From NCBI GenBank assembly GCA_016214895.1, contig JACRMR010000002.1, positions 436,001-500,000 of the forward strand: 64,000 nucleotides of DNA, given 5' to 3'. Under the pieces are notes generated by a model, which had not been told where the DNA came from, ran no database searches, and was given only the letters and a program-made list of their open reading frames with translations. The stretch comes from a candidate division KSB1 bacterium (GTDB lineage Bacteria > Electryoneota > RPQS01). The stretch's first letter is position 1. Every line of letters begins with the position of its first letter. The position numbers were made by a program, and so were the translations under genes. Of the stretch, positions 1-64,000 are shown piece by piece.

Positions 1-963
1 GGACTCATCCTTGACATCTTCGCGCGCCGCGCGCGCACTCGTGAATCGCGAACACAGGTCGAGCTTGCGCAGTTGCGCTACCTGCTGCCGCGACTCGCCG
101 GCGCGTGGACGCACCTTGAGCGACAGCGCGGCGGTATTGGATTGCGCGGACCCGGCGAAACGCAGATCGAGACCGATCGCCGGATTGTGCGCACGCGGAT
201 CTCCGTGCTTGAGGATGAGCTTGTGCACATCGACAAAGTTCACCAAACGCAGCGCGCCAATCGTGACGAGCTGTTCCGCTTTGCGCTCGCGGGATATACC
301 AACGTCGGCAAGTCAACGCTGATGAACGCGCTGACCTCCGCCGGTGTGTACGAAGAGAACTTGCTCTTTGCCACGCTTGATTCCACGACGCGCACGCTGC
401 CCGTGAGTCCACGGCGCAGCGCGCTCTTGTCGGATACCGTGGGATTCATTCGCAAACTGCCGCCGGCGCTGATGGCGAGCTTCCGCAGTACGCTCGCCGA
501 AATCCGCGAGGCGAATTGCATTCTCCATATCGTGGATCTCGCCTCGCCGTCGTACCGCGAACAGATGGCGGAAATCACGAAGATCCTCGGCGAATTGGAA
601 GCTGCGACGATTCCATCCGTGCTGGTCTTCAACAAAATCGATGCGCTCGAAGATGAAGCGACGCTGCGCCTGACCAAGTCCGAATTCCCCGACGCGGTCT
701 TTATCAGCGCGCGCAAGCGCACCGGGATCGACTCACTGCTGGAGCGCATGCGCGAGGAGATGAATCGTGATTTCGTCGAGCTGACGGTGACGCTGCGACC
801 GGAGGACGGCAAACTACTTTCCGAATTGCATCGGGTGGCGGAAATCCTCGATGAACAGGCCGATGCGTCCACGATCATACTGCGCGTACGGATCAGCAAG
901 CAGGTGGGTCAGAAGCTGGGGCTATTGGATAAGGATAAGCGGTCGAGGAGGCGGGAGGGGTGA
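1..963 (+). CDS. hflX: GTPase HflX, 5' end outside window
   Basis: HflX is a ribosome-associated GTPase that splits stalled or heat-damaged 70S ribosomes. Reading frame 1 is open from the first base and begins inside the glycine-rich HflX N-terminal domain, with the family motif LILDIFARRARTRE followed by QVELAQL. The GPGETQIE signature follows, then the G domain: P-loop GYTNVGKST (nt 292 on), G3 DTVGF, G4 NKID, and SARKRTGI as the G5 region. The frame ends at TGA 961-963 after a short basic tail. A TTG at 73 could be read as a start, but the conserved residues before it show that the gene begins upstream of the window. No partner gene is visible; 680 bases without a gene follow it. Confidence 0.95.
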   Translation, partial: GLILDIFARRARTRESRTQVELAQLRYLLPRLAGAWTHLERQRGGIGLRGPGETQIETDRRIVRTRISVLEDELVHIDKVHQTQRANRDELFRFALAGYTNVGKSTLMNALTSAGVYEENLLFATLDSTTRTLPVSPRRSALLSDTVGFIRKLPPALMASFRSTLAEIREANCILHIVDLASPSYREQMAEITKILGELEAATIPSVLVFNKIDALEDEATLRLTKSEFPDAVFISARKRTGIDSLLERMREEMNRDFVELTVTLRPEDGKLLSELHRVAEILDEQADASTIILRVRISKQVGQKLGLLDKDKRSRRREG

Positions 964-1477
964 GGGAGGGCAGATTCTTTCACGCAGTGTCGTGGTTGGC
1001 ACATGATCCGCTCGGGAGAGATGTTTCGAGTCGCTTGACCGTTGGCTGCAACCGGTGCTGAATGACGGGGCGGAGGAAGACTTGAAACGTGAAACTTGAA
1101 GCGTGAGAGGCCGACCCCCTTTCATGGAAATGCGAAGGGAAGAGCGCAGGCAGTGCGGCAGTACGCAGGTAGGCAGGTCACGGACTCCGCCTCTACAGGG
1201 GCGAACTTGGTTGACGCTGTGCGCTTGACGCGCCTGCCGAGGCCGGCGCTACAGGCGTTTCCCCCTTGGTCCCCACGGGATGTGGGAGACCCCGAACTCC
1301 GATTCCGGGGAGGCGGGGACCTCCGCCTCAGCGAACGGTAGCACACGGATATCACCAAACCTATGATTTTGTCATTGCAAAGCGCTGCCGAGAGGCGGCG
1401 TTCGTTGTTTTGGCCGGGTCGGCGCGGGTCAGTTTTTGGTTTTCGAGCCGGTTTGATTGCTATAGCCGGATTCCAAA
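964..1477. other. Gene-free stretch with GC-rich inverted repeats
   Basis: No ORF here looks like a protein. The segment holds several GC-rich inverted repeats: 1268-1291 (GGTC-CCAC against GTGG-GACC), a perfect 7-bp stem at 1310-1316/1323-1329, and a CGCCTG/CAGGCG pair near 1229-1256. They may be terminators of hflX or intergenic palindromic repeats. I see no T-run after any of them. Confidence 0.4.
1080..1107. repeat. Imperfect tandem 14-mer
   Basis: Two adjacent copies, acttgaaacgtgaa and acttgaagcgtgag, lie in the gene-free stretch after hflX. They differ at two positions. Likely replication slippage; no function inferred. Confidence 0.5.
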
Positions 1478-1614
1478 TCACCTATAAGTGACCGGCAAGT
1501 TCACTTAAAGGTGCTAAGATTTTTCATTATAAACCTATAGTTACGCATTTCGCCAAAAATTTTTCTTGACAAACCGGAAACTATTTTGTATCTTACGCGT
1601 CCTGTAAAGTGAAC
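1478..1614. promoter_or_regulatory. Candidate operator half-sites around the regulator promoter
   Basis: GTTCACTT at 1499-1506 is the exact reverse complement of AAGTGAAC at 1607-1614. A perfect TCAC-N6-GTGA palindrome sits at 1478-1491. The first sites lie upstream of the -35 box and the last lies just after the expected transcription start, an arrangement that suits autoregulation by the XRE protein encoded next. That the XRE protein binds here is inference. Confidence 0.4.
1566..1594 (+). promoter_or_regulatory. Promoter of the XRE/cupin regulator and spe genes
   Basis: TTGACA (1566-1571), a 17-nt spacer and TATCTT (1589-1594) form a near-consensus vegetative promoter. Expected transcription start is about 1601, giving a 43-nt leader before the GTG start at 1644. 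Confidence 0.75.
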
Positions 1615-1643
1615 AAGACGTTTCATTAACTGAGTGGGCACTT

Positions 1644-2180
1644 GTGAAAGTTGGCGAACGCATCCGCAACCTCCGACTGGCCAGTAATCTGACCCAGGAA
1701 GAGCTTGCTGAACGGGCCGACCTCGCCAAGTCCTTTATTTCTCAGCTGGAACGCGACCAGATGAGTATCTCGGTCGATAATCTCCTCGAGATCCTGCGCG
1801 CGCTGAACGTTCCGGTCACCGACTTCTTTCGCGAGACCAATCCCGAAAAAGTCGTTTACGGCGCCGACGAACGAACCGCACTGGTCGATACTGGCGCCGA
1901 TCACTTCGAACTGCTGATTCCCGGCGGAACCAACCGGGAGATGGAAGCCGCGCTGGTCAGGCTCCTGCCCGGCCAACGCACGGACCCGATCAAGCCGTTC
2001 CAGGGTGAGGCGTTTGGGTTTGTGCTCAAAGGGGTCGTGACTCTGAACTTCGGCAGCGAAAGCCATACTGCCAAGGGTGGGGATAGTTTCTACTTTTCCG
2101 GACAACGCGAACACGTGATCGAGAACGCGGGCCAACGTCCGGCTGAATTTCTGTGGGTGACTACGCCGCCAATGTTTTAA
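1644..2180 (+). CDS. XRE-family regulator with C-terminal cupin domain
   Basis: A 178-residue DNA-binding protein. Residues 1-60 form an XRE helix-turn-helix (GERIRNLRLASNLTQEELA, then a recognition helix with AKSFISQLERDQ). Residues about 105-175 form a small cupin barrel (RLLPGQRTDP, then GFVLKGVVTLNFG). This is the architecture of PuuR, which senses polyamine-related ligands in enterobacteria. It starts at GTG 1644, 43 nt after the predicted transcription start, with only a weak Shine-Dalgarno. It is followed 49 nt later by speD and four polyamine genes, so control of that pathway is the obvious hypothesis. The ligand is not predictable from sequence. A short CGTGC/GCACG hairpin (2181-2198) lies between it and speD. 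Confidence 0.85.
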   Translation: MKVGERIRNLRLASNLTQEELAERADLAKSFISQLERDQMSISVDNLLEILRALNVPVTDFFRETNPEKVVYGADERTALVDTGADHFELLIPGGTNREMEAALVRLLPGQRTDPIKPFQGEAFGFVLKGVVTLNFGSESHTAKGGDSFYFSGQREHVIENAGQRPAEFLWVTTPPMF

Positions 2181-2229
2181 CGTGCCGGGCGGTGCACGAT
2201 TCGACCTTCACCGTTAAGGAGATTGTGAA

Positions 2230-2634
2230 ATGAAGGCTTTGGGTCGTCAGATTGTCGTGGAATTCTACGGCTGTAATCAAAAGACGCTCAACGACGTCGC
2301 CGCGATCAAGCGGTCGATGCGCGGAGCCGCGATTGCCGCCGGAGCAACGATTGTACAGGATGCGTTCCACCTGTTCAATCCCCACGGCGTGTCCGGCGTG
2401 GTGGTGATTGCCGAGTCGCATCTGGCGATTCACACGTGGCCTGAGTACGGGTATGCCGCCGTCGATCTGTTTACCTGCGGAGACGATGTCAGCCCGGACC
2501 TGGCTTTTCAACACCTGAAGACTCATCTCGAGGCCAGCAGCTTCTCCTGTATGGAGATGAAGCGCGGAATTCTTGACGCGAATTCCCTGGGTGAATTGCC
2601 GCACAAGCCGGTGGAGGCGCTGGACCTGGCGTGA
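2230..2634 (+). CDS. speD: S-adenosylmethionine decarboxylase proenzyme
   Basis: Makes decarboxylated SAM, the aminopropyl donor for spermidine. At 134 residues this is the short class-1b form found in Bacillus, Thermotoga and archaea. Self-cleavage should fall between Glu62 and Ser63 in [18 protein letters not shown], with Ser63 becoming the pyruvoyl group. His68 and Cys83 (DLFTCGD) match the processing and catalytic residues of the family. The ATG at 2230 follows a good Shine-Dalgarno (aaggag). The gene overlaps the next by 4 nt (GTGA at 2631-2634), which suggests translational coupling to the arginine decarboxylase. Confidence 0.95.
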
Positions 2635-3098
2635 TCATCACCAGACTCGACAAGTACTTTCTTGTGGCAGGCTTCGCGGAAGGTCCCTCCTTACTCAATG
2701 CGTTTGACAATGCGCTGATGGCGGCCGGTGTCGGGAACACGAACATCGTCAAGATGAGTTCCATTCTGCCTCCGAACTGCCAGAATATCCCACCCCTCAC
2801 CCTGCCGTACGGAGCGCTGGTGCCGGTGGCTTATGCGGAGGAGACATGGGACGAGGCGGGAGTCGTGGTCTCGGCCGCTGTGGCCTGCGGGATTCCCGAC
2901 GACCCCGAATTGCCCGGGGTGATCATGGAACACCATATGCGCGCCGACGAGCAGGCCTGTCGCGAAAATGTGATCCGCAAAGTCGAGTGGGCCTTCGAAC
3001 AGCGGAAGTTCAAACTCGCCGACCTGAAGGTCGCCTCGGCCTCCGGGAAGATCGTCGGGATTGGTTCAGCCTTCGCCGGAGTCGTACTGTGGTCCTGA
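2631..3098 (+). CDS. pdaD: Pyruvoyl-dependent arginine decarboxylase
   Basis: Converts arginine to agmatine, the first step of the alternative polyamine route. The 155-residue protein has the hallmark self-cleavage motif [10 protein letters not shown], with scission expected between Ser43 and Ser44 and Ser44 becoming the pyruvoyl group. The glutamate in GVIMEHH (Glu100) corresponds to the catalytic Glu of the Methanocaldococcus enzyme. It starts at a GTG overlapping the speD stop. It is the only arginine decarboxylase in the window; no PLP-type SpeA is present. The pathway continues with agmatinase (4246-5133) to putrescine and SpeE to spermidine. Confidence 0.93.
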
Positions 3099-3150
3099 AG
3101 TTTACATTGCCAACTTCTCGTCGTTACCGTCATTCAAGCTGAAGATACCG

Positions 3151-3185
3151 GAAGCCCAGGATCCTCGACTCAGGATCCGGGCTTC
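3151..3185 (+). terminator. Hairpin after the arginine decarboxylase gene
   Basis: GAAGCCC-a-GGATCC, loop tcgactca, then GGATCC-GGGCTTC gives 13 paired bases with one bulged A. The tail (ttcattaat) is only moderately T-rich, so termination may be partial, allowing read-through to speE. Confidence 0.65.
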
Positions 3186-3200
3186 TTCATTAATATAGCT

Positions 3201-3301
3201 GGCTGTTCCGTCTGGTTCGGTCGCGCACCCTCCTCGTTCCTCACCCGCTCTTCACGCCTTCGATAGTTCCCCGGACCGGGACAGCCACGCTGGACCCGGT
3301 C
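3201..3301 (+). promoter_or_regulatory. Structured leader with two competing stems before speE
   Basis: ggctgttccg (3201-3210) can pair along its whole length with cgggacagcc (3277-3286), one position being G-U, and CTGG/CCGG at 3212-3215/3271-3274 extends it. The same right arm, GACCGGG at 3274-3280, is also the exact complement of CCCGGTC at 3295-3301. The two pairings exclude each other, as in a switch. It lies 54 nt before the speE ATG, which lacks a clear Shine-Dalgarno. I do not recognise a known riboswitch class. Confidence 0.35.
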
Positions 3302-3354
3302 AGGTGCTCCATGGCTCTTGAATTCTAACCGTTCGCCGCGCTCCAAATCCGCTC

Positions 3355-4185
3355 ATGGAAGTCTGGTTCAAAGAAACCTTTGGCGACATTCAAGCCGCCT
3401 GGCGCATCACCGAGGTTTTGCATCATCGTCGCTCACCGTATCAGGACGTCCTAGTCGTGAACACCGTCGAGTTCGGTCGCATGCTGGTGCTCGACGACTG
3501 CGTCATGACCACCGACAAGGACGAAGCCGCCTATCACGAAATGCTCGTCCATCCGGCCCTGCTGGCGCATCCGCGGCCGCGATCGGTCTGTGTGGTGGGC
3601 GGGGGAGATGGAGGCACGATTCGAGAAGTCCTGCGCCACTCGTGCGTGGAACGAGCCGTGCTGGCGGAGATTGACGGCGATGTGATCGAGGTCTGTCAAC
3701 AGTACTTCCCGCGACTCGCGGATTGCCTCACCCGGGATCATCGCGTGCAGCTCGCGGTCGGCGACGGGTTCAAGTTTCTCGAGGAAAATCCGGATTGCTT
3801 CGATGTCATTCTCTCGGATTCCACCGATCCGATCGGTCCCGGAGCCGCGCTCTTTGACGACGACTATTTCCGCCTGGCGAAACGCGCCCTCAAGCAGGGC
3901 GGCAGCTTCGTCACGCAGTGCAAATCGCTGTGGACCGACGTCAAGACCGCGCGCGAAATTCAGGCGAGAATGCAGCGGCATTTCGGAGTCGTCCTGCCTT
4001 ACGTTTCCTCCGTTCCGACTTATCCGACCGGCACCTGGAGCTTCATGTATGCAGCGGAGAGCATCGACCCCCGGACACAATTCGACACGGCTCGCCAGCG
4101 CGAAATCTGCCAATCGTCCCACTACTACACCGCCGCTCATCAGAGCGGCGCCTTCGCGGTCCCGGCATTCTACTTCCGGGATTGA
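3355..4185 (+). CDS. speE: Spermidine synthase
   Basis: Transfers the aminopropyl group from decarboxylated SAM to putrescine. 276 residues, the usual size. The N-terminal beta-sheet region (residues 1-60) is followed by a Rossmann-like domain: VVGGGDGGTIRE (GGGDGG at 82-87) binds decarboxylated SAM, AEIDGDVIEVC binds its ribose, and DSTDPIGPG (155-163) carries the catalytic Asp155. YHEML near residue 60 and the PTYPTGTWSF segment are also typical. The ATG at 3355 lacks an obvious ribosome-binding site, which makes the structured RNA just upstream (3201-3301) interesting for control. A 60-nt gap with a perfect hairpin separates it from the agmatinase gene. Confidence 0.95.
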   Translation: MEVWFKETFGDIQAAWRITEVLHHRRSPYQDVLVVNTVEFGRMLVLDDCVMTTDKDEAAYHEMLVHPALLAHPRPRSVCVVGGGDGGTIREVLRHSCVERAVLAEIDGDVIEVCQQYFPRLADCLTRDHRVQLAVGDGFKFLEENPDCFDVILSDSTDPIGPGAALFDDDYFRLAKRALKQGGSFVTQCKSLWTDVKTAREIQARMQRHFGVVLPYVSSVPTYPTGTWSFMYAAESIDPRTQFDTARQREICQSSHYYTAAHQSGAFAVPAFYFRD

Positions 4186-4198
4186 GCTCAGGCAATCG

Positions 4199-4225
4199 GT
4201 CCCGCGGCGCCGACGAGCGCGGGAC
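4199..4225 (+). other. Perfect 8-bp hairpin between speE and the agmatinase gene
   Basis: GTCCCGCG (4199-4206) pairs exactly with CGCGGGAC (4218-4225) around an 11-nt loop. There is no T-run, so this is more likely an mRNA processing or stability element, or a weak terminator, than a full stop. It lies 20 nt before the agmatinase ATG. Confidence 0.45.
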
Positions 4226-4245
4226 GTCACTTGCTTCCTTCCCCA

Positions 4246-5133
4246 ATGAGTCCTGCTGACTACTCGACATCCCTCGCGCCCGGCCAGCCGTTCATGGGAG
4301 CCCAGGCGACCGCCGTCGGCGCGGAGACCGTGCTGTTCGGCTGTCCGTATGACGGCACGTGCTCGTTCCGCCCCGGCACGCGCTTCGGCCCCCCGGCGAT
4401 TCGCGCCGTTTCTGATGGTCTCGAAACCTACTGCCCCGAACTGGATCGTGACCTCGATGACATCAAGTTCTTTGATGCCGGCGACTTGATCCTGCCTCCC
4501 GGTGACAGGGACAAGACTTTAGAAATGACATATCAAATGGCCTGTCAAGTCCATGCCGGTGGGCAAATAGCGGCTGCCTTAGGAGGTGAGCATCTGCTCT
4601 CCTTGCCGTTGGGCAGGGCTGCAGCACGGCATCACCCCGAACTCGTGATGATCCAGTTCGATGCTCATATGGATTTGAGAAATCAGTACTTAGGTGTGGA
4701 ACTGAGCCATGCTACCGTGATGCGGCGCATTTGCGACGTCGTGTCGCCGTCACGTATTTTGCAAGTGGGTCAGCGGTCGGGCACAAGAGAAGAGTACGAG
4801 TTCTCCAGAAGTCATAATTTATTAAGGAGTTCGGAGATCTCGCCCTACGAAATCGCGCAGTGGGTTGCGGGTCGCCCCTTGTATGTTACTGTAGATCTTG
4901 ATGTTCTCGACCCCGCAATCTTGCCGGGTACCGGCACGCCGGAAGCAGGTGGTGTGAGCTTCCAAACGCTTCAATCCTGGCTGATCGGACTCAAGGACTG
5001 CAACTGGGTGGGCTGGGATGCCATGGAATTGTCTCCCCAACTTGACCCAACTCACGTGTCCTCAATCGTTTCGGCAAAGGTCGTCCGGACTCTGCTTCTC
5101 GCCAGCTCCAAAAGCCACGGAATAGGCCACTGA
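4246..5133 (+). CDS. speB: Agmatinase (ureohydrolase family)
   Basis: Hydrolyses agmatine to putrescine and urea, joining the arginine decarboxylase to SpeE. 295 residues from ATG 4246; an in-frame TTG at 4231 is less likely. Manganese ligands of the arginase/agmatinase fold are visible: GGEH (His116), FDAHMD (Asp139, His141, Asp143), VDLDVLDP (Asp217, Asp219) and ME (Glu261). SHATVMRR is the substrate-loop variant. GGEH in place of GGDH is common in agmatinases of thermophiles and archaea. From about nt 4501 (residue 86) to the stop, third codon positions become clearly richer in A and T (tta, aga, aat, caa) than in the first third and in speE. This may mark a recombined segment. The assignment rests on both motifs and context. 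Confidence 0.9.
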   Translation: MSPADYSTSLAPGQPFMGAQATAVGAETVLFGCPYDGTCSFRPGTRFGPPAIRAVSDGLETYCPELDRDLDDIKFFDAGDLILPPGDRDKTLEMTYQMACQVHAGGQIAAALGGEHLLSLPLGRAAARHHPELVMIQFDAHMDLRNQYLGVELSHATVMRRICDVVSPSRILQVGQRSGTREEYEFSRSHNLLRSSEISPYEIAQWVAGRPLYVTVDLDVLDPAILPGTGTPEAGGVSFQTLQSWLIGLKDCNWVGWDAMELSPQLDPTHVSSIVSAKVVRTLLLASSKSHGIGH

Positions 5134-5277
5134 GTTGTCAATAAAGTCATTAATTAACAATCCTATATGAATATCGGTAGACGATGCCACGGACATCCCG
5201 CGGCAAGCTTCCGCAAACCCAATAACTTGGGCGTTAGTGACCCGACCCATGGCCGCTTACTAAATTCAACTTTTTGC

Positions 5278-5306
5278 TTGACAAGATATTCGGGAATGAG
5301 TATATT
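5278..5306 (+). promoter_or_regulatory. Strong promoter upstream of the giant gene
   Basis: TTGACA (5278-5283), a 17-nt spacer and TATATT (5301-5306) match the vegetative consensus in 11 of 12 positions. Expected start is about 5313, giving a leader of about 357 nt before the ATG at 5670. The surrounding DNA (5134-5400) is clearly more AT-rich than its neighbours and holds no gene. Confidence 0.75.
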
Positions 5307-5415
5307 TGGGAACTTTCACTGGTATAGAAGTTTCTTGAACTTAGGATTTAGCCGTTCGGCTAACTTTTTGGTTTTCTTAGAACCGATTTCACCGATTCAA
5401 CCGACGAGAGGGAAA

Positions 5416-5463
5416 CCCACCCCGGACCGGGGAGGGGACCGCTCCGACGGTTTGTGTTTTTTT
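5416..5463 (+). terminator. Terminator-like element inside the giant gene's leader
   Basis: CCC-a-CCCC, loop GGACC, GGGG-a-GGG (5416-5436) is followed by a second stem ACCG/CGGT (5438-5441/5448-5451) and a T-rich run ending in seven Ts (5457-5463). It lies between the promoter at 5278-5306 and the ATG at 5670, so it looks like an attenuator of the 21.6-kb gene. It could alternatively end transcripts coming from the agmatinase gene. Confidence 0.5.
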
Positions 5464-5549
5464 CCTCAAAGCGTTACGGACACATTGCCAGTCTGACCAT
5501 GACCGACACGGACAGTTTTGATTTGAAATCCCCCTACAGCTTTGATCCC

Positions 5550-5586
5550 AACCGGCCTCGCCCGCGCTCCGCGGGTCAGACCGGTT
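5550..5586 (+). promoter_or_regulatory. Two-tier hairpin in the giant gene's leader
   Basis: Outer stem AACCGG/CCGGTT (5550-5555/5581-5586), a symmetric 5+5-nt internal loop (cctcg/tcaga), and inner stem CCCGCG/CGCGGG (5561-5566/5570-5575) with a 3-nt loop. It is too regular for chance and sits 84 nt before the ATG. It may control stability or translation of the very long mRNA; function unknown. Confidence 0.45.
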
Positions 5587-5669
5587 TGCGCTCTGCACAG
5601 CAAGCGCCGCGCGATATCAATCGCCCCACTGAAAGAACAAGATTTACCCATATCCAGGAGAGTCACAAA

Positions 5670-8600
5670 ATGAGGTTCCAGACTCCTTTTGTGTGGCTTG
5701 CGATTCTCTTTGCAGCCTGCTTCGGGCTGCTCACGGGACCGGCTGCCTACGCGCAGTTCAACATCATCGACGGGCCAGACATCGTATGTATCGATAACGG
5801 CGGCGCGCCAGATACGATCGATGCCCCCGAAGATTCCATCCGCATTACCGTCACCATGACGGGCGAGGCGGCGTACGGCGATATCCTGCAATTGATCTTC
5901 AACCCCTCGCCGGGGCTCGGTCTGTTGCCGGTGTCGCCGCAGACCTTCGACTGCCCGACCGGACCCATCACCGGATACCCGATGACTATTACCTCGACGG
6001 TCAATGACCCGCCGGGGTTCATCACGTTTACCGGTGAAATCGTCATCAGGCCGGAAGGTATCTGCATCGCCGCCGACAGCTTGATCACCTTCGATATCGC
6101 GGCGCGCGGCACCGACACCTCGCCGAATCCCGACATCGTGCAGTGTGGTCAGTTCACCCGCACGCAGACGCCGCAGTGCAATATCTGTATTCCCTGCGGA
6201 CTCGTCTTCTTCACCGAGGTTTGCGGCATCTGGAATGACGGCATCATCGCCATCGGCGACTCCGTCTGGCTCGACTCCACCGCGGCGTCCGCGTTCGAGC
6301 TGAATGACAATGACACCGTCTTTGCCGACTTCTCCAATTTCACGTGCGACGGGGCCGACGCGATCACCTTTATCAAGGACACCATCGAAGTCGTGGATTG
6401 CGCCGCGCTCGAAAACGGTGTCGGCTGTGATACCGTCTATGTCATTCACGCGACTTGGGATCCTGGCGATAGTTTCGGGGACCCCAGCACCGTGTACGAC
6501 ACCGTAGGAGTCTGTCTGCGAGCCGCGGATAACCTCCGTCCGGAACTCGAAGACTGTCTGGACTCCATGGTCGTGATCAACGGCAACTATCTCGAAAACG
6601 ACACCCTGGCCGGTTGCTACGATACGATCCGCTTCTACTTCAGCCCGTACGTCGGCGGATCCTGCTACGATCTGTTCGGCGGCGTGGACCTCGCCTGCGG
6701 CGAACACGTCGATGATAACTTCGACGTTACCTACGTCGCGATCCAATTCGCCGACTGGGTGTCCGACCTGATCGCGGCCGATCCGGACTATCTCTATCAG
6801 CACAACAACGACCCCGTTTTTGTCCACTGCATCGAAACCCCCGACGGCGTCGATAGCACCTGGTGGATCGGCGACGCCTTCACAGATGGAACTGGAATCA
6901 TCTGGGCCGACCTGATCGTCAGCAGCCAATTCTGGGATTCACTGCAGCGCTGTCTGGATAACACCACCGCCGGAGCAATCCACTTCCAGTTCATCGACGA
7001 TGCCGGTAACTCCGACAACGTCGGCGTGGATCTGGATATCTTCTCCAATTACGCCGACAACTTCTGCGCGGACAACGTGCCGCCGGATACGCTCGGCAAC
7101 GAAATCTACTTTGACGACTCGTTCGCGGCCTGCGCCACCAAGCGCTTCTCCCCGTACGACAGTCTCGATGCCTCCTATTACACGAACCTGAGCCCGGACT
7201 CCGCTCGCTGGTATTTGCCGCAAATTGATGAGTCCTGGGGCACGGATCCGGACGAGTGGGACGATCTCTTTAATGACGTGTACCTCGTCGGCTTCGATAT
7301 TCGTCAAGAACCGGACGAAAACCCGGAAGGCCCGACCGGTGCCATCATCAGCTATCTGGACTGGATCGCCCCCGGCGCCCCGGCTCCGATGGACGACGAT
7401 ATCGACACCATCGCCTGGGTCTGGCGCGATCCGGCCGAAGGCTGCTTCATGTGGTGGGGCAAGAACGGCACCGATAGCCTCGATGCGCTTCTGAGCCTCG
7501 TCAGCCCCTGCCCGTACGGCGCGATCGTCGGAATCACCCACGCGCGTTATATGGATGCCGCCGGTTGCAATACCGTGCTCGGCAGCGACCATGACGGGAT
7601 GACCGACCTCAGCGAAGGCTACACGACCCTTAACCAGCTCCACTGTGTTATTGATACGTGCAAGCCGACCTTCGCGGGTCCGCTGGATGGTCTCCACTTC
7701 AATCCCGCCCTGCCCGCCGGCCCGAACTACGGTCCGGATGCCACCTGCGTGTGGAACGGGCCGAACGGCGTGGCCGATGACCCGATCATCGAGTTCCGAG
7801 CCCGCCGCTGGTTTACGCAGGGTCTGTCCGACACCTGCCAGCGGGAGTGGCTGTACTATCGAGTTCGCGTCGATACCGTATTCCTCCAATGCACGCCCGG
7901 CCAAGCCTGGCTGCCCGGCGACTCTACGCTTTGGTACACGGAAGACGATCCCGATCAAGGCTTGACCAGTGCGCCGCTCGAGCCGGTGCCGTTCCAGCAG
8001 AACAGCTTCATTGCTGATACGGTCAATTTCACGTGGGGACATGAGAATTCGGTCGGCGACCCGCTGCCCGACGGCCTCTACCTCGTGACGCTCGAATTGG
8101 TCGATAACGCCGGCAATGTCCAGCGCGACCCGAAGTACTTCTGGCTCAATGGCGTAGGACCGTGCATCGACTCGTTGATCGTGACCGGTGACGGACCCCC
8201 GCAACCGACCGCGCCGGATTGCAAGGTGGACTACTACGTCAATGACCTGCTCTGCGTCTGGATGCGTACGGATACCACCGCCGACTCCGTCCTGTTCGAC
8301 TTCAGCTGCATTTACCAGATGGAAGATAGTTTGCCCGACGGCGATTCGGTCTGGGTGACCAGTTGGATCGATGAGGGCGACGAGCGAGTTTGGGAAGCCT
8401 GCATTACCGTCGAAGACTGGATGATCGATACGGCCGGTGCCTACGGCAACAACCAGTACATCGTCGGCTACAACCTGGAATTCTTCAGTGGCGTCTGCGG
8501 CAACTTCTTCGGCTCGCACTTTATTGGTGCCAGCGTCTTTGACGACGGCCTCGTCAGTTACCCGGAGACCCTCACCGATCCGGACCTGGGTCCGTGCGTG

Positions 8601-11600
8601 GTGGCGGTGCTGGGTCTGACCCCGTGCCCGCGGATCGTGCCGATCTCGCAGTGGTTCTTCTACTACGATCCGGACAGCGTTCAGGCGCCGACCGGACCCG
8701 CGTCCTACGTTGACCCGGCGTTTATTCCGTTCGACACCATGCCGGACTGGAATGCCTTCTCGCCCGGTTCGATGGACTCGATGGGTCTTGGCGGTTCTTA
8801 TGACGCCATTCTGAATCCGGCCAACGACGAGATTCAGGACAGCCTGTTTGTCCGCCTCCTGATCGATCTCTCAACGATTGATCCGGACACGACCGACACG
8901 CTCGTACTGCAGTTCTACAATCCGACCAACGACCGTCTGCGCGAAGTCCGCAAGGCGCTCTTCGTGCCGACCTCCGAGTCGCTGACCCCGGATCCGAACA
9001 TCAACAATACGATCTACGACGGCTTCCTCGAGCTGGATGATGCGCTGCCCGCGTACTTCGCCGAATTCCGCTACTATTGGAACGGCACGTGGTATCAGGA
9101 CGCCGGAGTCGATAGCCTCATGCTCGTCCACCGGACGCTGCAGGACACGATTATCGTCCGCGCCTATACGATCGCCGGCGACAGCGTGGTTTCCGCCGAT
9201 CCGGATACGACCTACCTGATTTGCGATACGGTTTCCACCGAGCTGGACGTCGATAACGAGAATCCGTTCTTCATCGGCGACGGCTGGTCCGGCATTGCCG
9301 ACAATCACCGCGACTGGTACACCGGCACCACCCGCACTGTGCTCAACCTCGGGGTGGACGGCGATTGCGGTCGTCGCTATGAAGATGGCGAGCCCTTCAG
9401 CCTGATGGTGAAGCTGTCCGAACGCGTCCATTACGATGCGGCCGCCTATCCGAACAACGACGGTTCGACCTATCCTTGGGATGTGACCCGCAACTGGCAG
9501 ATCTCGGCCGTTAACACGGTCACGGGCGCGCTGATTTCGGGTGTCGATGTGTGGTTGAACAGCGTCGAAGACTCAATTGTCAATTCCGACTCCGTGTACT
9601 ACACGCTGAGCGGCTACTTCGATCTGCCTGATGTTTGGGATTCCCAGGAAGTTTGCCTCGTGATTCGCAGCGCGTGGGATCAGGCGGGTAACCCGGGACG
9701 CTACAATGACCCGGTCTTCACCGATGCCTACGAGAATGACGCGACCGAAGACACGTCCTATTGCGTGTTCCTGATTGATTGTAATCCGTGGACCGGCTGC
9801 CCCGACGTTTGGGGCCGTCCCGATGGCGTCGGCACACCCGACTCCGTCTTGGGCTGGATCGCCGCCGAGGAGGACAGCATTGTCGTCTGCGCTACCATCG
9901 TCGAGACCTGCGAGCTGGCCCTCTGCCCGCCCGGATCCCTGGGAGCCGCCCCGGTCGATTCGATCCATGTGATCGAAGGAAACTTCCAGACCATCACGGA
10001 TGACCCAAATCCGTGGGTGATCGCCGACGCGCACGGTGAGTGGTTCAAGTATGTGAACCCCGAGAATCCGCTCGATACGATCGGTTGGGCGCGCAACTGG
10101 TACTGGTACCTCCGCGCCGACTCCGCCGATCTGGCGACGATTCACTGTGACGGCGACTATCTGCCGTTCGGCCTGCACTTTACGACTTACGGCGGCAAGG
10201 ATGAAACCGCCGACTTCGAGGAGTGCGTCCAAGTTGACGTCAACGAACCGCAATGGTTCGCCTATTCCTTTGTTGCGGATACGGCCGGCGGCATGCTCGC
10301 GCTGATGTACGATGAGCACCTTGAGCTGGCCAACTACCCGTGGGGTGCGCCGCCGATTCCGACGCTGACCTGCGTCAATCCGGCTCAGCCATACACGTTT
10401 ATCGGTTTCCTGACTGACGACGGTATCGACTGCGAAGATGGCGACGGTGTGGGCCTCGACACGGCCGCCGTGTGGGCCGACTTCACGAACGTCTATATGG
10501 ATGCCGACAGTGACAGCGTACGCGCGGACAGCGTGGTCCTCGCCGATCCGGGACTCTGGCTCGCCTACTGGACGATCTGGAACACCAACGATGCCTACGA
10601 CTGTCTGGTCGATACGTTCGCTATCGTCCGCTATCATGCGCTGCACGACTCGCTCGGTCACCATGATCGCGAATTGTTCTGGCAGGACACCCTCTACTAC
10701 TGCAGTGACTGCCTGCCGCCGGACTTTAGCCCGGCCGTGTTCTGCGACTGTGACTCGATGTTTGAGATCCTCGATGACGTCGAGGAGTCCGGCGATTGCC
10801 CGGTCATCGGCTTGCAGTATGTGCATCCGGGAGGTGACATCAACGTCTTCGCCTGCGTGCATGACCCGGACACGGACTCGAGCTTCGGCTTGACCGATAA
10901 CACGTCCTCGTATGCCGTTGACCTGTCGCAGTTCGACCCCGGACTGGGCTGGGTTACGGCCGATCAGATCAGCCTGCTGATGACTCCCGAGTTCCTCGGC
11001 GGACCGGTCGATACGCAGGCCGTCGCGATCTGGGGTGGCGGCAATTGTGACGACCAATTCTCGTCGTACATGCTGACCAACACCTACGAAAACGGGGACA
11101 CGATCTACGCCCGGTTCTGGATCTGCGACGGTTGGGGCAATTGCACCGACACCACGATCTGGTACCCGGTGGCCATCGTTGATACCCTGCGCCCGATCAT
11201 TGACTTCGTGTATACCATCGGCGACGACTCGGTGCGCGCTTACGTCACGCCGGGTGACGACCATGTCAACATCTACGCTGATATCAACGGCTACGCCGCT
11301 GATCTGATCAGCAGCCCGCTCGGAATCTGGGCTGACTTCTCCGACTTCTGGTGTGACGACGACTCCGCGGAATACTATGATACGGTCTATGCGGATTATG
11401 TCGATCAGATCGACGAGAATCACTTCCGCGCCTATTGGGGTTGGTACCCCGGCGTCGGCTATGCCGATCCGAACGATACGACGACCTATCTCAGCAACCA
11501 CTACAGCGTTGATCCTGAGATCTGTGCGTGCAGCAATGTGGGCGCCGAAGGCACGTACGGGACCCTCTACTTCTATGTTGGCGACGCCGCCTGCAATGTC

Positions 11601-14600
11601 GGCTCCGCCTTCAGCATTTTCGAGTTCAGCGGCTGTGACAGCACGGTGCCCGATGTGGACAGCGTGTGGGTGATGGACGTCGGTCAGGACTGCGCGCCAA
11701 ATTGGTTCCGCGGCCAAATCGGCGACACCATTGAAGTCTGGGCCTGGCTCGACAGCCTCTTTAATGGCATCGAAGATACCCTTCGAATCGACTCCATGAT
11801 GGCGGATCTGCGGCAGTTCGGCGCCAGCTATGACTGGACCGCGATTACCACGCAGCCCGACCACTACGGCGGCGCGCCGGCATACGGCGTGGAGCCGGAC
11901 TGGACGCAGGATGTCCCGGCCTATTGGGATATCGAAGTCGATTGCGAAGGTCGTGACCGGCTCGTCGCCAAGTGGATTATCGTCAACGAAGTCGCGTATG
12001 ATTGCGGCGTCGTCGTCGAAATCCCGGTGAAGAGTCAGCGTCAGACCGGCCAGAACGGTTCGCACGGCTACTACCTCGACATGACCTATGGCAGCGCTGA
12101 ATCGTTCACCGCGACTTACGTTTGGTCGTGGGTCCGCGGCGACTATACCTGGGTGACCGGATTCCCGGGCAACCCGGACGAGGACAACGTCGATAGCGTC
12201 GTCGTGCTCCAGCGCGGTGTCTATAACATCGACTTCGACTCGTTGATGACTGTCTCCGTCGTGATGGATCCGGGCTGTCTGGTCCATCCGGAGTCGGAAG
12301 AAGTCTATGACTGGTCCGATGTCCATATCGACTTCACCGGCTTCCTGACCACGGATCCGTGGCAGTACCCGGATGAAATCTTCTACAACTTCGACGAGAA
12401 TGGCCACGACTCGTTGGTCTTCTATGTCCCGCTCTATGATGAATCGGGCGGCGGCGCGGAGTTCAACACCTCGATTGCCTCGAATCGCTACTGGTTCCCG
12501 CTGGTCCTGTCTGACGTCGTTGACTGCGGCGAAGGCACGTTCTGGGAGCAGTACTGCCTGTGGGAAGACCTGGACAGCGTGATCAGCTTCACGATCCAGA
12601 ACTACAACGAGCCGAATCCGGGCATGATCCTGCTCTGTGACTCGACCACGGCCGGCTGCGACACGAATATCACCGACGCCTACAACATGGCGTTGTGGAA
12701 TCAGGAGAACACGTACTGGGGCATCTCGTCGCCGGATACCGAGTACGAGAACCTGTACAAGATCTATTACGCACCGGGCAACTGGGCGTGGTTCTCGCAT
12801 AGCGACGACACCGATGACCCGACGCGCTTCTTCATCTTCGTGGAAGACAGCGTGCTGCAGTGCGACGGGATCGACAACGACAACGACGGGTTCCTCGACG
12901 AACTCGGCGAAGGCGTGGATTTCTACACGGCCGACCTCCGCATCAATACGATGCCGCAGGTGGCCCACATTGACTCGATGAACGTCGAAGGCGTGTGGAT
13001 CAATTACCTGTGGTACGCGGACAACTTCAGTGAGCGCGTCTATAATGTCGATCTGTTTATCAGCGACATCTATGGGCATCGCGATACCTTGGCCTGCGGT
13101 GACTATGCGTTAACTTTCCTCGAAGACGAGACCTGCCCGGTATTCAGCGAGCTGACCCTGTGGTTGGATGGCGAGCCGACGTTGATTCGCGTTGACCAGA
13201 CGAACGTCAGCACACTGGACTTGGAGGAGTTGACCGCCGACGATAGTCTGTTCGTGTTCGCGAACTTCGACTCCGTGCAGTTGTCGATCTATGATCCGGC
13301 ATTGTTCGACGGGATGGGCGCGCCGGGTTCCGGTGTGGACGTCGATCCGTCGGATGCCGTGGACAGCCTGACCTACAACGGTACCGGCGCCTCGACGATC
13401 GAGCTGCTCGATCCGAGCGACAACGTGATCGCCGGGTTCGGTCAGACGTTCTATACGGATAGCGACATCTTCAGCGACGCATTGCTGACCCTGAGTGATC
13501 CGACCGGCACCGTGATGGATGGTCTGCCCGACGGCGTGTACACCGTCCGCATCACGACACTCGACCGCGTCGGCAATTCCTGCAACTTCTCGTGGCAGTT
13601 CACGTTGGATCGGACCTGCCCGGAGATCGTGGATGTTTACACCGCGCGCCCGGGTACGCTGGATGCCACCGACGACCTGTTCGCGTCCTGGGATTATGTC
13701 GAAATCCGCTCCCACATCGTCGATCAGCTCGACGGCGTGGATAGTGTGATTTTCGATTACTGCTTCGATGCGAACCGCGACAATAACGTTGACGCGTATC
13801 CGTTCTGGCAGACGACCAACATCCTGGGTGACGAGGGCGGCAATTGGGATACCGAGTACCCGTTCGTCGTGTACTGGAATATCCGTAACTTGCCGTGGAA
13901 CTCCGAAGATACGCTGGGCCTGCCGCCGGTACGCCCGGACAGCTGCATGAACCGCTACTTCGTCCGCATCCGGGCCTGGGATATTTACGGTCACGAATGC
14001 GCCGATACGATTCCGGTGGATATCACCGACGATATCGCACCGCTGGCCGGGATGGCCAGTCTTGTCTACGGCGGCGCCGAGTTCGGCGAAGACCAGATTC
14101 AGGGTGCGTTGATTCCCTGCTTCAACCCGAACACGATGACCGACTCGACCGTGTTCCTGCTGGCTGATGACTACATCGATCTGGACCTCGGTTACGACCC
14201 GCTGCCGGGTGACAGCTTCACGATTGCCACCAACTGGTTTGACCTCTTTGAAGGTATGTTCCAGTTCAAGCAGTTCGAGGCGCCGAATATCTACTTCACC
14301 GGCAATACGGATCCGAACGCCGGCTGGGTGGTGATCCCGTCGGGAACGCATGGCGACGGTCAAGATACCATCACCTATCGCCATTTCTTCTTCGAAGACT
14401 TCGCAGCCAACTGGAATATCGTCGGCTTGCCGAGTGACCAGTATAACCTGCGCTTCTTGTCGTTCGACGTTTGTGGCAATGTCGATCCGCTGAACACTCC
14501 GGTGGTTACCGTCCGTATCGAGTGCGATACGACCGCGCCGCTGGCCGTGATCTGCTGGCCGACGCCGGACCTCTGCCTGACCAACTACCGCTGCGACAGC

Positions 14601-17600
14601 ACCGGTACGGATGCGTGGGTGCCCGTCAAGTCATCGAGCCCGATCTTCTCGGATGTGGACAGCGTCGCCTTCTTCTTCGTGGACTCGCTGTCGGTGCCGG
14701 GTCAGGGCATTCACACCTTTATCGGTGGCAATACCGAACCTGATTCCGTCGTCGATGGATTCGCCTTCTATTTCGGTACGCGTTGGAACACCAACAACCT
14801 GCTGTCCGGTACCTACTGGCTGTACGCTGTCGCCTACGACAACGGTGGCCTGTTCGATACCGATCCGATCTGGCAGCCGGTGTTCGTGGACAACGAGATG
14901 CCGCGCGTGACCGAGTGCTGGGTCGCCGATCCGGATGTGCCGGACGAGTTCGAGATCCTCTTCACCACTTGGGAAGACTCGACCTTCGTGCTGCGCGCCA
15001 ACGCCAGCGATAATGGCTGCGGTATCACCGGAGTCCAGTTCCAGTATCTTGATCGCTTCGGTAACTGGCGCAATCTGGTGGAAGATAACGACGTCGCGGA
15101 ACTGTATTATGTCGATATGGCCGTCTCACCGATCGATGGTTTCGATGAAGTCCCGGATGCCGCGGGTTACTATGAAGTCTGGGTCTCGTTCCACGACTTC
15201 GGCAACAGCCCGCTGGATTCGATCCGCTTCCGCGCTTACGCCATCGACGACGTGGACTACGGTAACGACAACGTGCAGGGCGACTACAATCGCGACTGCA
15301 ACCTCGACCGCGACCTCGAGTGCGGATCCGAGATCTGCTGCATGGCGCTTGAAATCCGTGACCGGATTCCGTTCGGCACGAATGTGACCTGCTGGAACCA
15401 TGGCGTGTTCGCGTGGGCCCTTCCGCAGTTCGCCGAGAGCTTCCTGCTGACGGATGGTCAGATCCTCTCGACCTGCGATAACAGCTCGCCGCTCGATACC
15501 CTGCTCATGACCGCCACGGTCCATGACAGTGTCGAAGATGGCTGGCTGATGCACTTCAAGTACCGCCGTTCCGGTCCGGAAGGATACGAGACGGCGTGGG
15601 ACTACATCCCGAACGACCAGTCGCTGAACCCGGCCATCCCGGCCCTCGGCCCGATCGCCCTCATTAATACGTGGGACAGCGTGTACGTGGTCTGGTCCGG
15701 CGTCCGGGGCTTCATCGAAGCCGCCGACGAAGCCGCCGGCCTCTGGTACTCGACTTGGGAGTTCACGGCTTACGTGACCGACCTCACGGGCAACGCCGAA
15801 GCCTCCGCCGCGCAGAATACCTGCGAGCTGAACTTCGCTTGCATGCCGAAGGCGCCGATCACGGCTGTCAGTTACGTTCAGAATAGCGTCGAAGATCCGG
15901 AAGTGCGCGTACGCGTGACCGAACCGGTCAGCTGGCAGGACGCGGAAGTCGATACCATCGAGATCATCTACAACCGCACAACCGATCCGAATGACAACGA
16001 TCCGGATGCTCTCGTGCTGTTCTACACCGATGCCGATGCGATCCGCAATTGCCGCGGCGATACCATTCAGGCCTTCAATATCCAGCTCTGGAATCAGGAT
16101 ACCGGAGAACTCGTCACCACCCAGCAAATCTGCTGGCCGGCCGGCGACTTCCGCACGGTTGACCAACTGGATAATGACCTCGGCTGGGATCAGTATCCGC
16201 CGGACGGTGACAACGGCAACCAGTATCAGATTGCTGTCTATTTCAATAACAGCTATCTGCCTGGCGTTTACAACTTCGCGATGATCGTCCGGACCGATCC
16301 GCTCTACTTCGCCGAGGACGGCCTGTTCGAGTCCGATAGCGACTTCGACGGTGATCTGTACGAAGAACTGTCCTGCATCGACCTCGTGGTTCGTGTGGCA
16401 AACGTCAACGAGCCGCAAATGGTGTTCTGTACGCCGGACTACGGCGACCTCTGCGTCCATGGTACCGTCCCGCTGTCCGCGCATCAGGCGCTGCTGCCGC
16501 CGGTCTTCACGGGCGTGGTTGACACCGTCTGGTTCCAGCGCTTTGACGGAACGACCTGGCAGCCGGTGGTTGACGCGATCTCGGGTCTGAGCTATGACGC
16601 GGATCCGACCTCGAGTGCTTTCCGCTTCCAGATCGACGAACACGAAGTGCAGGGTATGGCCGGTTGGTATTACGACATGGCCAACAGCAATAACGATCCG
16701 GTATATGACTGGTACGCGGAACGCGACCTGATCCCGGATGTGGCCCTGTGGCTGGCCGACACGGATGAATTCCACCCGATGACTCGTGACGATGCTACGG
16801 GTATTTGGACCGTGGACGTTACGCTGAATACGGAAGGCGATCCGAGTTGCTACGGATACGCGTTTGTGATCGACGCCAACGATAACAATATTTGGGAAGG
16901 CCCGAATGTTGACCGCTGGGTCGATGACCCACGCGACGCCTGCGCCGAGCCGCTGTTCGTTCAGTACGGCGAAGGTGGTGTCCCGGTCTCCCAAGTGTGC
17001 GCCTGCAACTACATGGTCAACTTCGATACCCGGACCGTGCTTGACGGCAGCTACAACTACGGAACGATCGTCCGCTGGCACGACGACGTGGCCTACCACG
17101 TGATCGAGGATCCGTCGGAAGGCGATTCGGTGCATGTCTTCTTCATCAACAATACGATCGTTGAAGATGGCTCGATTCCGGCGGTGCACGATATCGAGTT
17201 CGACCGCTTCTATCTGAACGGCGGTCTCTGCGATACCGCGGACGTCGCGCACTTCGTCACCGATATCCAGACCAACAACGGCGGTCTGGTCGTCGAAGAT
17301 ATCTGCATGGTCATCTATCAGGTCAGCTTGACCAGCAATCCGTTCGCCGACAGCTCGTGGGCCAATGTGGACACGGTCTGGTCGAATGACGATCAGGGCT
17401 GGATCGAAGCCTGGCCGGGTAGCTGGGCTGCTTACAACCCGATCGCCGACAACATCGATAACGACGGCGACGGTCTGGTTGACGAAACTTATGACGTTCA
17501 GGCCGGCGACGGCGTGGGCGAAGAGAACACGTTGTTCTGGAGCCGTTCGGTCGTCATTGATGAGTGTGGCAATACGTATGTCACCAATGCCGAGCAGTTG

Positions 17601-20600
17601 TGGGTCGATGTGAGCGAGCCGCAGGCCTGCATCACGACGATCAACAACGTGGACAATCCGGACAATACCGCGATTATGATTCCGGCAGACCGCCTGATCA
17701 CGATCACGGCGACGGATCAGAGCTACGCCGACCACGGTGTGCTGGGCTGGTTCCAGTATCGTTCGCTGAACCCGAACGATCCGGAATACATGACGTGGAC
17801 GAGTATCCAGCCGGCCGCCGGTTCGGATACGCTGATCCGCCATGACGGCCTGACCTACACCGGCGTGTGGGATCTCGAAGCCTACTTCAACCACGTCGAG
17901 CCGAATCCGGACCCGGAAAGCTGGTTCCAGCTGCGTGTCGTCGCCATCGATACGGTGAACAACACCGACCTGTGCGACAACGTGGTCTGCCAGATCACGG
18001 TCCGCTTCAACGACAGTGAACCGGCGTCCCGCATCGAAGTGTACCAGATCTGGAATGCCATCGATACCGCTTACAGCTGTACCGAACCCGAGATCTGCTA
18101 CATTCAGCCCGATGCTCCGTATTGGATCAACGCGATCTTCGCCGCGACCAATATCGACACCGGTCTGGCCTCGCTGACTTTCCAGTACCAGAGTCTGATT
18201 CCGGGCGGCGAGCCGAGCGAATGGCGCAACCTCGAAACGATCTACGACGACCTGACTTGGGGTTCGGATGGCGATACGACCGTCGCCGTCGAGTTCCAGC
18301 CGCGGCCGGACGAAATCGGCGACCACGGCTTCAATATCCGTGTCATCGTCGAAGATTATAACGGCAACGACACCTCGGTTGTCAAGACCCTGTACGTGGA
18401 CGGTACCGCCCCGATCGGCGAATCCGAAGCCACCCCGACGGTTCTACACAACACGTACTGCGGTGACCGCTGCCGCCTCGACAACGAAAACGGTATCGTC
18501 ACCATCACCTTCGATCCGGATGATGTTTCCGGCGAGGTGAACGTCAATCAGGTCTGGCTGTACGTTGAGCGCGACGACGAACTCTTCTCGCACAACTTCG
18601 GTGAACTGACCAACGACGACGTGGATACCTGGACCTTCGACTTTGGCGGTGATCTGTGTACCGCGTGGCTGGCGGCGAACCTCGATATGGGTTGCTACCA
18701 TATGTGGGTGAGCTTCAGCGACTGCGCCGGGAATATCGACACCGTGGCCGTGACCACCGACTGTGGCTTCGGCGTGACTGACCTGGTTTGCATCGATTGC
18801 ACGCCGGAACTGCCGGATCACAGCACCCTCGACTACATGGAATACGAGGGCTGGGATTGCACGGAAAATGAAACCGTTGAGCTGACCGATAACGTCCTTG
18901 ACGGAACCACGGAAGTTGGAAATCAAACCGTGAGTATTTGCGGCGCGTTGCCCGAATACCAGCAGTATGTCTGGGGCGTCCAACTCTGGGGTCAGCTTGG
19001 CGACGATGAGCCGGTACTGATCGACTCCATCTACTGGACCGATAGCCGCGACACGCACGGCAATGGATACTGCTTCGATTGGGATGTGTCGGACTATGAG
19101 AATGGCCATTGGCACCTGTGGGTGCTGGCGATCGACGCGATCTGCGACCAGCAGGCAGATACGATGGCCGATAACTTCTGGGTGTACGTGGACAACGCGA
19201 CCCCGCTGGGAACGATCACGCAGCTGAATGGCGCCGCGCCGAATCCGGTCGCTCCGGATACGCTCGAACTGCTCAGCGGCGAGAACGAACCGGCTTGGCT
19301 GTGGGTCGAGTGGACCGACGGTCTGAACCCGGATGATAGCACGCAGGCGCATAACCGCGTCCAACTGTACTGCAAGGATGCGTGGCATCCGAACCAGGCA
19401 GACTCGTGGTTGCTGTGCGGCGAAATTCCGAGTGACTGCAATCCGCATTACATCCTGCTTGAGCTCACGACCCGCTGCAACCAGACCCTCGACATCGTCG
19501 CGGTGGTCAGCGATCGTTGGGGCAACGGTGATCTGAGCGTCGAAGAGGCCATGGAAGCCTACACGGCCGGCCGCTACATTGACGTCTATATTCAGGACAC
19601 CACCCCGCCGGCCGTGCAGCTGTGGGCTTTGAACTGGGATGATACCCCGGACTGCGACGAAGAGGCCTTCACCGTGTTCGACCAGCAAGCGCACTCCGCG
19701 AACTGGACGGCCGCCTGGGGTCACGACGTCTGGCTGCATGCGTTCGGAGCACAGGGCGACTACACCATCGAGCGTGTGTACTTCGAGTACAGCCTCGACG
19801 GTACGACGTGGTTCGAGATCGGCATGGATGACAATGCCGACTGGCCGGCGTCGTGGAACTGCGAAGAGTGCAGCGAGCCGCTTCCGTGGTGGTGCGGTGC
19901 CGAAAACAATCCGGATATCCTCTGGACCGCGTATTGGGATGTGGCCGGCCTGACCGGTGATGTCCGGGTCCGCGTCCGTGGCGAAGATCGTTGCGGAAAC
20001 ATCGAGGAATGGGAAAACTACACCGTCTCCTTCGATGTCGAAGCGCCGATCGCGGAAGTGTTCGTCTGGGAAAGCGACGTCACGGTCGATGATCTGCCGT
20101 GCGACCAGTGGACCGAACCGCAGATTCCGGATACGCTCGAACGCTACACCCTGCTGACGCTGGGTGCCTGCCCCGAGCAGGAGAACTATGATGCCTACGG
20201 CGTGTACTGGCTGATCAAGCGTGCCGATGACCATCCGCTGAACCTCTTCAGCTGGTGCTACCTCGGCGACGACTCGACCGGTCCGTTCAGCGCCCGTTAT
20301 GTTGACCTGTGGAACGGTGACTGCCCGAACGTCGAAGTCGGCTCGTGGTACGATATCGCGGCCCTCACGACGGATCAGTCCGGTAACCAGTTGACCCTCA
20401 CGCAGCTCTTGAACCACGGTAACGGAACGACCTACGAAGAGAAGTGGGCGGACCTGATCAGCCGTGGCTATGTCAAGCGCTTCCGGGTCACTGACCATAC
20501 GGCTCCGATCGCCTACAGCCTGACCGTTACGCCGGATCAGACGCCCGATTCGTCGGTAGTCTTCGTGACCGGAAATGTGAACCTGCAGGCCCTGCTTGAC

Positions 20601-23600
20601 GCTCGCGATGTCGAAGCCGTCACGTGGGCGACCTTGGAGCAGGGCATGCCCGGACCGTGGACGATCATCGAACGCATCGCGGCCGAAAGCGATACCCAGT
20701 CCGTCTTCAGCCCGGTGGAAGGCACCTGGAATACCGAACTTCTGAATGGTACCTACTGGATCGGTGCGTTTGCCGAAGACTTCTACGGCAACATCGACGG
20801 TAACACCAGCCTCGGTGAGGCCGGCGCGCCGACGAATCCGTTGATCGTCAACGTCGATAACCAGCCCCCGACCGCCGTCATTACTCAGGTTACCCGCGAC
20901 GACGTCGTGGTGACCAACCTCGAGCGCGGTGCGGTACACACCTTCGCCTTGAACGCCGCCGACAACTTCGGGCTGCGTCAGGTCGCGTTGTACTACCGTC
21001 ACAGCGGCGGCGATCCGGATGCCTGGACCTTGATCGGCACGGATACCAACTTCCCGTACAGCTTCAACTGGCAGGTCCCGACGGACCTGGTGGACGGCTG
21101 GACCTATGACTTCGCCGCCGTAGCGACCGACCTCGTGTACCAGACCGACTTCATGGACGCGCAGGGTCAGTACATTATCGACGGCAGCTATCAGGTCGTG
21201 GATAACGAAGCCAACATCGCGATCTTCACGATCGGTGGTGTTGACGCCGAGACGAACCCGCACCTGAACGGAACGAACATCGCCATCGTCGCCCACAGCG
21301 AGCCGTACCTCGATAACGTGCGGTTCGTATGGGTGCGTGGTGTGGATACCACGGACATCCGGACCGTGCCGGGCCCGATCGGCACGACCACGTGGACCGT
21401 GCCCGACTGGGACGTCACGACCATCAGCGAAGGCCCGGCGCAGCTTGGCGCCATCGGCTCCGCGGATGTCGGCGGCGAACTGGTCACGCGCGGCTATGAC
21501 TTCCGCAACATCGTGATCGATCACAGCGTCCCGGCCGCGATTAACGGCAACCTGCCGGTAACCCGCGGCTTGGTCGGCGGTGCTTGCGAACTGGATGGCA
21601 GCAGCGAATGGTACGACGATGTCTGGGTCACCTTCAACCTCGGTCAGACCGACGCCAATGTCGATAGCGTCTGGTTCGAATGGAAGTGGGCGGCCGACAA
21701 CGACACCAACCGTTGGACCAACCTGGGTCTGGCGGTGCGTGACGGCGTCACCGGGCGCTGGGCCTTGGCCAGCGACTTCACGAGCTTCAGCTGCGGTACC
21801 ATCTCGGTCCGCGCGAGAATCAGTGATAACGCGGTCCCGCTGTCGAACGAAGCGTTCATCCTGTTCGCCGACTCGGTCCGTGTCGATAACTGTGCCCCGA
21901 TCGTGGACATCACCAACATCAATGGTGACGTGACGCCGGCCGGCACCGAAATCGCACAGGGTCAGGTGGCCACCATTTCGGCCACGGCGACGGATCCGTT
22001 CTCCAACGGCGGCGTCAGCCAGGTCGATAGCGTCTGCTTCTACTTCGTACCCGAGGACGACGGCGAGTATCAGTTCGAAACCTGGCAGCGCCTCGGCTGC
22101 GACAACAGCGCACCGTATCAAGTGAGCTGGAACACGGGTGGCGTGCCGTTCGGTGAGTACATCGTGTACGCCGTCGGCTACGATCACGCGGGTAATTGCA
22201 CCGTCGAAGCGGTCAACATCTTCATCATTGATCAGCTCTACCAGCGTGCCTGGATCGTCGGCTTCGATGTCGATAACGGTCTCGGCTGTCTGGATAAGAT
22301 CTGGGCCGTCACGGATGACTGCCCGCCGAATTGGACTTCGAGCGTGGTCTTCCAGTACTCGACCGACAACGGTCAGAGCTGGGTGGCCCTCGGCGAAGAC
22401 AACGACGGAACGGAGTACTGTGACGAATGGCTGGATTACCACATCTGGGAGATCAGCGCTGAGTTCGATGCCATCCCGGCGAACGCCGCCTTCCGCGCCG
22501 TCGCCTATGATGAATCGGGCACCGTCGATCCGGCCCCACCGCGGTTCCTCTTCTCTGACGTCAGCACGAGTCCGACGCCGGTCCTCTACACGGAGAACTG
22601 GGTCAACGTGCCGGTCCAGGAGGGCCAGGTCCCGTGGGTGTTCGCAACCTTGGAAGACTATACCGAATCCTGCATCACCGACGGTGGTCTGGTCTGCGTC
22701 GAGCAGACCGAGGGTGACCCGACGCACTATGCCGGCCCGCTGCCGAGCATCGTCCACCCGTGCCGCCTCAACAACCGCGATGGTCAGGTGACGGTCTTCC
22801 GTACGGTAACCACCGTCCGCAGTGGCAACACCTTCGTGCTCGTTACCAAGTACGAGATGAATGTCCACCGCGTCGATCAGGAAGGCGGTTCCAACGGCTG
22901 GCTGACGAGCGAAGACTTGCAGCTGCGGATGATCGTTCCGGACAACGGCATCACGGGACACGGAGCGGTCTGGTTCCAGCCGTCGCACGACAACGACAAC
23001 GTCAACCTGTTGCCGCCGTCACAGTACTACTACACGCTGCTGTCCGAGGTCGAGACCGTGTTCTCGAATGATCTCGGCAACGGTACCGACGAGTCGCGCT
23101 TCAGCATGCGCTTCAACGCCGCGTTGCTGCCGCAGGGCTACGTCACGAACCAGATCATCGCCGCCTACTGGGACGAGGAAGCACAAATCTGGGTCGAGCG
23201 CGGAATCGTCTATGAGAATCGCAACGTGCCGCAGGGTACCATCGACTTCCACTGGATTGTTGACTGGAACGTCTCCATCAGCAACGAGTGCCCGGACGGT
23301 GCGACCCTCGCCATCTTCTACTCCAACGTCGCCCCGCTCAGCGGCCAGGTCTTCTTCCGAGATGACGACAACTGCTGGCAGAATCCCGATAGCACCTACT
23401 ACACGCCGGCTCGCGGTGTGACGGTGGACTGCGACCCGGTCTTCTGGGCGGTCCTGCGGCAGGGCGAATACGTGCCGCTGCAGAGCACGATTGATGTCTG
23501 GCTGGATGGCATCCGCATCGTCAACGACGGCCAGCCCTCTGGTCCGTACGAAAACGTGTGGACGACCAGCTACGAATCCGTCAGCGGCATCTTCACCGTG

Positions 23601-26600
23601 CAGTTCGCCAGCGGGTCGGAGAGCATCCCGCCGTACTTCGGCTGCCTGGCTCCGGGACAGCACCACGTCCAGTTCTGGACGGATAACCTGTCCATTCCGG
23701 TCACGCCGTTCTGGGTTGACGTTACCGGTCCGGAAGCGTGGATGAACCCGACCTACATCAATCATCAGACGACTTTGGTCGCCCTGTTGACTGACGGTGA
23801 GTCGGGAATCGATACCGCGTTCACCTACCTTGACCTGATGAACTGCGAAGACTATGATTACACCTACGAAGTGACCGCTGAGGCCCTCACGTGGCAGCGG
23901 ATCGAAGGTGGATATCAGGTCTCCATCCAGTTGCAGTGGGATCAAATCGTCGCCCTATTCCCGGCTGACGAGTGGGGCTCCTGCCTAAATCCGCCGCGTC
24001 TTTGTGCGCACTGGCACATCTACAACGATGTGTGCGGGTACAACGACGAGACGCATGACTACGCCTTCACGATCGACGTCGAGCCGCCGCAGGTGCGCGC
24101 GGTATCGCCGATCGGTGACCCCATTGACAACGACGGCGACGGTCTGACCAACGAAGATTGGCGCGACTGCGTGAACAACGATAACGACTTCTGGTGGAAT
24201 AACGACTGGGATCGCTGGGAACCGCGTTACGACGAAGATCCGATTGACTTCGAGACGGACACGATGAACTGCGGTCAGCGTTCGCCCATTCAGGCCGCGA
24301 TCAATGATCTCGTCATGTGTTGCAGCGGCGCGTCGCAGGTCGATATCCGCAGCATCGCCCTCTTCATCGACGGCGTCCGCTTCGGCATCGCCGACACGGC
24401 TAATGCACAACTCAACTTCCGCGTCTATCAGCGGTACAACCAGGATGATGCGTTCATCACCTTCGGCGGCCCGACCTCGGGTGCCGCGGCTGACTTCGCC
24501 TACATCCCCGGCCCGCACAATATCGCGGTCGTCGTCGCCGACTCGGCCGGCAATGCCGCCGGTGACAACTTCGCCTGGGAATACTACGTCCGCTGCGCCG
24601 GCCCGGCGATTACCTTCGCCCAGCAAGAGTGTGGCAACTGGTGGAATCCCGAAGGTCAGAACGAATTCGCGTTCTGGGTTCAGGAGAATGGCGCCGGTGC
24701 CAACATCGCCCCGAATGGTATTCGTTACCGTGCCTACACGCTGCCGGATAGTGTGACCACCTGGCCCTGGACCACGATTGACCCGAACGGCCGCGACAGC
24801 GTCTATGTGTCGTACGATCCGTCCGGCTCCTTCCCGGATGACCAGACGGCCCTCGTGATCGAAGTCGAAGCCACGGACATCAACTTTGTCCAGGGCGACG
24901 ACAACGGCCGTACCTTCAGTTCGTGGACCTTCACGGTCGATAATTGCGCGCCGACGCTCACCGCGGTCACCCCGACTGACGGCCAGGGCTTCACGCGTGA
25001 TCAGGCGATCGTCGTCGAAGTCCTGTTTACGGATGACTGCAACGAAGATACGATCACGGTGCGCAATGGTGGCAACAACCCGGCGGTGATTAACACCGGC
25101 AAGCAGTTGAGCACCGGAACAGTCAAGATCGGCCGCATGGGCGCCGACGGCAGCATCACGAATCTCACCACCGGTCATCTGGCCGACATGATCTCCGGAC
25201 TGGATTCGCGCGGCGGTCACGGCACTCTCGACGACAACGGTTCGGGCATCATTCTCGAAACGTTTGATCTGAACATCTTTAACCCGCTGGGTGAGAACGT
25301 TGGTCCGGAAAGCACGGGTGACTACGCTGAGCTGGATGACGCTCATGCGAAGTACATCGTCGCGCCGGGCGGCCGTTGCGGTGAATACACCGTCAATGCC
25401 CGCATCACCGACTGTGTCGGTAATATCGGCACGATCACCTGGACGTTTGTAATCGAGTGTGGCGGTCCGTCGATCACCTTCAATGAGGTGGAAGGCGATT
25501 GCCGCTACCAGAACTACTGGAATCCGTCTTCCAACCTCCCGCTGTCGGTGACGCTCGGCGAGCTGGACGATGTGAACCTTTCCAGTGACGGGATCCGCAT
25601 TGACGTCGTCCGGCTCTACAACTGCGACGGCGGTCTGTGCACCGACACGATTCTGACCCATGCCAACTTCACGATGACGCCGGCCGCCGATCCGAACAAC
25701 ACCGATCAGGTGTTTACGGTCACCGGCAACTACAACCTCGACGATGATATCGCCGCGGTTGAACTGCGCGTCGTGGTGTCCGCGACCAACTCGCTGGGTG
25801 CGACGACCACCAGCGTGCAGTCGTGGATCGTGGATGGCACCGGCCCCGCGATCACCATCGTGACGCCGGAAGATGGTCAGGTCTTGCCGTCGGGACAGGC
25901 GATCACTATCAGTGCCGACTACACCGACATTGAACCGGCCCTCGCCGCCCTGTTACCGGGCGGAAACGTCGGAACGATCGCGCCCGCCATTGATGTGGTT
26001 GGCCCGACTCGCCTGACGAAGTCCGCGCCGAAACTCTTCGGCGGTGCCGCTGATACGAAGCACACCAACCAGGTCAACCTCGGTTCGTGGACCCCGGCCA
26101 TCGCCGGACACGGAACGCTGGACGGTATGAGTGGCGTTGACGTCCAGTGCGTCGAACTGCTCCTGCGTCCGGGTGACGGCAGCGCCGTGCGCCGCCTGCA
26201 TCAGGAGACCGAACGGGTGATCATCACGGACCACAACATCACGTGGGTCGGACCGTTGCCGGAAGGCTCGTACACGCTGATTCTCTCGGTGTGCGACCGG
26301 GTCTGCAACACCTCCTTCGTGACGTGGAGCTTCGCGGTGTCGCCGAACGAAGCGGGTGTCGAGTATCTGCCGCCGTTCTACCTGTCGTCGATGCCGCATG
26401 AATTCGCCATGCGGGTTGCCGGCAACAACGTGGACTACCCGTCCGCCCAACTCATGGTCGAAGCCATGACCTGCGGCGCCGGCGCCACGTGGACTGAACT
26501 GACCGACAACGGCGCGCTGCGTCGTGAAGGTAACATGTACTATCACGACGGTAACTACGATCTGGGTCGCTACTGCAGCTTCCGTCTCACCCTGCGTGTC

Positions 26601-27323
26601 AACTACACGTACGGTGTGCCGGTCCCGGGTGGCTCACAGATCTACACCGTCGATACCGCGGGTCCGCGCTTCACCGGCATCACTCCGGAGCCGTACACGC
26701 CGCAGAATCACAACGTTCTGCAGATCGGTTCAACCCCGACGTTCATCGTGAACTTCGAGGAAGTCGGAAACACTACACTTGACGGCGAGTCGTTCATCAT
26801 GAGCCTGCGCACGATGGGTGGTGTGACGGTCGCAACCGATACCGTGGCGAACATCGACGCGGCCGGAACTTCCGGCTGGGCCGATCTGACGGCCGGTCCG
26901 TTGGCTGCCGGTGAATATGACCTGTACGCTACGGTCGCTGACGTCGCCGGAAACGCGACGGCCATGACCTGGCATTACGTCGTCGGCGAACGCAACCAGA
27001 CGCTGACCGAAGGTCCTGTGTACAACTACCCGAACCCGTTCACTCCGGCCGACGGTCACACGACCTTCGTCTTCCCGGTGACCGGTGTCGAGGGTAATGC
27101 AGAGGTTCAGGTCAAGCTCTACGACTGGGCGGGTAACTTCGTCGCGACAATCTATGATGGACCGTGGTCCGCTAACTGCGCAACGTGCGCTGTGACGTGG
27201 GCCGGGACCAATGACGGTGGCGATCAGGTCGCTAACGGCGTGTACCTTGCGAACGTGAAGATCACCGCCTCGGGCAAGACCCGTCAGGAAGTGGTCAAGG
27301 TCGCGTTCAAGAACGAGAAGTAA
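5670..27323 (+). CDS. Giant secreted Ig-like repeat protein, 7217 aa, with C-terminal sorting-type domain
   Basis: One uninterrupted frame of 21.65 kb. The frame is open from 5454, but ATG 5670 is chosen because a Shine-Dalgarno (aggag, 5656-5660) precedes it and a signal peptide begins there (MRFQTPFVWLAILFAACFG, cleavage after AYA near residue 28). The mature protein is very acidic and rich in Trp and Cys. It is built of many beta-sandwich units, each closing with a phrase such as GTYWLYAVAYDNGG and opening with VDNxxP; the later ones resemble bacterial Ig domain Big_17. Calcium-loop motifs of the DxDNDGDGxxDE type occur near residues 2398, 3927 and 6150. Residues about 3660-3770 look like a starch-binding E-set insert. 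The last 100 residues are a FlgD-like/type A sorting domain (YNYPNPFTPADG, then NGVYLANVKI). Likely an outer-surface adhesin or sheath protein; its actual role is unknown. The PorV-OmpA gene follows. Confidence 0.9.
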   Translation: MRFQTPFVWLAILFAACFGLLTGPAAYAQFNIIDGPDIVCIDNGGAPDTIDAPEDSIRITVTMTGEAAYGDILQLIFNPSPGLGLLPVSPQTFDCPTGPITGYPMTITSTVNDPPGFITFTGEIVIRPEGICIAADSLITFDIAARGTDTSPNPDIVQCGQFTRTQTPQCNICIPCGLVFFTEVCGIWNDGIIAIGDSVWLDSTAASAFELNDNDTVFADFSNFTCDGADAITFIKDTIEVVDCAALENGVGCDTVYVIHATWDPGDSFGDPSTVYDTVGVCLRAADNLRPELEDCLDSMVVINGNYLENDTLAGCYDTIRFYFSPYVGGSCYDLFGGVDLACGEHVDDNFDVTYVAIQFADWVSDLIAADPDYLYQHNNDPVFVHCIETPDGVDSTWWIGDAFTDGTGIIWADLIVSSQFWDSLQRCLDNTTAGAIHFQFIDDAGNSDNVGVDLDIFSNYADNFCADNVPPDTLGNEIYFDDSFAACATKRFSPYDSLDASYYTNLSPDSARWYLPQIDESWGTDPDEWDDLFNDVYLVGFDIRQEPDENPEGPTGAIISYLDWIAPGAPAPMDDDIDTIAWVWRDPAEGCFMWWGKNGTDSLDALLSLVSPCPYGAIVGITHARYMDAAGCNTVLGSDHDGMTDLSEGYTTLNQLHCVIDTCKPTFAGPLDGLHFNPALPAGPNYGPDATCVWNGPNGVADDPIIEFRARRWFTQGLSDTCQREWLYYRVRVDTVFLQCTPGQAWLPGDSTLWYTEDDPDQGLTSAPLEPVPFQQNSFIADTVNFTWGHENSVGDPLPDGLYLVTLELVDNAGNVQRDPKYFWLNGVGPCIDSLIVTGDGPPQPTAPDCKVDYYVNDLLCVWMRTDTTADSVLFDFSCIYQMEDSLPDGDSVWVTSWIDEGDERVWEACITVEDWMIDTAGAYGNNQYIVGYNLEFFSGVCGNFFGSHFIGASVFDDGLVSYPETLTDPDLGPCVVAVLGLTPCPRIVPISQWFFYYDPDSVQAPTGPASYVDPAFIPFDTMPDWNAFSPGSMDSMGLGGSYDAILNPANDEIQDSLFVRLLIDLSTIDPDTTDTLVLQFYNPTNDRLREVRKALFVPTSESLTPDPNINNTIYDGFLELDDALPAYFAEFRYYWNGTWYQDAGVDSLMLVHRTLQDTIIVRAYTIAGDSVVSADPDTTYLICDTVSTELDVDNENPFFIGDGWSGIADNHRDWYTGTTRTVLNLGVDGDCGRRYEDGEPFSLMVKLSERVHYDAAAYPNNDGSTYPWDVTRNWQISAVNTVTGALISGVDVWLNSVEDSIVNSDSVYYTLSGYFDLPDVWDSQEVCLVIRSAWDQAGNPGRYNDPVFTDAYENDATEDTSYCVFLIDCNPWTGCPDVWGRPDGVGTPDSVLGWIAAEEDSIVVCATIVETCELALCPPGSLGAAPVDSIHVIEGNFQTITDDPNPWVIADAHGEWFKYVNPENPLDTIGWARNWYWYLRADSADLATIHCDGDYLPFGLHFTTYGGKDETADFEECVQVDVNEPQWFAYSFVADTAGGMLALMYDEHLELANYPWGAPPIPTLTCVNPAQPYTFIGFLTDDGIDCEDGDGVGLDTAAVWADFTNVYMDADSDSVRADSVVLADPGLWLAYWTIWNTNDAYDCLVDTFAIVRYHALHDSLGHHDRELFWQDTLYYCSDCLPPDFSPAVFCDCDSMFEILDDVEESGDCPVIGLQYVHPGGDINVFACVHDPDTDSSFGLTDNTSSYAVDLSQFDPGLGWVTADQISLLMTPEFLGGPVDTQAVAIWGGGNCDDQFSSYMLTNTYENGDTIYARFWICDGWGNCTDTTIWYPVAIVDTLRPIIDFVYTIGDDSVRAYVTPGDDHVNIYADINGYAADLISSPLGIWADFSDFWCDDDSAEYYDTVYADYVDQIDENHFRAYWGWYPGVGYADPNDTTTYLSNHYSVDPEICACSNVGAEGTYGTLYFYVGDAACNVGSAFSIFEFSGCDSTVPDVDSVWVMDVGQDCAPNWFRGQIGDTIEVWAWLDSLFNGIEDTLRIDSMMADLRQFGASYDWTAITTQPDHYGGAPAYGVEPDWTQDVPAYWDIEVDCEGRDRLVAKWIIVNEVAYDCGVVVEIPVKSQRQTGQNGSHGYYLDMTYGSAESFTATYVWSWVRGDYTWVTGFPGNPDEDNVDSVVVLQRGVYNIDFDSLMTVSVVMDPGCLVHPESEEVYDWSDVHIDFTGFLTTDPWQYPDEIFYNFDENGHDSLVFYVPLYDESGGGAEFNTSIASNRYWFPLVLSDVVDCGEGTFWEQYCLWEDLDSVISFTIQNYNEPNPGMILLCDSTTAGCDTNITDAYNMALWNQENTYWGISSPDTEYENLYKIYYAPGNWAWFSHSDDTDDPTRFFIFVEDSVLQCDGIDNDNDGFLDELGEGVDFYTADLRINTMPQVAHIDSMNVEGVWINYLWYADNFSERVYNVDLFISDIYGHRDTLACGDYALTFLEDETCPVFSELTLWLDGEPTLIRVDQTNVSTLDLEELTADDSLFVFANFDSVQLSIYDPALFDGMGAPGSGVDVDPSDAVDSLTYNGTGASTIELLDPSDNVIAGFGQTFYTDSDIFSDALLTLSDPTGTVMDGLPDGVYTVRITTLDRVGNSCNFSWQFTLDRTCPEIVDVYTARPGTLDATDDLFASWDYVEIRSHIVDQLDGVDSVIFDYCFDANRDNNVDAYPFWQTTNILGDEGGNWDTEYPFVVYWNIRNLPWNSEDTLGLPPVRPDSCMNRYFVRIRAWDIYGHECADTIPVDITDDIAPLAGMASLVYGGAEFGEDQIQGALIPCFNPNTMTDSTVFLLADDYIDLDLGYDPLPGDSFTIATNWFDLFEGMFQFKQFEAPNIYFTGNTDPNAGWVVIPSGTHGDGQDTITYRHFFFEDFAANWNIVGLPSDQYNLRFLSFDVCGNVDPLNTPVVTVRIECDTTAPLAVICWPTPDLCLTNYRCDSTGTDAWVPVKSSSPIFSDVDSVAFFFVDSLSVPGQGIHTFIGGNTEPDSVVDGFAFYFGTRWNTNNLLSGTYWLYAVAYDNGGLFDTDPIWQPVFVDNEMPRVTECWVADPDVPDEFEILFTTWEDSTFVLRANASDNGCGITGVQFQYLDRFGNWRNLVEDNDVAELYYVDMAVSPIDGFDEVPDAAGYYEVWVSFHDFGNSPLDSIRFRAYAIDDVDYGNDNVQGDYNRDCNLDRDLECGSEICCMALEIRDRIPFGTNVTCWNHGVFAWALPQFAESFLLTDGQILSTCDNSSPLDTLLMTATVHDSVEDGWLMHFKYRRSGPEGYETAWDYIPNDQSLNPAIPALGPIALINTWDSVYVVWSGVRGFIEAADEAAGLWYSTWEFTAYVTDLTGNAEASAAQNTCELNFACMPKAPITAVSYVQNSVEDPEVRVRVTEPVSWQDAEVDTIEIIYNRTTDPNDNDPDALVLFYTDADAIRNCRGDTIQAFNIQLWNQDTGELVTTQQICWPAGDFRTVDQLDNDLGWDQYPPDGDNGNQYQIAVYFNNSYLPGVYNFAMIVRTDPLYFAEDGLFESDSDFDGDLYEELSCIDLVVRVANVNEPQMVFCTPDYGDLCVHGTVPLSAHQALLPPVFTGVVDTVWFQRFDGTTWQPVVDAISGLSYDADPTSSAFRFQIDEHEVQGMAGWYYDMANSNNDPVYDWYAERDLIPDVALWLADTDEFHPMTRDDATGIWTVDVTLNTEGDPSCYGYAFVIDANDNNIWEGPNVDRWVDDPRDACAEPLFVQYGEGGVPVSQVCACNYMVNFDTRTVLDGSYNYGTIVRWHDDVAYHVIEDPSEGDSVHVFFINNTIVEDGSIPAVHDIEFDRFYLNGGLCDTADVAHFVTDIQTNNGGLVVEDICMVIYQVSLTSNPFADSSWANVDTVWSNDDQGWIEAWPGSWAAYNPIADNIDNDGDGLVDETYDVQAGDGVGEENTLFWSRSVVIDECGNTYVTNAEQLWVDVSEPQACITTINNVDNPDNTAIMIPADRLITITATDQSYADHGVLGWFQYRSLNPNDPEYMTWTSIQPAAGSDTLIRHDGLTYTGVWDLEAYFNHVEPNPDPESWFQLRVVAIDTVNNTDLCDNVVCQITVRFNDSEPASRIEVYQIWNAIDTAYSCTEPEICYIQPDAPYWINAIFAATNIDTGLASLTFQYQSLIPGGEPSEWRNLETIYDDLTWGSDGDTTVAVEFQPRPDEIGDHGFNIRVIVEDYNGNDTSVVKTLYVDGTAPIGESEATPTVLHNTYCGDRCRLDNENGIVTITFDPDDVSGEVNVNQVWLYVERDDELFSHNFGELTNDDVDTWTFDFGGDLCTAWLAANLDMGCYHMWVSFSDCAGNIDTVAVTTDCGFGVTDLVCIDCTPELPDHSTLDYMEYEGWDCTENETVELTDNVLDGTTEVGNQTVSICGALPEYQQYVWGVQLWGQLGDDEPVLIDSIYWTDSRDTHGNGYCFDWDVSDYENGHWHLWVLAIDAICDQQADTMADNFWVYVDNATPLGTITQLNGAAPNPVAPDTLELLSGENEPAWLWVEWTDGLNPDDSTQAHNRVQLYCKDAWHPNQADSWLLCGEIPSDCNPHYILLELTTRCNQTLDIVAVVSDRWGNGDLSVEEAMEAYTAGRYIDVYIQDTTPPAVQLWALNWDDTPDCDEEAFTVFDQQAHSANWTAAWGHDVWLHAFGAQGDYTIERVYFEYSLDGTTWFEIGMDDNADWPASWNCEECSEPLPWWCGAENNPDILWTAYWDVAGLTGDVRVRVRGEDRCGNIEEWENYTVSFDVEAPIAEVFVWESDVTVDDLPCDQWTEPQIPDTLERYTLLTLGACPEQENYDAYGVYWLIKRADDHPLNLFSWCYLGDDSTGPFSARYVDLWNGDCPNVEVGSWYDIAALTTDQSGNQLTLTQLLNHGNGTTYEEKWADLISRGYVKRFRVTDHTAPIAYSLTVTPDQTPDSSVVFVTGNVNLQALLDARDVEAVTWATLEQGMPGPWTIIERIAAESDTQSVFSPVEGTWNTELLNGTYWIGAFAEDFYGNIDGNTSLGEAGAPTNPLIVNVDNQPPTAVITQVTRDDVVVTNLERGAVHTFALNAADNFGLRQVALYYRHSGGDPDAWTLIGTDTNFPYSFNWQVPTDLVDGWTYDFAAVATDLVYQTDFMDAQGQYIIDGSYQVVDNEANIAIFTIGGVDAETNPHLNGTNIAIVAHSEPYLDNVRFVWVRGVDTTDIRTVPGPIGTTTWTVPDWDVTTISEGPAQLGAIGSADVGGELVTRGYDFRNIVIDHSVPAAINGNLPVTRGLVGGACELDGSSEWYDDVWVTFNLGQTDANVDSVWFEWKWAADNDTNRWTNLGLAVRDGVTGRWALASDFTSFSCGTISVRARISDNAVPLSNEAFILFADSVRVDNCAPIVDITNINGDVTPAGTEIAQGQVATISATATDPFSNGGVSQVDSVCFYFVPEDDGEYQFETWQRLGCDNSAPYQVSWNTGGVPFGEYIVYAVGYDHAGNCTVEAVNIFIIDQLYQRAWIVGFDVDNGLGCLDKIWAVTDDCPPNWTSSVVFQYSTDNGQSWVALGEDNDGTEYCDEWLDYHIWEISAEFDAIPANAAFRAVAYDESGTVDPAPPRFLFSDVSTSPTPVLYTENWVNVPVQEGQVPWVFATLEDYTESCITDGGLVCVEQTEGDPTHYAGPLPSIVHPCRLNNRDGQVTVFRTVTTVRSGNTFVLVTKYEMNVHRVDQEGGSNGWLTSEDLQLRMIVPDNGITGHGAVWFQPSHDNDNVNLLPPSQYYYTLLSEVETVFSNDLGNGTDESRFSMRFNAALLPQGYVTNQIIAAYWDEEAQIWVERGIVYENRNVPQGTIDFHWIVDWNVSISNECPDGATLAIFYSNVAPLSGQVFFRDDDNCWQNPDSTYYTPARGVTVDCDPVFWAVLRQGEYVPLQSTIDVWLDGIRIVNDGQPSGPYENVWTTSYESVSGIFTVQFASGSESIPPYFGCLAPGQHHVQFWTDNLSIPVTPFWVDVTGPEAWMNPTYINHQTTLVALLTDGESGIDTAFTYLDLMNCEDYDYTYEVTAEALTWQRIEGGYQVSIQLQWDQIVALFPADEWGSCLNPPRLCAHWHIYNDVCGYNDETHDYAFTIDVEPPQVRAVSPIGDPIDNDGDGLTNEDWRDCVNNDNDFWWNNDWDRWEPRYDEDPIDFETDTMNCGQRSPIQAAINDLVMCCSGASQVDIRSIALFIDGVRFGIADTANAQLNFRVYQRYNQDDAFITFGGPTSGAAADFAYIPGPHNIAVVVADSAGNAAGDNFAWEYYVRCAGPAITFAQQECGNWWNPEGQNEFAFWVQENGAGANIAPNGIRYRAYTLPDSVTTWPWTTIDPNGRDSVYVSYDPSGSFPDDQTALVIEVEATDINFVQGDDNGRTFSSWTFTVDNCAPTLTAVTPTDGQGFTRDQAIVVEVLFTDDCNEDTITVRNGGNNPAVINTGKQLSTGTVKIGRMGADGSITNLTTGHLADMISGLDSRGGHGTLDDNGSGIILETFDLNIFNPLGENVGPESTGDYAELDDAHAKYIVAPGGRCGEYTVNARITDCVGNIGTITWTFVIECGGPSITFNEVEGDCRYQNYWNPSSNLPLSVTLGELDDVNLSSDGIRIDVVRLYNCDGGLCTDTILTHANFTMTPAADPNNTDQVFTVTGNYNLDDDIAAVELRVVVSATNSLGATTTSVQSWIVDGTGPAITIVTPEDGQVLPSGQAITISADYTDIEPALAALLPGGNVGTIAPAIDVVGPTRLTKSAPKLFGGAADTKHTNQVNLGSWTPAIAGHGTLDGMSGVDVQCVELLLRPGDGSAVRRLHQETERVIITDHNITWVGPLPEGSYTLILSVCDRVCNTSFVTWSFAVSPNEAGVEYLPPFYLSSMPHEFAMRVAGNNVDYPSAQLMVEAMTCGAGATWTELTDNGALRREGNMYYHDGNYDLGRYCSFRLTLRVNYTYGVPVPGGSQIYTVDTAGPRFTGITPEPYTPQNHNVLQIGSTPTFIVNFEEVGNTTLDGESFIMSLRTMGGVTVATDTVANIDAAGTSGWADLTAGPLAAGEYDLYATVADVAGNATAMTWHYVVGERNQTLTEGPVYNYPNPFTPADGHTTFVFPVTGVEGNAEVQVKLYDWAGNFVATIYDGPWSANCATCAVTWAGTNDGGDQVANGVYLANVKITASGKTRQEVVKVAFKNEK

Positions 27324-27334
27324 GCATCAACCGA

Positions 27335-27372
27335 ATGTCGGTGGGGCCGCGTCAAACCGGCCCCACCGGCAT
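27335..27372 (+). terminator. Long hairpin between the giant gene and the PorV-OmpA gene
   Basis: The arms 27335-27349 and 27358-27372 pair over 15 bp (core GGTGGGGCCG/CGGCCCCACC, one G-U), with an 8-nt loop. No T-run follows, so it may stabilise the upstream mRNA end or partly stop transcription, giving the 3' genes separate levels. Confidence 0.65.
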
Positions 27373-27432
27373 CAGCATGTCCATCCCGTGAACAAAACAA
27401 ACTTGATATACCGAGATGACAGGAGGAGGGAT

Positions 27433-28872
27433 ATGAATCCCCGTGTACGAACGCTTGTTGTGGGCGCACTGCTCCTCAGCCTGCTGGCCGTACTTCCGGC
27501 GCACGCGCAGAACTTCACGGATCCGTGGCTGCGCTTCGGTGTCGGTGCCCGTGCCATGGCGATGGGTTCTGCCCAAACGGCCGTCGTGAAAGATGCTACG
27601 GCGCTCTACTGGAACCCCGCAGCGCTCGCTTCGCTGTGCCGGTTCGAGGCCTCGCTCATGTACACCGCCGGCATGAGAGCGGAGCGTAACTACAACTATG
27701 TCAGCGCCGCGCTGAGGGCCGATCGAATCGGGACCTTCGGCGTCTCCTGGCTGAACGCCGGTATTACCGGGATCGGACAGTACGACAACACCGGTCGAAA
27801 GACCGGGGACTTCGATGTCTCGAGCAACGCCTTCCAGCTCGGCTTCGGCCGGACGCTCGGAGCCGGCCTCGCTTTCGGACTCGGAGCCAAGTACCTGCAA
27901 GAGGACCTTGCCGATAATACCGGTTACGGTCTCGACGCCGGCTTGCTGTTCAAACCCTACGACGAACTGAGCTTCGGCGCGAATATCCGCGATATCGCGG
28001 GTAAGCACGGCGACGATCAGGTCCCGTTCGAGGCACGCCTCGGCGTCGGCGTCACTCCGTGGAAGCACATCACCGCTGCCTTTGACTTGATCAAAGTGCA
28101 GGACGAGGACGCGACTTCCGGTTTGGGCGCCGCCTACGACTTCGATGTCTCGGACAAAACGTCGGCTTACATCGCCGCCGGGATCAACGATCTGTTTGTC
28201 CAGCAGCGCGGGTTCACCGCCGGAATGGGCTTCAACTTCTCGAACTTCGCTGTGCAGTACGCCTACGTGACTGAGCGTCAGGACTTCCTCGATGAGAACC
28301 ACCGCCTGTCGGTGAACTTCTACTTCAAGGATTGCAACCCGATGAAGAGCATGTTCGGCACGCTGAAGCGGCAGCGCAAGGAAGCCGAAGTCTATTCCAA
28401 GCAGCCCGAAGGTCCGAAGGAGTTTATCCACCGTTACATCTTCGAGGGCAACCCGAGCCTCAAGCTCAGCCTCGAACTGTTGCGCCCCGAGGCCAAGGAC
28501 TCGATCAAGTCCGTGTGGTCCGAGGCCGGCGGTGTGGTCAGCTTCCCGGGCGTCAATTTCGCCACCGGGTCAGCTGAGATTACCGATGAGTTCGCCCGCG
28601 TCCTCGACGGCGCCGCTCAGCTCATCAACGAGCACCCGGAAATTCAATTGCTCGAGGTGCAGGGCCATACGGACAATACCGGCAGCGATGCGATCAACAA
28701 TCCGTTGTCGCAGGCCCGGGCCGACGCTGTCCGCAACTACCTGATCTCGCGCGGCGTCGAGCCGAATCGACTCGTTGCCAAGGGTTATGGTTCTTCCAAG
28801 CCGGTCGCGACCAATTCGACCGACGCCGGCAAGTACCAGAACCGCCGCATTGACCTCGTTCGCGTTCGCTGA
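27433..28872 (+). CDS. PorV/UPF0164-like outer-membrane barrel fused to an OmpA domain
   Basis: 479 residues from ATG 27433, chosen over the in-frame 27388 because a strong Shine-Dalgarno (aggaggagg) and a signal peptide (to PAHAQ) fit this start. Residues 30-330 carry the UPF0164/PorV signature FGVGARAMAMGSAQTAV and DATALYWNPAALAS, followed by alternating amphipathic beta-strands of a FadL-like barrel. The last 115 residues are an OmpA peptidoglycan-binding domain (VNFATGSAEIT, GHTDNTGSD, LSQARADAVRNYLISRG, NRRIDLVRV). PorV proteins are shuttle or attachment factors of type IX secretion in Bacteroidota. Here the barrel would be tethered to the cell wall. Position directly after the giant sorting-domain protein suggests it helps export or anchor that protein; this is inference. 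Confidence 0.85.
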   Translation: MNPRVRTLVVGALLLSLLAVLPAHAQNFTDPWLRFGVGARAMAMGSAQTAVVKDATALYWNPAALASLCRFEASLMYTAGMRAERNYNYVSAALRADRIGTFGVSWLNAGITGIGQYDNTGRKTGDFDVSSNAFQLGFGRTLGAGLAFGLGAKYLQEDLADNTGYGLDAGLLFKPYDELSFGANIRDIAGKHGDDQVPFEARLGVGVTPWKHITAAFDLIKVQDEDATSGLGAAYDFDVSDKTSAYIAAGINDLFVQQRGFTAGMGFNFSNFAVQYAYVTERQDFLDENHRLSVNFYFKDCNPMKSMFGTLKRQRKEAEVYSKQPEGPKEFIHRYIFEGNPSLKLSLELLRPEAKDSIKSVWSEAGGVVSFPGVNFATGSAEITDEFARVLDGAAQLINEHPEIQLLEVQGHTDNTGSDAINNPLSQARADAVRNYLISRGVEPNRLVAKGYGSSKPVATNSTDAGKYQNRRIDLVRVR

Positions 28873-28897
28873 TTGATCGCTTAGCTTGAGAGAGCAC

Positions 28898-28927
28898 GAG
28901 GAGTGCGGGCAGTGGCCTGCGCTCCTC
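28898..28927 (+). terminator. Hairpin after the PorV-OmpA gene
   Basis: GAGGAGTGCGGG (28898-28909) pairs with CCTGCGCTCCTC (28916-28927) over 12 bp with two G-U pairs and a 6-nt loop. It is followed by a pyrimidine run (tctctctct), so it is a plausible intrinsic terminator. Confidence 0.6.
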
Positions 28928-29039
28928 TCTCTCTCTGAGTTCATCGCATCCGCCCCGAACATCTCTTCGATCCCTCTCACTCGCGCGTGAGAGCGTCGCA
29001 AATCAGGCGGCCGGAACCCACCATAGAGGAATCCTCCCT

Positions 29040-30386
29040 ATGAAGCGTGTTGGTTACATTTTGATGGCGCTCGTCGCCGTGCTGGTCATTTTCACGCTCG
29101 CGCTCGCCCAACTGGAAGGCAAGAACGCCAAGAACTTGCTCCGCGTGATTTCCGGCGAGCAGACCCGTGCCTACTTCGGCTCCGGTGTCGAAGGCGCCTA
29201 CGCCTGGACCGGCGGCGCGAAGCTGTATGCGATCTCCGCAACGGGCGAAAACGACGGACCCGTACGTCGCGGCTATGTGAATCTCTACGACAACCTGCTG
29301 GCGGATGCGCCCGTCCTGACCATTCAGGGCGGGGTGGAGGGTGAACTGTTCGGCAGTTCGCTTTCGGGCGGCGGTGACTTCAACGGCGACGGTATGCCCG
29401 ATCTCGCTGTGGCTGCCGACGGCGGCCAGGGCACCGGCCAGAAGCCGGCCGGAAAGGTCTATTTATATTTCGGAGGCCCGGACTTCGGCAGGTCCGCTTC
29501 GGCGGTTCTGACCATGGGAGAGTCAAAGGACAGCTTCGGCCAGTCTGTAAGTCTCAAGGACGATATCAATGGTGACGGCCTTGCCGACCTCATCGTCGGC
29601 GCACCACATTCGGCCAAATCGGGCGCCACGTCGGGCCGCGCCTACATCTGGTTCGGGAGGAGCGGAAGCGTGTCCAAGTCTCCGGATAAGGAAATCCGCC
29701 TTGGAACCATGAATGATCTCTTCGGAACTTCCGTGAGCACAGGGGATCTAAACGGCGACGGGACGGCCGATTTGGTAATTGGCGCGCCACACTTTGGAAC
29801 CGAGGCCGATTACTTCGGTGCAGCCTTCATCTTCTTCGGCGGCAAAGACGCAAAGTTCTCCAGCGCATCTCAGATCCTGAAAGGGGAGAAGAGTTCGTTC
29901 CAGGATCAGTTTGGGTGGTCAGTGGCTGTCGTGCCGGATATCGATGGAGATGGCAAGGCCGAATTGGTTGTTGGCGCTCCACAGTGCTCGCAAGGCGGCC
30001 GTCAGCTGGGCAAGGTCTATCTGTACCACGGCGCAGAAAAACTGTCTGATGTGCCCTCTGCCACGTTCTGGGGCAGCGTCGAAGCCGGCAAGTTCGGACA
30101 GCACGTATTCAGTCTCGGCGATATCAACGGCGACAAGAAGGGCGATTGGGCTGCTCAGGCCGATCAGGAGTCCGGTAGCCGTGGCACCGTGCATTTCTTT
30201 TACGGCGGGTGGGACAAGGAATTCTACAAGTACACCGGAGAGGCCGTCGCCGATCGCCTCGGCAGTTGCCTCGTGAATATCGGCGACTTTGATGGCAACG
30301 GCTCAAGCGAAATCCTCTCCGGCGCCCGGTGGAACGACACCGAAAGTGAGAACTCGGGACGCTGCTATATTCTGAGCCTCGAATAG
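29040..30386 (+). CDS. Secreted FG-GAP/integrin-alpha-like beta-propeller protein
   Basis: 448 residues. The N-terminus (MKRVGYILMALVAVLVIFTL, then ALAQ) is a signal peptide or a single membrane anchor. The rest consists of FG-GAP blades, each with a calcium loop of the form DxNGDGxxDLxxGAP: FNGDGMPDLAV, INGDGLADLIVGAP, LNGDGTADLVIGAP, IDGDGKAELVVGAP, INGDKKGDWAA and FDGNGSSEIL. That is about six to seven blades of an integrin-alpha-like propeller. Such domains bind proteins or glycans outside the cell. There is no sorting domain at the C-terminus. A Shine-Dalgarno (agagga) lies 9 nt before ATG 29040, and a clear terminator follows the stop. With the two upstream genes it forms a surface-protein locus. 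Confidence 0.85.
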   Translation: MKRVGYILMALVAVLVIFTLALAQLEGKNAKNLLRVISGEQTRAYFGSGVEGAYAWTGGAKLYAISATGENDGPVRRGYVNLYDNLLADAPVLTIQGGVEGELFGSSLSGGGDFNGDGMPDLAVAADGGQGTGQKPAGKVYLYFGGPDFGRSASAVLTMGESKDSFGQSVSLKDDINGDGLADLIVGAPHSAKSGATSGRAYIWFGRSGSVSKSPDKEIRLGTMNDLFGTSVSTGDLNGDGTADLVIGAPHFGTEADYFGAAFIFFGGKDAKFSSASQILKGEKSSFQDQFGWSVAVVPDIDGDGKAELVVGAPQCSQGGRQLGKVYLYHGAEKLSDVPSATFWGSVEAGKFGQHVFSLGDINGDKKGDWAAQADQESGSRGTVHFFYGGWDKEFYKYTGEAVADRLGSCLVNIGDFDGNGSSEILSGARWNDTESENSGRCYILSLE

Positions 30387-30411
30387 CGGGTCCAGCGGAT
30401 TTGTGCACGCG

Positions 30412-30449
30412 AAGGGGCCGACTCGTCACTGAGTCGGCCCCCTTGTTTT
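30412..30449 (+). terminator. Intrinsic terminator after the FG-GAP gene
   Basis: AAGGGGCCGACTC, loop gtcact, GAGTCGGCCCCCTT (one bulged C), then gtttt. It also lies between convergent transcription units and may work in both directions. Confidence 0.85.
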
Positions 30450-30470
30450 CGCCGGTCCCAAGCAATTACG

Positions 30471-30575
30471 TCACATCGCTTTGACCGAAGCCTCCAGTCT
30501 TTCCAGGCTCTGCGTCCAGCCGTCCTTGTCGCGGTCCGGCATGACGTCGGTTGAGCTGAATGGAATGCTCAAGAA
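30471..30575 (-). pseudogene. Remnant: C-terminal 34 codons of an SRPBCC/AHSA1 protein
   Basis: On the minus strand the frame 30575 to 30471 reads FLSIPFSSTDVMPD, then RDKDGWTQSLERLEASVKAM and a stop. This is the typical end of AHSA1-type SRPBCC proteins. It has no start or N-terminal domain and lies directly after, in another frame than, the intact SRPBCC gene. It looks like the tail of a deleted or frame-disrupted paralogue. Confidence 0.7.
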
Positions 30576-31078
30576 CGGTGCTCCTTCATCGTGGACGACA
30601 GGTAAGCGTCAAGCTGATCGAACGTTCCGCCAAAACCGCCTTCCATCGACTTGAAGCCAGCCTCGAATACCTTCTGTTCTGCCTCCGATGCTTGCCACGG
30701 TGTGGCGTTCAGCGTTAGCATCGTCCCGCCGTTGGTATCGCGGAACATCACGATCGACAGGATCTCGAGCGGCCATTCCTCATGGCCCGGGTAACGCATA
30801 ACCCTGCCCGCCGCATCTGAAAACGAGGAGATGTACTCTAAACGCTCGTTCGGAACGATCTCACGAAACAGGAATCGTCCCCACATCTCCTGACCGGTTT
30901 GAGATACCAGGCCGTAGTGAAAGACGCCACCAGGCCTCAAGTCAAGCTGCGCACGCATGATCGAGAATCCCCGCGGACCCCACCATCGGGCCAGCCGATC
31001 CGGTTCCGTCCACGCCTTGTACACCCACTCGCGTGGCGCATCGAATACTCGTTTGATTACGAACTCCGGTTCCGTCAT
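30569..31078 (-). CDS. SRPBCC (AHSA1-like) domain protein
   Basis: 169 residues of the START/Bet v 1-like fold, a helix-grip barrel that holds small hydrophobic ligands. Typical AHSA1 features are VFDAPREWVYKAWTEPDRL at the start, WWGPRGF, RPGGVFHYG, and the C-terminal helix GGFGGTFDQLDAYL. The start ATG overlaps the stop of the DUF1801 gene by 4 nt (ATGA), so it belongs to the ArsR operon read on the minus strand. Members are often annotated as activators of Hsp90 ATPase, but free-standing bacterial forms have no proven substrate. The stop is followed by a fragment of a further SRPBCC protein. Confidence 0.85.
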   Translation of the reverse strand: MTEPEFVIKRVFDAPREWVYKAWTEPDRLARWWGPRGFSIMRAQLDLRPGGVFHYGLVSQTGQEMWGRFLFREIVPNERLEYISSFSDAAGRVMRYPGHEEWPLEILSIVMFRDTNGGTMLTLNATPWQASEAEQKVFEAGFKSMEGGFGGTFDQLDAYLSSTMKEHRS

Positions 31079-31461
31079 CGCTCCTTCCTCTTTGGTTGTT
31101 TCGCCGCGCGTTGGTTCGCGATGGCTTGGTTCTCCGCAACTCTCGCTTTCACCAGTTTCTTGACCAGCGCCGTGGGCAGAGACCCGCCGATGGGAATATG
31201 GAGCGTGCCTTTCGACGCGCGGTAGGCTGCGATTTCATCGCCGAACTGGTCCAGAATCGTCGCGCTCATCGGAAATAGGCTGCAATGGTCCTTGAACGCC
31301 GCGTACGCGACGATCCCCTTGTCCAGTTTGAACGTCGGCATGCCGTAGCTTAACACCTCCGTGGCTTGCGGAATCACCGCGCGGATGGTCTCTCGCAGCT
31401 TCTCCAGGGTCGCCCGCGATGCCGGCGGCAACGACTTCAAATATGTCTCGACTTCATTCAT
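31075..31461 (-). CDS. DUF1801 (YdhG-like) protein
   Basis: 128 residues. The family pattern is clear: VETYLKSLPPASRATLEKLR, then EVLSYGMPTFKLD, AYAAFKDHCSLFP, and KGTLHIPIGGSLP near the end, with a basic C-terminal tail. The fold is known, resembling the frataxin/YdhG group, but the biochemical role is not. It begins directly after the TAA of the tandem SRPBCC gene and overlaps the following SRPBCC gene by 4 nt, so the three are surely co-transcribed. ArsR-SRPBCC-DUF1801 groupings recur in many bacteria and are often associated with small-molecule stress, but no ligand can be named here. Confidence 0.85.
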   Translation of the reverse strand: MNEVETYLKSLPPASRATLEKLRETIRAVIPQATEVLSYGMPTFKLDKGIVAYAAFKDHCSLFPMSATILDQFGDEIAAYRASKGTLHIPIGGSLPTALVKKLVKARVAENQAIANQRAAKQPKRKER

Positions 31462-32436
31462 TTAATGGACCTCCGGCGGTTGCAGCTCCCGCAGTAACTC
31501 CTCCAGCCGCTCGAACGTCTCGCGCATTCCGGCCTCCACACCTGCGGCAAGATGCCCGTCACGATCCTCCTGCGACTGATGTAACACGGTCTCCACGATC
31601 CGCGTCCGCTCGCCGAGGGCTTCGAAGAGAGTCGTGACCAGCGCCTCATGCTCCGGCAGCGGCTCATAGACAAAGGTGCTCACTATCCGGTCCGGCGGCG
31701 CAATCTCCTTGTACACTCCGTGGTACCCGTGCTCTTGCCCGTCAGGGGCGCGCAAGACGAATCGATATTGACCGCCGGGCCGAAAGTCGATTTGGCAGAC
31801 CGGCATCGTCATACTCCGCAATCCCCACCAGCGCACCACATGTTCGGGCCGCGTCCACGCCTCCAGCACAAGCGTGCGCGGAGCATTTACGATCCGCGTC
31901 ACTGTGAATTCCCGCGGCGATGGCAACGCGAGGCTCAATGCTCCCGCCAGCGTGATCCCGCTCGCCAGGTGCTCCGCAAGCCGCTCCAGGTGTTGCTTCG
32001 CGCCTTCGATCGCATTATGCTCCGTCACCACAAAATCCCGCCTTGCAGCCGTCGCAAACACCGCGTGCATCGTCAGGAGCGTCCCGCCGTCCACCGCCTC
32101 AAACCTGACCGTAACATGGAACCCCGACGATTCGTCGTGGCCGTCATCGTGGATGTAAACAAGTCGCTCCGGCGGAGCCAGCTCAAGATAACGCGCCCGA
32201 TTGGGATAGTCCCGCCCGTCCGGCCCGTGCATCGTGTATCGCCATACTCCGCCCGGGCGAATGTCCGACTCATGGCTTGTCGTCCTGAAGCCGCGCGGAC
32301 CCCACCATTTCACCGCTTGCTGCGGATCAGTCCACGCCTTGTACACCAGTTCGCGGGGAGCCCGAATCAGGCGCGAAGTTACGACCTCACGATCCGACGT
32401 GTCCGCCAACGCGGGTTTAGTTCCTGATGCCGCCAT
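31462..32436 (-). CDS. Tandem double SRPBCC (AHSA1-like) protein
   Basis: 324 residues from the ATG at 32436, which has a strong Shine-Dalgarno (aaaggagg). The open frame extends further upstream into the arsR gene, but that part is arsR sequence in another frame. Two AHSA1-type domains lie in a row: residues about 15-155 (RLIRAPRELVYKAWTDPQQA, WWGPRGF, RPGGVWRYTM) and about 170-315 (RIVNAPRTLVLEAWTRPEHV, WWGLRSM, RPGGQYRFVL, FERLEELLREL). Each should hold one hydrophobic ligand. The gene overlaps arsR by 20 nt. Double-domain forms are much less common than single ones and probably arose by in-frame duplication. Confidence 0.85.
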   Translation of the reverse strand: MAASGTKPALADTSDREVVTSRLIRAPRELVYKAWTDPQQAVKWWGPRGFRTTSHESDIRPGGVWRYTMHGPDGRDYPNRARYLELAPPERLVYIHDDGHDESSGFHVTVRFEAVDGGTLLTMHAVFATAARRDFVVTEHNAIEGAKQHLERLAEHLASGITLAGALSLALPSPREFTVTRIVNAPRTLVLEAWTRPEHVVRWWGLRSMTMPVCQIDFRPGGQYRFVLRAPDGQEHGYHGVYKEIAPPDRIVSTFVYEPLPEHEALVTTLFEALGERTRIVETVLHQSQEDRDGHLAAGVEAGMRETFERLEELLRELQPPEVH

Positions 32437-32770
32437 CCGTGTCCTCCTTTGCTTGCATTTCATGTAGGTAAGCTTCGAGTCGATCGAGACGCTGCTCCCA
32501 GAATTGCCGATACTGCTCCACCCAGTCGGCAACATCGTGCAGAGGCTTAGCATCCAATTGACAGGGCCGCCACTGAGCCTGACGGCTGCGCGTGATCAGA
32601 CCCGCGCGTTCGAGGACCTTCAGGTGTTTTGTTACCGCTGGTGCGCTGATCCTGAAGGGCTTGGCAAGTTCAGCGACAGACGTCGCGCCAGACGCCAGAT
32701 GCGCCAAGATCGCCCGACGCGTCGGGTCTGAAAGGGCTGAAAATGTTAAGCTTAAATTATCGAGAGCCAT
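32417..32770 (-). CDS. ArsR-family transcriptional repressor
   Basis: 117 residues with a winged helix-turn-helix: LSDPTRRAILAHLASGATSV, then the recognition helix APAVTKHLKVLERAGLITRS. The C-terminal helix (WVEQYRQFWEQRLDRLEAYL) is the long form usual in ArsR proteins paired with SRPBCC genes. No metal-binding ELCVCDL motif is present, so it is not an arsenic sensor. It is the first gene of the minus-strand operon, and two overlapping palindromes lie between its promoter and ATG, as expected for autorepression. Confidence 0.9.
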   Translation of the reverse strand: MALDNLSLTFSALSDPTRRAILAHLASGATSVAELAKPFRISAPAVTKHLKVLERAGLITRSRQAQWRPCQLDAKPLHDVADWVEQYRQFWEQRLDRLEAYLHEMQAKEDTDGGIRN

Positions 32771-32777
32771 GTCTTTG

Positions 32778-32797
32778 AACCAATTGGTTAATTAACC
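32778..32797. promoter_or_regulatory. Operator: two overlapping perfect palindromes
   Basis: AACCAATTGGTT (32778-32789) and GGTTAATTAACC (32786-32797) overlap by 4 nt and lie between the -10 box and the arsR start codon, covering the expected transcription start. This is the normal placement of an ArsR-type repressor site. Confidence 0.7.
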
Positions 32798-32804
32798 TAA
32801 TGGT

Positions 32805-32833
32805 AATATACGGAGGGAATTCCAGTTTGTCAA
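32805..32833 (-). promoter_or_regulatory. Promoter of the ArsR/SRPBCC operon
   Basis: On the minus strand: TTGACA (32833-32828), 17-nt spacer, TATATT (32810-32805). The match to the vegetative consensus is nearly perfect, and the operator lies just downstream. Confidence 0.8.
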
Positions 32834-32978
32834 GTGATTCGGCAAGCGCGATCCATTTCTTGATTGCTTGCGCAGCTCGGGCCGATGCCAGGATCGTCAA
32901 CCCGGAACCAATCCAGCGTTCCAAATTGGACTCAACAGGTCTGAATCCGGGCAGTCGGTGGGGCCGTCTCCCCGGCGC

Positions 32979-33007
32979 TTGATTGCCGCGCCATCCAGTG
33001 GTATATT
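32979..33007 (+). promoter_or_regulatory. Promoter of the propeller/sorting-domain gene
   Basis: TTGATT (32979-32984), 17-nt spacer, TATATT (33002-33007). Expected leader about 78 nt. A TTGACA at 33063-33068 lies too close to the ATG to serve. Confidence 0.6.
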
Positions 33008-33091
33008 GCTCCTGTTCATGCAACGGTCAAGTGATGCGAGCGACTTCCGCTCCGCCATCAACTTGACAAAACATTCTCCGCGAGGCGAATC

Positions 33092-35389
33092 ATGAATCTC
33101 GTTACTTTGCTTGCCGGCTCGAGCTTGGTCGTGGCAGTGTCCTACGCACAGCCCGAACCGGATTTCGTCTGGATGCGCAGTTCGGGAGTTCCCGGATTGG
33201 ATGTCATTACCTGTGTGTGCAATGCGGTTGACGACAACTATGTTGTTGCCGGTTACGCTCAAGTTGATGCCGGTTACGACATGACCATCACTCGTTTCAG
33301 CTTTGGCGGCGATACCCTCTGGCATCGAATGTATCACCTCGGCGATCAAACGGAAGCGGCGGCGATCGTCCAAACGGCCGAAGGCGGATTCGCTATTGCC
33401 GGGTATGTTTACGATCTGGCAAACACAATCACGCGCGTGCTGCTCGTTCGTATCGATGCCGACGGAGATACCCTGTGGACCCGGCTCATCGGAAACAGCG
33501 GCGAAGATCTGGCTGCTGCGTTGCGCGGATTGCCCGACGGGGGCTTCGTGATCGCCGGCAGCAGACTGTCGGACGCGGGCGATGCCGACGCCGCACTCGT
33601 GCGTACGGATAGCAACGGAGACACTCTATGGACACGGTCCTACGGTGACGCGCGCAACGAAGCGTTCGTCACCGTTGAACTGGTGCCTGACGGAGGCTTC
33701 ATCCTCTCCGGCAATGCCGCCTTCGAGCAGCAGAACTGGAATTCCCTCGCCGTCCGGACCGATTCCCTGGGAAACGAAATCTGGAATCGCGTCTATGCCG
33801 CCGGCAACATTTACAGCTTCGGCGCGGGCGGAGTGCCGACGGCCGACGGCGGCTTCCTATTTCCGGGCACGCAGTATATGGCTGCGACTTCTCACTTCGC
33901 GTCCTACCTGATGAAGACCGATGCGAACGGCGGTACGCTCTGGACGCGGCTGCACAGCGTGAGTCCATTGGACGAAATCACCTTCGCATCCGCATCCACC
34001 GCGGACGGCGGAATTGTGCTGACCGGAACCGTTGGAGATCTTGATTCGGCCCTGATCGGGGCGCAGGTCGTCCACATGGACTCCGCGGGCAACTTCCTCT
34101 GGTATCGACTCTACGGTGCGGGCAGCGGTGCGCAGGCCACTGCAATCATGGAGACGGCGGTACACTCCTACATGATCACCGGAGTCTGGGACCTCGGGAT
34201 CGGCAACAATTATGATGCGGTACTGGTCCGCACCGGGCCCGAGGGCCTGCGGTTTCGAACTCCGAATGCCGGCGCTGAGTTCGCGCTCGATTCATCTCTG
34301 GACATCACCTGGAACGGAACTGTTTACGGCGGTGAAGTTGCCATCGAGCTTAACCATGACTATCCATCCGGCGCATGGGAAACCATTGCGGCCTCCACCG
34401 CCAATGACGGCCTGTATGAGTGGACGCCGACCGGTGCCGAATCGGATCATGCCCGGCTCCGCATCGGCCACCTGTCCAATCCCGCGCTCAGTGACACGAC
34501 GGACGGGGATTTCAGTCTGCATACGCCCCGGCTTCGGCTGGTCTGGCCCAATGGCGGAGAATTGATCCTAACCGGTTTGCGACTCTCCGTGCAGTTCGAG
34601 CGCGTGCTGGTGAACTCCAGACTTCAACTGCAACTGAAGCGGGAATTTCCCGATGGCGAATGGGATCAAGTGGCCACCAACATTCAGGCCGACAGCACGG
34701 CATTCTGGATCACGCGCTGGCCCGAAGGCGGGATGTGCCGCCTGCGTCTCCTGTCCATGACCGACTCCACGATCGCGGATACGTCCGACGCCGATTTCAT
34801 CCTGCGCGCACCGAGCATCATTCTCGCGGCGCCGGGTGGAGGAGAGCAGCTTCTCGCGGGAGCGCCGTTCAACATTCTGTGGTCGGCGCCTGAGCACGAG
34901 GGCAACGTGCGGATTACTCTCAATCGCGACTATCCTGACGGGAACTGGGAAACTATCGCGTCCAATACCGCCAATACTGGCAACTACGCCTGGACACCGG
35001 ACTTACCGGCCAGCGAGCACTGCCGCGTCCGCGTCGCCACGTTCTATGATGCCCTGTCCCGGGCAGAGAGCGCGGCGGATTTCTCGATCGTCGCTTCCGG
35101 TCTGGCCGACGCGGAGCCCGTGCCCACTGTATTCAAACTCGAGCCTCCCTTCCCGAATCCGTTCAATCAGCGAGCTTCGATCTCGTTTGCGGTGCCGATC
35201 GCGAGCGTTGTCGAACTCGCACTGTTTGATTTGAATGGCCGCCATGTCGCGGAGCTGGCCGCGCAGGCATTCGCTCCGGGGATTCACCGGCTGCAACTTG
35301 ACGGCTCCGCGCTCGCGTCGGGTCTCTATTTTGTGAGGATGTCCGCGGGGGATTTCAGCGCAATCCAAAAACTCGTGCTGCTGAAATAA
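33092..35389 (+). CDS. Secreted beta-propeller protein with Ig-like units and a C-terminal sorting domain
   Basis: 765 residues. A short signal peptide (MNLVTLLAGSSLVVAVSYAQ) is followed by about seven repeats over residues 25-385. Each has the form GDTLWxRxY, then A(I/A)xxxxxGGFxIAGY, the kelch/PQQ-like propeller common in secreted FCB proteins. Three units of about 95 residues follow (residues 390-680), each with a GGEL or GGEQLL-type opening and YPSGAWETIAASTAN or YPDGNWETIASNTAN, resembling the Ser-Thr-rich GPI-anchor-type beta-sandwich. The end is a classic type A sorting domain: EPPFPNPFNQRASISFAV, LFDLNGRHVAEL, ASGLYFVRM, KLVLLK. It has its own promoter and hairpin terminator. It should be exported and surface-attached if a type IX-like system exists elsewhere. 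Binding target unknown. Confidence 0.88.
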   Translation: MNLVTLLAGSSLVVAVSYAQPEPDFVWMRSSGVPGLDVITCVCNAVDDNYVVAGYAQVDAGYDMTITRFSFGGDTLWHRMYHLGDQTEAAAIVQTAEGGFAIAGYVYDLANTITRVLLVRIDADGDTLWTRLIGNSGEDLAAALRGLPDGGFVIAGSRLSDAGDADAALVRTDSNGDTLWTRSYGDARNEAFVTVELVPDGGFILSGNAAFEQQNWNSLAVRTDSLGNEIWNRVYAAGNIYSFGAGGVPTADGGFLFPGTQYMAATSHFASYLMKTDANGGTLWTRLHSVSPLDEITFASASTADGGIVLTGTVGDLDSALIGAQVVHMDSAGNFLWYRLYGAGSGAQATAIMETAVHSYMITGVWDLGIGNNYDAVLVRTGPEGLRFRTPNAGAEFALDSSLDITWNGTVYGGEVAIELNHDYPSGAWETIAASTANDGLYEWTPTGAESDHARLRIGHLSNPALSDTTDGDFSLHTPRLRLVWPNGGELILTGLRLSVQFERVLVNSRLQLQLKREFPDGEWDQVATNIQADSTAFWITRWPEGGMCRLRLLSMTDSTIADTSDADFILRAPSIILAAPGGGEQLLAGAPFNILWSAPEHEGNVRITLNRDYPDGNWETIASNTANTGNYAWTPDLPASEHCRVRVATFYDALSRAESAADFSIVASGLADAEPVPTVFKLEPPFPNPFNQRASISFAVPIASVVELALFDLNGRHVAELAAQAFAPGIHRLQLDGSALASGLYFVRMSAGDFSAIQKLVLLK

Positions 35390-35417
35390 CCTCAGACAAG
35401 AGTCGGTTCCACTCGCA

Positions 35418-35446
35418 GCAAACCCCGTCCACTGGACGGGGTTTGC
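35418..35446. terminator. Perfect hairpin between convergent genes
   Basis: GCAAACCCCGTCC, loop act, GGACGGGGTTTGC: 13 perfect base pairs and no long T-run on either side. It serves the plus-strand propeller gene and probably also the minus-strand hydrolase gene. Confidence 0.8.
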
Positions 35447-35494
35447 TATGGGTCAGCCTCGGGACCGGCTTCGGCGCGGCGCGAACGGCGTCGC

Positions 35495-38380
35495 TCACTC
35501 AGAACTCGCGGTCACGCGATAGAAGCGACGAAGCGAATCCGTCGTTGTCGTAAACCAGGTTGCGCTCGTCGCACCCATCAGCGTCGGAGCGCCGAAACTT
35601 TCGTCGCCGCTCCCGTACACGCGATATTGCGGCACGCAACGCTCGCCTTCCCAGCGCAACCAAAGCTGATTCGCCCAGCGATTCGCCGTCAGATTCCGGG
35701 GCGGCGAAACATAGTAGTCCCCGAGATATTCCGAGAACCGCCCGCAGCTTGAGTCATACTCGGCGCGCCAGATCTGCACCGCTTCCTGTAAGGTCACAAA
35801 GCGAATCAAATTCAAATCAACATACGGCGCTAGCGCAAGGAAGCTGCTCCGCACGCTGTCGATGAAGCCGGGATTCACGTACTGCGCCTGCCCGAACGTC
35901 AGCGTCAGGGTGTGCATCGTCGCGGAGTCAAGCTGCCCCGCCTGTGCGCGATCCAGCAGGTCTTGCAGTCCGGTGAAGTCCGACTCATATCTGCCGACTT
36001 GCGGAAGCGGCGCGTTGTCTTCGTGCCGCAGAAAATCCTCGTTGCTCGACGGTTTCCAGATTCCCGCGATGTGAATCGTGTCCTCGTTCACGTGCAACCG
36101 AGTCCCACCGCCCCAGCCGATTTCGGCTTTCCATTGATAAGGAGGATAGTGAATCGCGGTCAGCGTGTCACGAAAATACTCCACCAGCGAACTCTCCGGC
36201 GGCAACACGATCATGCCGCCGACCACATGCGACGTCGGAACACCGGTCTGTTCCACCAAATACGCTACGTCGGCGCAGTTGTATTCGGACTCATGCGCAT
36301 GCGGATCAATGGAATACCCAAGGTCCTCGTACATCCAACGCACCACGTTCTTGTTGTTCGTGGACTCCGTGCCCGTGTCGTACGCGTCCACGGCCTGCAG
36401 AAAATTCCAATCCGATTGGTAGTTGTACCGCACGCCGCCGCCGAACAGCCCGGCCAGCATATTCGCGAACTCAACCAACGCCGTGCGGTGGTTGTTGTAG
36501 ATGATGGCGCTCGATAGATAGTCCGGATTCCCCGGCGGCTCCTCGTTGTGCGAGACGACGGACACATAAATCGGCGGCGCGTTCGGATTCAACGGCACTT
36601 CGCCGCTGGCTCCGATCGTCAGTCGCGAACCGGTTCCGGCAACCAATACCTGCGGCACCGTCAGCAATCCAAACGCATCGGAACTGACCGTCCCCGTTTG
36701 GATCACCGCGTTGTCGCTGAGCCGCTCGACTTGCCACGCGAAACCGGGACTTGCCGATGGATCGAACTGCTGCAAGCGACGCGGCGTCACGTCCACGTAG
36801 ATCGACTCTGGCGCCGCCACCGTTCCCCACATCGATTGCAGGTCATTCCGCGTCAGCGTCACCTGCCACGTGCTGTCGTTGTCCGTGATGTTCGCAAAGT
36901 TCAAGTAAGCATTGAGCGCGCCAATCGAGTCGCCGCTCGTCATGTTGCCATCACCCGGATCATGGTTCGCGCTGCAGCGCGAGAAGCCCGGATAGGAGAG
37001 ATCCCGACGGAACTGATACAGCCACTCGCTCGCGTGCTGTTCCGGCAACCAGGCCTGTGCGCCGCCGCTCTGTCCATGCCCGCGTTGATCAAAGAAGAAC
37101 ATGCACAACTGTCGTGCCGTGTCATAGTCGGCATACGTGTGAATCTTCTCCGCCCAACCCACCACCACGTCCTGCTTGCCATTAAACATCATCAGCGGCG
37201 GCAGAGCGTCAGCGGTCCGCAATTTCGCGATGGCTCCGGCGTTCAACCAAGTGTACGTGTTGTACCCGTTGCTCGCCGGAAGATTTGTCGCGACCGGCGC
37301 CCACAGCCGATCCGCCACGCGACGCTCAGCGCCGCCCGTGTTGTACGTATTCGCCGGATTCGGATCGTTCAAGAATGAAAAATCAAATTTCGGGACGGTT
37401 CCCCAGATCGCCGCAATGCGCTCCGGACGACGCAGCGCATAGAACACGGATCCGAGCGCGCCCATCGACCCGCCGAACATGTACACGCGGTTGCTGTCCA
37501 CCGGCAAATTCGCCAGCGCCCAATCCAGCGTCCAGTCCATTCGCCGCAGCGTGAAATCCATTACCGTTCCGGAATCGGGAGCGGCCGACATTCCGCCCAC
37601 ATTCCGCTGCAAATCCTCGTGATACCCGAACCAAAAGGTGTTGCGCGTGGTATCGGCAATCTCATCATCCAGCGCCAGCGTCCACTCCTCAGGGTTGCCA
37701 ACGCCACCGATCACTGCCATGTAGCTTCCGCCGCGGGCGTGCGGACGAAACAACAACGGATGCGGGCTGATTGCGCCACGGCGCACCAGCCCGAAATGAA
37801 ACGGCACCGATGCGATATTCGCCAGCGCAGGATAGGAAGGAGCGCCGAAATCACTCGCCCAGTGTACGTAAACTTCCACGGTGTTGGTTCCGGAAACCAC
37901 GGTACGCTGCAAAACCGGCGTGGGGACATGCACCTGCTCGCTGACCGGCAGTGCCAATGTGTTCTGATTGCTGACCACCGTGTCATTCTCGCCGCCGCCA
38001 TCATAGGACGTAACCGCATAGTACACCTGAGCGGATGTCATGGCACTATTCACGAACAACCCCTTGGTTGCCGAGAGCGGCAAATTCGGGATCACGGCGA
38101 AGTACTTCGCGCCGCCGCCTTCCGCCGTCTGACCCCGGGCATCCCGTGACGAGTTCTGATCGACGTTTCCCAAGGCCGAGAGTCCGCTGACGTCGATGAT
38201 CGGCGTCCCCGAGCTGTAGATGTTGTACCGTGTTTCAGCCCCGCTGACTTCATCCCATGTCAAGAAGGTCTGCCCGTCGCGGTGCAGGGCCTGCAAGCCC
38301 GTTGGTCGGGCCGGGACTGCGGCGGACCATTGTGCCGTTAACATCACCGCAAGCAAACATCTGATCCATGACTTCTGCAT
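35495..38380 (-). CDS. Secreted alpha/beta-hydrolase (esterase-like) with C-terminal deacetylase-like region
   Basis: 961 residues, signal peptide to about residue 21. Residues 25-150 look like a fibronectin type III-like unit (GLQALHRDGQTFLTWDEV, VYYAVTSYDGG). Residues 200-500 form an alpha/beta-hydrolase fold: nucleophile elbow MFGGSMGALGS, an acid candidate in NGKQDVVVGW, and a histidine in DQRGHGQSGG. Residues about 600-890 begin VSVVSHNEE and contain DPHAHESEYNCADVAYL, reminiscent of NodB-like polysaccharide deacetylases, but I cannot confirm the catalytic set. A last beta-rich unit (NRWANQLWLRWEGERC) resembles the first. There is no obvious sorting domain. It could be a carbohydrate esterase; the substrate is not predictable. 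The ATG has a GGAG 6-8 nt upstream. Transcribed alone, towards the propeller gene. Confidence 0.75.
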   Translation of the reverse strand: MQKSWIRCLLAVMLTAQWSAAVPARPTGLQALHRDGQTFLTWDEVSGAETRYNIYSSGTPIIDVSGLSALGNVDQNSSRDARGQTAEGGGAKYFAVIPNLPLSATKGLFVNSAMTSAQVYYAVTSYDGGGENDTVVSNQNTLALPVSEQVHVPTPVLQRTVVSGTNTVEVYVHWASDFGAPSYPALANIASVPFHFGLVRRGAISPHPLLFRPHARGGSYMAVIGGVGNPEEWTLALDDEIADTTRNTFWFGYHEDLQRNVGGMSAAPDSGTVMDFTLRRMDWTLDWALANLPVDSNRVYMFGGSMGALGSVFYALRRPERIAAIWGTVPKFDFSFLNDPNPANTYNTGGAERRVADRLWAPVATNLPASNGYNTYTWLNAGAIAKLRTADALPPLMMFNGKQDVVVGWAEKIHTYADYDTARQLCMFFFDQRGHGQSGGAQAWLPEQHASEWLYQFRRDLSYPGFSRCSANHDPGDGNMTSGDSIGALNAYLNFANITDNDSTWQVTLTRNDLQSMWGTVAAPESIYVDVTPRRLQQFDPSASPGFAWQVERLSDNAVIQTGTVSSDAFGLLTVPQVLVAGTGSRLTIGASGEVPLNPNAPPIYVSVVSHNEEPPGNPDYLSSAIIYNNHRTALVEFANMLAGLFGGGVRYNYQSDWNFLQAVDAYDTGTESTNNKNVVRWMYEDLGYSIDPHAHESEYNCADVAYLVEQTGVPTSHVVGGMIVLPPESSLVEYFRDTLTAIHYPPYQWKAEIGWGGGTRLHVNEDTIHIAGIWKPSSNEDFLRHEDNAPLPQVGRYESDFTGLQDLLDRAQAGQLDSATMHTLTLTFGQAQYVNPGFIDSVRSSFLALAPYVDLNLIRFVTLQEAVQIWRAEYDSSCGRFSEYLGDYYVSPPRNLTANRWANQLWLRWEGERCVPQYRVYGSGDESFGAPTLMGATSATWFTTTTDSLRRFYRVTASSE

Positions 38381-38710
38381 AATTGTCTCCGATTCAAGTA
38401 CTTAGCCGTGCGCCCGTCGCTGGCCTTCGAGCCGCGGCTGACCGTCTCGCCGCCGACTTAGCTATTGGACACAGCGGCGCCAGGCGAAGTTGAACGCCAT
38501 GTGATAATGTCGCGAGAATTCCGGCGGGTCAGGTCTAGCCAGCCGCCCGAAAAATGACCATCCAAGCGTCAGCCTGACTTACGTCCCATCCTGATCGCTG
38601 CGTTCATTACCGAATTCATACCGGGAACCCTGCCCCTTCTCGCCTCGTAAACTCTGGTATAACAATTGCAAAACTGCGGGCGGGCGAGGCAAACTCCGGG
38701 TCCGCCTGAA
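38381..38710. other. Divergent gene-free region
   Basis: 330 nt between the minus-strand hydrolase gene and the polysaccharide cluster promoter. No ORF, strong hairpin or clear minus-strand promoter was recognised. Confidence 0.5.
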
Positions 38711-38739
38711 TTGCTTCTTTGGGTTCCGGGGCGTATATT
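38711..38739 (+). promoter_or_regulatory. Promoter of the polysaccharide cluster
   Basis: TTGCTT (38711-38716), 17-nt spacer, TATATT (38734-38739). It lies about 30 nt before the ATG at 38777 and is the only good promoter seen ahead of the long co-directional cluster. Confidence 0.6.
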
Positions 38740-38776
38740 ACCAATCTGTGCAATGCAAGAATCTAACGGTAAGTTA

Positions 38777-40084
38777 ATGAATATCAAAGAGCTGCAAGAG
38801 AAGGTTCGGAACAAGACGCTGCACGTCGGCGTGATCGGATGCGGGTACGTCGGACTCCCCCTCGCGGTGGAGTTTGCCCTGAAGGGTATTCATGTCACCG
38901 GGATCGAACTCAGCGACGACAAAGTCAAACGCGTTAACGCCGGCGAGTCTTATATCCTCGACGTTCCGCAAGCGGATCTGGCCAAGGTCGTCAAGTCCGG
39001 CCACCTGAAAGCCACGACGGACTATTCGGTCATCAAGGATATCGACGCCCTCTCGATTTGTGTACCCACTCCGCTCAACAAGACCGGCGATCCCGACATT
39101 TCCTTCATCATTTCGGCGCGCGACGAAATCCTCAAGTACGCTCACAAGGGGCTGGTGCTCATTCTCGAGAGTACCACCTACCCTGGGACGACCGAAGAGC
39201 TGATCGTTACGGCATTCGAAGACAAAGGCTTCAAGATCGGCGAAGACATCTACATTGCCTTTTCCCCCGAGCGCGTCGATCCGGGCAACCCCGTTTATCA
39301 CACAAACAACACGCCCAAAGTTGTGGGCGGACACACCGACGCTTGCCTGCAGGCTGCGCTCGCCGTCTATTCGGTCATCATCGAACATCTCGTTCCCGTT
39401 TCCTCGACCAAATCCGCTGAACTCGCCAAGCTGCTCGAAAACACTTTTCGCTCAATCAACATTGGACTCGTGAATGAGCTGGCGATCATGTGCAACCTGC
39501 TCAAAGTTGATGTGTGGGAAGTGATTCAGGCCGCCGCGACCAAACCGTTCGGGTTCATGCCGTTCTACCCCGGTCCGGGGTTGGGCGGACACTGCATCCC
39601 GATCGACCCGATCTACCTGTCGTGGAAACTGAAGACACTGAAATACCGCGCGCGCTTCATCGAACTTGCCGATGACATAAACGGCGGGATGCCCGAGTAT
39701 GTGGTCACGCGAATCGCCGAAGCGCTGAACGAGCACGAGAAGTCGATCAAAGGCTCCAAAATTCTCGTCCTGGGCGTGGCCTACAAACGCGATATCGACG
39801 ACCCGCGCGAGTCGCCCTCACTGGATATCATCGAAGAACTCGATGAGCGCGGCGCGCATGTCAGCTACCACGACCCGTTTATTGCCTCAGTTCGGATCGA
39901 GGGCAAGACCCACAAGTCCGTGCCGCTGACCGAGCAGTTGATCGCGGCCTGTGACGTGATCGTGATCAGCACGGATCACACCGCTATTGATTACGCGAAT
40001 ATCGTGGCGAAGGCCAAACTGATCTTCGACGCCCGCAATGCCACCAAGCAGCTCGGACCGCGTCCCAACGTCGTGAAACTCTGA
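38777..40084 (+). CDS. UDP-N-acetylhexosamine 6-dehydrogenase (WbpA/TviB/WbpO-like)
   Basis: 435 residues from ATG 38777; the in-frame ATG at 38753 would leave a leader of only a few nucleotides. Oxidises UDP-GlcNAc or UDP-GalNAc to the uronic acid using two NAD+. The NAD-binding domain starts HVGVIGCGYVGLPLAVEFAL, the linker has FSPERVDPGN, and the catalytic cysteine is in GPGLGGHCIPIDPIYLSWK. GHCIPIDP is the form seen in N-acetylhexosamine dehydrogenases, whereas UDP-glucose dehydrogenases have GSCFPKD, as in the second dehydrogenase at 51805. First gene of the cluster. With the epimerase at 43912 and aminotransferase at 44853 it could feed UDP-GalNAcA or a 3-amino-uronic acid. Confidence 0.9.
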   Translation: MNIKELQEKVRNKTLHVGVIGCGYVGLPLAVEFALKGIHVTGIELSDDKVKRVNAGESYILDVPQADLAKVVKSGHLKATTDYSVIKDIDALSICVPTPLNKTGDPDISFIISARDEILKYAHKGLVLILESTTYPGTTEELIVTAFEDKGFKIGEDIYIAFSPERVDPGNPVYHTNNTPKVVGGHTDACLQAALAVYSVIIEHLVPVSSTKSAELAKLLENTFRSINIGLVNELAIMCNLLKVDVWEVIQAAATKPFGFMPFYPGPGLGGHCIPIDPIYLSWKLKTLKYRARFIELADDINGGMPEYVVTRIAEALNEHEKSIKGSKILVLGVAYKRDIDDPRESPSLDIIEELDERGAHVSYHDPFIASVRIEGKTHKSVPLTEQLIAACDVIVISTDHTAIDYANIVAKAKLIFDARNATKQLGPRPNVVKL

Positions 40085-40088
40085 TCGC

Positions 40089-40991
40089 GTGCGGCAGTTA
40101 GTCGGTACTATTCAACTCGTCCGTCCCGCGCAGTGGACGAAGAACCTCGTCCTGTTCGCCGCGTTACTGTTCTCGCCGGCCAAAGTCGTGATCGAGAACC
40201 CCGCGGCGATCCTGTACGTCGTCCAGGGATTTCTGGCCTTCTGCTTGCTGTCCGGCGGCGTCTATGCGTTCAATGATCTGATCGACCTGCCGGGTGACCG
40301 ACACCATCCGCGCAAGCAAAACCGCCCGCTGCCGTCCGGTCGGATCTCCCTGACGACTGCGATCGCGGTTGCCGGACTCCTGCCGGCGATCGCCGTCATT
40401 TGGGCGTTCCTGCTGGACCCGTATTTCGGGTGGATCGCCGTTGCGTATTGGACGACTAACGTTATCTACACGCTCGGACTCAAGCGCGCCGTCATCCTCG
40501 ATGTGCTGCTCCTGAGTACCGGGTTTGTCTTTCGCGCGGTCGCCGGCGTGGCCGTGATCCGCTCGTTTCTCCCGAATGTCTATCTTTCCTACTGGTTGAT
40601 CCTGTGCGCTTTCCTGCTCTCGCTGTTCCTGGCGCTGGCCAAACGACGGCACGAAATCGCTACACTCGGCGAGGCCGCCGCCGCGCACCGTGCCAGCCTC
40701 GCGCACTATAACCTTGCCTTCATCGACCAGATGCTCGCCACGCTCACGGCGGCGACCATGGTTTCCTACAGCCTGTACACCATTTCCGACGACACCTTTC
40801 AACATTACGGCACGCGCGACCTGTTCTGGACGCTGCCGTTCGTCGTTTACGGACTGTTCCGGTACCTGTACCTGATCTACTACAAGAGCGAGGGCGGCGA
40901 TCCCTCGAGCCTGCTGGTGCGCGACAAGCCCACGCTGATCAATGTTGCTCTGTGGGGAATCGCCTCCGCTTCAATTGTCTATTTGAGATGA
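40089..40991 (+). CDS. Decaprenyl-phosphate phosphoribosyltransferase-like UbiA prenyltransferase
   Basis: 300 residues, about nine membrane helices. Starts at GTG 40089, four bases after the preceding stop. The first aspartate motif of the UbiA family is NDLIDLPGDRHHPRKQNRPL. The opening RPAQWTKNLVLFAALLFSP is characteristic of the branch that includes mycobacterial Rv3806c, which transfers 5-phosphoribose from PRPP to decaprenyl phosphate on the way to lipid-linked arabinose. No DprE1/DprE2 epimerase genes are adjacent, so a pentose other than arabinose, or ribose itself, is possible. It sits second in the polysaccharide cluster, consistent with a lipid-linked sugar donor. Confidence 0.82.
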   Translation: MRQLVGTIQLVRPAQWTKNLVLFAALLFSPAKVVIENPAAILYVVQGFLAFCLLSGGVYAFNDLIDLPGDRHHPRKQNRPLPSGRISLTTAIAVAGLLPAIAVIWAFLLDPYFGWIAVAYWTTNVIYTLGLKRAVILDVLLLSTGFVFRAVAGVAVIRSFLPNVYLSYWLILCAFLLSLFLALAKRRHEIATLGEAAAAHRASLAHYNLAFIDQMLATLTAATMVSYSLYTISDDTFQHYGTRDLFWTLPFVVYGLFRYLYLIYYKSEGGDPSSLLVRDKPTLINVALWGIASASIVYLR

Positions 40992-41008
40992 TCACGGGGA
41001 GATGTACA

Positions 41009-42493
41009 ATGAACTCCCGAACCGGACTCACAATCTCATTGCTGATCGTCTTGCTCGCGCTGTCGCTCGGATGCAAGAAGAAGGAAGACACGAAGAGCGG
41101 GTTATCCGGCCGGGTCTCCGTTGAGGGGGGGTCCGTCGAAGGTGTGACCGTTGAGATCTTCGAAGAACCGAGCTACGGAGACGCCGAAGTTTGGTACTAT
41201 ACCAACCGGGAACGGTCCGTCGGATTTCAATACTCGGCACCCGCCGCGTTTGACTGGCGGCGTGACGGCCGCCTGCTGTTGAGCCGAATCACGACGGACG
41301 CGGACGGACGATTCAATTTCCCCGACCTGGCCGAGAACAACTACATTCTTGTCGTCCGGCGCGACGGCTTTGGATGGTCAGTGCCGCGGTTGATCGAATT
41401 GCGCGGCGAAAGTCTGGACCTTGGTGTCATCCCGCTCTATGCCGAGACGCTCGTTCCCCAGACGCCACTCTCCGGAGACGTCACCTGGCAAGGCAACGGC
41501 CGGCACTACGTGCTCGAAGGTGATCTCAACATCCCCGTCGGGGTGTCGCTCACCATCGAGCCGGGGGCGTTCGTTCGCGTTGACGAACCCAATCGCATCG
41601 TGGTCAGCGGGGCGCTGAGCGCTACCGGCACCGTTGACGCGTATGTCTCGTTTACCTCGACTTTTCTCGCCCCCAGCCCCTATGACTGGGATGGCGTGAT
41701 CTTTCTGCCCGGGGCTGAACGGCCGACCTTTGCCTACTGCCGCTTCGACTATGCCACGAGCGCCGTCCGCGTGCAAACCAACGGCGCCACATTCGATAAC
41801 TGTTTCTTCAGCAACCTCGCCAGCAAGGCAATCGACTGCACCAGCCAGCTCCTTGGCGAGACCGTATCCCTCACGCGATGTGTCTTCGACCATGTGAGTC
41901 TCGATTTCCGCGTCTACGGGATTTCGACGGTGGATGTTCAGCACAATATCTTCTTCAGCGCCCGCACATTTGCCGTGAGCCTGCAAAGCGTCCGCGACGG
42001 CGAAATCTTCTGTAACTGGTTCCAGGACTGCGGCCGATTTGATACCTCCACAACCGAGCGGTCCGGGGTCATGCTGCTCGATGATATCCAGAATGTCGAG
42101 GTCTATCGGAACCATGTACTGCAATCCGCGTACGCCTTTGACCTCGGCTCCCGCGTCGATTCCACCGTCCTGATTCATCATAACATGCTGCGCTCCATCA
42201 ATCGCGTGATGAACGTCGGGGTCACCGAAGAGCAATTGGGAGCGACCTACCCGTCGTTCAATCAGAATTGCATGATCTCGATCGACAAGATCAATGTGAT
42301 CGTGAATTCGTGCCATATCAATACGCACAATATCGATTGCACCGACAACTACTGGAACACCAACAGCGCCGACGTGGTGCTGCGCGTGATGATTCTGGAT
42401 TGCCGCGATAATCCCGAGGGCTTCATTAGCTTCGTGGAATATGAACCGATTCTGGACCAGTGTTCCGGCGACGTCGGCATCTGTCCTAATTAA
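41009..42493 (+). CDS. Lipoprotein with carboxypeptidase-like and parallel beta-helix domains
   Basis: 494 residues from ATG 41009. Signal sequence with lipobox LSLGC, acylated Cys near residue 22, followed by a KKKED linker. Residues 35-135 form a carboxypeptidase-regulatory-like beta-sandwich (SGRVSVEGGSVEGVTVEIFE, TDADGRFNFPDL). The rest is a right-handed parallel beta-helix with NosD/pectate-lyase-like turns: DLNIPVGVSLTIEPGAFVRV, DWDGVIFLPGAERPTFAYC, RSGVMLLDDIQNVEVYRNHV. Beta-helices of this kind bind or cleave polysaccharide, but no lyase or hydrolase active site is recognisable. An open frame runs upstream to 40952 inside the prenyltransferase gene, which is not coding here. The protein probably handles the glycan in the periplasm or at the surface. 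Confidence 0.8.
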   Translation: MNSRTGLTISLLIVLLALSLGCKKKEDTKSGLSGRVSVEGGSVEGVTVEIFEEPSYGDAEVWYYTNRERSVGFQYSAPAAFDWRRDGRLLLSRITTDADGRFNFPDLAENNYILVVRRDGFGWSVPRLIELRGESLDLGVIPLYAETLVPQTPLSGDVTWQGNGRHYVLEGDLNIPVGVSLTIEPGAFVRVDEPNRIVVSGALSATGTVDAYVSFTSTFLAPSPYDWDGVIFLPGAERPTFAYCRFDYATSAVRVQTNGATFDNCFFSNLASKAIDCTSQLLGETVSLTRCVFDHVSLDFRVYGISTVDVQHNIFFSARTFAVSLQSVRDGEIFCNWFQDCGRFDTSTTERSGVMLLDDIQNVEVYRNHVLQSAYAFDLGSRVDSTVLIHHNMLRSINRVMNVGVTEEQLGATYPSFNQNCMISIDKINVIVNSCHINTHNIDCTDNYWNTNSADVVLRVMILDCRDNPEGFISFVEYEPILDQCSGDVGICPN

Positions 42494-42502
42494 CTCTGCA
42501 TC

Positions 42503-43915
42503 GTGCAATATATCGGCAAAGATGTCCTGACGCAGGGCTCGCTCCTGCATCTGAACAAGAAACTCGCGTGGGAACGCCTGCGGTCACGGGCCAAACAGGG
42601 CATCCGCAAGGCGCAGCGCGCCGGAATTCGCGTCGTCGAGTCGCGTGACCTCGACCTGATGGCGAAGGTCTGGTACAATCCCGACACACTTTGTACCGCG
42701 CTGGAACCGGAACAGAAAATGTTCCTGTCCTATGTCGGCGACGAACTCTGCGGCGGCATTATCGTCACCCCGGTCACCAGCAGTACGCTCTTCTATCACT
42801 ACGGTGGCACGAACGAACTGGGCCGCCAGATCGAAGCGAACTCCTACCTGTTCTGGTATATCGTCGAGCAATTCGAGCAGAGCGACTTCCGCTATCTCGA
42901 TGTCGGTGTCAGCTTTCGTCCTGCCCTGCAGCACTACTTCCAGAAATACTGCACGCAGCCTTATCCGATCCTGTTCCGCCCACCACCGGAAGACTCCCGC
43001 CCGCGCATCGCACTCGGACCCTTTACGACCCCCGATCTTGATTGGCAGGAACAGCAGCAGGTCGCGATCAACACCGTGCTCAGCGAGTATTTCGAAGCGG
43101 AGTTCACCTACCTCCCAAGTTGGGAGTTCGCCTTGCAGTCGGCGTTTCGTGCTCTGCAATTGCCGAAAGACGCGCGGATCGGCGTCTGGTCGTCGCACGG
43201 AATCGACGCCTATCTGAACTTGCTGCTGAACCTGTTCGGTGACCGTTACAGGTTTAGCGCCGAATCGCGCGAGTGTGATGCGGTTCTGGTCTGTCATCGC
43301 TGGGGCAAGCTCTGCGAGGCCGCCGAGTCGTTGACCGCGCTCTCTGTTCCGTTGATCGAAGACTGCCGCGACTGGATCCCCGGCGATGATCAGGCCGCCA
43401 ACGCCGGCCACTTCGGCAAGTACGCGGTGTTCGATTTCGCGCGCTGGTTCCCGCTGCAGTTCGGGGCGGCGCTGGTCGGCGAATATTTTGCGGATCAACA
43501 GGTGTGGGACGACTTCCATTGTCTCGACGTAACCAAACGGAATACGGTCCGCGAGGCCTTGCAACTGCACTGGCCGCGCCGGGCGGAGTATGCCCGCCGG
43601 CGCGCCGCGAATTGGAATCGCTATCGCGACCTGTTCGACCTGCTCGGCATGAAGTATCTCCCGGCGCACCCCCATGCCTCACCCGCGGCCTTCGTCCTGC
43701 GCGCTGAAGGACCCTACCCGGCGACCGCGATCGGCGAACGCCTGCGCGAATTCGGTGTGAGCTGCGAATCCGATCGACACGAAAACCTCGTGGCACTGCC
43801 TTGTCACGCACAGCTGCGTGAACGCCACATCGATTACATTTTCGGCGCATTCCGCGGCATGGTCAATCCCTGCCATACCTACGTGAGAAAAGACCCGGAG
43901 ACGGAGCACGCATGA
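42503..43915 (+). CDS. Fusion of a GNAT/FemAB-like domain and a DegT-like domain lacking the PLP lysine
   Basis: 470 residues from GTG 42503, 9 nt after the lipoprotein stop. Residues about 10-165 resemble acyl- or aminoacyl-transferases of the GNAT/FemAB group (RSRAKQGIRKAQRAGIRVVE, MFLSYVGDELCGGIIV, YHYGGTNELGRQIEANSYL, YLDVGVSF). Residues about 180-460 follow the DegT/DnrJ/EryC1 order: a SAFRAL helix, VPLIEDCRDWIPG where active members have IEDAxQAxGA, then AVFDFARWFPLQFGAALVG where active members have SFYPTKNLGxxGDGG. The Schiff-base lysine position is therefore not Lys, so this half is probably not a working aminotransferase. The stop overlaps the next gene (ATGA). A modifying acyltransferase with a sugar-nucleotide-binding pseudoenzyme is one reading; function unknown. 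Confidence 0.65.
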   Translation: MQYIGKDVLTQGSLLHLNKKLAWERLRSRAKQGIRKAQRAGIRVVESRDLDLMAKVWYNPDTLCTALEPEQKMFLSYVGDELCGGIIVTPVTSSTLFYHYGGTNELGRQIEANSYLFWYIVEQFEQSDFRYLDVGVSFRPALQHYFQKYCTQPYPILFRPPPEDSRPRIALGPFTTPDLDWQEQQQVAINTVLSEYFEAEFTYLPSWEFALQSAFRALQLPKDARIGVWSSHGIDAYLNLLLNLFGDRYRFSAESRECDAVLVCHRWGKLCEAAESLTALSVPLIEDCRDWIPGDDQAANAGHFGKYAVFDFARWFPLQFGAALVGEYFADQQVWDDFHCLDVTKRNTVREALQLHWPRRAEYARRRAANWNRYRDLFDLLGMKYLPAHPHASPAAFVLRAEGPYPATAIGERLREFGVSCESDRHENLVALPCHAQLRERHIDYIFGAFRGMVNPCHTYVRKDPETEHA

Positions 43916-44856
43916 GTGCACACAATTACCTCGTGACAGGTGGCGCGGGTTTCATCGGTTCGAATATCGTGGAAGAGCTCCTGGCTCGAGGACAGCGCGT
44001 CGCGGTATTCGACAACTTCAGTACCGGCAAACGCGAGAATCTGGCGCCATTACTCAGCGACATCGAACTCGTCGAGGCGGATCTGCGGGATTTCGACGCC
44101 GTCAAGCGCGCCTGCCAGGGCCGAGATTTCGTCTTGCACCAGGCCGCGCTCGGTTCCGTCCCGCGATCGGTGGCGGACCCCGAGACGTCCCACGAGGTCA
44201 ATATCACCGGGACCCTCAATGTGCTGATGGCCGCGCGTGACGCCGGCGTTAAGCGAGTCGTCGCCGCGTCGTCGTCTTCCGTTTACGGCGATACGCCGAC
44301 GCTGCCCAAAGTCGAGTCGATGACCGTGCTGCCGATGTCGCCCTATGCGGTAACTAAACTCGCGTCCGAAAAATACTGTGCCGCCTTTTTCAAGGTCTAT
44401 GGCCTGGAGACCGTCGCGCTGCGCTACTTCAATATCTTCGGCCCGCGGCAGGATCCCAACGGCCAGTACGCCGCCGTCATTCCGCGCTTCATCACCGCGC
44501 TCATGAACGGACAACAGCCGACGATCTATGGCGACGGCTCGCAATCGCGCGACTTCACCTTCGTCAGCCTCGCTGTGACCGCCAACCTGCTCGCGTGCGA
44601 AGCGCCCCATGTCGCCGGAGAATTCTACAACGTTGCCTGCGGGGGACAATATTCCCTGCTCGACGTCCTCAGAGAAATCAACCGACAGCTTGGCACGGCA
44701 ATCGAGCCGCGCCACGAACCTGCCCGCCGCGGTGACGTGATGCACTCACGCGCCGATATTTCCAAAATCCAAGCCGCTATGAATTACCACCCCGCCGTCA
44801 GCCTGCAATCCGGTATGGAACGCACCGTCGCGCACTTCGTACAGGTGGCCGCATGA
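43912..44856 (+). CDS. UDP-N-acetylhexosamine 4-epimerase-like (WbpP/TviC type)
   Basis: 314 residues, extended short-chain dehydrogenase. NAD motif GGAGFIGSN; catalytic SSSSVYG with Tyr-Lys in SPYAVTKLASEKYC; substrate loop YFNIFGPRQDPNGQYAAVIP; TIYGDGSQSRDF. These features match the 4-epimerases that act on UDP-GlcNAc or UDP-GlcNAcA rather than plain GalE. Start ATG overlaps the previous stop by 4 nt, and its own end overlaps the aminotransferase gene by 4 nt. Together with the dehydrogenase at 38777 it would make UDP-GalNAcA-type sugars. Confidence 0.88.
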   Translation: MSAHNYLVTGGAGFIGSNIVEELLARGQRVAVFDNFSTGKRENLAPLLSDIELVEADLRDFDAVKRACQGRDFVLHQAALGSVPRSVADPETSHEVNITGTLNVLMAARDAGVKRVVAASSSSVYGDTPTLPKVESMTVLPMSPYAVTKLASEKYCAAFFKVYGLETVALRYFNIFGPRQDPNGQYAAVIPRFITALMNGQQPTIYGDGSQSRDFTFVSLAVTANLLACEAPHVAGEFYNVACGGQYSLLDVLREINRQLGTAIEPRHEPARRGDVMHSRADISKIQAAMNYHPAVSLQSGMERTVAHFVQVAA

Positions 44857-45965
44857 ACGTCCCGATGCTCGATCTGCCCGCCCAGTTCCGCAAAATTCAA
44901 CACGAAGTCATGCCCGAGGTCCAACAGGTCTTCGACTCGCAGTACTTCGTGCTCGGTCCCAACAACAAGAAGATCGAACAGCAGATGGCGGAGCTCGCCG
45001 GGATGCCGTTCGGCGTCGGTACGGCCTCCGGCACCGATGCGCTGATCCTCTGTTATCTCGCCGCGGGCCTCAAGCCCGGCGATGAAGTCATTACCACGCC
45101 GTACACGTTCTTTGCCACGGCCAGCTCCATCGTGCGGATCGGAGCGAAACCGGTCTTCGTCGATATCGAGGAAGATAGCTTCAACGTGAACCTCGATCAC
45201 GTCGAAAGCCTGCCGAATCTCCGCGCCAAGGCGTTCGTCCCCGTGCATCTGTTCGGTCTCGTGATCGACCCGCAGCGGCTGCTGGCCATCTGCCGGCGAC
45301 ACAAAATGTGGCTGATCGAGGATGCCTGTCAGGCGGTCGGGGCGACCCGCGATGGGTTCACGGCGGGCGGCATCGGCGAACTTTCCGCCTTCTCGTTCTA
45401 CCCGACCAAGAATCTGGGCGGTGCCGGCGACGGCGGGATGGTGCTGACCCGCACCGAAGAACTGGCCACCTTCGCCCGGATGGATCGTATCCACGGTGGA
45501 CGCGATCGCTATTTCTACGATCGCATCGGAACTGGCGCCCGGCTCGATGAGCTGCAAGCGGCCGTACTGTCCGTGAAATTCAAGTACCTGAAAGCGTGGA
45601 ACGAGCACCGCCGGGCGATGGCTGAAATCTATAACTCCGGACTGAAGGGCACCGCTGTCACGACTCCGACCACGCCGGCCGGGGCTTACCACATCTATCA
45701 TCAGTATGTGATTCGCGCTCCGCGCCGGGACGAACTGAAGGAGTATCTGAAGACCAAGGGGATCGGCAGCGACATCTATTATCCCGTGCCCCTGCACCTG
45801 CAAAACTGTTTCGCCGATATGGGGTACAAGCAAGGACAATTTCCGGTAGCCGAGCGGACCGCGCTGGAGTCGCTCGCGCTTCCCATCTCCGCCGAACTCA
45901 GCCCGGCGCAAGTCGAGTATGTGTGCGCGACGATCCGCGAATTCTACGGTGGTGGTGGCGCATAA
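44853..45965 (+). CDS. DegT/DnrJ/EryC1 sugar aminotransferase (WbpE-like)
   Basis: 370 residues. PLP-dependent transfer of an amino group from glutamate to a keto-sugar nucleotide. All key elements are present: GTASGTDALILCYLAAGL, TPYTFFATASSI, IEDACQAVGA, and the Schiff-base lysine in SFYPTKNLGGAGDGGMV. Then RIGTGARLDELQAAVL and IYYPVPLHLQNCF. The sequence style is closest to WbpE/WlbC enzymes that aminate UDP-3-keto-GlcNAcA. The 3-oxidase (WbpB) that would supply that substrate is not in this window. Overlaps the epimerase gene by 4 nt. Its active site contrasts with the degenerate DegT-like half of the protein at 42503. Confidence 0.88.
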   Translation: MNVPMLDLPAQFRKIQHEVMPEVQQVFDSQYFVLGPNNKKIEQQMAELAGMPFGVGTASGTDALILCYLAAGLKPGDEVITTPYTFFATASSIVRIGAKPVFVDIEEDSFNVNLDHVESLPNLRAKAFVPVHLFGLVIDPQRLLAICRRHKMWLIEDACQAVGATRDGFTAGGIGELSAFSFYPTKNLGGAGDGGMVLTRTEELATFARMDRIHGGRDRYFYDRIGTGARLDELQAAVLSVKFKYLKAWNEHRRAMAEIYNSGLKGTAVTTPTTPAGAYHIYHQYVIRAPRRDELKEYLKTKGIGSDIYYPVPLHLQNCFADMGYKQGQFPVAERTALESLALPISAELSPAQVEYVCATIREFYGGGGA

Positions 45966-46009
45966 TGCAGCATCCCCGCTGCTCCCGGATCTAACGAATA
46001 CGACATCGA

Positions 46010-47440
46010 ATGGCGCAAGTGAACGAACACTCGATCTGGATGAGGCTTTTCCAACAGATCGCCGACATCCTCATGACGGTGATTTCGTTTGTGACGGCCT
46101 TCGCGGTTCGTTCCCAAATCCGGACTGTGTACTTCTTCGGCAGCGCCCAGTCCGTCGATAGTTTCGCGAATATTCTGATTATCGTCGTTCCGGTCTGGTG
46201 GTTCTTTCTCGATATTCAGAAGGCCTATTCCGAGGCCGGACGCGTGTCACTGCGCGATGAATTCAACCTCGTGGTGCGAACGGCCCTGTTCGGGACGCTG
46301 ACGCTGCTGGCCATCGCGTACATCCTCCGGCTCGAATCTCCGCCGCGCTCGACGATCATCCTGTTCGTCGTCATCAATGTCGCGTTGCTGTTTCTGAACC
46401 GCATCTTCTTCCACAATGTTCGCGAGTACCTCCGCGCCAAAGGGGAGTTCGCGAAGACGATCCTGATCGTCGGATCCGGCGATAAGGCACAACGATTCCT
46501 GAACGCCCTCTCCGAGCACGCGGAGTGGGGGATTGACCTGGTCGGCTTTGTGGAACTCGACCGGAACAAGATCGGTAAGGAAGTGATGGGCGCGAAAATC
46601 CTGGGCGGACCCGAACACCTGCCCGAAATTCTCCATTCCTATCCGATCCACGAAGTCGTGTTCGCGGTGCCGACGCGAATGCTGGCCGACTGCACCGACA
46701 TGCTCGCCCTCTGCGAACAAGAGGGGGTCCGCGCCGTTATCCTCTCCAACTTCTTCTCGAGCCTCGTGGCGATGGTCGATGCCGAAGTCCAGTACGATCA
46801 GCCCGTCCTCATCTACTCGACGAACCGGCATCGGGAGTGGCAGCTGCTGGTGAAGCGGCTGATCGACCTCGCCGTCTCCCTGGTCCTGCTCGTGCTGTTG
46901 GCCCCGCTGCTGGCCGTGGTCGCGATGTTGATCAAGTTCGGCGACGGTGGGCCCGTATTTTATACGTGGAAGGTCGTCGGCCAAAACAAGAAAAACTTCA
47001 CCGGCTACAAATTTCGCACGATGGTCGTCAATGCCGACCTGCTCAAAGAGAAACTGTTGGCGCAAAATGAGATGAAGGGCATCGCCTTCAAGATGTCCAA
47101 GGATCCGCGCATTACCAGAGTCGGTCACTTTCTGCGAAAATTCAGTCTCGATGAGTTGCCGCAACTCTGGAGTGTCCTGAAAGGCGATATGTCCGTCGTC
47201 GGTCCGCGGCCCCCGCTGGAAACCGAGTTGAAGCGCTTCGAGAGCTGGCATCGCCGCAAGCTGTCCGTGAAACCGGGACTAACCTGCCTCTGGCAGGTCT
47301 CCGGTCGCAGCACCATTACTGACTTTGATGAGTGGGTCAGGCTCGACTTGGCCTATATCGACAATTGGTCACTCTGGCTCGACTTCAAGATCCTGCTGAA
47401 GACGATTCCCGTGGTACTCACCGGCCGAGGCGCGCACTGA
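46010..47440 (+). CDS. Polyprenyl glycosylphosphotransferase (WbaP/WcaJ family)
   Basis: 476 residues. Starts polymer assembly by moving a sugar-1-phosphate from a nucleotide sugar to undecaprenyl phosphate. Four N-terminal membrane helices (residues 10-135) lead to a CoA-binding-like Rossmann domain (TILIVGSGDKAQRFL). A further membrane segment (RLIDLAVSLVLLVLLAPLL) is followed by the catalytic bacterial sugar transferase domain: GPVFYTWKVVGQNKKNFTGY, KFRTMVVNAD, DPRITRVGHFLRKFSLDELP, QLWSVLKGDMSVVGPRPPL, VKPGLTCLWQVSGRS. It is the only clear sugar-transfer enzyme in the cluster, so it defines the cluster as a lipid-linked surface glycan locus. Begins 44 nt after the aminotransferase; its TGA overlaps the next ATG by one base. 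Confidence 0.93.
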   Translation: MAQVNEHSIWMRLFQQIADILMTVISFVTAFAVRSQIRTVYFFGSAQSVDSFANILIIVVPVWWFFLDIQKAYSEAGRVSLRDEFNLVVRTALFGTLTLLAIAYILRLESPPRSTIILFVVINVALLFLNRIFFHNVREYLRAKGEFAKTILIVGSGDKAQRFLNALSEHAEWGIDLVGFVELDRNKIGKEVMGAKILGGPEHLPEILHSYPIHEVVFAVPTRMLADCTDMLALCEQEGVRAVILSNFFSSLVAMVDAEVQYDQPVLIYSTNRHREWQLLVKRLIDLAVSLVLLVLLAPLLAVVAMLIKFGDGGPVFYTWKVVGQNKKNFTGYKFRTMVVNADLLKEKLLAQNEMKGIAFKMSKDPRITRVGHFLRKFSLDELPQLWSVLKGDMSVVGPRPPLETELKRFESWHRRKLSVKPGLTCLWQVSGRSTITDFDEWVRLDLAYIDNWSLWLDFKILLKTIPVVLTGRGAH

Positions 47441-48561
47441 TGCACGTGCTGATCACGGGCGGCGCGGGGTTCATCGGATCGCACACGTGCGATGCGCTGC
47501 TGTCCGGCGGGCATGATGTCACCATTCTGGACAGCCTCGAAAAGCCGGTTCACCTCAAGGGCAAGCCAGCCTACCTGTCCCCCAAGGCCCGCTTCATCCT
47601 GGGCGACGTGCGAAACCGCGACGACATGCGGCAGGCGCTGGACGGCGTCACGGCCGTGATTCATCTCGCCGCCTACCAGGACTACCTCCCCGATTTCAGC
47701 AAGTTCTTTCACGTCAATGCGGTGGGTACGGCGCTGCTCTACGAGTTGATTGTTGAGCACAAGATGCCGGTGGATCGCGTGGTCGTTGCTTCCTCGCAGG
47801 CGGTCGCCGGCGAAGGCCGGTATGCGGGATCGGACGGCGCGCTGTTTCACCCGGAGTTGAGAACTCCGGAACAGCTCGAGCGCGGCGACTGGGAGTTTCG
47901 TGACGCGGCGGGCAGCCCGCTCACGTGGCGGCCCACGCCGGAATCGGTTGCGAACCCGCGGAATCAATACGCGCTTTCCAAATACTCACAGGAACTCATG
48001 ACGCTGGCCTTCGGCAAGCGCTACGAAATCCCGTCTGTCGCGCTGCGCTATTCCATCGTGCAGGGGCCGCGCCAGAGTTTCTACAATTCCTATTCGGGCG
48101 CGTGCCGGATCTTCTCGCTCAGCTACTATTTTGACCGGGCGCCGCTCATTTACGAAGACGGAGCGCAAGTTCGCGACTTCGTCAATATTCACGATGCCGT
48201 CTCCGCGAATCTGCTCGCCCTGCAAGATCAGCGTGCCGTCGGTCAGGTCTTCAATGTCGGCGGCGGTCGTCCGTACACCGTGACGGAGTTTTGCTCGATC
48301 GTCGCGCGCGAGTTCGGTAAGGAGCAACTCGCCCCGCGCGTGCCGGGCCTCTACCGGTTCGGCGATACCCGGCACATCTGCTCGGACATTTCGAAGCTGA
48401 AAGCGCTCGGCTGGAATCCGGTTCGTGACGCCGCCGAGTCCGTCCGTGAATACCGTGAATACCTTGAACAACAATCGGACATCGAGGATCTGCTCGACTA
48501 CGCCGAAAAGCACATGCAGTCGCTGAATGTCGTGCGCGCCACGCGGGGAGTGAGTTCGTGA
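47440..48561 (+). CDS. NAD-dependent sugar-nucleotide epimerase, dTDP-L-rhamnose 4-epimerase-like
   Basis: 373 residues from ATG 47440 (TGATG overlap with the previous stop). An open frame extends upstream to 47332 but lies inside the previous gene. NAD motif GGAGFIGSHTCDALL. The block AAYQDYLPDFSKFFHVNAVG and the motifs VASSQAVAGEGRY, NQYALSKYSQELM and RYSIVQGPRQSFYNSYSGA are diagnostic of a distinct epimerase family often labelled dTDP-L-rhamnose 4-epimerase. Relatives usually carry a small cysteine cluster between the GEGRY and NQYA motifs; here that insert (about residues 128-165) has no cysteine. Substrate is uncertain. Confidence 0.82.
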   Translation: MHVLITGGAGFIGSHTCDALLSGGHDVTILDSLEKPVHLKGKPAYLSPKARFILGDVRNRDDMRQALDGVTAVIHLAAYQDYLPDFSKFFHVNAVGTALLYELIVEHKMPVDRVVVASSQAVAGEGRYAGSDGALFHPELRTPEQLERGDWEFRDAAGSPLTWRPTPESVANPRNQYALSKYSQELMTLAFGKRYEIPSVALRYSIVQGPRQSFYNSYSGACRIFSLSYYFDRAPLIYEDGAQVRDFVNIHDAVSANLLALQDQRAVGQVFNVGGGRPYTVTEFCSIVAREFGKEQLAPRVPGLYRFGDTRHICSDISKLKALGWNPVRDAAESVREYREYLEQQSDIEDLLDYAEKHMQSLNVVRATRGVSS

Positions 48562-49496
48562 GAATCCTGGTCACGGGCGGAGCGGGCTTCATCGGATCAC
48601 ATCTCGCCGACAAGTTTCTGGCGGAAGGTCACGAAGTCGCCGTGCTTGACAATTTCAGTACCGGTTTCCGTCGCCATGTGCCGCCGGCCGCGCGACTCTA
48701 CGAGGGCGATCTGCGGGACACGGCCTTCCTGCGGCGCGTCTTCGAGGACTTCAAACCGGAGGCGGTTGACCACCATGCCGCGCAAATCGATGTGCGCAAG
48801 TCACTCGAGGACCCGGCCAGCGACGCGCAAACGAATGTCATCGGATCGATCGCACTGATCCTCGCCGCCGTGCGCGGCGGCGTGCGAAAATTCGTGTACG
48901 CCTCCACCGGCGGCGCAATCTACGGCGAACCGAACTACCTCCCGGCCGACGAAGCGCACCCGGTGCGCCCCGAGTGCGCTTACGGAATCTCCAAGCACAC
49001 GGTCGAACATTACCTCGAACTCTACCGTGTGCTCGAAGGGCTGCAATACGTCGTGCTTCGCTACTCGAATGTTTACGGCCCGCGGCAGAATCCGCACGGC
49101 GAAGCCGGCGTCAACGCGATCTTCATCGGACGGATGTTGGAGGGCAAGGCACCCACGATTTACGGCGACGGCGAGCAACTGCGCGACTACATTCATGTCG
49201 GCGACGTCGCGCGCGCTAACTTGCTGGCATTGCGTCACGACCGATGCGAGATCTACAACATTGGCTGCGGGATCGGCACATCGGTGAATGAAATCGTACG
49301 CCTGCTGTCGAGAATTATGAACTTCCGCGAGCTCCCGATCTACGCCCCGGCGCGTATGGGCGAGCTGCAGAAGATCTATCTCGACGCGCGCAAAGCGAAA
49401 CGCGAACTCGGCTGGATGCCGGCCATGGATTTCGAGACGGGACTGCGCGAAACGGTCAACTGGTTCCGGCAAGCGCGCGCCGCGGAACCCGTGTGA
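48558..49496 (+). CDS. UDP-glucose 4-epimerase-like (GalE family)
   Basis: 312 residues from GTG 48558, overlapping the previous gene by 4 nt. Motifs: GGAGFIGSHLADKFL, DNFSTGFRRHVP, HHAAQIDVRKSLEDP, YASTGGAIYGEP with catalytic Tyr-Lys in CAYGISKHTVEHYL, RYSNVYGPRQNPHGEAGV, and TIYGDGEQLRDYIHVGDVA. The STGGAIYG and VNAIF elements are those of the short GalE-like enzymes of archaea and deep-branching bacteria, which interconvert UDP-Glc and UDP-Gal. It is the third epimerase of the cluster. Its stop overlaps the nucleotidyltransferase start by 4 nt. Confidence 0.87.
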   Translation: MRILVTGGAGFIGSHLADKFLAEGHEVAVLDNFSTGFRRHVPPAARLYEGDLRDTAFLRRVFEDFKPEAVDHHAAQIDVRKSLEDPASDAQTNVIGSIALILAAVRGGVRKFVYASTGGAIYGEPNYLPADEAHPVRPECAYGISKHTVEHYLELYRVLEGLQYVVLRYSNVYGPRQNPHGEAGVNAIFIGRMLEGKAPTIYGDGEQLRDYIHVGDVARANLLALRHDRCEIYNIGCGIGTSVNEIVRLLSRIMNFRELPIYAPARMGELQKIYLDARKAKRELGWMPAMDFETGLRETVNWFRQARAAEPV

Positions 49497-50194
49497 AAGC
49501 ATTTCTGCTCGCGGCCGGCGTCGGTAGTCGTCTCGGGGCGTTGACCGAGCACACGCCGAAGTGCCTGTTGCCGATCGGCGGACGACCGTTGCTCGATTTC
49601 TGGTTCGAGGCGTTCGCCGCCGCGGGTGTTACCGACGTACTGATCAACTTGCATCACCTGCCCGATCGCGTTCATCAGTACCTTGATCGACAGCCGTATC
49701 CTGTGCGCGTGCGGCGGGAATTCGAGCCGGTCCTGCTGGGGAGCGCCGGGACCATTCGGGGTCACCGGGACTTTGTGGCCAACGACCAGTCCTTCTTGAT
49801 CGTGTACGCCGACAATTTCGCGCGCGTGGATCTGCGCCGGCTGATGACCTTTCATCGGGAACACCGCAATCCCGTGTTGTCCTTGCTGGCCTATGAGACC
49901 GACGAGCCGACCCGCTGCGGCATCCTTGAGTTTGACTCTGCTGAGCGTGTCGTCTCCTTCGAAGAGAAACCCGCGCGGCCCCGCACGACGTTCGCCAACG
50001 CCGGGATTCACGTTGCCGCGGCCGAGCTGTTTGACTATCTGCCCGCGGAACTCCCCGCCGATCTGGGGTTCCACGTCCTGCCGCGGCTCGTCGGCAAGAT
50101 GTTCGGCTATGTGACCAACGAGTACATTCAGGACATCGGAACCCCTTTAACTTACGAGAAAGTGCAGCGGGATCTTGCCGCGCAAAGCAATTAG
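49493..50194 (+). CDS. hddC: Nucleotidyltransferase, HddC-like (D-glycero-D-manno-heptose-1-P guanylyltransferase)
   Basis: 233 residues from GTG 49493. Sugar-1-phosphate nucleotidyltransferase fold: AFLLAAGVGSRLGALTEHTP with the activating KCLLPIGGRPLL, metal-binding Asp in IVYADNFARVD, and FANAGIHVAAAELF. Short members without a C-terminal beta-helix include HddC and ManC-like enzymes. The heptose assignment rests mainly on the neighbours: a GHMP sugar kinase starts right after its TAG, and a phosphoheptose isomerase follows. Together they resemble the GDP-D-glycero-alpha-D-manno-heptose pathway known from S-layer glycan and capsule loci. The phosphatase GmhB is not in this window. Confidence 0.72.
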   Translation: MKAFLLAAGVGSRLGALTEHTPKCLLPIGGRPLLDFWFEAFAAAGVTDVLINLHHLPDRVHQYLDRQPYPVRVRREFEPVLLGSAGTIRGHRDFVANDQSFLIVYADNFARVDLRRLMTFHREHRNPVLSLLAYETDEPTRCGILEFDSAERVVSFEEKPARPRTTFANAGIHVAAAELFDYLPAELPADLGFHVLPRLVGKMFGYVTNEYIQDIGTPLTYEKVQRDLAAQSN

Positions 50195-51184
50195 ATGGTC
50201 ATTTCCCAGACACCGCTGCGGCTGAGCTTCGCGGGCGGCGGCACGGACCTCGCTGAGTACTACCGCGACGGCGCGGGCGCGGTCATCTCGACCGCCATTG
50301 ACAAATACATCTTTGTCATCATCAAAGAGCGCTTCGACGATCGCATCTTCATCAACTATACGAAGAAGGAAATCGTGGATGCCGTGCCCGAGATCCAGCA
50401 CGAACTGGTCCGCGAAGCCATGCTCAAGACCGGCATTGAACGCGGGGTTGAAATCTCGATGCTCGCCGACATCCCGTCGGAAGGCAGCGGCCTCGGCTCC
50501 TCGTCCTCGCTGGTCGTCGGTCTGCTGAATGCATTCTACATGTTCCGCGGCGAACAAGTCACCGCGGAACGACTCGCTCGCGAAGCCTGCGAGATTGAAA
50601 TCGGCCGCTGCCAGAAACCCATCGGCAAGCAGGACCAGTATATCGCCGCGTACGGCGGGATTCGTCGCATCGAGTTCAGGCCGGACGACAGCGTCGGCGT
50701 GGAGCTGGTCGAACTCTCCGCCAAGGGCATGTGGCACCTCGGCCAGAATCTGATGCTGTTCTATACGAACCGTACGCGAAGTTCCGCCGAAATCTTGACC
50801 GAACAACGAGATTGCACCAGAAGCAAACGCGAGACGCTGGCCGCCATGCTGCCGCTCGTGGACCGCATTCGCGATGCCCTCGGCCACGAAAAGTTCGACG
50901 AAGTCGGCCAAGCCCTGCACGATGGCTGGATGCTCAAACGCAAGATGGCGTCGCGCATCAGCGACGCCTGGATCGACGATCTCTACGACCGTGCCCGCCA
51001 CGCCGGTGCCACCGGCGGCAAAATCGCCGGAGCCGGTGGCGGCGGGTTTCTCATGCTTTACGTGCCGCCGGTCCATCAGGAAAGCGTACGGTCCGCACTT
51101 TCCGACCTCTATGAAATGCCGTTCTTGCCGGAGCGGGACGGCAGCAAAGTGATCTTCAATCTGCGACGCTACCCGTTCAAATGA
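50195..51184 (+). CDS. hddA: GHMP kinase, HddA-like (D-glycero-D-manno-heptose-7-P 1-kinase)
   Basis: 329 residues. GHMP motifs: substrate-binding TPLRLSFAGGGTDLAEYY, ATP-binding GSGLGSSSSLVVGLLNAF, motif 3 KIAGAGGGGFLMLYVPP, and QKPIGKQDQYIAAYGG between them. PLRISFAGGGTDL and KQDQYIAAYGG are typical of the HddA/FKP branch, which phosphorylates heptose-7-phosphate or fucose at C1. It begins at the base after the TAG of the nucleotidyltransferase gene and overlaps the isomerase gene by 4 nt. The tight packing with hddC-like and gmhA-like genes supports the heptose reading; fucose is the main alternative. Confidence 0.85.
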   Translation: MVISQTPLRLSFAGGGTDLAEYYRDGAGAVISTAIDKYIFVIIKERFDDRIFINYTKKEIVDAVPEIQHELVREAMLKTGIERGVEISMLADIPSEGSGLGSSSSLVVGLLNAFYMFRGEQVTAERLAREACEIEIGRCQKPIGKQDQYIAAYGGIRRIEFRPDDSVGVELVELSAKGMWHLGQNLMLFYTNRTRSSAEILTEQRDCTRSKRETLAAMLPLVDRIRDALGHEKFDEVGQALHDGWMLKRKMASRISDAWIDDLYDRARHAGATGGKIAGAGGGGFLMLYVPPVHQESVRSALSDLYEMPFLPERDGSKVIFNLRRYPFK

Positions 51185-51756
51185 TGGCTTCAAAACGCGA
51201 CCATATTCTGAACTACCTCGGTGATCTCCGGCGCGTGCTCGATGAGCTTCCGCTCGACGCGGTCGAGGCTGTGCTCGATGTCTTCGAACGCGCCTACGCC
51301 GCGGACAAGACCGTCTTTATCTGTGGCAACGGCGGATCCCACGCCACCGCCAGTCATTGGGTCTGCGACTTCTCCAAAGGCTGCAATGCGCCCGCCAAAC
51401 GCCGCCTGCGCATGATTTGCCTCGGCGACAACCTGCCGATGCTCACGGCGTACGCCAACGACGTAAACTACGATGCGGTCTTCGCCGAACCCCTGCGTAC
51501 CTATGCGCGACCGGGAGATGTCGTCGTCCTGCTCACGGCCTCGGGCAATTCACCCAATGTACTCGCGGCGGCCACCGCGGCGCGCGAGATCGGCGCGATT
51601 ACCGTCGGCCTGATCGGATTCGGCGGCGGGAAGCTCGCCGAACTGGTTGACCACCAAATCACGGTCAGCTCGCGTGAATACGGCCCGGTCGAGGACTTGC
51701 ACATGATTCTCGATCACATCATCAGTCTGTATATGCGACGAGTGATTTCGAACTGA
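51181..51756 (+). CDS. gmhA: Sedoheptulose-7-phosphate isomerase (SIS domain)
   Basis: 191 residues, a single SIS domain. Converts sedoheptulose-7-phosphate to D-glycero-D-manno-heptose-7-phosphate, the substrate of HddA. Motifs: VFICGNGGSHATASHWVCDF for phosphate binding, VVVLLTASGNSPNVLAA, and the C-terminal helix EDLHMILDHIISLYM with the conserved His-Asp-His arrangement. GmhA proteins usually read GNGGSAADAQH; here SHATASHW keeps the serine and histidine. Two adjacent ATG codons (51181, 51184) could serve. Transcription may pause here, as 48 nt of pyrimidine-rich DNA separate it from the next gene. Confidence 0.85.
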   Translation: MMASKRDHILNYLGDLRRVLDELPLDAVEAVLDVFERAYAADKTVFICGNGGSHATASHWVCDFSKGCNAPAKRRLRMICLGDNLPMLTAYANDVNYDAVFAEPLRTYARPGDVVVLLTASGNSPNVLAAATAAREIGAITVGLIGFGGGKLAELVDHQITVSSREYGPVEDLHMILDHIISLYMRRVISN

Positions 51757-51804
51757 TCGCTCGTTCGCGACACCCCACTTCTCTCTCTTCCTAATCCCCT
51801 ACAC

Positions 51805-53106
51805 ATGCGTCTCACGGTTGTTGGAACCGGTTACGTCGGCCTGGTCACGGGAGCCTGCCTCGCTGATACCGGACATCATGTCACCTGCGTTGACATCGAC
51901 CAAAGCAAAATCGCCATGCTCGGGCGCGGCGAGATTCCCATCTACGAACCCGGACTCGAAGAAATTGTCAACCGCAACGTCGAGAAGTTGCGGCTGGAAT
52001 TCACCACCCAGCTCGCCGGCGCGGTCCCCGACGCGGAGATCGTGATGATCGCCGTCGGCACTCCCTCGGCTGACGATGGGTCCGCCGATCTGTCCTATGT
52101 GCTGGCGGCGGCACGCGAAATCGGCCAGAGCATGAATGGCTACAAAATCATCGTCAACAAGTCCACCGTCCCGGTCGGAACGGGCGATCTCGTCCGCGCG
52201 GAGATCGCGAAACACACGAAACACGAGTTCGATGTCGTCTCCAATCCTGAGTTCCTCAAGGAAGGCGATGCCATCAATGACTTCATGAAACCCGATCGCA
52301 TCGTGCTCGGCGTCAGCAGCAAACGCGCCGAGGAAATCATGACGCGACTCTACGCGCCGTTCCAGCGCACCGGCTACCGCATCATCGTCATGGACGTGCG
52401 CTCGGCGGAAATGACCAAGTACGCCGCGAATGCCCTGCTGGCAACGAAGATCACCTTCATGAACGAGGTCGCCAACCTCTGCGAGGAGGTCGGCGCCGAC
52501 GTGACGTCCGTGCGCTACGGTATCGGCTCCGACAAGCGCATCGGCACGCACTTCTTGTTCCCCGGGGTGGGCTATGGTGGCTCCTGCTTTCCGAAAGATG
52601 TGCTGGCGCTGATCAAAATGGGAAAGGAGAATGCCCGGCCACTGCAAATTCTGGAAGCGGTGCACCGCACCAATGACAAGCAGCGCATACGCATTGCCGA
52701 AATGGTCGTCAGGAAGTTCGGCGAAAATCTTGCGGGTCACACGTTTGCCCTCTGGGGTCTATCGTTCAAACCGCGCACCGATGACATGCGCGAAGCCCCC
52801 TCAATCTACACCGTGCGTGAACTGCTGCAACGCGGCGCAAAAGTGCGAGCTTACGACCCGGCGGCCATGGTGGAGGCCCGGAAAGTCCTCGGCAATTCCG
52901 TGGAGTATGCCCACGATTGCTACCACTGCCTGTCCGGTGCCAGCGCTCTGCTGATCGTCACCGAGTGGCAGGAGTTCCGCGACCCGGATTTCGCGCAGAT
53001 CAAAAAATCGCTCAAGCAACCGCTCATCTTCGACGGACGAAACCTGTTCGAACCCGATGACATGCGCGCACTCGGGATTGAATATCATTCCATCGGTCGC
53101 CGCTAA
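51805..53106 (+). CDS. ugd: UDP-glucose 6-dehydrogenase
   Basis: 433 residues. Oxidises UDP-glucose to UDP-glucuronic acid with two NAD+. N-terminal Rossmann motif VVGTGYVGLVTGACLADTG; NKSTVPVGTGD; SNPEFLKEGDAINDFMKPDR; catalytic cysteine in FPGVGYGGSCFPKDVLALI; C-terminal LWGLSFKPRTDDMREAPS. This is the classic Ugd/TuaD form, distinct from the N-acetylhexosamine enzyme at 38777, so the cluster makes at least two different uronic acid donors. The lipoprotein gene begins at the base after its stop codon. Confidence 0.95.
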   Translation: MRLTVVGTGYVGLVTGACLADTGHHVTCVDIDQSKIAMLGRGEIPIYEPGLEEIVNRNVEKLRLEFTTQLAGAVPDAEIVMIAVGTPSADDGSADLSYVLAAAREIGQSMNGYKIIVNKSTVPVGTGDLVRAEIAKHTKHEFDVVSNPEFLKEGDAINDFMKPDRIVLGVSSKRAEEIMTRLYAPFQRTGYRIIVMDVRSAEMTKYAANALLATKITFMNEVANLCEEVGADVTSVRYGIGSDKRIGTHFLFPGVGYGGSCFPKDVLALIKMGKENARPLQILEAVHRTNDKQRIRIAEMVVRKFGENLAGHTFALWGLSFKPRTDDMREAPSIYTVRELLQRGAKVRAYDPAAMVEARKVLGNSVEYAHDCYHCLSGASALLIVTEWQEFRDPDFAQIKKSLKQPLIFDGRNLFEPDDMRALGIEYHSIGRR

Positions 53107-54756
53107 GTGAACTCCCGGCTTCGGCCCATCCGTGTTGCCGCGGGCCTGCTCGCGATGTTACTGCTCTGGTCCTGTGCGAAGGTCGGCGTGCCGCCCGGCG
53201 GTCCGGAAGACAAGACCGGCCCGACGATCCTGCACCATGTCCCGGAAGCCGATGCCATCAATGTGCCGCGCAAACTCACGGCGCGACTCGTATTCTCGGA
53301 ACCCGTGAGCCGTGCCTCTGTCGAAGCCGCGCTCTTCTTCGCGCCGGAACCCGGAAATAGACTCCGCTATGCGTGGCACGGAAACTCGCTTGAGCTGGAG
53401 TATCTCGACTCGCTGGCCGCCGACCGTACCTATGTGATCAGCGTCGGAAGCTCCGCCAAAGATCAGCGCGGAAATCCGGTCGGATTCACCTACACCATGG
53501 CCTTTTCGACCGGCGCTCAGATCGATCGCGGCCGACTCGCCGGTGTCATCGCCGACGAATCCGCCGCGCAGGCCGTCGCCGTTTGGGCCTACGCGTTGAG
53601 CGCAGGTGATACGGTGGATCCCGCCCTGCGCTCTCCTGAGTATCGTTTACAGGCGGCGCGCGATGGGTCGTTTCGTTTCGGCTATCTGGCCCAGGGGCGC
53701 TATCGCGTGTTCGCCGTTCAGGACCGGAACTTCGACGGCAAGTGGCAGCCGTCAACCGAACGCGTCGGAATTGCTCCGTGGGATGTCACGGTCACGGACA
53801 CTGTCGATGCGTGGGCCTGTTTCAAACTCTCACGACAGGATACTGCCGCGCTACGAATCCTTGGAGTTCGCGAGATAGACCAGACTCGGTACGAAGTCAA
53901 ACTCGGCGCGGCGCTGGACTCTGCCCAAGTCTGGCAGTTTACACAGGCGAATCAACTCCCGGTGACCGCGATCGCCGCCGTGGTGGACAGCGGCGGGACT
54001 GATACTTGGCAGGTGTTCACCGGCGTACCGCTCGAACCGGGAGCGTGGACCATCCGCACGTCAGACGGCAGATTGCAGGACACGCTCACGGTGCGCGCGC
54101 GACCCGACACCTCGCGGCCGAGGGTACGTGAGACCATTCCCTTGGCCAACCGCCCGGCGCGTACGCTGTCTCCATTTCAGATCGAGTTCAGCGAACCCGT
54201 CCTCACGGCGGACGGCTTCGCCGATTCCCTTCTGATCATATCGACGAAACCCGAGACCCTGCGTGTCGTCACGGATTTCAAGGGTAGTCCGACCGCAGGC
54301 TTGACCTTCGTCGCGGAACCACCTTACGTGGAAGGCGAATCGTATTTTCTGCGCGTTGACGGCAGGTTGATTCATGATGTCAGCGGTAATCAGCTGGCCG
54401 ACACCACGGTTGAGTTCCGCTTCTCGTACTATCCGGCCGATAGCCTCGGATCCGTCGCCGGTGAGATCGCAAATGAGTCCGGGCCGTTCCTGATCCGACT
54501 GCTGCACGCCCAATCGCGCATCGCCGTGCTAACCGAGCGCATCGTGGCCTCGACATTCCGCATCGACCGCCTTGTGCCCGGTAAGTATGTACTCGAGGTC
54601 ATCAGCGACCGCGCTCCCGACAATCCGGGCCGCTTTGACTACGGCTCCGTTTACCCCATGGTCTTCTCCGAACCCTTCAGCGAGTCCGCGGACACCGTGA
54701 CCATTCGCGCGCGCTGGGAGTACGAGACCACGATCCCCTGGTCGATTCACCCTTAG
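53107..54756 (+). CDS. Lipoprotein with Big_5-type Ig-like domains
   Basis: 549 residues from GTG 53107. Lipobox LLWSC, acylated Cys near residue 23, followed by AKVGVPPGGPEDKTGPTI, the typical start of a lipoprotein family widespread in the FCB group. A first Big_5 domain (residues 40-138; NVPRKLTARLVFSEPVSR, FTYTMAFSTGA) is followed by a domain with RLAGVIADE and RDGSFRFGYLAQGRYRVFAV, a central beta-rich region, and a second Big_5 (residues 340-440; PFQIEFSEPVLT, NQLADTTVEFRFSY). A final unit ends at residue 549. The family's role is unknown; it is often chromosomally near envelope genes, as here, between ugd and the GDP-mannose gene. Confidence 0.8.
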   Translation: MNSRLRPIRVAAGLLAMLLLWSCAKVGVPPGGPEDKTGPTILHHVPEADAINVPRKLTARLVFSEPVSRASVEAALFFAPEPGNRLRYAWHGNSLELEYLDSLAADRTYVISVGSSAKDQRGNPVGFTYTMAFSTGAQIDRGRLAGVIADESAAQAVAVWAYALSAGDTVDPALRSPEYRLQAARDGSFRFGYLAQGRYRVFAVQDRNFDGKWQPSTERVGIAPWDVTVTDTVDAWACFKLSRQDTAALRILGVREIDQTRYEVKLGAALDSAQVWQFTQANQLPVTAIAAVVDSGGTDTWQVFTGVPLEPGAWTIRTSDGRLQDTLTVRARPDTSRPRVRETIPLANRPARTLSPFQIEFSEPVLTADGFADSLLIISTKPETLRVVTDFKGSPTAGLTFVAEPPYVEGESYFLRVDGRLIHDVSGNQLADTTVEFRFSYYPADSLGSVAGEIANESGPFLIRLLHAQSRIAVLTERIVASTFRIDRLVPGKYVLEVISDRAPDNPGRFDYGSVYPMVFSEPFSESADTVTIRARWEYETTIPWSIHP

Positions 54757-54763
54757 TTTACTC

Positions 54764-55834
54764 ATGCTGCACGCCGTCATCATGGCTGGTGGAGTTGGGG
54801 CCCGCTTCTGGCCCGAGAGCCGCCGCAAACGACCCAAGCAAGTTATCGATCTCTTCGGGGAAGGGCCGATGATTCAGCAGACCATCGATCGCATCGAGTC
54901 GCTGATTCCGCCCGAACGACGCTGGGTCGTAACCAATCGCGAGCAGATGGCGTTGATTCGCGAAGTGTCGCCCTCGATCGCCGAGCGAAACTTCATCTTC
55001 GACGCGATGGGACGCAACACCGCGCCGGCGATCGGTCTCGCCGCCGTGCGCCTGTTGCACCGCGACCCCGACGCCGTGATGCTGGTGTTCCCGGCAGACC
55101 ATCGAATCCAGAATATCGCGGAATTCTGCGCCGTGCTCAATACCGCCGCCTCGCTGGTCGATTCCTCCGACTATCTCGTCACCATCGGCATTCAGCCCAC
55201 TCGGCCGGAGACCGGTTACGGTTACATTCAAGTTGACTACTCCGCCGGACCGATCGTTGATCAAGTATTCAAAGTCAAGACGTTCGCCGAGAAACCGAAT
55301 CTGCCGACCGCCAAGATGTTTCTCGAAAGCGGCGAGTTCCTCTGGAACAGCGGCATCTTCGTCTGGCGCGCCGATGCCATCATGCGACAGATCGCCGAAC
55401 ATCTCCCCCAGTGGTATAGCGGGCTGCAAGAGATCGCGGCGCACATCGATACGGACCGCGAAGAACAGATGACGTGGGAAATCTTCTCCGCGCTCAAAGG
55501 AATCTCGATTGACTACGGTGTCATGGAACGCGCGCCACGCGTCGCCGTGTGCCGGGGTACCTTCGGCTGGAGCGACGTGGGAAGCTGGGATGAAGTCTGG
55601 CGATTGATGCCGCATGACCCGCAGGATAACGCCCTGCGGGGCGAAGCAACCTGCGTAGATGCCCGCCAAAACCTCGTGCTTTCCCGCGACCGCATGATCG
55701 TGCTCGTTGGCGTCGAAAAAATGGTCGTGGTGGACAGCGGCGACGCGATCCTGATCTGCCCGCGCGAGGCGTCACAACAAGTCCGCGACGCCGTCGATGC
55801 GCTCGTCAAAGCCGGCAAAGATGATTACATCTGA
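54764..55834 (+). CDS. manC: Mannose-1-phosphate guanylyltransferase
   Basis: 356 residues. Makes GDP-mannose from mannose-1-phosphate and GTP. Motifs: AVIMAGGVGARFWPESRRKR with RPKQ, the family tag MGRNTAPAIGLAAV, VFPADHRI, ETGYGYIQVD, FAEKPNLPTAKMF, FLWNSGIFVWRAD, SIDYGVMERAPRVAV and FGWSDVGSWDEVW. Length corresponds to the single-domain form without a fused phosphomannose isomerase. It may supply mannose for the same glycan, or may act on heptose-1-phosphate in place of the shorter enzyme at 49493. Starts 7 nt after the lipoprotein stop. Confidence 0.93.
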   Translation: MLHAVIMAGGVGARFWPESRRKRPKQVIDLFGEGPMIQQTIDRIESLIPPERRWVVTNREQMALIREVSPSIAERNFIFDAMGRNTAPAIGLAAVRLLHRDPDAVMLVFPADHRIQNIAEFCAVLNTAASLVDSSDYLVTIGIQPTRPETGYGYIQVDYSAGPIVDQVFKVKTFAEKPNLPTAKMFLESGEFLWNSGIFVWRADAIMRQIAEHLPQWYSGLQEIAAHIDTDREEQMTWEIFSALKGISIDYGVMERAPRVAVCRGTFGWSDVGSWDEVWRLMPHDPQDNALRGEATCVDARQNLVLSRDRMIVLVGVEKMVVVDSGDAILICPREASQQVRDAVDALVKAGKDDYI

Positions 55835-55842
55835 GGCGTCCG

Positions 55843-56142
55843 ATGAAGAAAGACAGACTCGTACAATTGCTGAGCGATGTGGTGCGTCAGCTCGGATACA
55901 AAGTCCGCACCGAAGACGGCAATTTCCGCGGTGGACAGTGTATCTTCGCCGAGGAGCGCCTGGTATTTCTGAATCGACGAATGTCCTTGGATGACCGCGC
56001 CGAACTGCTGGCGCGCGTGCTCGCCTCCGAGAACTGCGACGGACTCTATCTGCTGCCCGAAGTGCGGCGCTTCGTCGAGCAGCGCAAGGCCGCGGAGCTG
56101 CTCGAAACGGACGCGGCGGACGCGCCCGGGCCGGCGGAGTGA
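55843..56142 (+). CDS. Small protein of unknown function
   Basis: 99 residues, starting at ATG 55843, 8 nt after manC. I do not recognise a named family. The conserved-looking core is QLGYKVRTEDGNFRGGQCIF, then RLVFLNRRMSLDDRAELLAR, followed by LPEVRRFVEQRK and an acidic tail. No signal peptide, membrane segment or cysteine motif. The gap of 10 nt to the MeaB gene suggests co-transcription with it. The look is that of a small conserved cytosolic protein, not a random ORF. Confidence 0.65.
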   Translation: MKKDRLVQLLSDVVRQLGYKVRTEDGNFRGGQCIFAEERLVFLNRRMSLDDRAELLARVLASENCDGLYLLPEVRRFVEQRKAAELLETDAADAPGPAE

Positions 56143-56152
56143 CGCTCCGGTG

Positions 56153-57082
56153 ATGAACGCTGCCGCGGCGCAAGTCGAGCAAATGTTGAGCGGGTCCCGC
56201 CTCGCGCTCTCGCGGCTCCTGACCCGCGTTGAAAATGGCGGCGAGGCGGCCGCCGATGTCTTGAAGCAAGTCGCCGCGCGAACCGGGCACGCCCTGCGCA
56301 TCGGTTTCACCGGTCCGCCCGGAGCGGGTAAGAGTTCGCTCGTTACCGCCTATGTTCGTCACCTCCGGAAGTCCGGCGGAAAGATCGCGGTCCTCGCCGT
56401 CGATCCCACCAGCCCGTTTTCCGGCGGTGCACTGCTCGGCGATCGCATCCGCATGACCGCCATCGGCACCGATCCCGGTGTCTTCGTGCGGTCACTCGCC
56501 ACGCGCGGGGACCTCGGCGGACTCTGTCAGGCTGCCGGAGATATGGCCGACGTGCTGGATGCCTGCCGCTATGATTTCATCCTGATCGAGACCGTCGGTG
56601 TCGGTCAGTCAGAACTTGAGATCGTGCAGTATGCGGACACCACCGTGGTCGTGCTGGTTCCCGAGTCCGGCGACTCGATCCAGGGGATGAAAGCCGGGTT
56701 GATGGAAATCGCCGATGTCTTCGTCATCAATAAGTCCGATCGGGAAGGCGCCGACCGCTTCGCTGCTGATCTGCGTTCCGCTATGCATCTGAAAGAGCCG
56801 AGCGCATGGTCGCCGCCGTTGGTTATGACCGTGGCGACGCGCGAACAGGGCATCGCCGAATTCCACGAACAAGTGCAGGCGCACCTTACATTCCTGCAGG
56901 ACAGCGGGACCTTCGAGCAACGGCGGCAGGAGCGCGTGCGTCGGCGCGTTCAGCGACTCGTCGAAGAGCGGTTGCTTAACGGATTCTGGTCGTCGGCCCG
57001 CCTGCAAGAACTGGAAACGGCGATTCGCAATCGCAAATCGCCGCACGAAATCGTGACATACATGCTGGAGCACGCGCGCTAA
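56153..57082 (+). CDS. meaB: MeaB/ArgK G-protein chaperone of methylmalonyl-CoA mutase
   Basis: 309 residues from ATG 56153; an upstream open frame to 55991 lies in the preceding gene. MeaB protects and reactivates B12-dependent acyl-CoA mutases. P-loop GFTGPPGAGKSSL (residues 51-63), VLAVDPTSPFSGGALLGDRI, ETVGVGQSELEI (G3 region), VINKSDREGADRF (G4 NKSD). C-terminal helical dimerisation part VRRRVQRLVEERLLNGFW. No mutase gene is in the window, so its partner must lie elsewhere. The end is convergent with rlmN: the bases ctaa at 57079-57082 hold its TAA and, on the other strand, the TAG of rlmN. Confidence 0.92.
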   Translation: MNAAAAQVEQMLSGSRLALSRLLTRVENGGEAAADVLKQVAARTGHALRIGFTGPPGAGKSSLVTAYVRHLRKSGGKIAVLAVDPTSPFSGGALLGDRIRMTAIGTDPGVFVRSLATRGDLGGLCQAAGDMADVLDACRYDFILIETVGVGQSELEIVQYADTTVVVLVPESGDSIQGMKAGLMEIADVFVINKSDREGADRFAADLRSAMHLKEPSAWSPPLVMTVATREQGIAEFHEQVQAHLTFLQDSGTFEQRRQERVRRRVQRLVEERLLNGFWSSARLQELETAIRNRKSPHEIVTYMLEHAR

Positions 57083-58164
57083 ACGTCGCCCTGTCGCTCC
57101 CAGGCTCGCGCCTTGCTTGGACGAAACGGCTCGTCAGAATAAAGCATGCCGCACGCCGCATGCTTCTCCACCCCGCGGCTTTCGCGCAACGTACAGTCGA
57201 TTCCCTCATCGACCAGCCACCCCATGAACCGATGTATCGCGTCGTCAGCGGACGGAACGAGATCGCTTCCCGTCGGGTGCAACCGGATCAGATTCACCTT
57301 GGCCGGTATATTCCGCAATAGGTGACGCAGATTCGCAGCATCCTCGCGGCGATCATTGAAATCCGCGATCATGATGTACTCAAAGGTGATCGGATGCCGC
57401 GTGACGTGGGCCATGCGGCGCAGCGACTTCTGCAAGACGTCCAGCGGGTAGGCGCGATTCACGGGCATCAATTTGCTTCGGCGTTCGTCGGTCGTGCCGT
57501 GCAGCGAGATCGCCAGTTTGGCCGGCGGTAGATCGACGATCCAGCGCTCCACCGACGGCACGATCCCAACGGTTGAGACCGTGACTTTGGAAGGCGTGAT
57601 CGCAAGACCGTCGCGGTCCGTAAGCACGGCGAGCGACTTCACGACCTCGTCGTAGTTGTGTAGCGGCTCGCCCATCCCCATGTAAACGACGTTGGTGATG
57701 CGCGTCCGTGAACGCCGCTCCACTTCTACCACCTGCCGCACAATCTCTGCGGCGGTCAGATTACGGAACAGACCCATCTTCGCCGTCGCGCAGAAATGAC
57801 AGCCCATCGCACACCCAACCTGACTCGAAATGCAGACCGTTTCACCCGGACTGCCGGGCAGATAGACCGATTCAACCCGCAGCCCGTCGTCCAGCTCGAA
57901 CAAATACTTGACGGTACCATCGTGTGCCTCGACGGCGGTCACAAGCTCGAATTCGCCCACTCGGGCGCACGATTCAAGACGCGAACGCAGCAGCGCCGGC
58001 AAGTCAGTCATCTCCGCGAACGAAGTCGCCCGTCGCACGTGCAACCAGTGCTGAAGCTGCCGCCCGCGATAGGCGGGCTCGCCGAGACCGGCAACGAAAC
58101 TTTCGAGTTCTTCGCGAGTTAAACCCAACAACGCGGGTTTCGTAGGGGAGTTGGCCGGATTCAT
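57079..58164 (-). CDS. rlmN: 23S rRNA (adenine-2503-C2)/tRNA A37 methyltransferase
   Basis: 361 residues, radical-SAM enzyme that methylates A2503 of 23S rRNA and A37 of some tRNAs. N-terminal helix-hairpin domain GLTREELESFVAGLGEPAYR and GRQLQHWLH. Iron-sulphur motif CAMGCHFC just after the methyl-accepting-type ETVCISSQVG. YMGMGEPLHNYDEV; SLHGTTDERRSKLMPVNRAY; and the C-terminal cysteine in RESRGVEKHAACGML needed for resolution of the protein-RNA intermediate. Both mechanistic cysteines are kept. Transcribed towards meaB from its own promoter at 58194-58222. Confidence 0.96.
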   Translation of the reverse strand: MNPANSPTKPALLGLTREELESFVAGLGEPAYRGRQLQHWLHVRRATSFAEMTDLPALLRSRLESCARVGEFELVTAVEAHDGTVKYLFELDDGLRVESVYLPGSPGETVCISSQVGCAMGCHFCATAKMGLFRNLTAAEIVRQVVEVERRSRTRITNVVYMGMGEPLHNYDEVVKSLAVLTDRDGLAITPSKVTVSTVGIVPSVERWIVDLPPAKLAISLHGTTDERRSKLMPVNRAYPLDVLQKSLRRMAHVTRHPITFEYIMIADFNDRREDAANLRHLLRNIPAKVNLIRLHPTGSDLVPSADDAIHRFMGWLVDEGIDCTLRESRGVEKHAACGMLYSDEPFRPSKARAWERQGDV

Positions 58165-58193
58165 CTTTCCTGTTCTGTTCGGTACGGACGTTC

Positions 58194-58222
58194 AATCTAT
58201 CACTATTTCGCCTTACTTGCAA
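58194..58222 (-). promoter_or_regulatory. Promoter of rlmN
   Basis: On the minus strand: TTGCAA (58222-58217), 17-nt spacer, TAGATT (58199-58194), about 30 nt before the start codon. Confidence 0.5.
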
Positions 58223-58244
58223 ACCCATTTCCGCAGGAGTTCCC

Positions 58245-59228
58245 ATGGCGGCTGGCAATGATCTTGATGCTCTGAAATCGCTCAAAGATTCGCGCGACCT
58301 GATGATGCGAGAAGTCGGAAAGGTCATTGTGGGTCAGCAGGAGACCGTCAATGAACTGCTGATTTCGCTGCTGGCGCGCGGGCATTGCCTGCTCGTGGGT
58401 GTGCCGGGGCTGGCAAAGACACTCCTGATTTCCACCTTGTCCCGCGTCCTCGACCTGAAGTTCAGCCGCATCCAGTTCACCCCCGACCTCATGCCGTCCG
58501 ACATCACGGGAACGGAGATTGCCGAAGAGGATCGCGCCAGCGGAAAGCGCACGTTCAAATTCATCAAAGGCCCGGTGTTCGCCAATATCGTGTTGGCCGA
58601 TGAAATCAACCGCACGCCGCCCAAAACGCAGGCCGCGCTGTTGCAAGCGATGCAGGAGCACGAGGTCACCGCTGCCGGACAAACCTACAAGCTCGAAGAG
58701 CCGTTCTTCGTACTCGCGACGCAGAACCCGATTGAGCAGGAGGGAACCTATCCGCTGCCGGAAGCGCAGCTCGACCGCTTCATGTTCATGCTCTGGATGG
58801 ACTATCCGTCGCTCGCCGAAGAGCAGACCATCGTCAAGACCACAACTTCCGCGGCCGTGCAAAGCGTCAACAAAGTGCTCGGATCGCAGCAGATTTCTGA
58901 CCTGCAGGACCTTGTGCGGCGTGTCCCGGTGGCCGACAACGTCGTCGAATTCGCCGTCAAGCTCGTGCGCAAGACGCGACCCAATTCCGCCGACGCGCCG
59001 CAATTCATCAAGGACTATGTCAGCTGGGGCTGCGGCCCGCGCGCCTCGCAGTACTTGATTCTCGGCGCCAAGACCCGCGCCGCCCTCGACGGTCGCCCCA
59101 CCCCCGATATCGCCGACGTGCGCTCTGTCGCGCTGCCGGTTCTGCGCCATCGCCTCGTGTTGAGCTTCAGCGCCGAAGCGGATGGCATCAAAGTCGAGCA
59201 GCTGGTGGAGCGGTTACTCCAAAATTGA
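58245..59228 (+). CDS. MoxR-family AAA+ ATPase
   Basis: 327 residues with a strong Shine-Dalgarno (caggag). Walker A GVPGLAKT (residues 52-59); RIQFTPDLMPSDITGTEI; Walker B VLADEINRTPPKTQAALLQA; sensor 1 LATQNPIEQEGTYPLPEAQL; arginine-finger region LDRFMF. MoxR ATPases work as chaperones with VWA or DUF58 proteins in envelope stress and enzyme maturation. The usual partner, DUF58, is present but 1.1 kb further on, behind two inserted genes. The stop TGA lies only 2 nt before the ATG of the inserted ATPase gene. Confidence 0.94.
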   Translation: MAAGNDLDALKSLKDSRDLMMREVGKVIVGQQETVNELLISLLARGHCLLVGVPGLAKTLLISTLSRVLDLKFSRIQFTPDLMPSDITGTEIAEEDRASGKRTFKFIKGPVFANIVLADEINRTPPKTQAALLQAMQEHEVTAAGQTYKLEEPFFVLATQNPIEQEGTYPLPEAQLDRFMFMLWMDYPSLAEEQTIVKTTTSAAVQSVNKVLGSQQISDLQDLVRRVPVADNVVEFAVKLVRKTRPNSADAPQFIKDYVSWGCGPRASQYLILGAKTRAALDGRPTPDIADVRSVALPVLRHRLVLSFSAEADGIKVEQLVERLLQN

Positions 59229-59230
59229 CA

Positions 59231-60067
59231 ATGAAGGCTGTGGCTAATGAAGCGACTTTGCGGCTGTCGTCGGTTATGGACCATCAGTCTCGCACGAACG
59301 TTGCAGCGGAGCTAACCTGTCTATTTCGTAATGTCGCCCTTGGTGCGTCAAGGGTCAAAATAGACGCGCGCGATGCTTCAGCAACGGACGCTTCATTTCT
59401 CGCGATGATGTGCGCCCTTAGACCGAAGCTCAACGTTCTCGGCGCCACGATTACGCACATTGAGCCGTCCGAAGTCGATCCGCGACCGGGATGGGATATC
59501 GAAGCCACCAACGCCGTGGACTTCTTATACTCAGCAGGTCATGATAGTTCAAAGCTGTGGGGTGTTTTCGCACAACCCGACGACTACCTCATCCGCAAAA
59601 TCGTTGAATTGTATGTGCCATTGTTCGCTGGCGTGTCCGATCTGGTCTACCGCTTTGAATCGACTATTTGGGAACTGATGAACAACGTATTCGCTCATAG
59701 TCAGTCGAGCTGCGGCGGCGCAATCGGTGTTCAGTATCGAAACGCTGAACAGGAACTACAATTCTCAATCTGCGACTATGGGATTACTATCCCGGCGCAC
59801 CTTTCCCGGCTCGCTCAATTTTCGAGCATGACAGATGACGAGTTGCTGCTTGAGAGTTTCAAGATCGGAGTTAGCGCTGGTGATCCCAAGCGGCATTCTG
59901 GTCAGGGTCTGCCATTTCTCAAGGAGATGACATCCGAGTTAGGCGGTCGGGTTTACGTATTCTCGCGTAACGGAGTCTATTGCTCTGACATCGAAGAGAC
60001 TCGAGCATATATGAACGCGGTCGCGTTCCCCGGGACACTGGTCGCGCTCAATTGGCCGTCAAAATGA
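59231..60067 (+). CDS. GHKL-type ATP-binding protein with N-terminal STAS-like region
   Basis: 278 residues from ATG 59231; an in-frame TTG at 59225 overlaps the MoxR stop but has no ribosome-binding site. Residues 1-75 look like a STAS-type sheet (RVKIDARDASATDASFLAMM). Residues 130-275 carry a histidine-kinase-type ATPase fold: N-box STIWELMNNVFAHSQ, G1 ICDYGITIPAHL (D-x-G), a G2-like GQGLPFLKEMTSELGGRV, and FPGTLVALNWP. No phospho-accepting His box is seen, so it is more like an anti-sigma/switch kinase or a GHKL effector than a sensor kinase. Paired by a 4-nt overlap with a STAS-like protein. Third-position GC is lower than in the flanking moxR and DUF58 genes, which suggests insertion. 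Confidence 0.75.
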   Translation: MKAVANEATLRLSSVMDHQSRTNVAAELTCLFRNVALGASRVKIDARDASATDASFLAMMCALRPKLNVLGATITHIEPSEVDPRPGWDIEATNAVDFLYSAGHDSSKLWGVFAQPDDYLIRKIVELYVPLFAGVSDLVYRFESTIWELMNNVFAHSQSSCGGAIGVQYRNAEQELQFSICDYGITIPAHLSRLAQFSSMTDDELLLESFKIGVSAGDPKRHSGQGLPFLKEMTSELGGRVYVFSRNGVYCSDIEETRAYMNAVAFPGTLVALNWPSK

Positions 60068-60363
60068 ATCTCCTCGTTAATTCGATCATTGGCGGAACGA
60101 CTGCGCTCTCGGCCGAGCTCGCTCAGTCGGTGAGGTCAGCATATGGCGATTCGTGGCGAAGGGAACGAGTCGTGCTCGATTTTGCCGGAGTAACTGCAAT
60201 CAGTCCGTCTTTCTTATCCCACGCCCTCGCTCCGATCCTTGAAGAGACCGCGGGATTGAACGTCGAGCATTATGTAGAGATCGTGAATTTGCCGTCTGAT
60301 TTCTCATCAGTCTGGAGACTTGTCTGCCAAGCGGCACTGGTCAAATACGGTCGAAAGCCTTAG
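60064..60363 (+). CDS. STAS-like (DUF4325-type) small protein
   Basis: 99 residues from ATG 60064, overlapping the ATPase stop (ATGA). The core RVVLDFAGVTAISPSFLSHA is the hallmark of STAS-like DUF4325 proteins, followed by VEIVNLPSDFSSVWRLVCQ. Such proteins are typically encoded next to GHKL-type ATP-binding proteins, as here, and by analogy with SpoIIAA/SpoIIAB the pair could form a partner-switching or effector/control unit. No target sigma factor is adjacent. Ends 5 nt before the DUF58 start. Gene order moxR-ATPase-STAS-DUF58 is unusual. Confidence 0.75.
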   Translation: MNLLVNSIIGGTTALSAELAQSVRSAYGDSWRRERVVLDFAGVTAISPSFLSHALAPILEETAGLNVEHYVEIVNLPSDFSSVWRLVCQAALVKYGRKP

Positions 60364-60368
60364 TAACC

Positions 60369-61262
60369 TTGTCCACTCCCCACGATTACCTCCGGCCCGA
60401 AGTCGTCTCCCGGCTCAAGAACATGCAGCTCCGCGCGCGCATGGTCGTCGAGGGCTTCATCGCGGGCCTGCATAAGTCCCCCTATCACGGCTTCTCCGTC
60501 GAGTTCGCCGAACACCGCGCCTACATGCCCGGTGATCCGCTGCGCAATCTCGACTGGAAAGTCTATGCCAAGACTGACCGCTTCTATGTCAAGCAGTACG
60601 AAGAGGAAACCAACCTCAAGGCGTACTTGCTGCTCGACATGTCGAACTCGATGAGCTTCGAGACCACGGGCATCACCAAGTTCCAGTACGCGTCGTATCT
60701 CGCCGCCTCACTCGCGTTCCTGATGATTCAGCAGCGCGATGCCTGCGGCCTCTGCCTGTACGACGAGCAGATTCGCCACTATCTCCCCCCGCGTTCCGTA
60801 CATTCCTATTTGAACGTGATGCTGGGTCAGTTGGAGAAGGCGCAGCCGTCCGCGCAAACCGATATCGCCAAGAACCTGCACTCGGTCGCCGAGCGTATCA
60901 CGCGCCGCGGGCTCATTATCGTGCTGTCCGATCTACTCGATGATCCCGCGCGTGTCCTTTCCGGTCTGCGTCATTTCCGCCATGACGGCCATGAAGTGCT
61001 GGTCTTTCATATTCTTGACCCGCGCGAACTTGATTTTGCCTACAGCGGCGATGTCCGCTTCCGCGATCTCGAAACGTCTGAACAGATGCCGACCCAGCCC
61101 TGGCATCTCCGCAAAGAGTACCAACAACTGATCGCCGACTTCGTCGAGCGCCTGCGGCGCGGTTGCCGCGAAGACAGCATCGACTACCATGTGCTCAATA
61201 CCAAGACCGACTTCGGCGAAGCGCTGGTCAAGTATTTGACCAAACGCAAGACCCTGCGCTGA
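60369..61262 (+). CDS. DUF58 domain protein, MoxR partner
   Basis: 297 residues, read from TTG 60369 because the conserved N-terminus (LRPEVVSRLKNMQLRARMVV, EGFIAGLHKSPYHGFSVEFA) would be lost with the later ATG at 60423. EHRAYMPGDPLRNLDWKVYA and RFYVKQYEEETNLKAYLLLD are signatures of the family. The C-terminal part has a von Willebrand A-like fold with a MIDAS-type DMSNSMS motif. DUF58 and MoxR proteins function together; other Bat-operon genes (BatA-BatE) do not follow. The start codon has no clear Shine-Dalgarno, so translation may depend on the gene inserted just upstream. Ends at an intrinsic terminator. Confidence 0.9.
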   Translation: MSTPHDYLRPEVVSRLKNMQLRARMVVEGFIAGLHKSPYHGFSVEFAEHRAYMPGDPLRNLDWKVYAKTDRFYVKQYEEETNLKAYLLLDMSNSMSFETTGITKFQYASYLAASLAFLMIQQRDACGLCLYDEQIRHYLPPRSVHSYLNVMLGQLEKAQPSAQTDIAKNLHSVAERITRRGLIIVLSDLLDDPARVLSGLRHFRHDGHEVLVFHILDPRELDFAYSGDVRFRDLETSEQMPTQPWHLRKEYQQLIADFVERLRRGCREDSIDYHVLNTKTDFGEALVKYLTKRKTLR

Positions 61263-61286
61263 ACCCCGGCCTGGCCCAAAGCCCCG

Positions 61287-61318
61287 ATACTCCCTGCCTA
61301 CCGGCGGGGTATTTTTTT
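61287..61318 (+). terminator. Intrinsic terminator of the moxR-DUF58 unit
   Basis: ATAC-CCC-GCC (two bulged Ts), loop tacc, GGC-GGG-GTAT, followed at once by seven Ts. Classic rho-independent terminator. Confidence 0.88.
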
Positions 61319-61364
61319 GCTCCATTTCCAGCGATAACTTAAATCGGATTAACTCTATCCGTAA

Positions 61365-61393
61365 TTGTAAGCGATTGTTTAACATCATTATAT
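61365..61393 (+). promoter_or_regulatory. Candidate promoter of the small XRE gene
   Basis: TTGTAA (61365-61370), 17-nt spacer, TTATAT (61388-61393) in an AT-rich stretch; the leader would be about 110 nt. Confidence 0.4.
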
Positions 61394-61509
61394 GCCTTGC
61401 CGCCGAACCACCCTTCATGCAGGATAGCTTGCTACTCCGTGTGGGCACGTTCCTTGCTCAACTATATGACAGGACGCCATAATCCAATCACAACTGAATC
61501 AAGATAAGT

Positions 61510-61770
61510 ATGGAAACTCCCATGTCCACCACTCCGCTCACCCGTCCGTTCATCCGCCGCAATTCCGGAGATGACGGCGAATTCAACAACGAACGAATCC
61601 GCCAGCTGCGTCAGGAACTCAACATGACTCAAGAGAGTTTCGCACACGAAATCGGCGTCACGTTCGCAACCGTTAACCGCTGGGAAAACGGCCGCACTAT
61701 CCCCAACAAGGTCGCGCAGAAGGTCCTGCGCCTGCTGGAGAAAAAGATGCGCAAAATGAAAAAGACCTGA
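61510..61770 (+). CDS. Small XRE-family helix-turn-helix protein
   Basis: 86 residues from ATG 61510; ATG 61522 is also possible. After a 25-residue basic, Thr-rich N-terminus comes one XRE domain: ERIRQLRQELNMTQESFAHE, IGVTFATVNRWENGRTIPNK, and VAQKVLRLLEKK, ending in a lysine-rich tail. No other domain. It stands alone between two terminators. Such single-domain regulators are widespread in environmental bacteria; the target is unknown. No toxin gene is adjacent, so an antitoxin role is not supported. Confidence 0.85.
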   Translation: METPMSTTPLTRPFIRRNSGDDGEFNNERIRQLRQELNMTQESFAHEIGVTFATVNRWENGRTIPNKVAQKVLRLLEKKMRKMKKT

Positions 61771-61801
61771 TCGCGGAATTCTGCCGCGAACGAAATACAA
61801 A

Positions 61802-61827
61802 AGGCCGGAACCTCGTGGTTCCGGCCT
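61802..61827. terminator. Bidirectional terminator between convergent genes
   Basis: AGGCCGGAACC, loop tcgt, GGTTCCGGCCT: a perfect 11-bp stem. An A-run on its left serves the minus-strand gene at 61903-62160; the right side is only weakly T-rich for the XRE gene. Confidence 0.8.
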
Positions 61828-61902
61828 ACCCTATCTGATTATCTTGCCCAGGTCTGATGCGGCGGGTACACGCCCGAGTACCCGGATCGCGCTTGTGCCC
61901 GT

Positions 61903-62160
61903 TTAGTCCGCGCGCTTGATATCGAGTGCCTTACAGAGCTTCTCAAGCTCTGTCTCCGCGCCGTCCTCCAGATCCTTGTGATCCGCGTATTCACGAAGTT
62001 GCTTAGCCAACAACTCGATACCGGTCGTGATGAAGCTCATGGCCTTCGGATCCGCTCCGCGCTCAGCCAGAATTTGTGCCGACTTGCCTAACATCGTCAT
62101 CGCCAAGCTGTACGTCAGAAAAATCCGGCTGTTTTCCATAGTCTCTTCAAACTTGGGCAT
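61903..62160 (-). CDS. Small helical protein of unknown function
   Basis: 85 residues from the ATG at 62160, which has an ideal Shine-Dalgarno (aaggag, 6-nt gap); an in-frame GTG at 62175 would leave that site inside the gene. Probably all alpha-helical (PKFEETMENSRIFLTYSLAM, TTGIELLAKQLREYADHKDL), no signal peptide or metal motif. I do not recognise the family. A good promoter (62259-62287) and a shared terminator show that it is a real, independently expressed gene. Its leader contains a hairpin shaped like a tRNA T-arm. Confidence 0.65.
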   Translation of the reverse strand: MPKFEETMENSRIFLTYSLAMTMLGKSAQILAERGADPKAMSFITTGIELLAKQLREYADHKDLEDGAETELEKLCKALDIKRAD

Positions 62161-62216
62161 GCTCATCTCCTTCACAGGTCATGGGTTCGCTTAGGGCTTT
62201 TCAACCAATTGATTCC

Positions 62217-62233
62217 GGTGGACTTGAACCACC
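62217..62233 (-). promoter_or_regulatory. T-arm-like hairpin in the leader of the small helical protein gene
   Basis: On the minus strand: GGTGG, loop ttcaagt, CCACC. It has the 5-bp stem, 7-nt loop and TTCAA loop start of a tRNA T-arm. No matching acceptor, D or anticodon arm can be found around it, so it is not a complete tRNA. It lies about 60 nt upstream of the start codon, inside the predicted transcript. Confidence 0.35.
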
Positions 62234-62258
62234 CTCGGGCTTTTGCGCGACCGTACTA

Positions 62259-62287
62259 AATATAGTGCTCACAGCCCCTCTCCGCAA
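62259..62287 (-). promoter_or_regulatory. Promoter of the small helical protein gene
   Basis: On the minus strand: TTGCGG (62287-62282), 17-nt spacer, TATATT (62264-62259). Leader about 90 nt. Confidence 0.6.
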
Positions 62288-62556
62288 GCACAAAATCGCC
62301 TGATTCAACCATAATTGACTGCCCACCATGAAGCGCAGCGAACCTGAATTCGATCAATGGACGGACCAAAATCACGTCCCCTTCCGACCCGCTGATGCAC
62401 GCGAAATTCATGAGAATTCAAGCTCTCAGAGTCATCGAAAATCCGCGAACTTGTTATGGCAAGGAATCTTGCGCGCCTTTCGATTTCTGCCCGTGACTGG
62501 GTCAGCTAAGAAAACCTGATCTCGCACCACGCCTCTTCCTGCCTCGCGACGCGCGC
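62288..62556. other. Gene-free stretch before folC
   Basis: A 63-codon frame at 62328-62519 is open, but it has no ribosome-binding site and no recognisable protein pattern. I see no hairpin or repeat of note. Confidence 0.4.
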
Positions 62557-62585
62557 TTGCTCCTTTGCGCGTGATCCGCTATCTT
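62557..62585 (+). promoter_or_regulatory. Promoter of folC
   Basis: TTGCTC (62557-62562), 17-nt spacer, TATCTT (62580-62585). Leader about 28 nt to the TTG start at 62620. Confidence 0.55.
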
Positions 62586-62619
62586 GGGATCATTCTACTG
62601 ACCCCACCGACCGCCTAAG

Positions 62620-63918
62620 TTGCCCGCTCCCGCGCCAGTCCGCTTCGAAGCCTACCTGAATTCGCTCGTTAACTACGAGCACACGTTCCCCGTGGGCGGG
62701 AATCGCGGAACGCCGAAGCTCGATCCGACGTTCTCCGCCTGTCAGCGCCTCCAACTCCCCCTCGATCTCCCCAACGCCGTTCACATTGCCGGAACCAAGG
62801 GCAAAGGCAGTGTCGTTCTACTGCTCGAACAACTGCTCTCGCCCGAGCTGACGACGCTGTCCTGCTCCAGCCCGCATCTGGTCAGCGTGAAAGAACGCGT
62901 GCGGCTGAACGGCAATTCGCTCGCCGATGACGTCTGGAATGAAGGAATCGCGGAAATCCGCGAGCAACTGCAGCGGGAACCGGCCGTGACGCTGACTTAC
63001 TTCGAAATGGTATGGGTATTCTACTTGTGGGTCGCCAGAAAGTTTCATCCGCAGGTACACATTGTTGAAACCGGACTGGGCGGATCGTGGGATGCAACCA
63101 ACGTGCTCGCGAAATCGCTCGCCGTACTGACACTCGTGGATTACGATCATACCGATATTCTGGGCCACACCCTGACCGAAATCGCAGCGGACAAAAGCGG
63201 CATTATCAAACCCGATTCAACGGTAGTCATCGGACGACAGCCGGCCGAAGCGGCCGCGGTCTATGACCGAGCCTGTCGCGATCGCCACGCGCGCGCCTGC
63301 TGGCAAGGTCGCCAATTCACGGCGCTGCCGCGCATCGGATGTCACTTCGATTACGCGGACGAATTCGGTGAAATCCCAAACATTAACCTGACTTCGGCGG
63401 CGCCGCACTTGCGCGATAACGCCGTACTGGCGATTCGCGTTGCCCGTGAACTCCGTCCGAATCTCCCGCCTGACGAGATCCGCGGCCGCTTGCGCAATGC
63501 CGTGTTGCCCGGCCGACAGCAGCTGCTGCCGGGAACGCCCGACGTCTTGCTGGATGTCGCCCACAATCCCATTTCATTCGCCGCGCTGGGCGACACACTC
63601 CGGCGCGATCATGCCAACCGTAAGATCGCCGCGGTCGTGGGCATGATGAAGGATAAGGACGCGCTCGCATCGCTGCGACCGCTGGTGGGTGTGGTCGAGG
63701 CACTGCGCACCGTGGACCTCGGAACCCCCCGCAGCCTGGCCGCCGGGCAACTGGCCGCCATCGCGTCCGAACTCGGAATTCCCGCCAGGCCTCTGGCGCA
63801 ACCCGAAGCGTTCCAGTGGCTGCATGAGTCGAGTGGCGCCGAGCTCGGTCTCGTCGCCGGTTCATTCTACCTTGCAGGAGACTACTTGATGTGGAGGGCA
63901 CGTGCCGGAATTGCCTGA
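62620..63918 (+). CDS. folC: Dihydrofolate synthase / folylpolyglutamate synthase
   Basis: 432 residues from TTG 62620. Adds glutamate to dihydropteroate and to folates. The Mur-ligase-like ATPase domain shows RFEAYLNSLVNYE, P-loop HIAGTKGKGSVVLLLEQLL, SSPHLVSVKERVRLNG, YFEMVWVFYLWVARKF, the signature ETGLGGSWDATNVL, and DYDHTDILGHTLTEIAADKS with GIIKP. The C-terminal domain has RLRNAVLPGRQQLLPGTPDV and LLDVAHNPISFAALGDTL. All catalytic elements are present. Its end overlaps the mutM start by 17 nt. Confidence 0.94.
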   Translation: MPAPAPVRFEAYLNSLVNYEHTFPVGGNRGTPKLDPTFSACQRLQLPLDLPNAVHIAGTKGKGSVVLLLEQLLSPELTTLSCSSPHLVSVKERVRLNGNSLADDVWNEGIAEIREQLQREPAVTLTYFEMVWVFYLWVARKFHPQVHIVETGLGGSWDATNVLAKSLAVLTLVDYDHTDILGHTLTEIAADKSGIIKPDSTVVIGRQPAEAAAVYDRACRDRHARACWQGRQFTALPRIGCHFDYADEFGEIPNINLTSAAPHLRDNAVLAIRVARELRPNLPPDEIRGRLRNAVLPGRQQLLPGTPDVLLDVAHNPISFAALGDTLRRDHANRKIAAVVGMMKDKDALASLRPLVGVVEALRTVDLGTPRSLAAGQLAAIASELGIPARPLAQPEAFQWLHESSGAELGLVAGSFYLAGDYLMWRARAGIA

Positions 63919-64000
63919 AGTCGAGACTGTCGTGCGGGAGCTCCGGCCCCACGTCGTGGGCGCGCTGATCAAGTCGGCGAAGTTCGCCATTCCCCGTCAG
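63902..64000 (+). CDS. mutM: Formamidopyrimidine-DNA glycosylase, 3' end outside window
   Basis: Only the first 33 codons are inside the window. From GTG 63902 (Shine-Dalgarno tggagg about 5 nt upstream) the sequence reads (M)PELPEVETVVRELRPHVVG, the invariant start of Fpg/MutM, with the catalytic N-terminal proline and Glu3. It removes oxidised purines such as 8-oxoguanine. Nei-type glycosylases share PEGPE rather than PELPE, so Fpg is preferred. Overlaps the end of folC, so the two are probably co-transcribed. Confidence 0.92.
   Translation, partial: MPELPEVETVVRELRPHVVGALIKSAKFAIPRQ

Follow-up and report, generated by a model that had tools for sequence, protein, structure and literature searches.

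Within the window, i.e. the whole stretch of 64,000 nucleotides of a candidate division KSB1 bacterium that was analysed, three consecutive genes on the forward strand (5670-30386) encode a giant secreted protein, a putative outer-membrane carrier and a secreted FG-GAP protein. The frame of the first gene (5670-27323) is open from 5454 to 27323, and translation from the ATG at 5670 leads to exactly 7,217 amino acids. This start was agreed by an alignment of four full-length giants, the window protein and its colinear homologues in the related genomes G006, G010 and G011, each of them with a hydrophobic signal peptide; in the window protein the Sec signal peptide comprises 28 residues (5670-5753; MRFQTPFVWLAILFAACFGLLTGPAAYA, read from the sequence) of an N-terminus that is conserved in the homologues. 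A third-position G+C content of 79% is as expected for a coding frame. The second gene (27433-28872; frame opening at 27388, probable ATG at 27433) encodes a fusion of a PorV-family barrel with an OmpA domain, and the third (29040-30386) a FG-GAP beta-propeller protein (PF01839, E 2e-48), secreted and devoid of a T9SS tail.

A promoter TTGACA-N17-TATATT (5278-5306, forward strand) precedes the ATG of the giant by about 390 nt, and identical hexamers with identical spacing were found at -380 to -392 in G006, G010 and G011; the site in G007 reads TTGAAA-17-TATATT at -91. The leader of about 350 nt between promoter and start (5306-5669) includes a terminator-like hairpin followed by a T-run (5436-5466, forward strand; TTTGTGTTTTTTTCC), and as some of the homologues retain this largely conserved T-run, the operon may be subject to attenuation. 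A second, G+C-rich hairpin, here without T-run, lies between the giant and the carrier gene (27339-27368, forward strand) and has counterparts of unlike sequence in the same position in G006, G010 and G011; its role may be to adjust the proportion of the two products or to protect mRNA ends. No promoter-like site was found between the end of the giant and the end of the FG-GAP gene, which is followed by a terminator of a 12-pair hairpin and a T-rich tail (30414-30451, forward strand), with similar hairpins 3' of the FG-GAP gene in G004, G006, G010 and G011. From the conserved promoter, the lack of an internal one and this terminator, the three genes probably form one operon. A search of the window against Rfam gave no match.

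The gene order around the locus is conserved in the order to which the bacterium belongs, with genes for a HflX-type GTPase, an HTH-cupin regulator, AdoMet decarboxylase, arginine decarboxylase, spermidine synthase and an arginase-family enzyme upstream, and the giant, the PorV-OmpA fusion, the FG-GAP protein and a surface-polysaccharide cluster following. The latter (38666-57082 in the window; UDP-sugar dehydrogenase, WbaP-type transferase, the heptose kinase HddA and mannose-1-phosphate guanylyltransferase) holds its place downstream of the three genes across the order.

The giant protein and its C-terminal tail

The giant contains 10.8% Asp, 2.5% Cys (180 residues), 3.4% Trp and 0.5% Lys and carries a net charge of -871. 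Of the residue types counted in the giants, conservation is highest for Cys, Trp and Asp, and their enrichment together with this conservation fits disulfide-bonded, calcium-binding, beta-rich domains. When further T9SS cargos encoded in the genome were compared, the high Asp and Cys contents proved peculiar to the giant, whereas low lysine is common, with 0.3-1.2% in most of the cargos checked. Lysine depletion was therefore rejected as a special trait of the giant, and of the unusual composition described in the initial annotation it is Asp and Cys that stand out. Further lysine-poor exported proteins are encoded at L001, L003, L004, L006, L007, L008 and at 33092-35389 of the window; several non-exported proteins checked have 4-7% lysine compared to about 0.3-1.2% in T9SS-exported ones.

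The calcium-loop motif DxDxDG occurs four times in the giant but 0.74 times in shuffled sequences (P 0.008), and is thus about five times commoner. Three of these loops are found at the same place in all four full-length giants: DNDNDG at residues 2402-2407 (12873-12890, within CDGIDNDNDGFLDE), DNDGDG at residues 3930-3935 (17457-17474), which is invariant in the four, and DNDGDG at residues 6153-6158 (24126-24143), all on the forward strand. A Pfam profile scan matched Big_7 and Big_13, and an AlphaFold2 model of the last 1,118 residues is all-beta with about ten sandwiches, a mean pLDDT of 70 and a low pTM, the latter as expected for a flexible chain. If the density of ten domains per 1,118 residues holds throughout, the protein may comprise roughly 65-70 Ig-type domains, and its predicted length would perhaps be 200-270 nm if fully extended; filaments of SprB measure about 200 nm (PMC12635249). 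The N-terminal 940 residues, the presumed tip, gave no Pfam or PDB profile match. As no internal repeat was detected when the protein was compared to itself by BLASTP (E<=1e-3), the Ig-like units are not recent duplicates. Thus, the intact frame of 7217 residues, the signal peptide, the Ig-like units, the minimum of three DNDGDG-type loops and the absence of recent tandem duplication, all claimed in the initial annotation, were borne out. An embedded E-set/CBM48-like insert at about residues 3640-3760, also suggested there as an E-set-like unit, was dropped, the stretch being modelled with pLDDT <50 and without support from Pfam or PDB profiles.

Fold searches with the models led mostly to generic Ig, FN3 and macroglobulin chains, and with the middle stretch, which was modelled poorly (pLDDT <50), to pieces of SiiE (2yn5, TM 0.44 on target). 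Matches of predicted structures such as these indicate architecture and fold type, not kinship; PDB profile searches with three stretches of the giant revealed no sequence relation to SiiE.

The tail of the giant (residues 7066-7209; 26865-27296, forward strand) consists of an Ig domain and a C-terminal T9SS domain of the PorU/PorZ type. The best NCBIfam match of the whole protein was the PorU model NF033707 (positions 949-1090, E 7e-17), spanning the last Ig domain together with the signal domain, and in the genome only PorU itself matches this model better than the giant's tail, which aligns over 143 positions compared to about 85 for other tails. NF033707 also matched all ten homologous tails, eight of which match TIGR04183 as well. 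Among solved structures PorU (6za2, E 2.3e-9) and also PorZ (5m11) were matched, so the PNPF sorting-type domain proposed at first sight could be assigned to T9SS by profile and structure. Pfam gave weak matches to FlgD_ig and CHU_C (CHU_C with 18 bits versus a cut-off of 27), and the type B domain TIGR04131 gave no match in the giant at E<=1. The tail shares with PorU the hairpin WxGxxxxGxxVANGVY; in the form WxGxxxxGxx(V/L)xNGVY it is common to the tails of PorU, of proteins of about 1,800 residues described below and of the giant, and was absent from those ordinary type A tails of the genome that were inspected. Two features described for T9SS domains (PMC11285876), the Gly of L-beta3-beta4 and the Lys of the last strand, were sought and can be assigned by eye to G1056 and K1111 of alignment A4, both invariant in ten tails. 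The domains of PorU and PorZ are reported to have an additional hairpin and to escape removal during secretion (PMC11285876); in Porphyromonas this type of tail is not cleaved. From its likeness to them we place the giant's tail in the uncleaved class, so that it would be retained after export. The hairpin itself is reported not to be what prevents cleavage (PMC11285876).

The proposed PorV-OmpA carrier and putative cargo-carrier pairs

The product of the second gene combines a PorV/PorQ-family barrel (27523-28326, forward strand; NF033709, 125.3 bits versus a cut-off of 90) with an OmpA peptidoglycan-binding domain (28558-28845, forward strand; PF00691, 80.2 bits). The HTD and LS..R residues of the latter are invariant in nine sequences, including D415 and R430 of alignment A3, which we take to be the ligand residues from what is known of OmpA structures. 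The likeness to PorV is drawn from sequence profiles. We propose that the protein acts as dedicated carrier and anchor. The adjacent carrier, absent from the initial annotation, was the decisive feature for our reading of the locus. No published description of a PorV-OmpA fusion was found in a limited literature search, and such an anchor is apparently undescribed so far.

As the genome encodes SprA/Sov (TIGR04189, 762 bits), PorU and PorV, export of the giant by a T9SS is likely; about 150 ordinary cargos are encoded as well. GldL and GldM were not found and GldK remained below the cut-off, with the controls for GldL and GldM also giving no match. Another very long T9SS cargo with 4,065 codons (G000:C3:276287-276511, L004) ends in an ordinary type A tail, and further T9SS cargo frames of the genome have 2,083-2,448 codons.

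A gene with PorU-type tail followed by a PorV-family gene was found at three loci, namely the canonical porU-porV pair, a protein of about 1,800 residues with a PorV paralogue, and the giant with the PorV-OmpA fusion; the gene order of the giant and its carrier is thus the same as in porU-porV. The second pair, conserved in the order (L055:1028-7554 in G006, L056:747-7189 in G011, L057 in G007), consists of a PorU-tailed protein of about 1,800-1,880 residues, a separate PorV-family gene and a small lipoprotein-like gene. Trees of the tails and of the barrels contain the same three clades, paired one-to-one, which suits long-standing cargo-carrier pairs with the limited power that three locus types allow, but the members of any one clade, whether tails or carriers, are also simply orthologues of each other. 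In characterised systems, type A cargo is collected from SprA by PorV, which for ordinary cargo of this type acts as release shuttle. PorV also keeps PorU at the cell surface (PMC7463736), and the SprB tail is bound and held by SprF, the product of the gene immediately following that of SprB (PMC9143113, PMC12618676). For the Bacteroidota examined to date, a single shared and probably recycled PorV is described for type A cargo, dedicated carriers being restricted to type B cargo (PMC12618676).

Conservation across the order

We compared 13 genomes of the order and 26 others of the phylum. Intact colinear giants are present in three independent assemblies from two other genera, one of them in another family (frames of 7,525, 7,805 and 7,841 codons in G006, G010 and G011, respectively), with 46-52% identity to the window giant over about 7,000 residues in full-length alignments across families. 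These homologues rule out an assembly artefact, and with the same genes downstream they agree with the conserved system that the initial annotation had envisaged. With the last 207 residues as query, 11 of the 13 members of the order gave strong matches. In G001, G002, G004, G005 and G012 the gene reaches beyond the end of its contig, and for G003 the contig searched holds only the last part. In G008 and G009, where the giant was not seen, the contigs stop inside the PorV-OmpA gene and the giant is unassembled. A profile of the giant's middle region gave no match in the 26 other genomes of the phylum. A scan of 84,980 species genomes with two short peptide patterns, and to this extent not exhaustive, led to three loci, all matching members of this order. 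A piece of the giant is encoded on record DYHQ01000167.1 (L031), titled Candidatus Puniceispirillum, and this title is probably a misassignment since the record carries that piece.

All 13 genomes of the order have the fusion gene (for G002 just its beginning, at the edge of a contig), and it occurs in none of the 26 others, where the PorV-type and OmpA-type matches listed are separate frames. It adjoins the giant wherever a contig spans both, and its product, 60-73% identical to the homologues in the order, is better conserved than the giant. The FG-GAP gene occurs in none of the 26 other genomes and in all but two of the 13, i.e. in 11; the two are G007, from which it is missing, and G002 (56% complete), where the search did not detect it. 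In G007 (L023/L027) the giant lies on a long contig and represents a natural internal deletion, the signal peptide being joined to the equivalent of residues 4787-7217, so that about 2,300 residues remain at the end and the outer two thirds are lost. The FG-GAP gene is missing from this genome alongside the outer part of the giant, hinting that the propeller works with that part of the fibre. This shows that a gene of such size, of a kind commonly taken for strain-specific or an artefact, can be ancient and order-wide, and we regard the three genes as a conserved, order-wide module dedicated to a surface fibre.

Proposed arrangement of the fibre and known systems

We propose, with a probability of roughly two in three, that the giant is a T9SS-exported fibre held by a dedicated PorV-OmpA carrier and thereby pinned to the cell wall. 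The protein would be exported via Sec by means of its signal peptide and then cross the outer membrane through the SprA/Sov translocon, where its PorU/PorZ-type tail would be picked up by the probably co-transcribed PorV-family barrel and stay bound without cleavage. Since outer-membrane barrels have their termini on the periplasmic side, the OmpA domain at the carrier's C-terminus is expected in the periplasm, in a position from which it would grip the peptidoglycan. The result would be a chain of Ig-type domains stiffened by disulfides and calcium, its N-terminus pointing outwards and moored through the outer membrane. Against this, the carrier could be a release shuttle like PorV for ordinary type A cargo. 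The initial annotation had suggested a sheath, an adhesin or a predatory surface protein. A secreted, surface-bound giant is supported, adhesion or tethering is the likeliest role from the architecture, with odds of about even, and no pointer to predation was found.

The giant might instead belong to a calcium-binding sheath, S-layer or extracellular-matrix coat, present in many copies and fixed to the wall by PorV-OmpA. The very acidic composition with calcium loops and many conserved Cys, the near-consensus conserved promoter and the adjoining polysaccharide cluster, conserved in relatives, would all suit such a coat, but units of 7,200 residues are costly, no S-layer family was among the Pfam and NCBIfam matches of the giant, and non-repetitive units that are strongly conserved from end to end are more suggestive of a precise chain than of a lattice, so that we consider a coat unlikely. 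A slightly smaller chance is given to an ordinary type A cargo, whose tail would be cut by PorU, the giant being released or fixed to polysaccharide and PorV-OmpA serving only as shuttle or general wall anchor. The additional TIGR04183 matches of eight of the ten homologous tails, the presence of PorU, PorV and about 150 ordinary cargos in the genome and the polysaccharide cluster downstream are in line with it; the length and hairpin of the tail, however, are as in the uncleaved tails of PorU and PorZ (PMC11285876), and only genomes of the order have the fusion, which adjoins the giant wherever a contig spans both.

A mobile gliding adhesin, with the carrier coupled to the T9SS motor track as for SprB, which has a mass of 669 kDa (PMC12618676, PMC9143113), would fit the similar size, the T9SS export and the cognate carrier gene directly downstream. 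This appears less probable again, since the tail is PorU-like and not of type B TIGR04131, the carrier is of the PorV family and not PorP/SprF, and of the motor GldL and GldM were not found and GldK stayed below the cut-off, although the controls for this were weak; moreover, the peptidoglycan-binding end of the carrier argues for a fixed post and against gliding. Very improbable is a predatory grappling fibre like GhpA of Aureispira, a T9SS-secreted protein of 5,898 residues that spans a filament (PMC13319060, PMC11205867). The giant is likewise T9SS-secreted, and the fold search with the C-terminal model lists pieces of GhpA among the beta-sandwich chains, but with whole-chain TM-scores of 0.13-0.26, and neither a sequence relation to the GhpA chains in the PDB (profile searches with three stretches of the giant) nor DUF11 repeats (Pfam scan) were detected.

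Returning to the moored fibre, we think it somewhat better than an even bet that cargos with PorU-type tails are handled by dedicated PorV paralogues and that here a carrier with its own peptidoglycan-binding domain both collects and moors the fibre. This would constitute an undescribed class of T9SS display and, as a wider rule, PorV-branch cognate pairs parallel to those of type B and PorP. If true, it would account for the retention of a fibre of >700 kDa under load, and carrier specificity could be tested in a simple two-gene system. An uncultured lineage seems to have made dedicated PorV carriers and to have fused the carrier of its largest protein to a wall anchor, which offers a way into the surface biology of a phylum that is represented here by metagenome bins only.

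Among known systems, SiiE of Salmonella is a giant Ig-type chain with calcium sites as well, but a type I secretion substrate, whereas the giant described here belongs to T9SS. GhpA of Aureispira, the nearest predatory giant, is also a giant T9SS-secreted beta-sandwich chain, with a heptamer and a hook as features of its own; the resemblance goes no further than the chain of Ig-type domains, and no sequence relation was detected. In Porphyromonas gingivalis, PorE, PorP and PG1035 likewise bring surface cargo, barrel and OmpA-type part into one contact chain (PMC9143113, PMC7192894), but barrel and OmpA part are separate proteins there and the cargo is of type B. PorU and PorV share with the module the tail type of Ig domain and domain with hairpin, the order of cargo gene then barrel gene and the holding of PorU by PorV (PMC7463736), whereas here about 7,000 residues of Ig-type units replace the catalytic sortase part and the barrel has gained an OmpA domain. 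Similar in layout are SprB and SprF of Flavobacterium johnsoniae, a giant T9SS surface protein with an outer-membrane carrier encoded directly downstream and proposed to hold the tail of its cargo (PMC9143113, PMC12618676), from which the present pair differs by its PorU/PorZ-like tail and a PorV-family carrier with its own peptidoglycan-binding domain. With a tail that gave no TIGR04131 match and a carrier outside the PorP/SprF family, the giant should not be called SprB; judged by its genes, the module is an analogue of SprB-SprF made from PorU and PorV parts.
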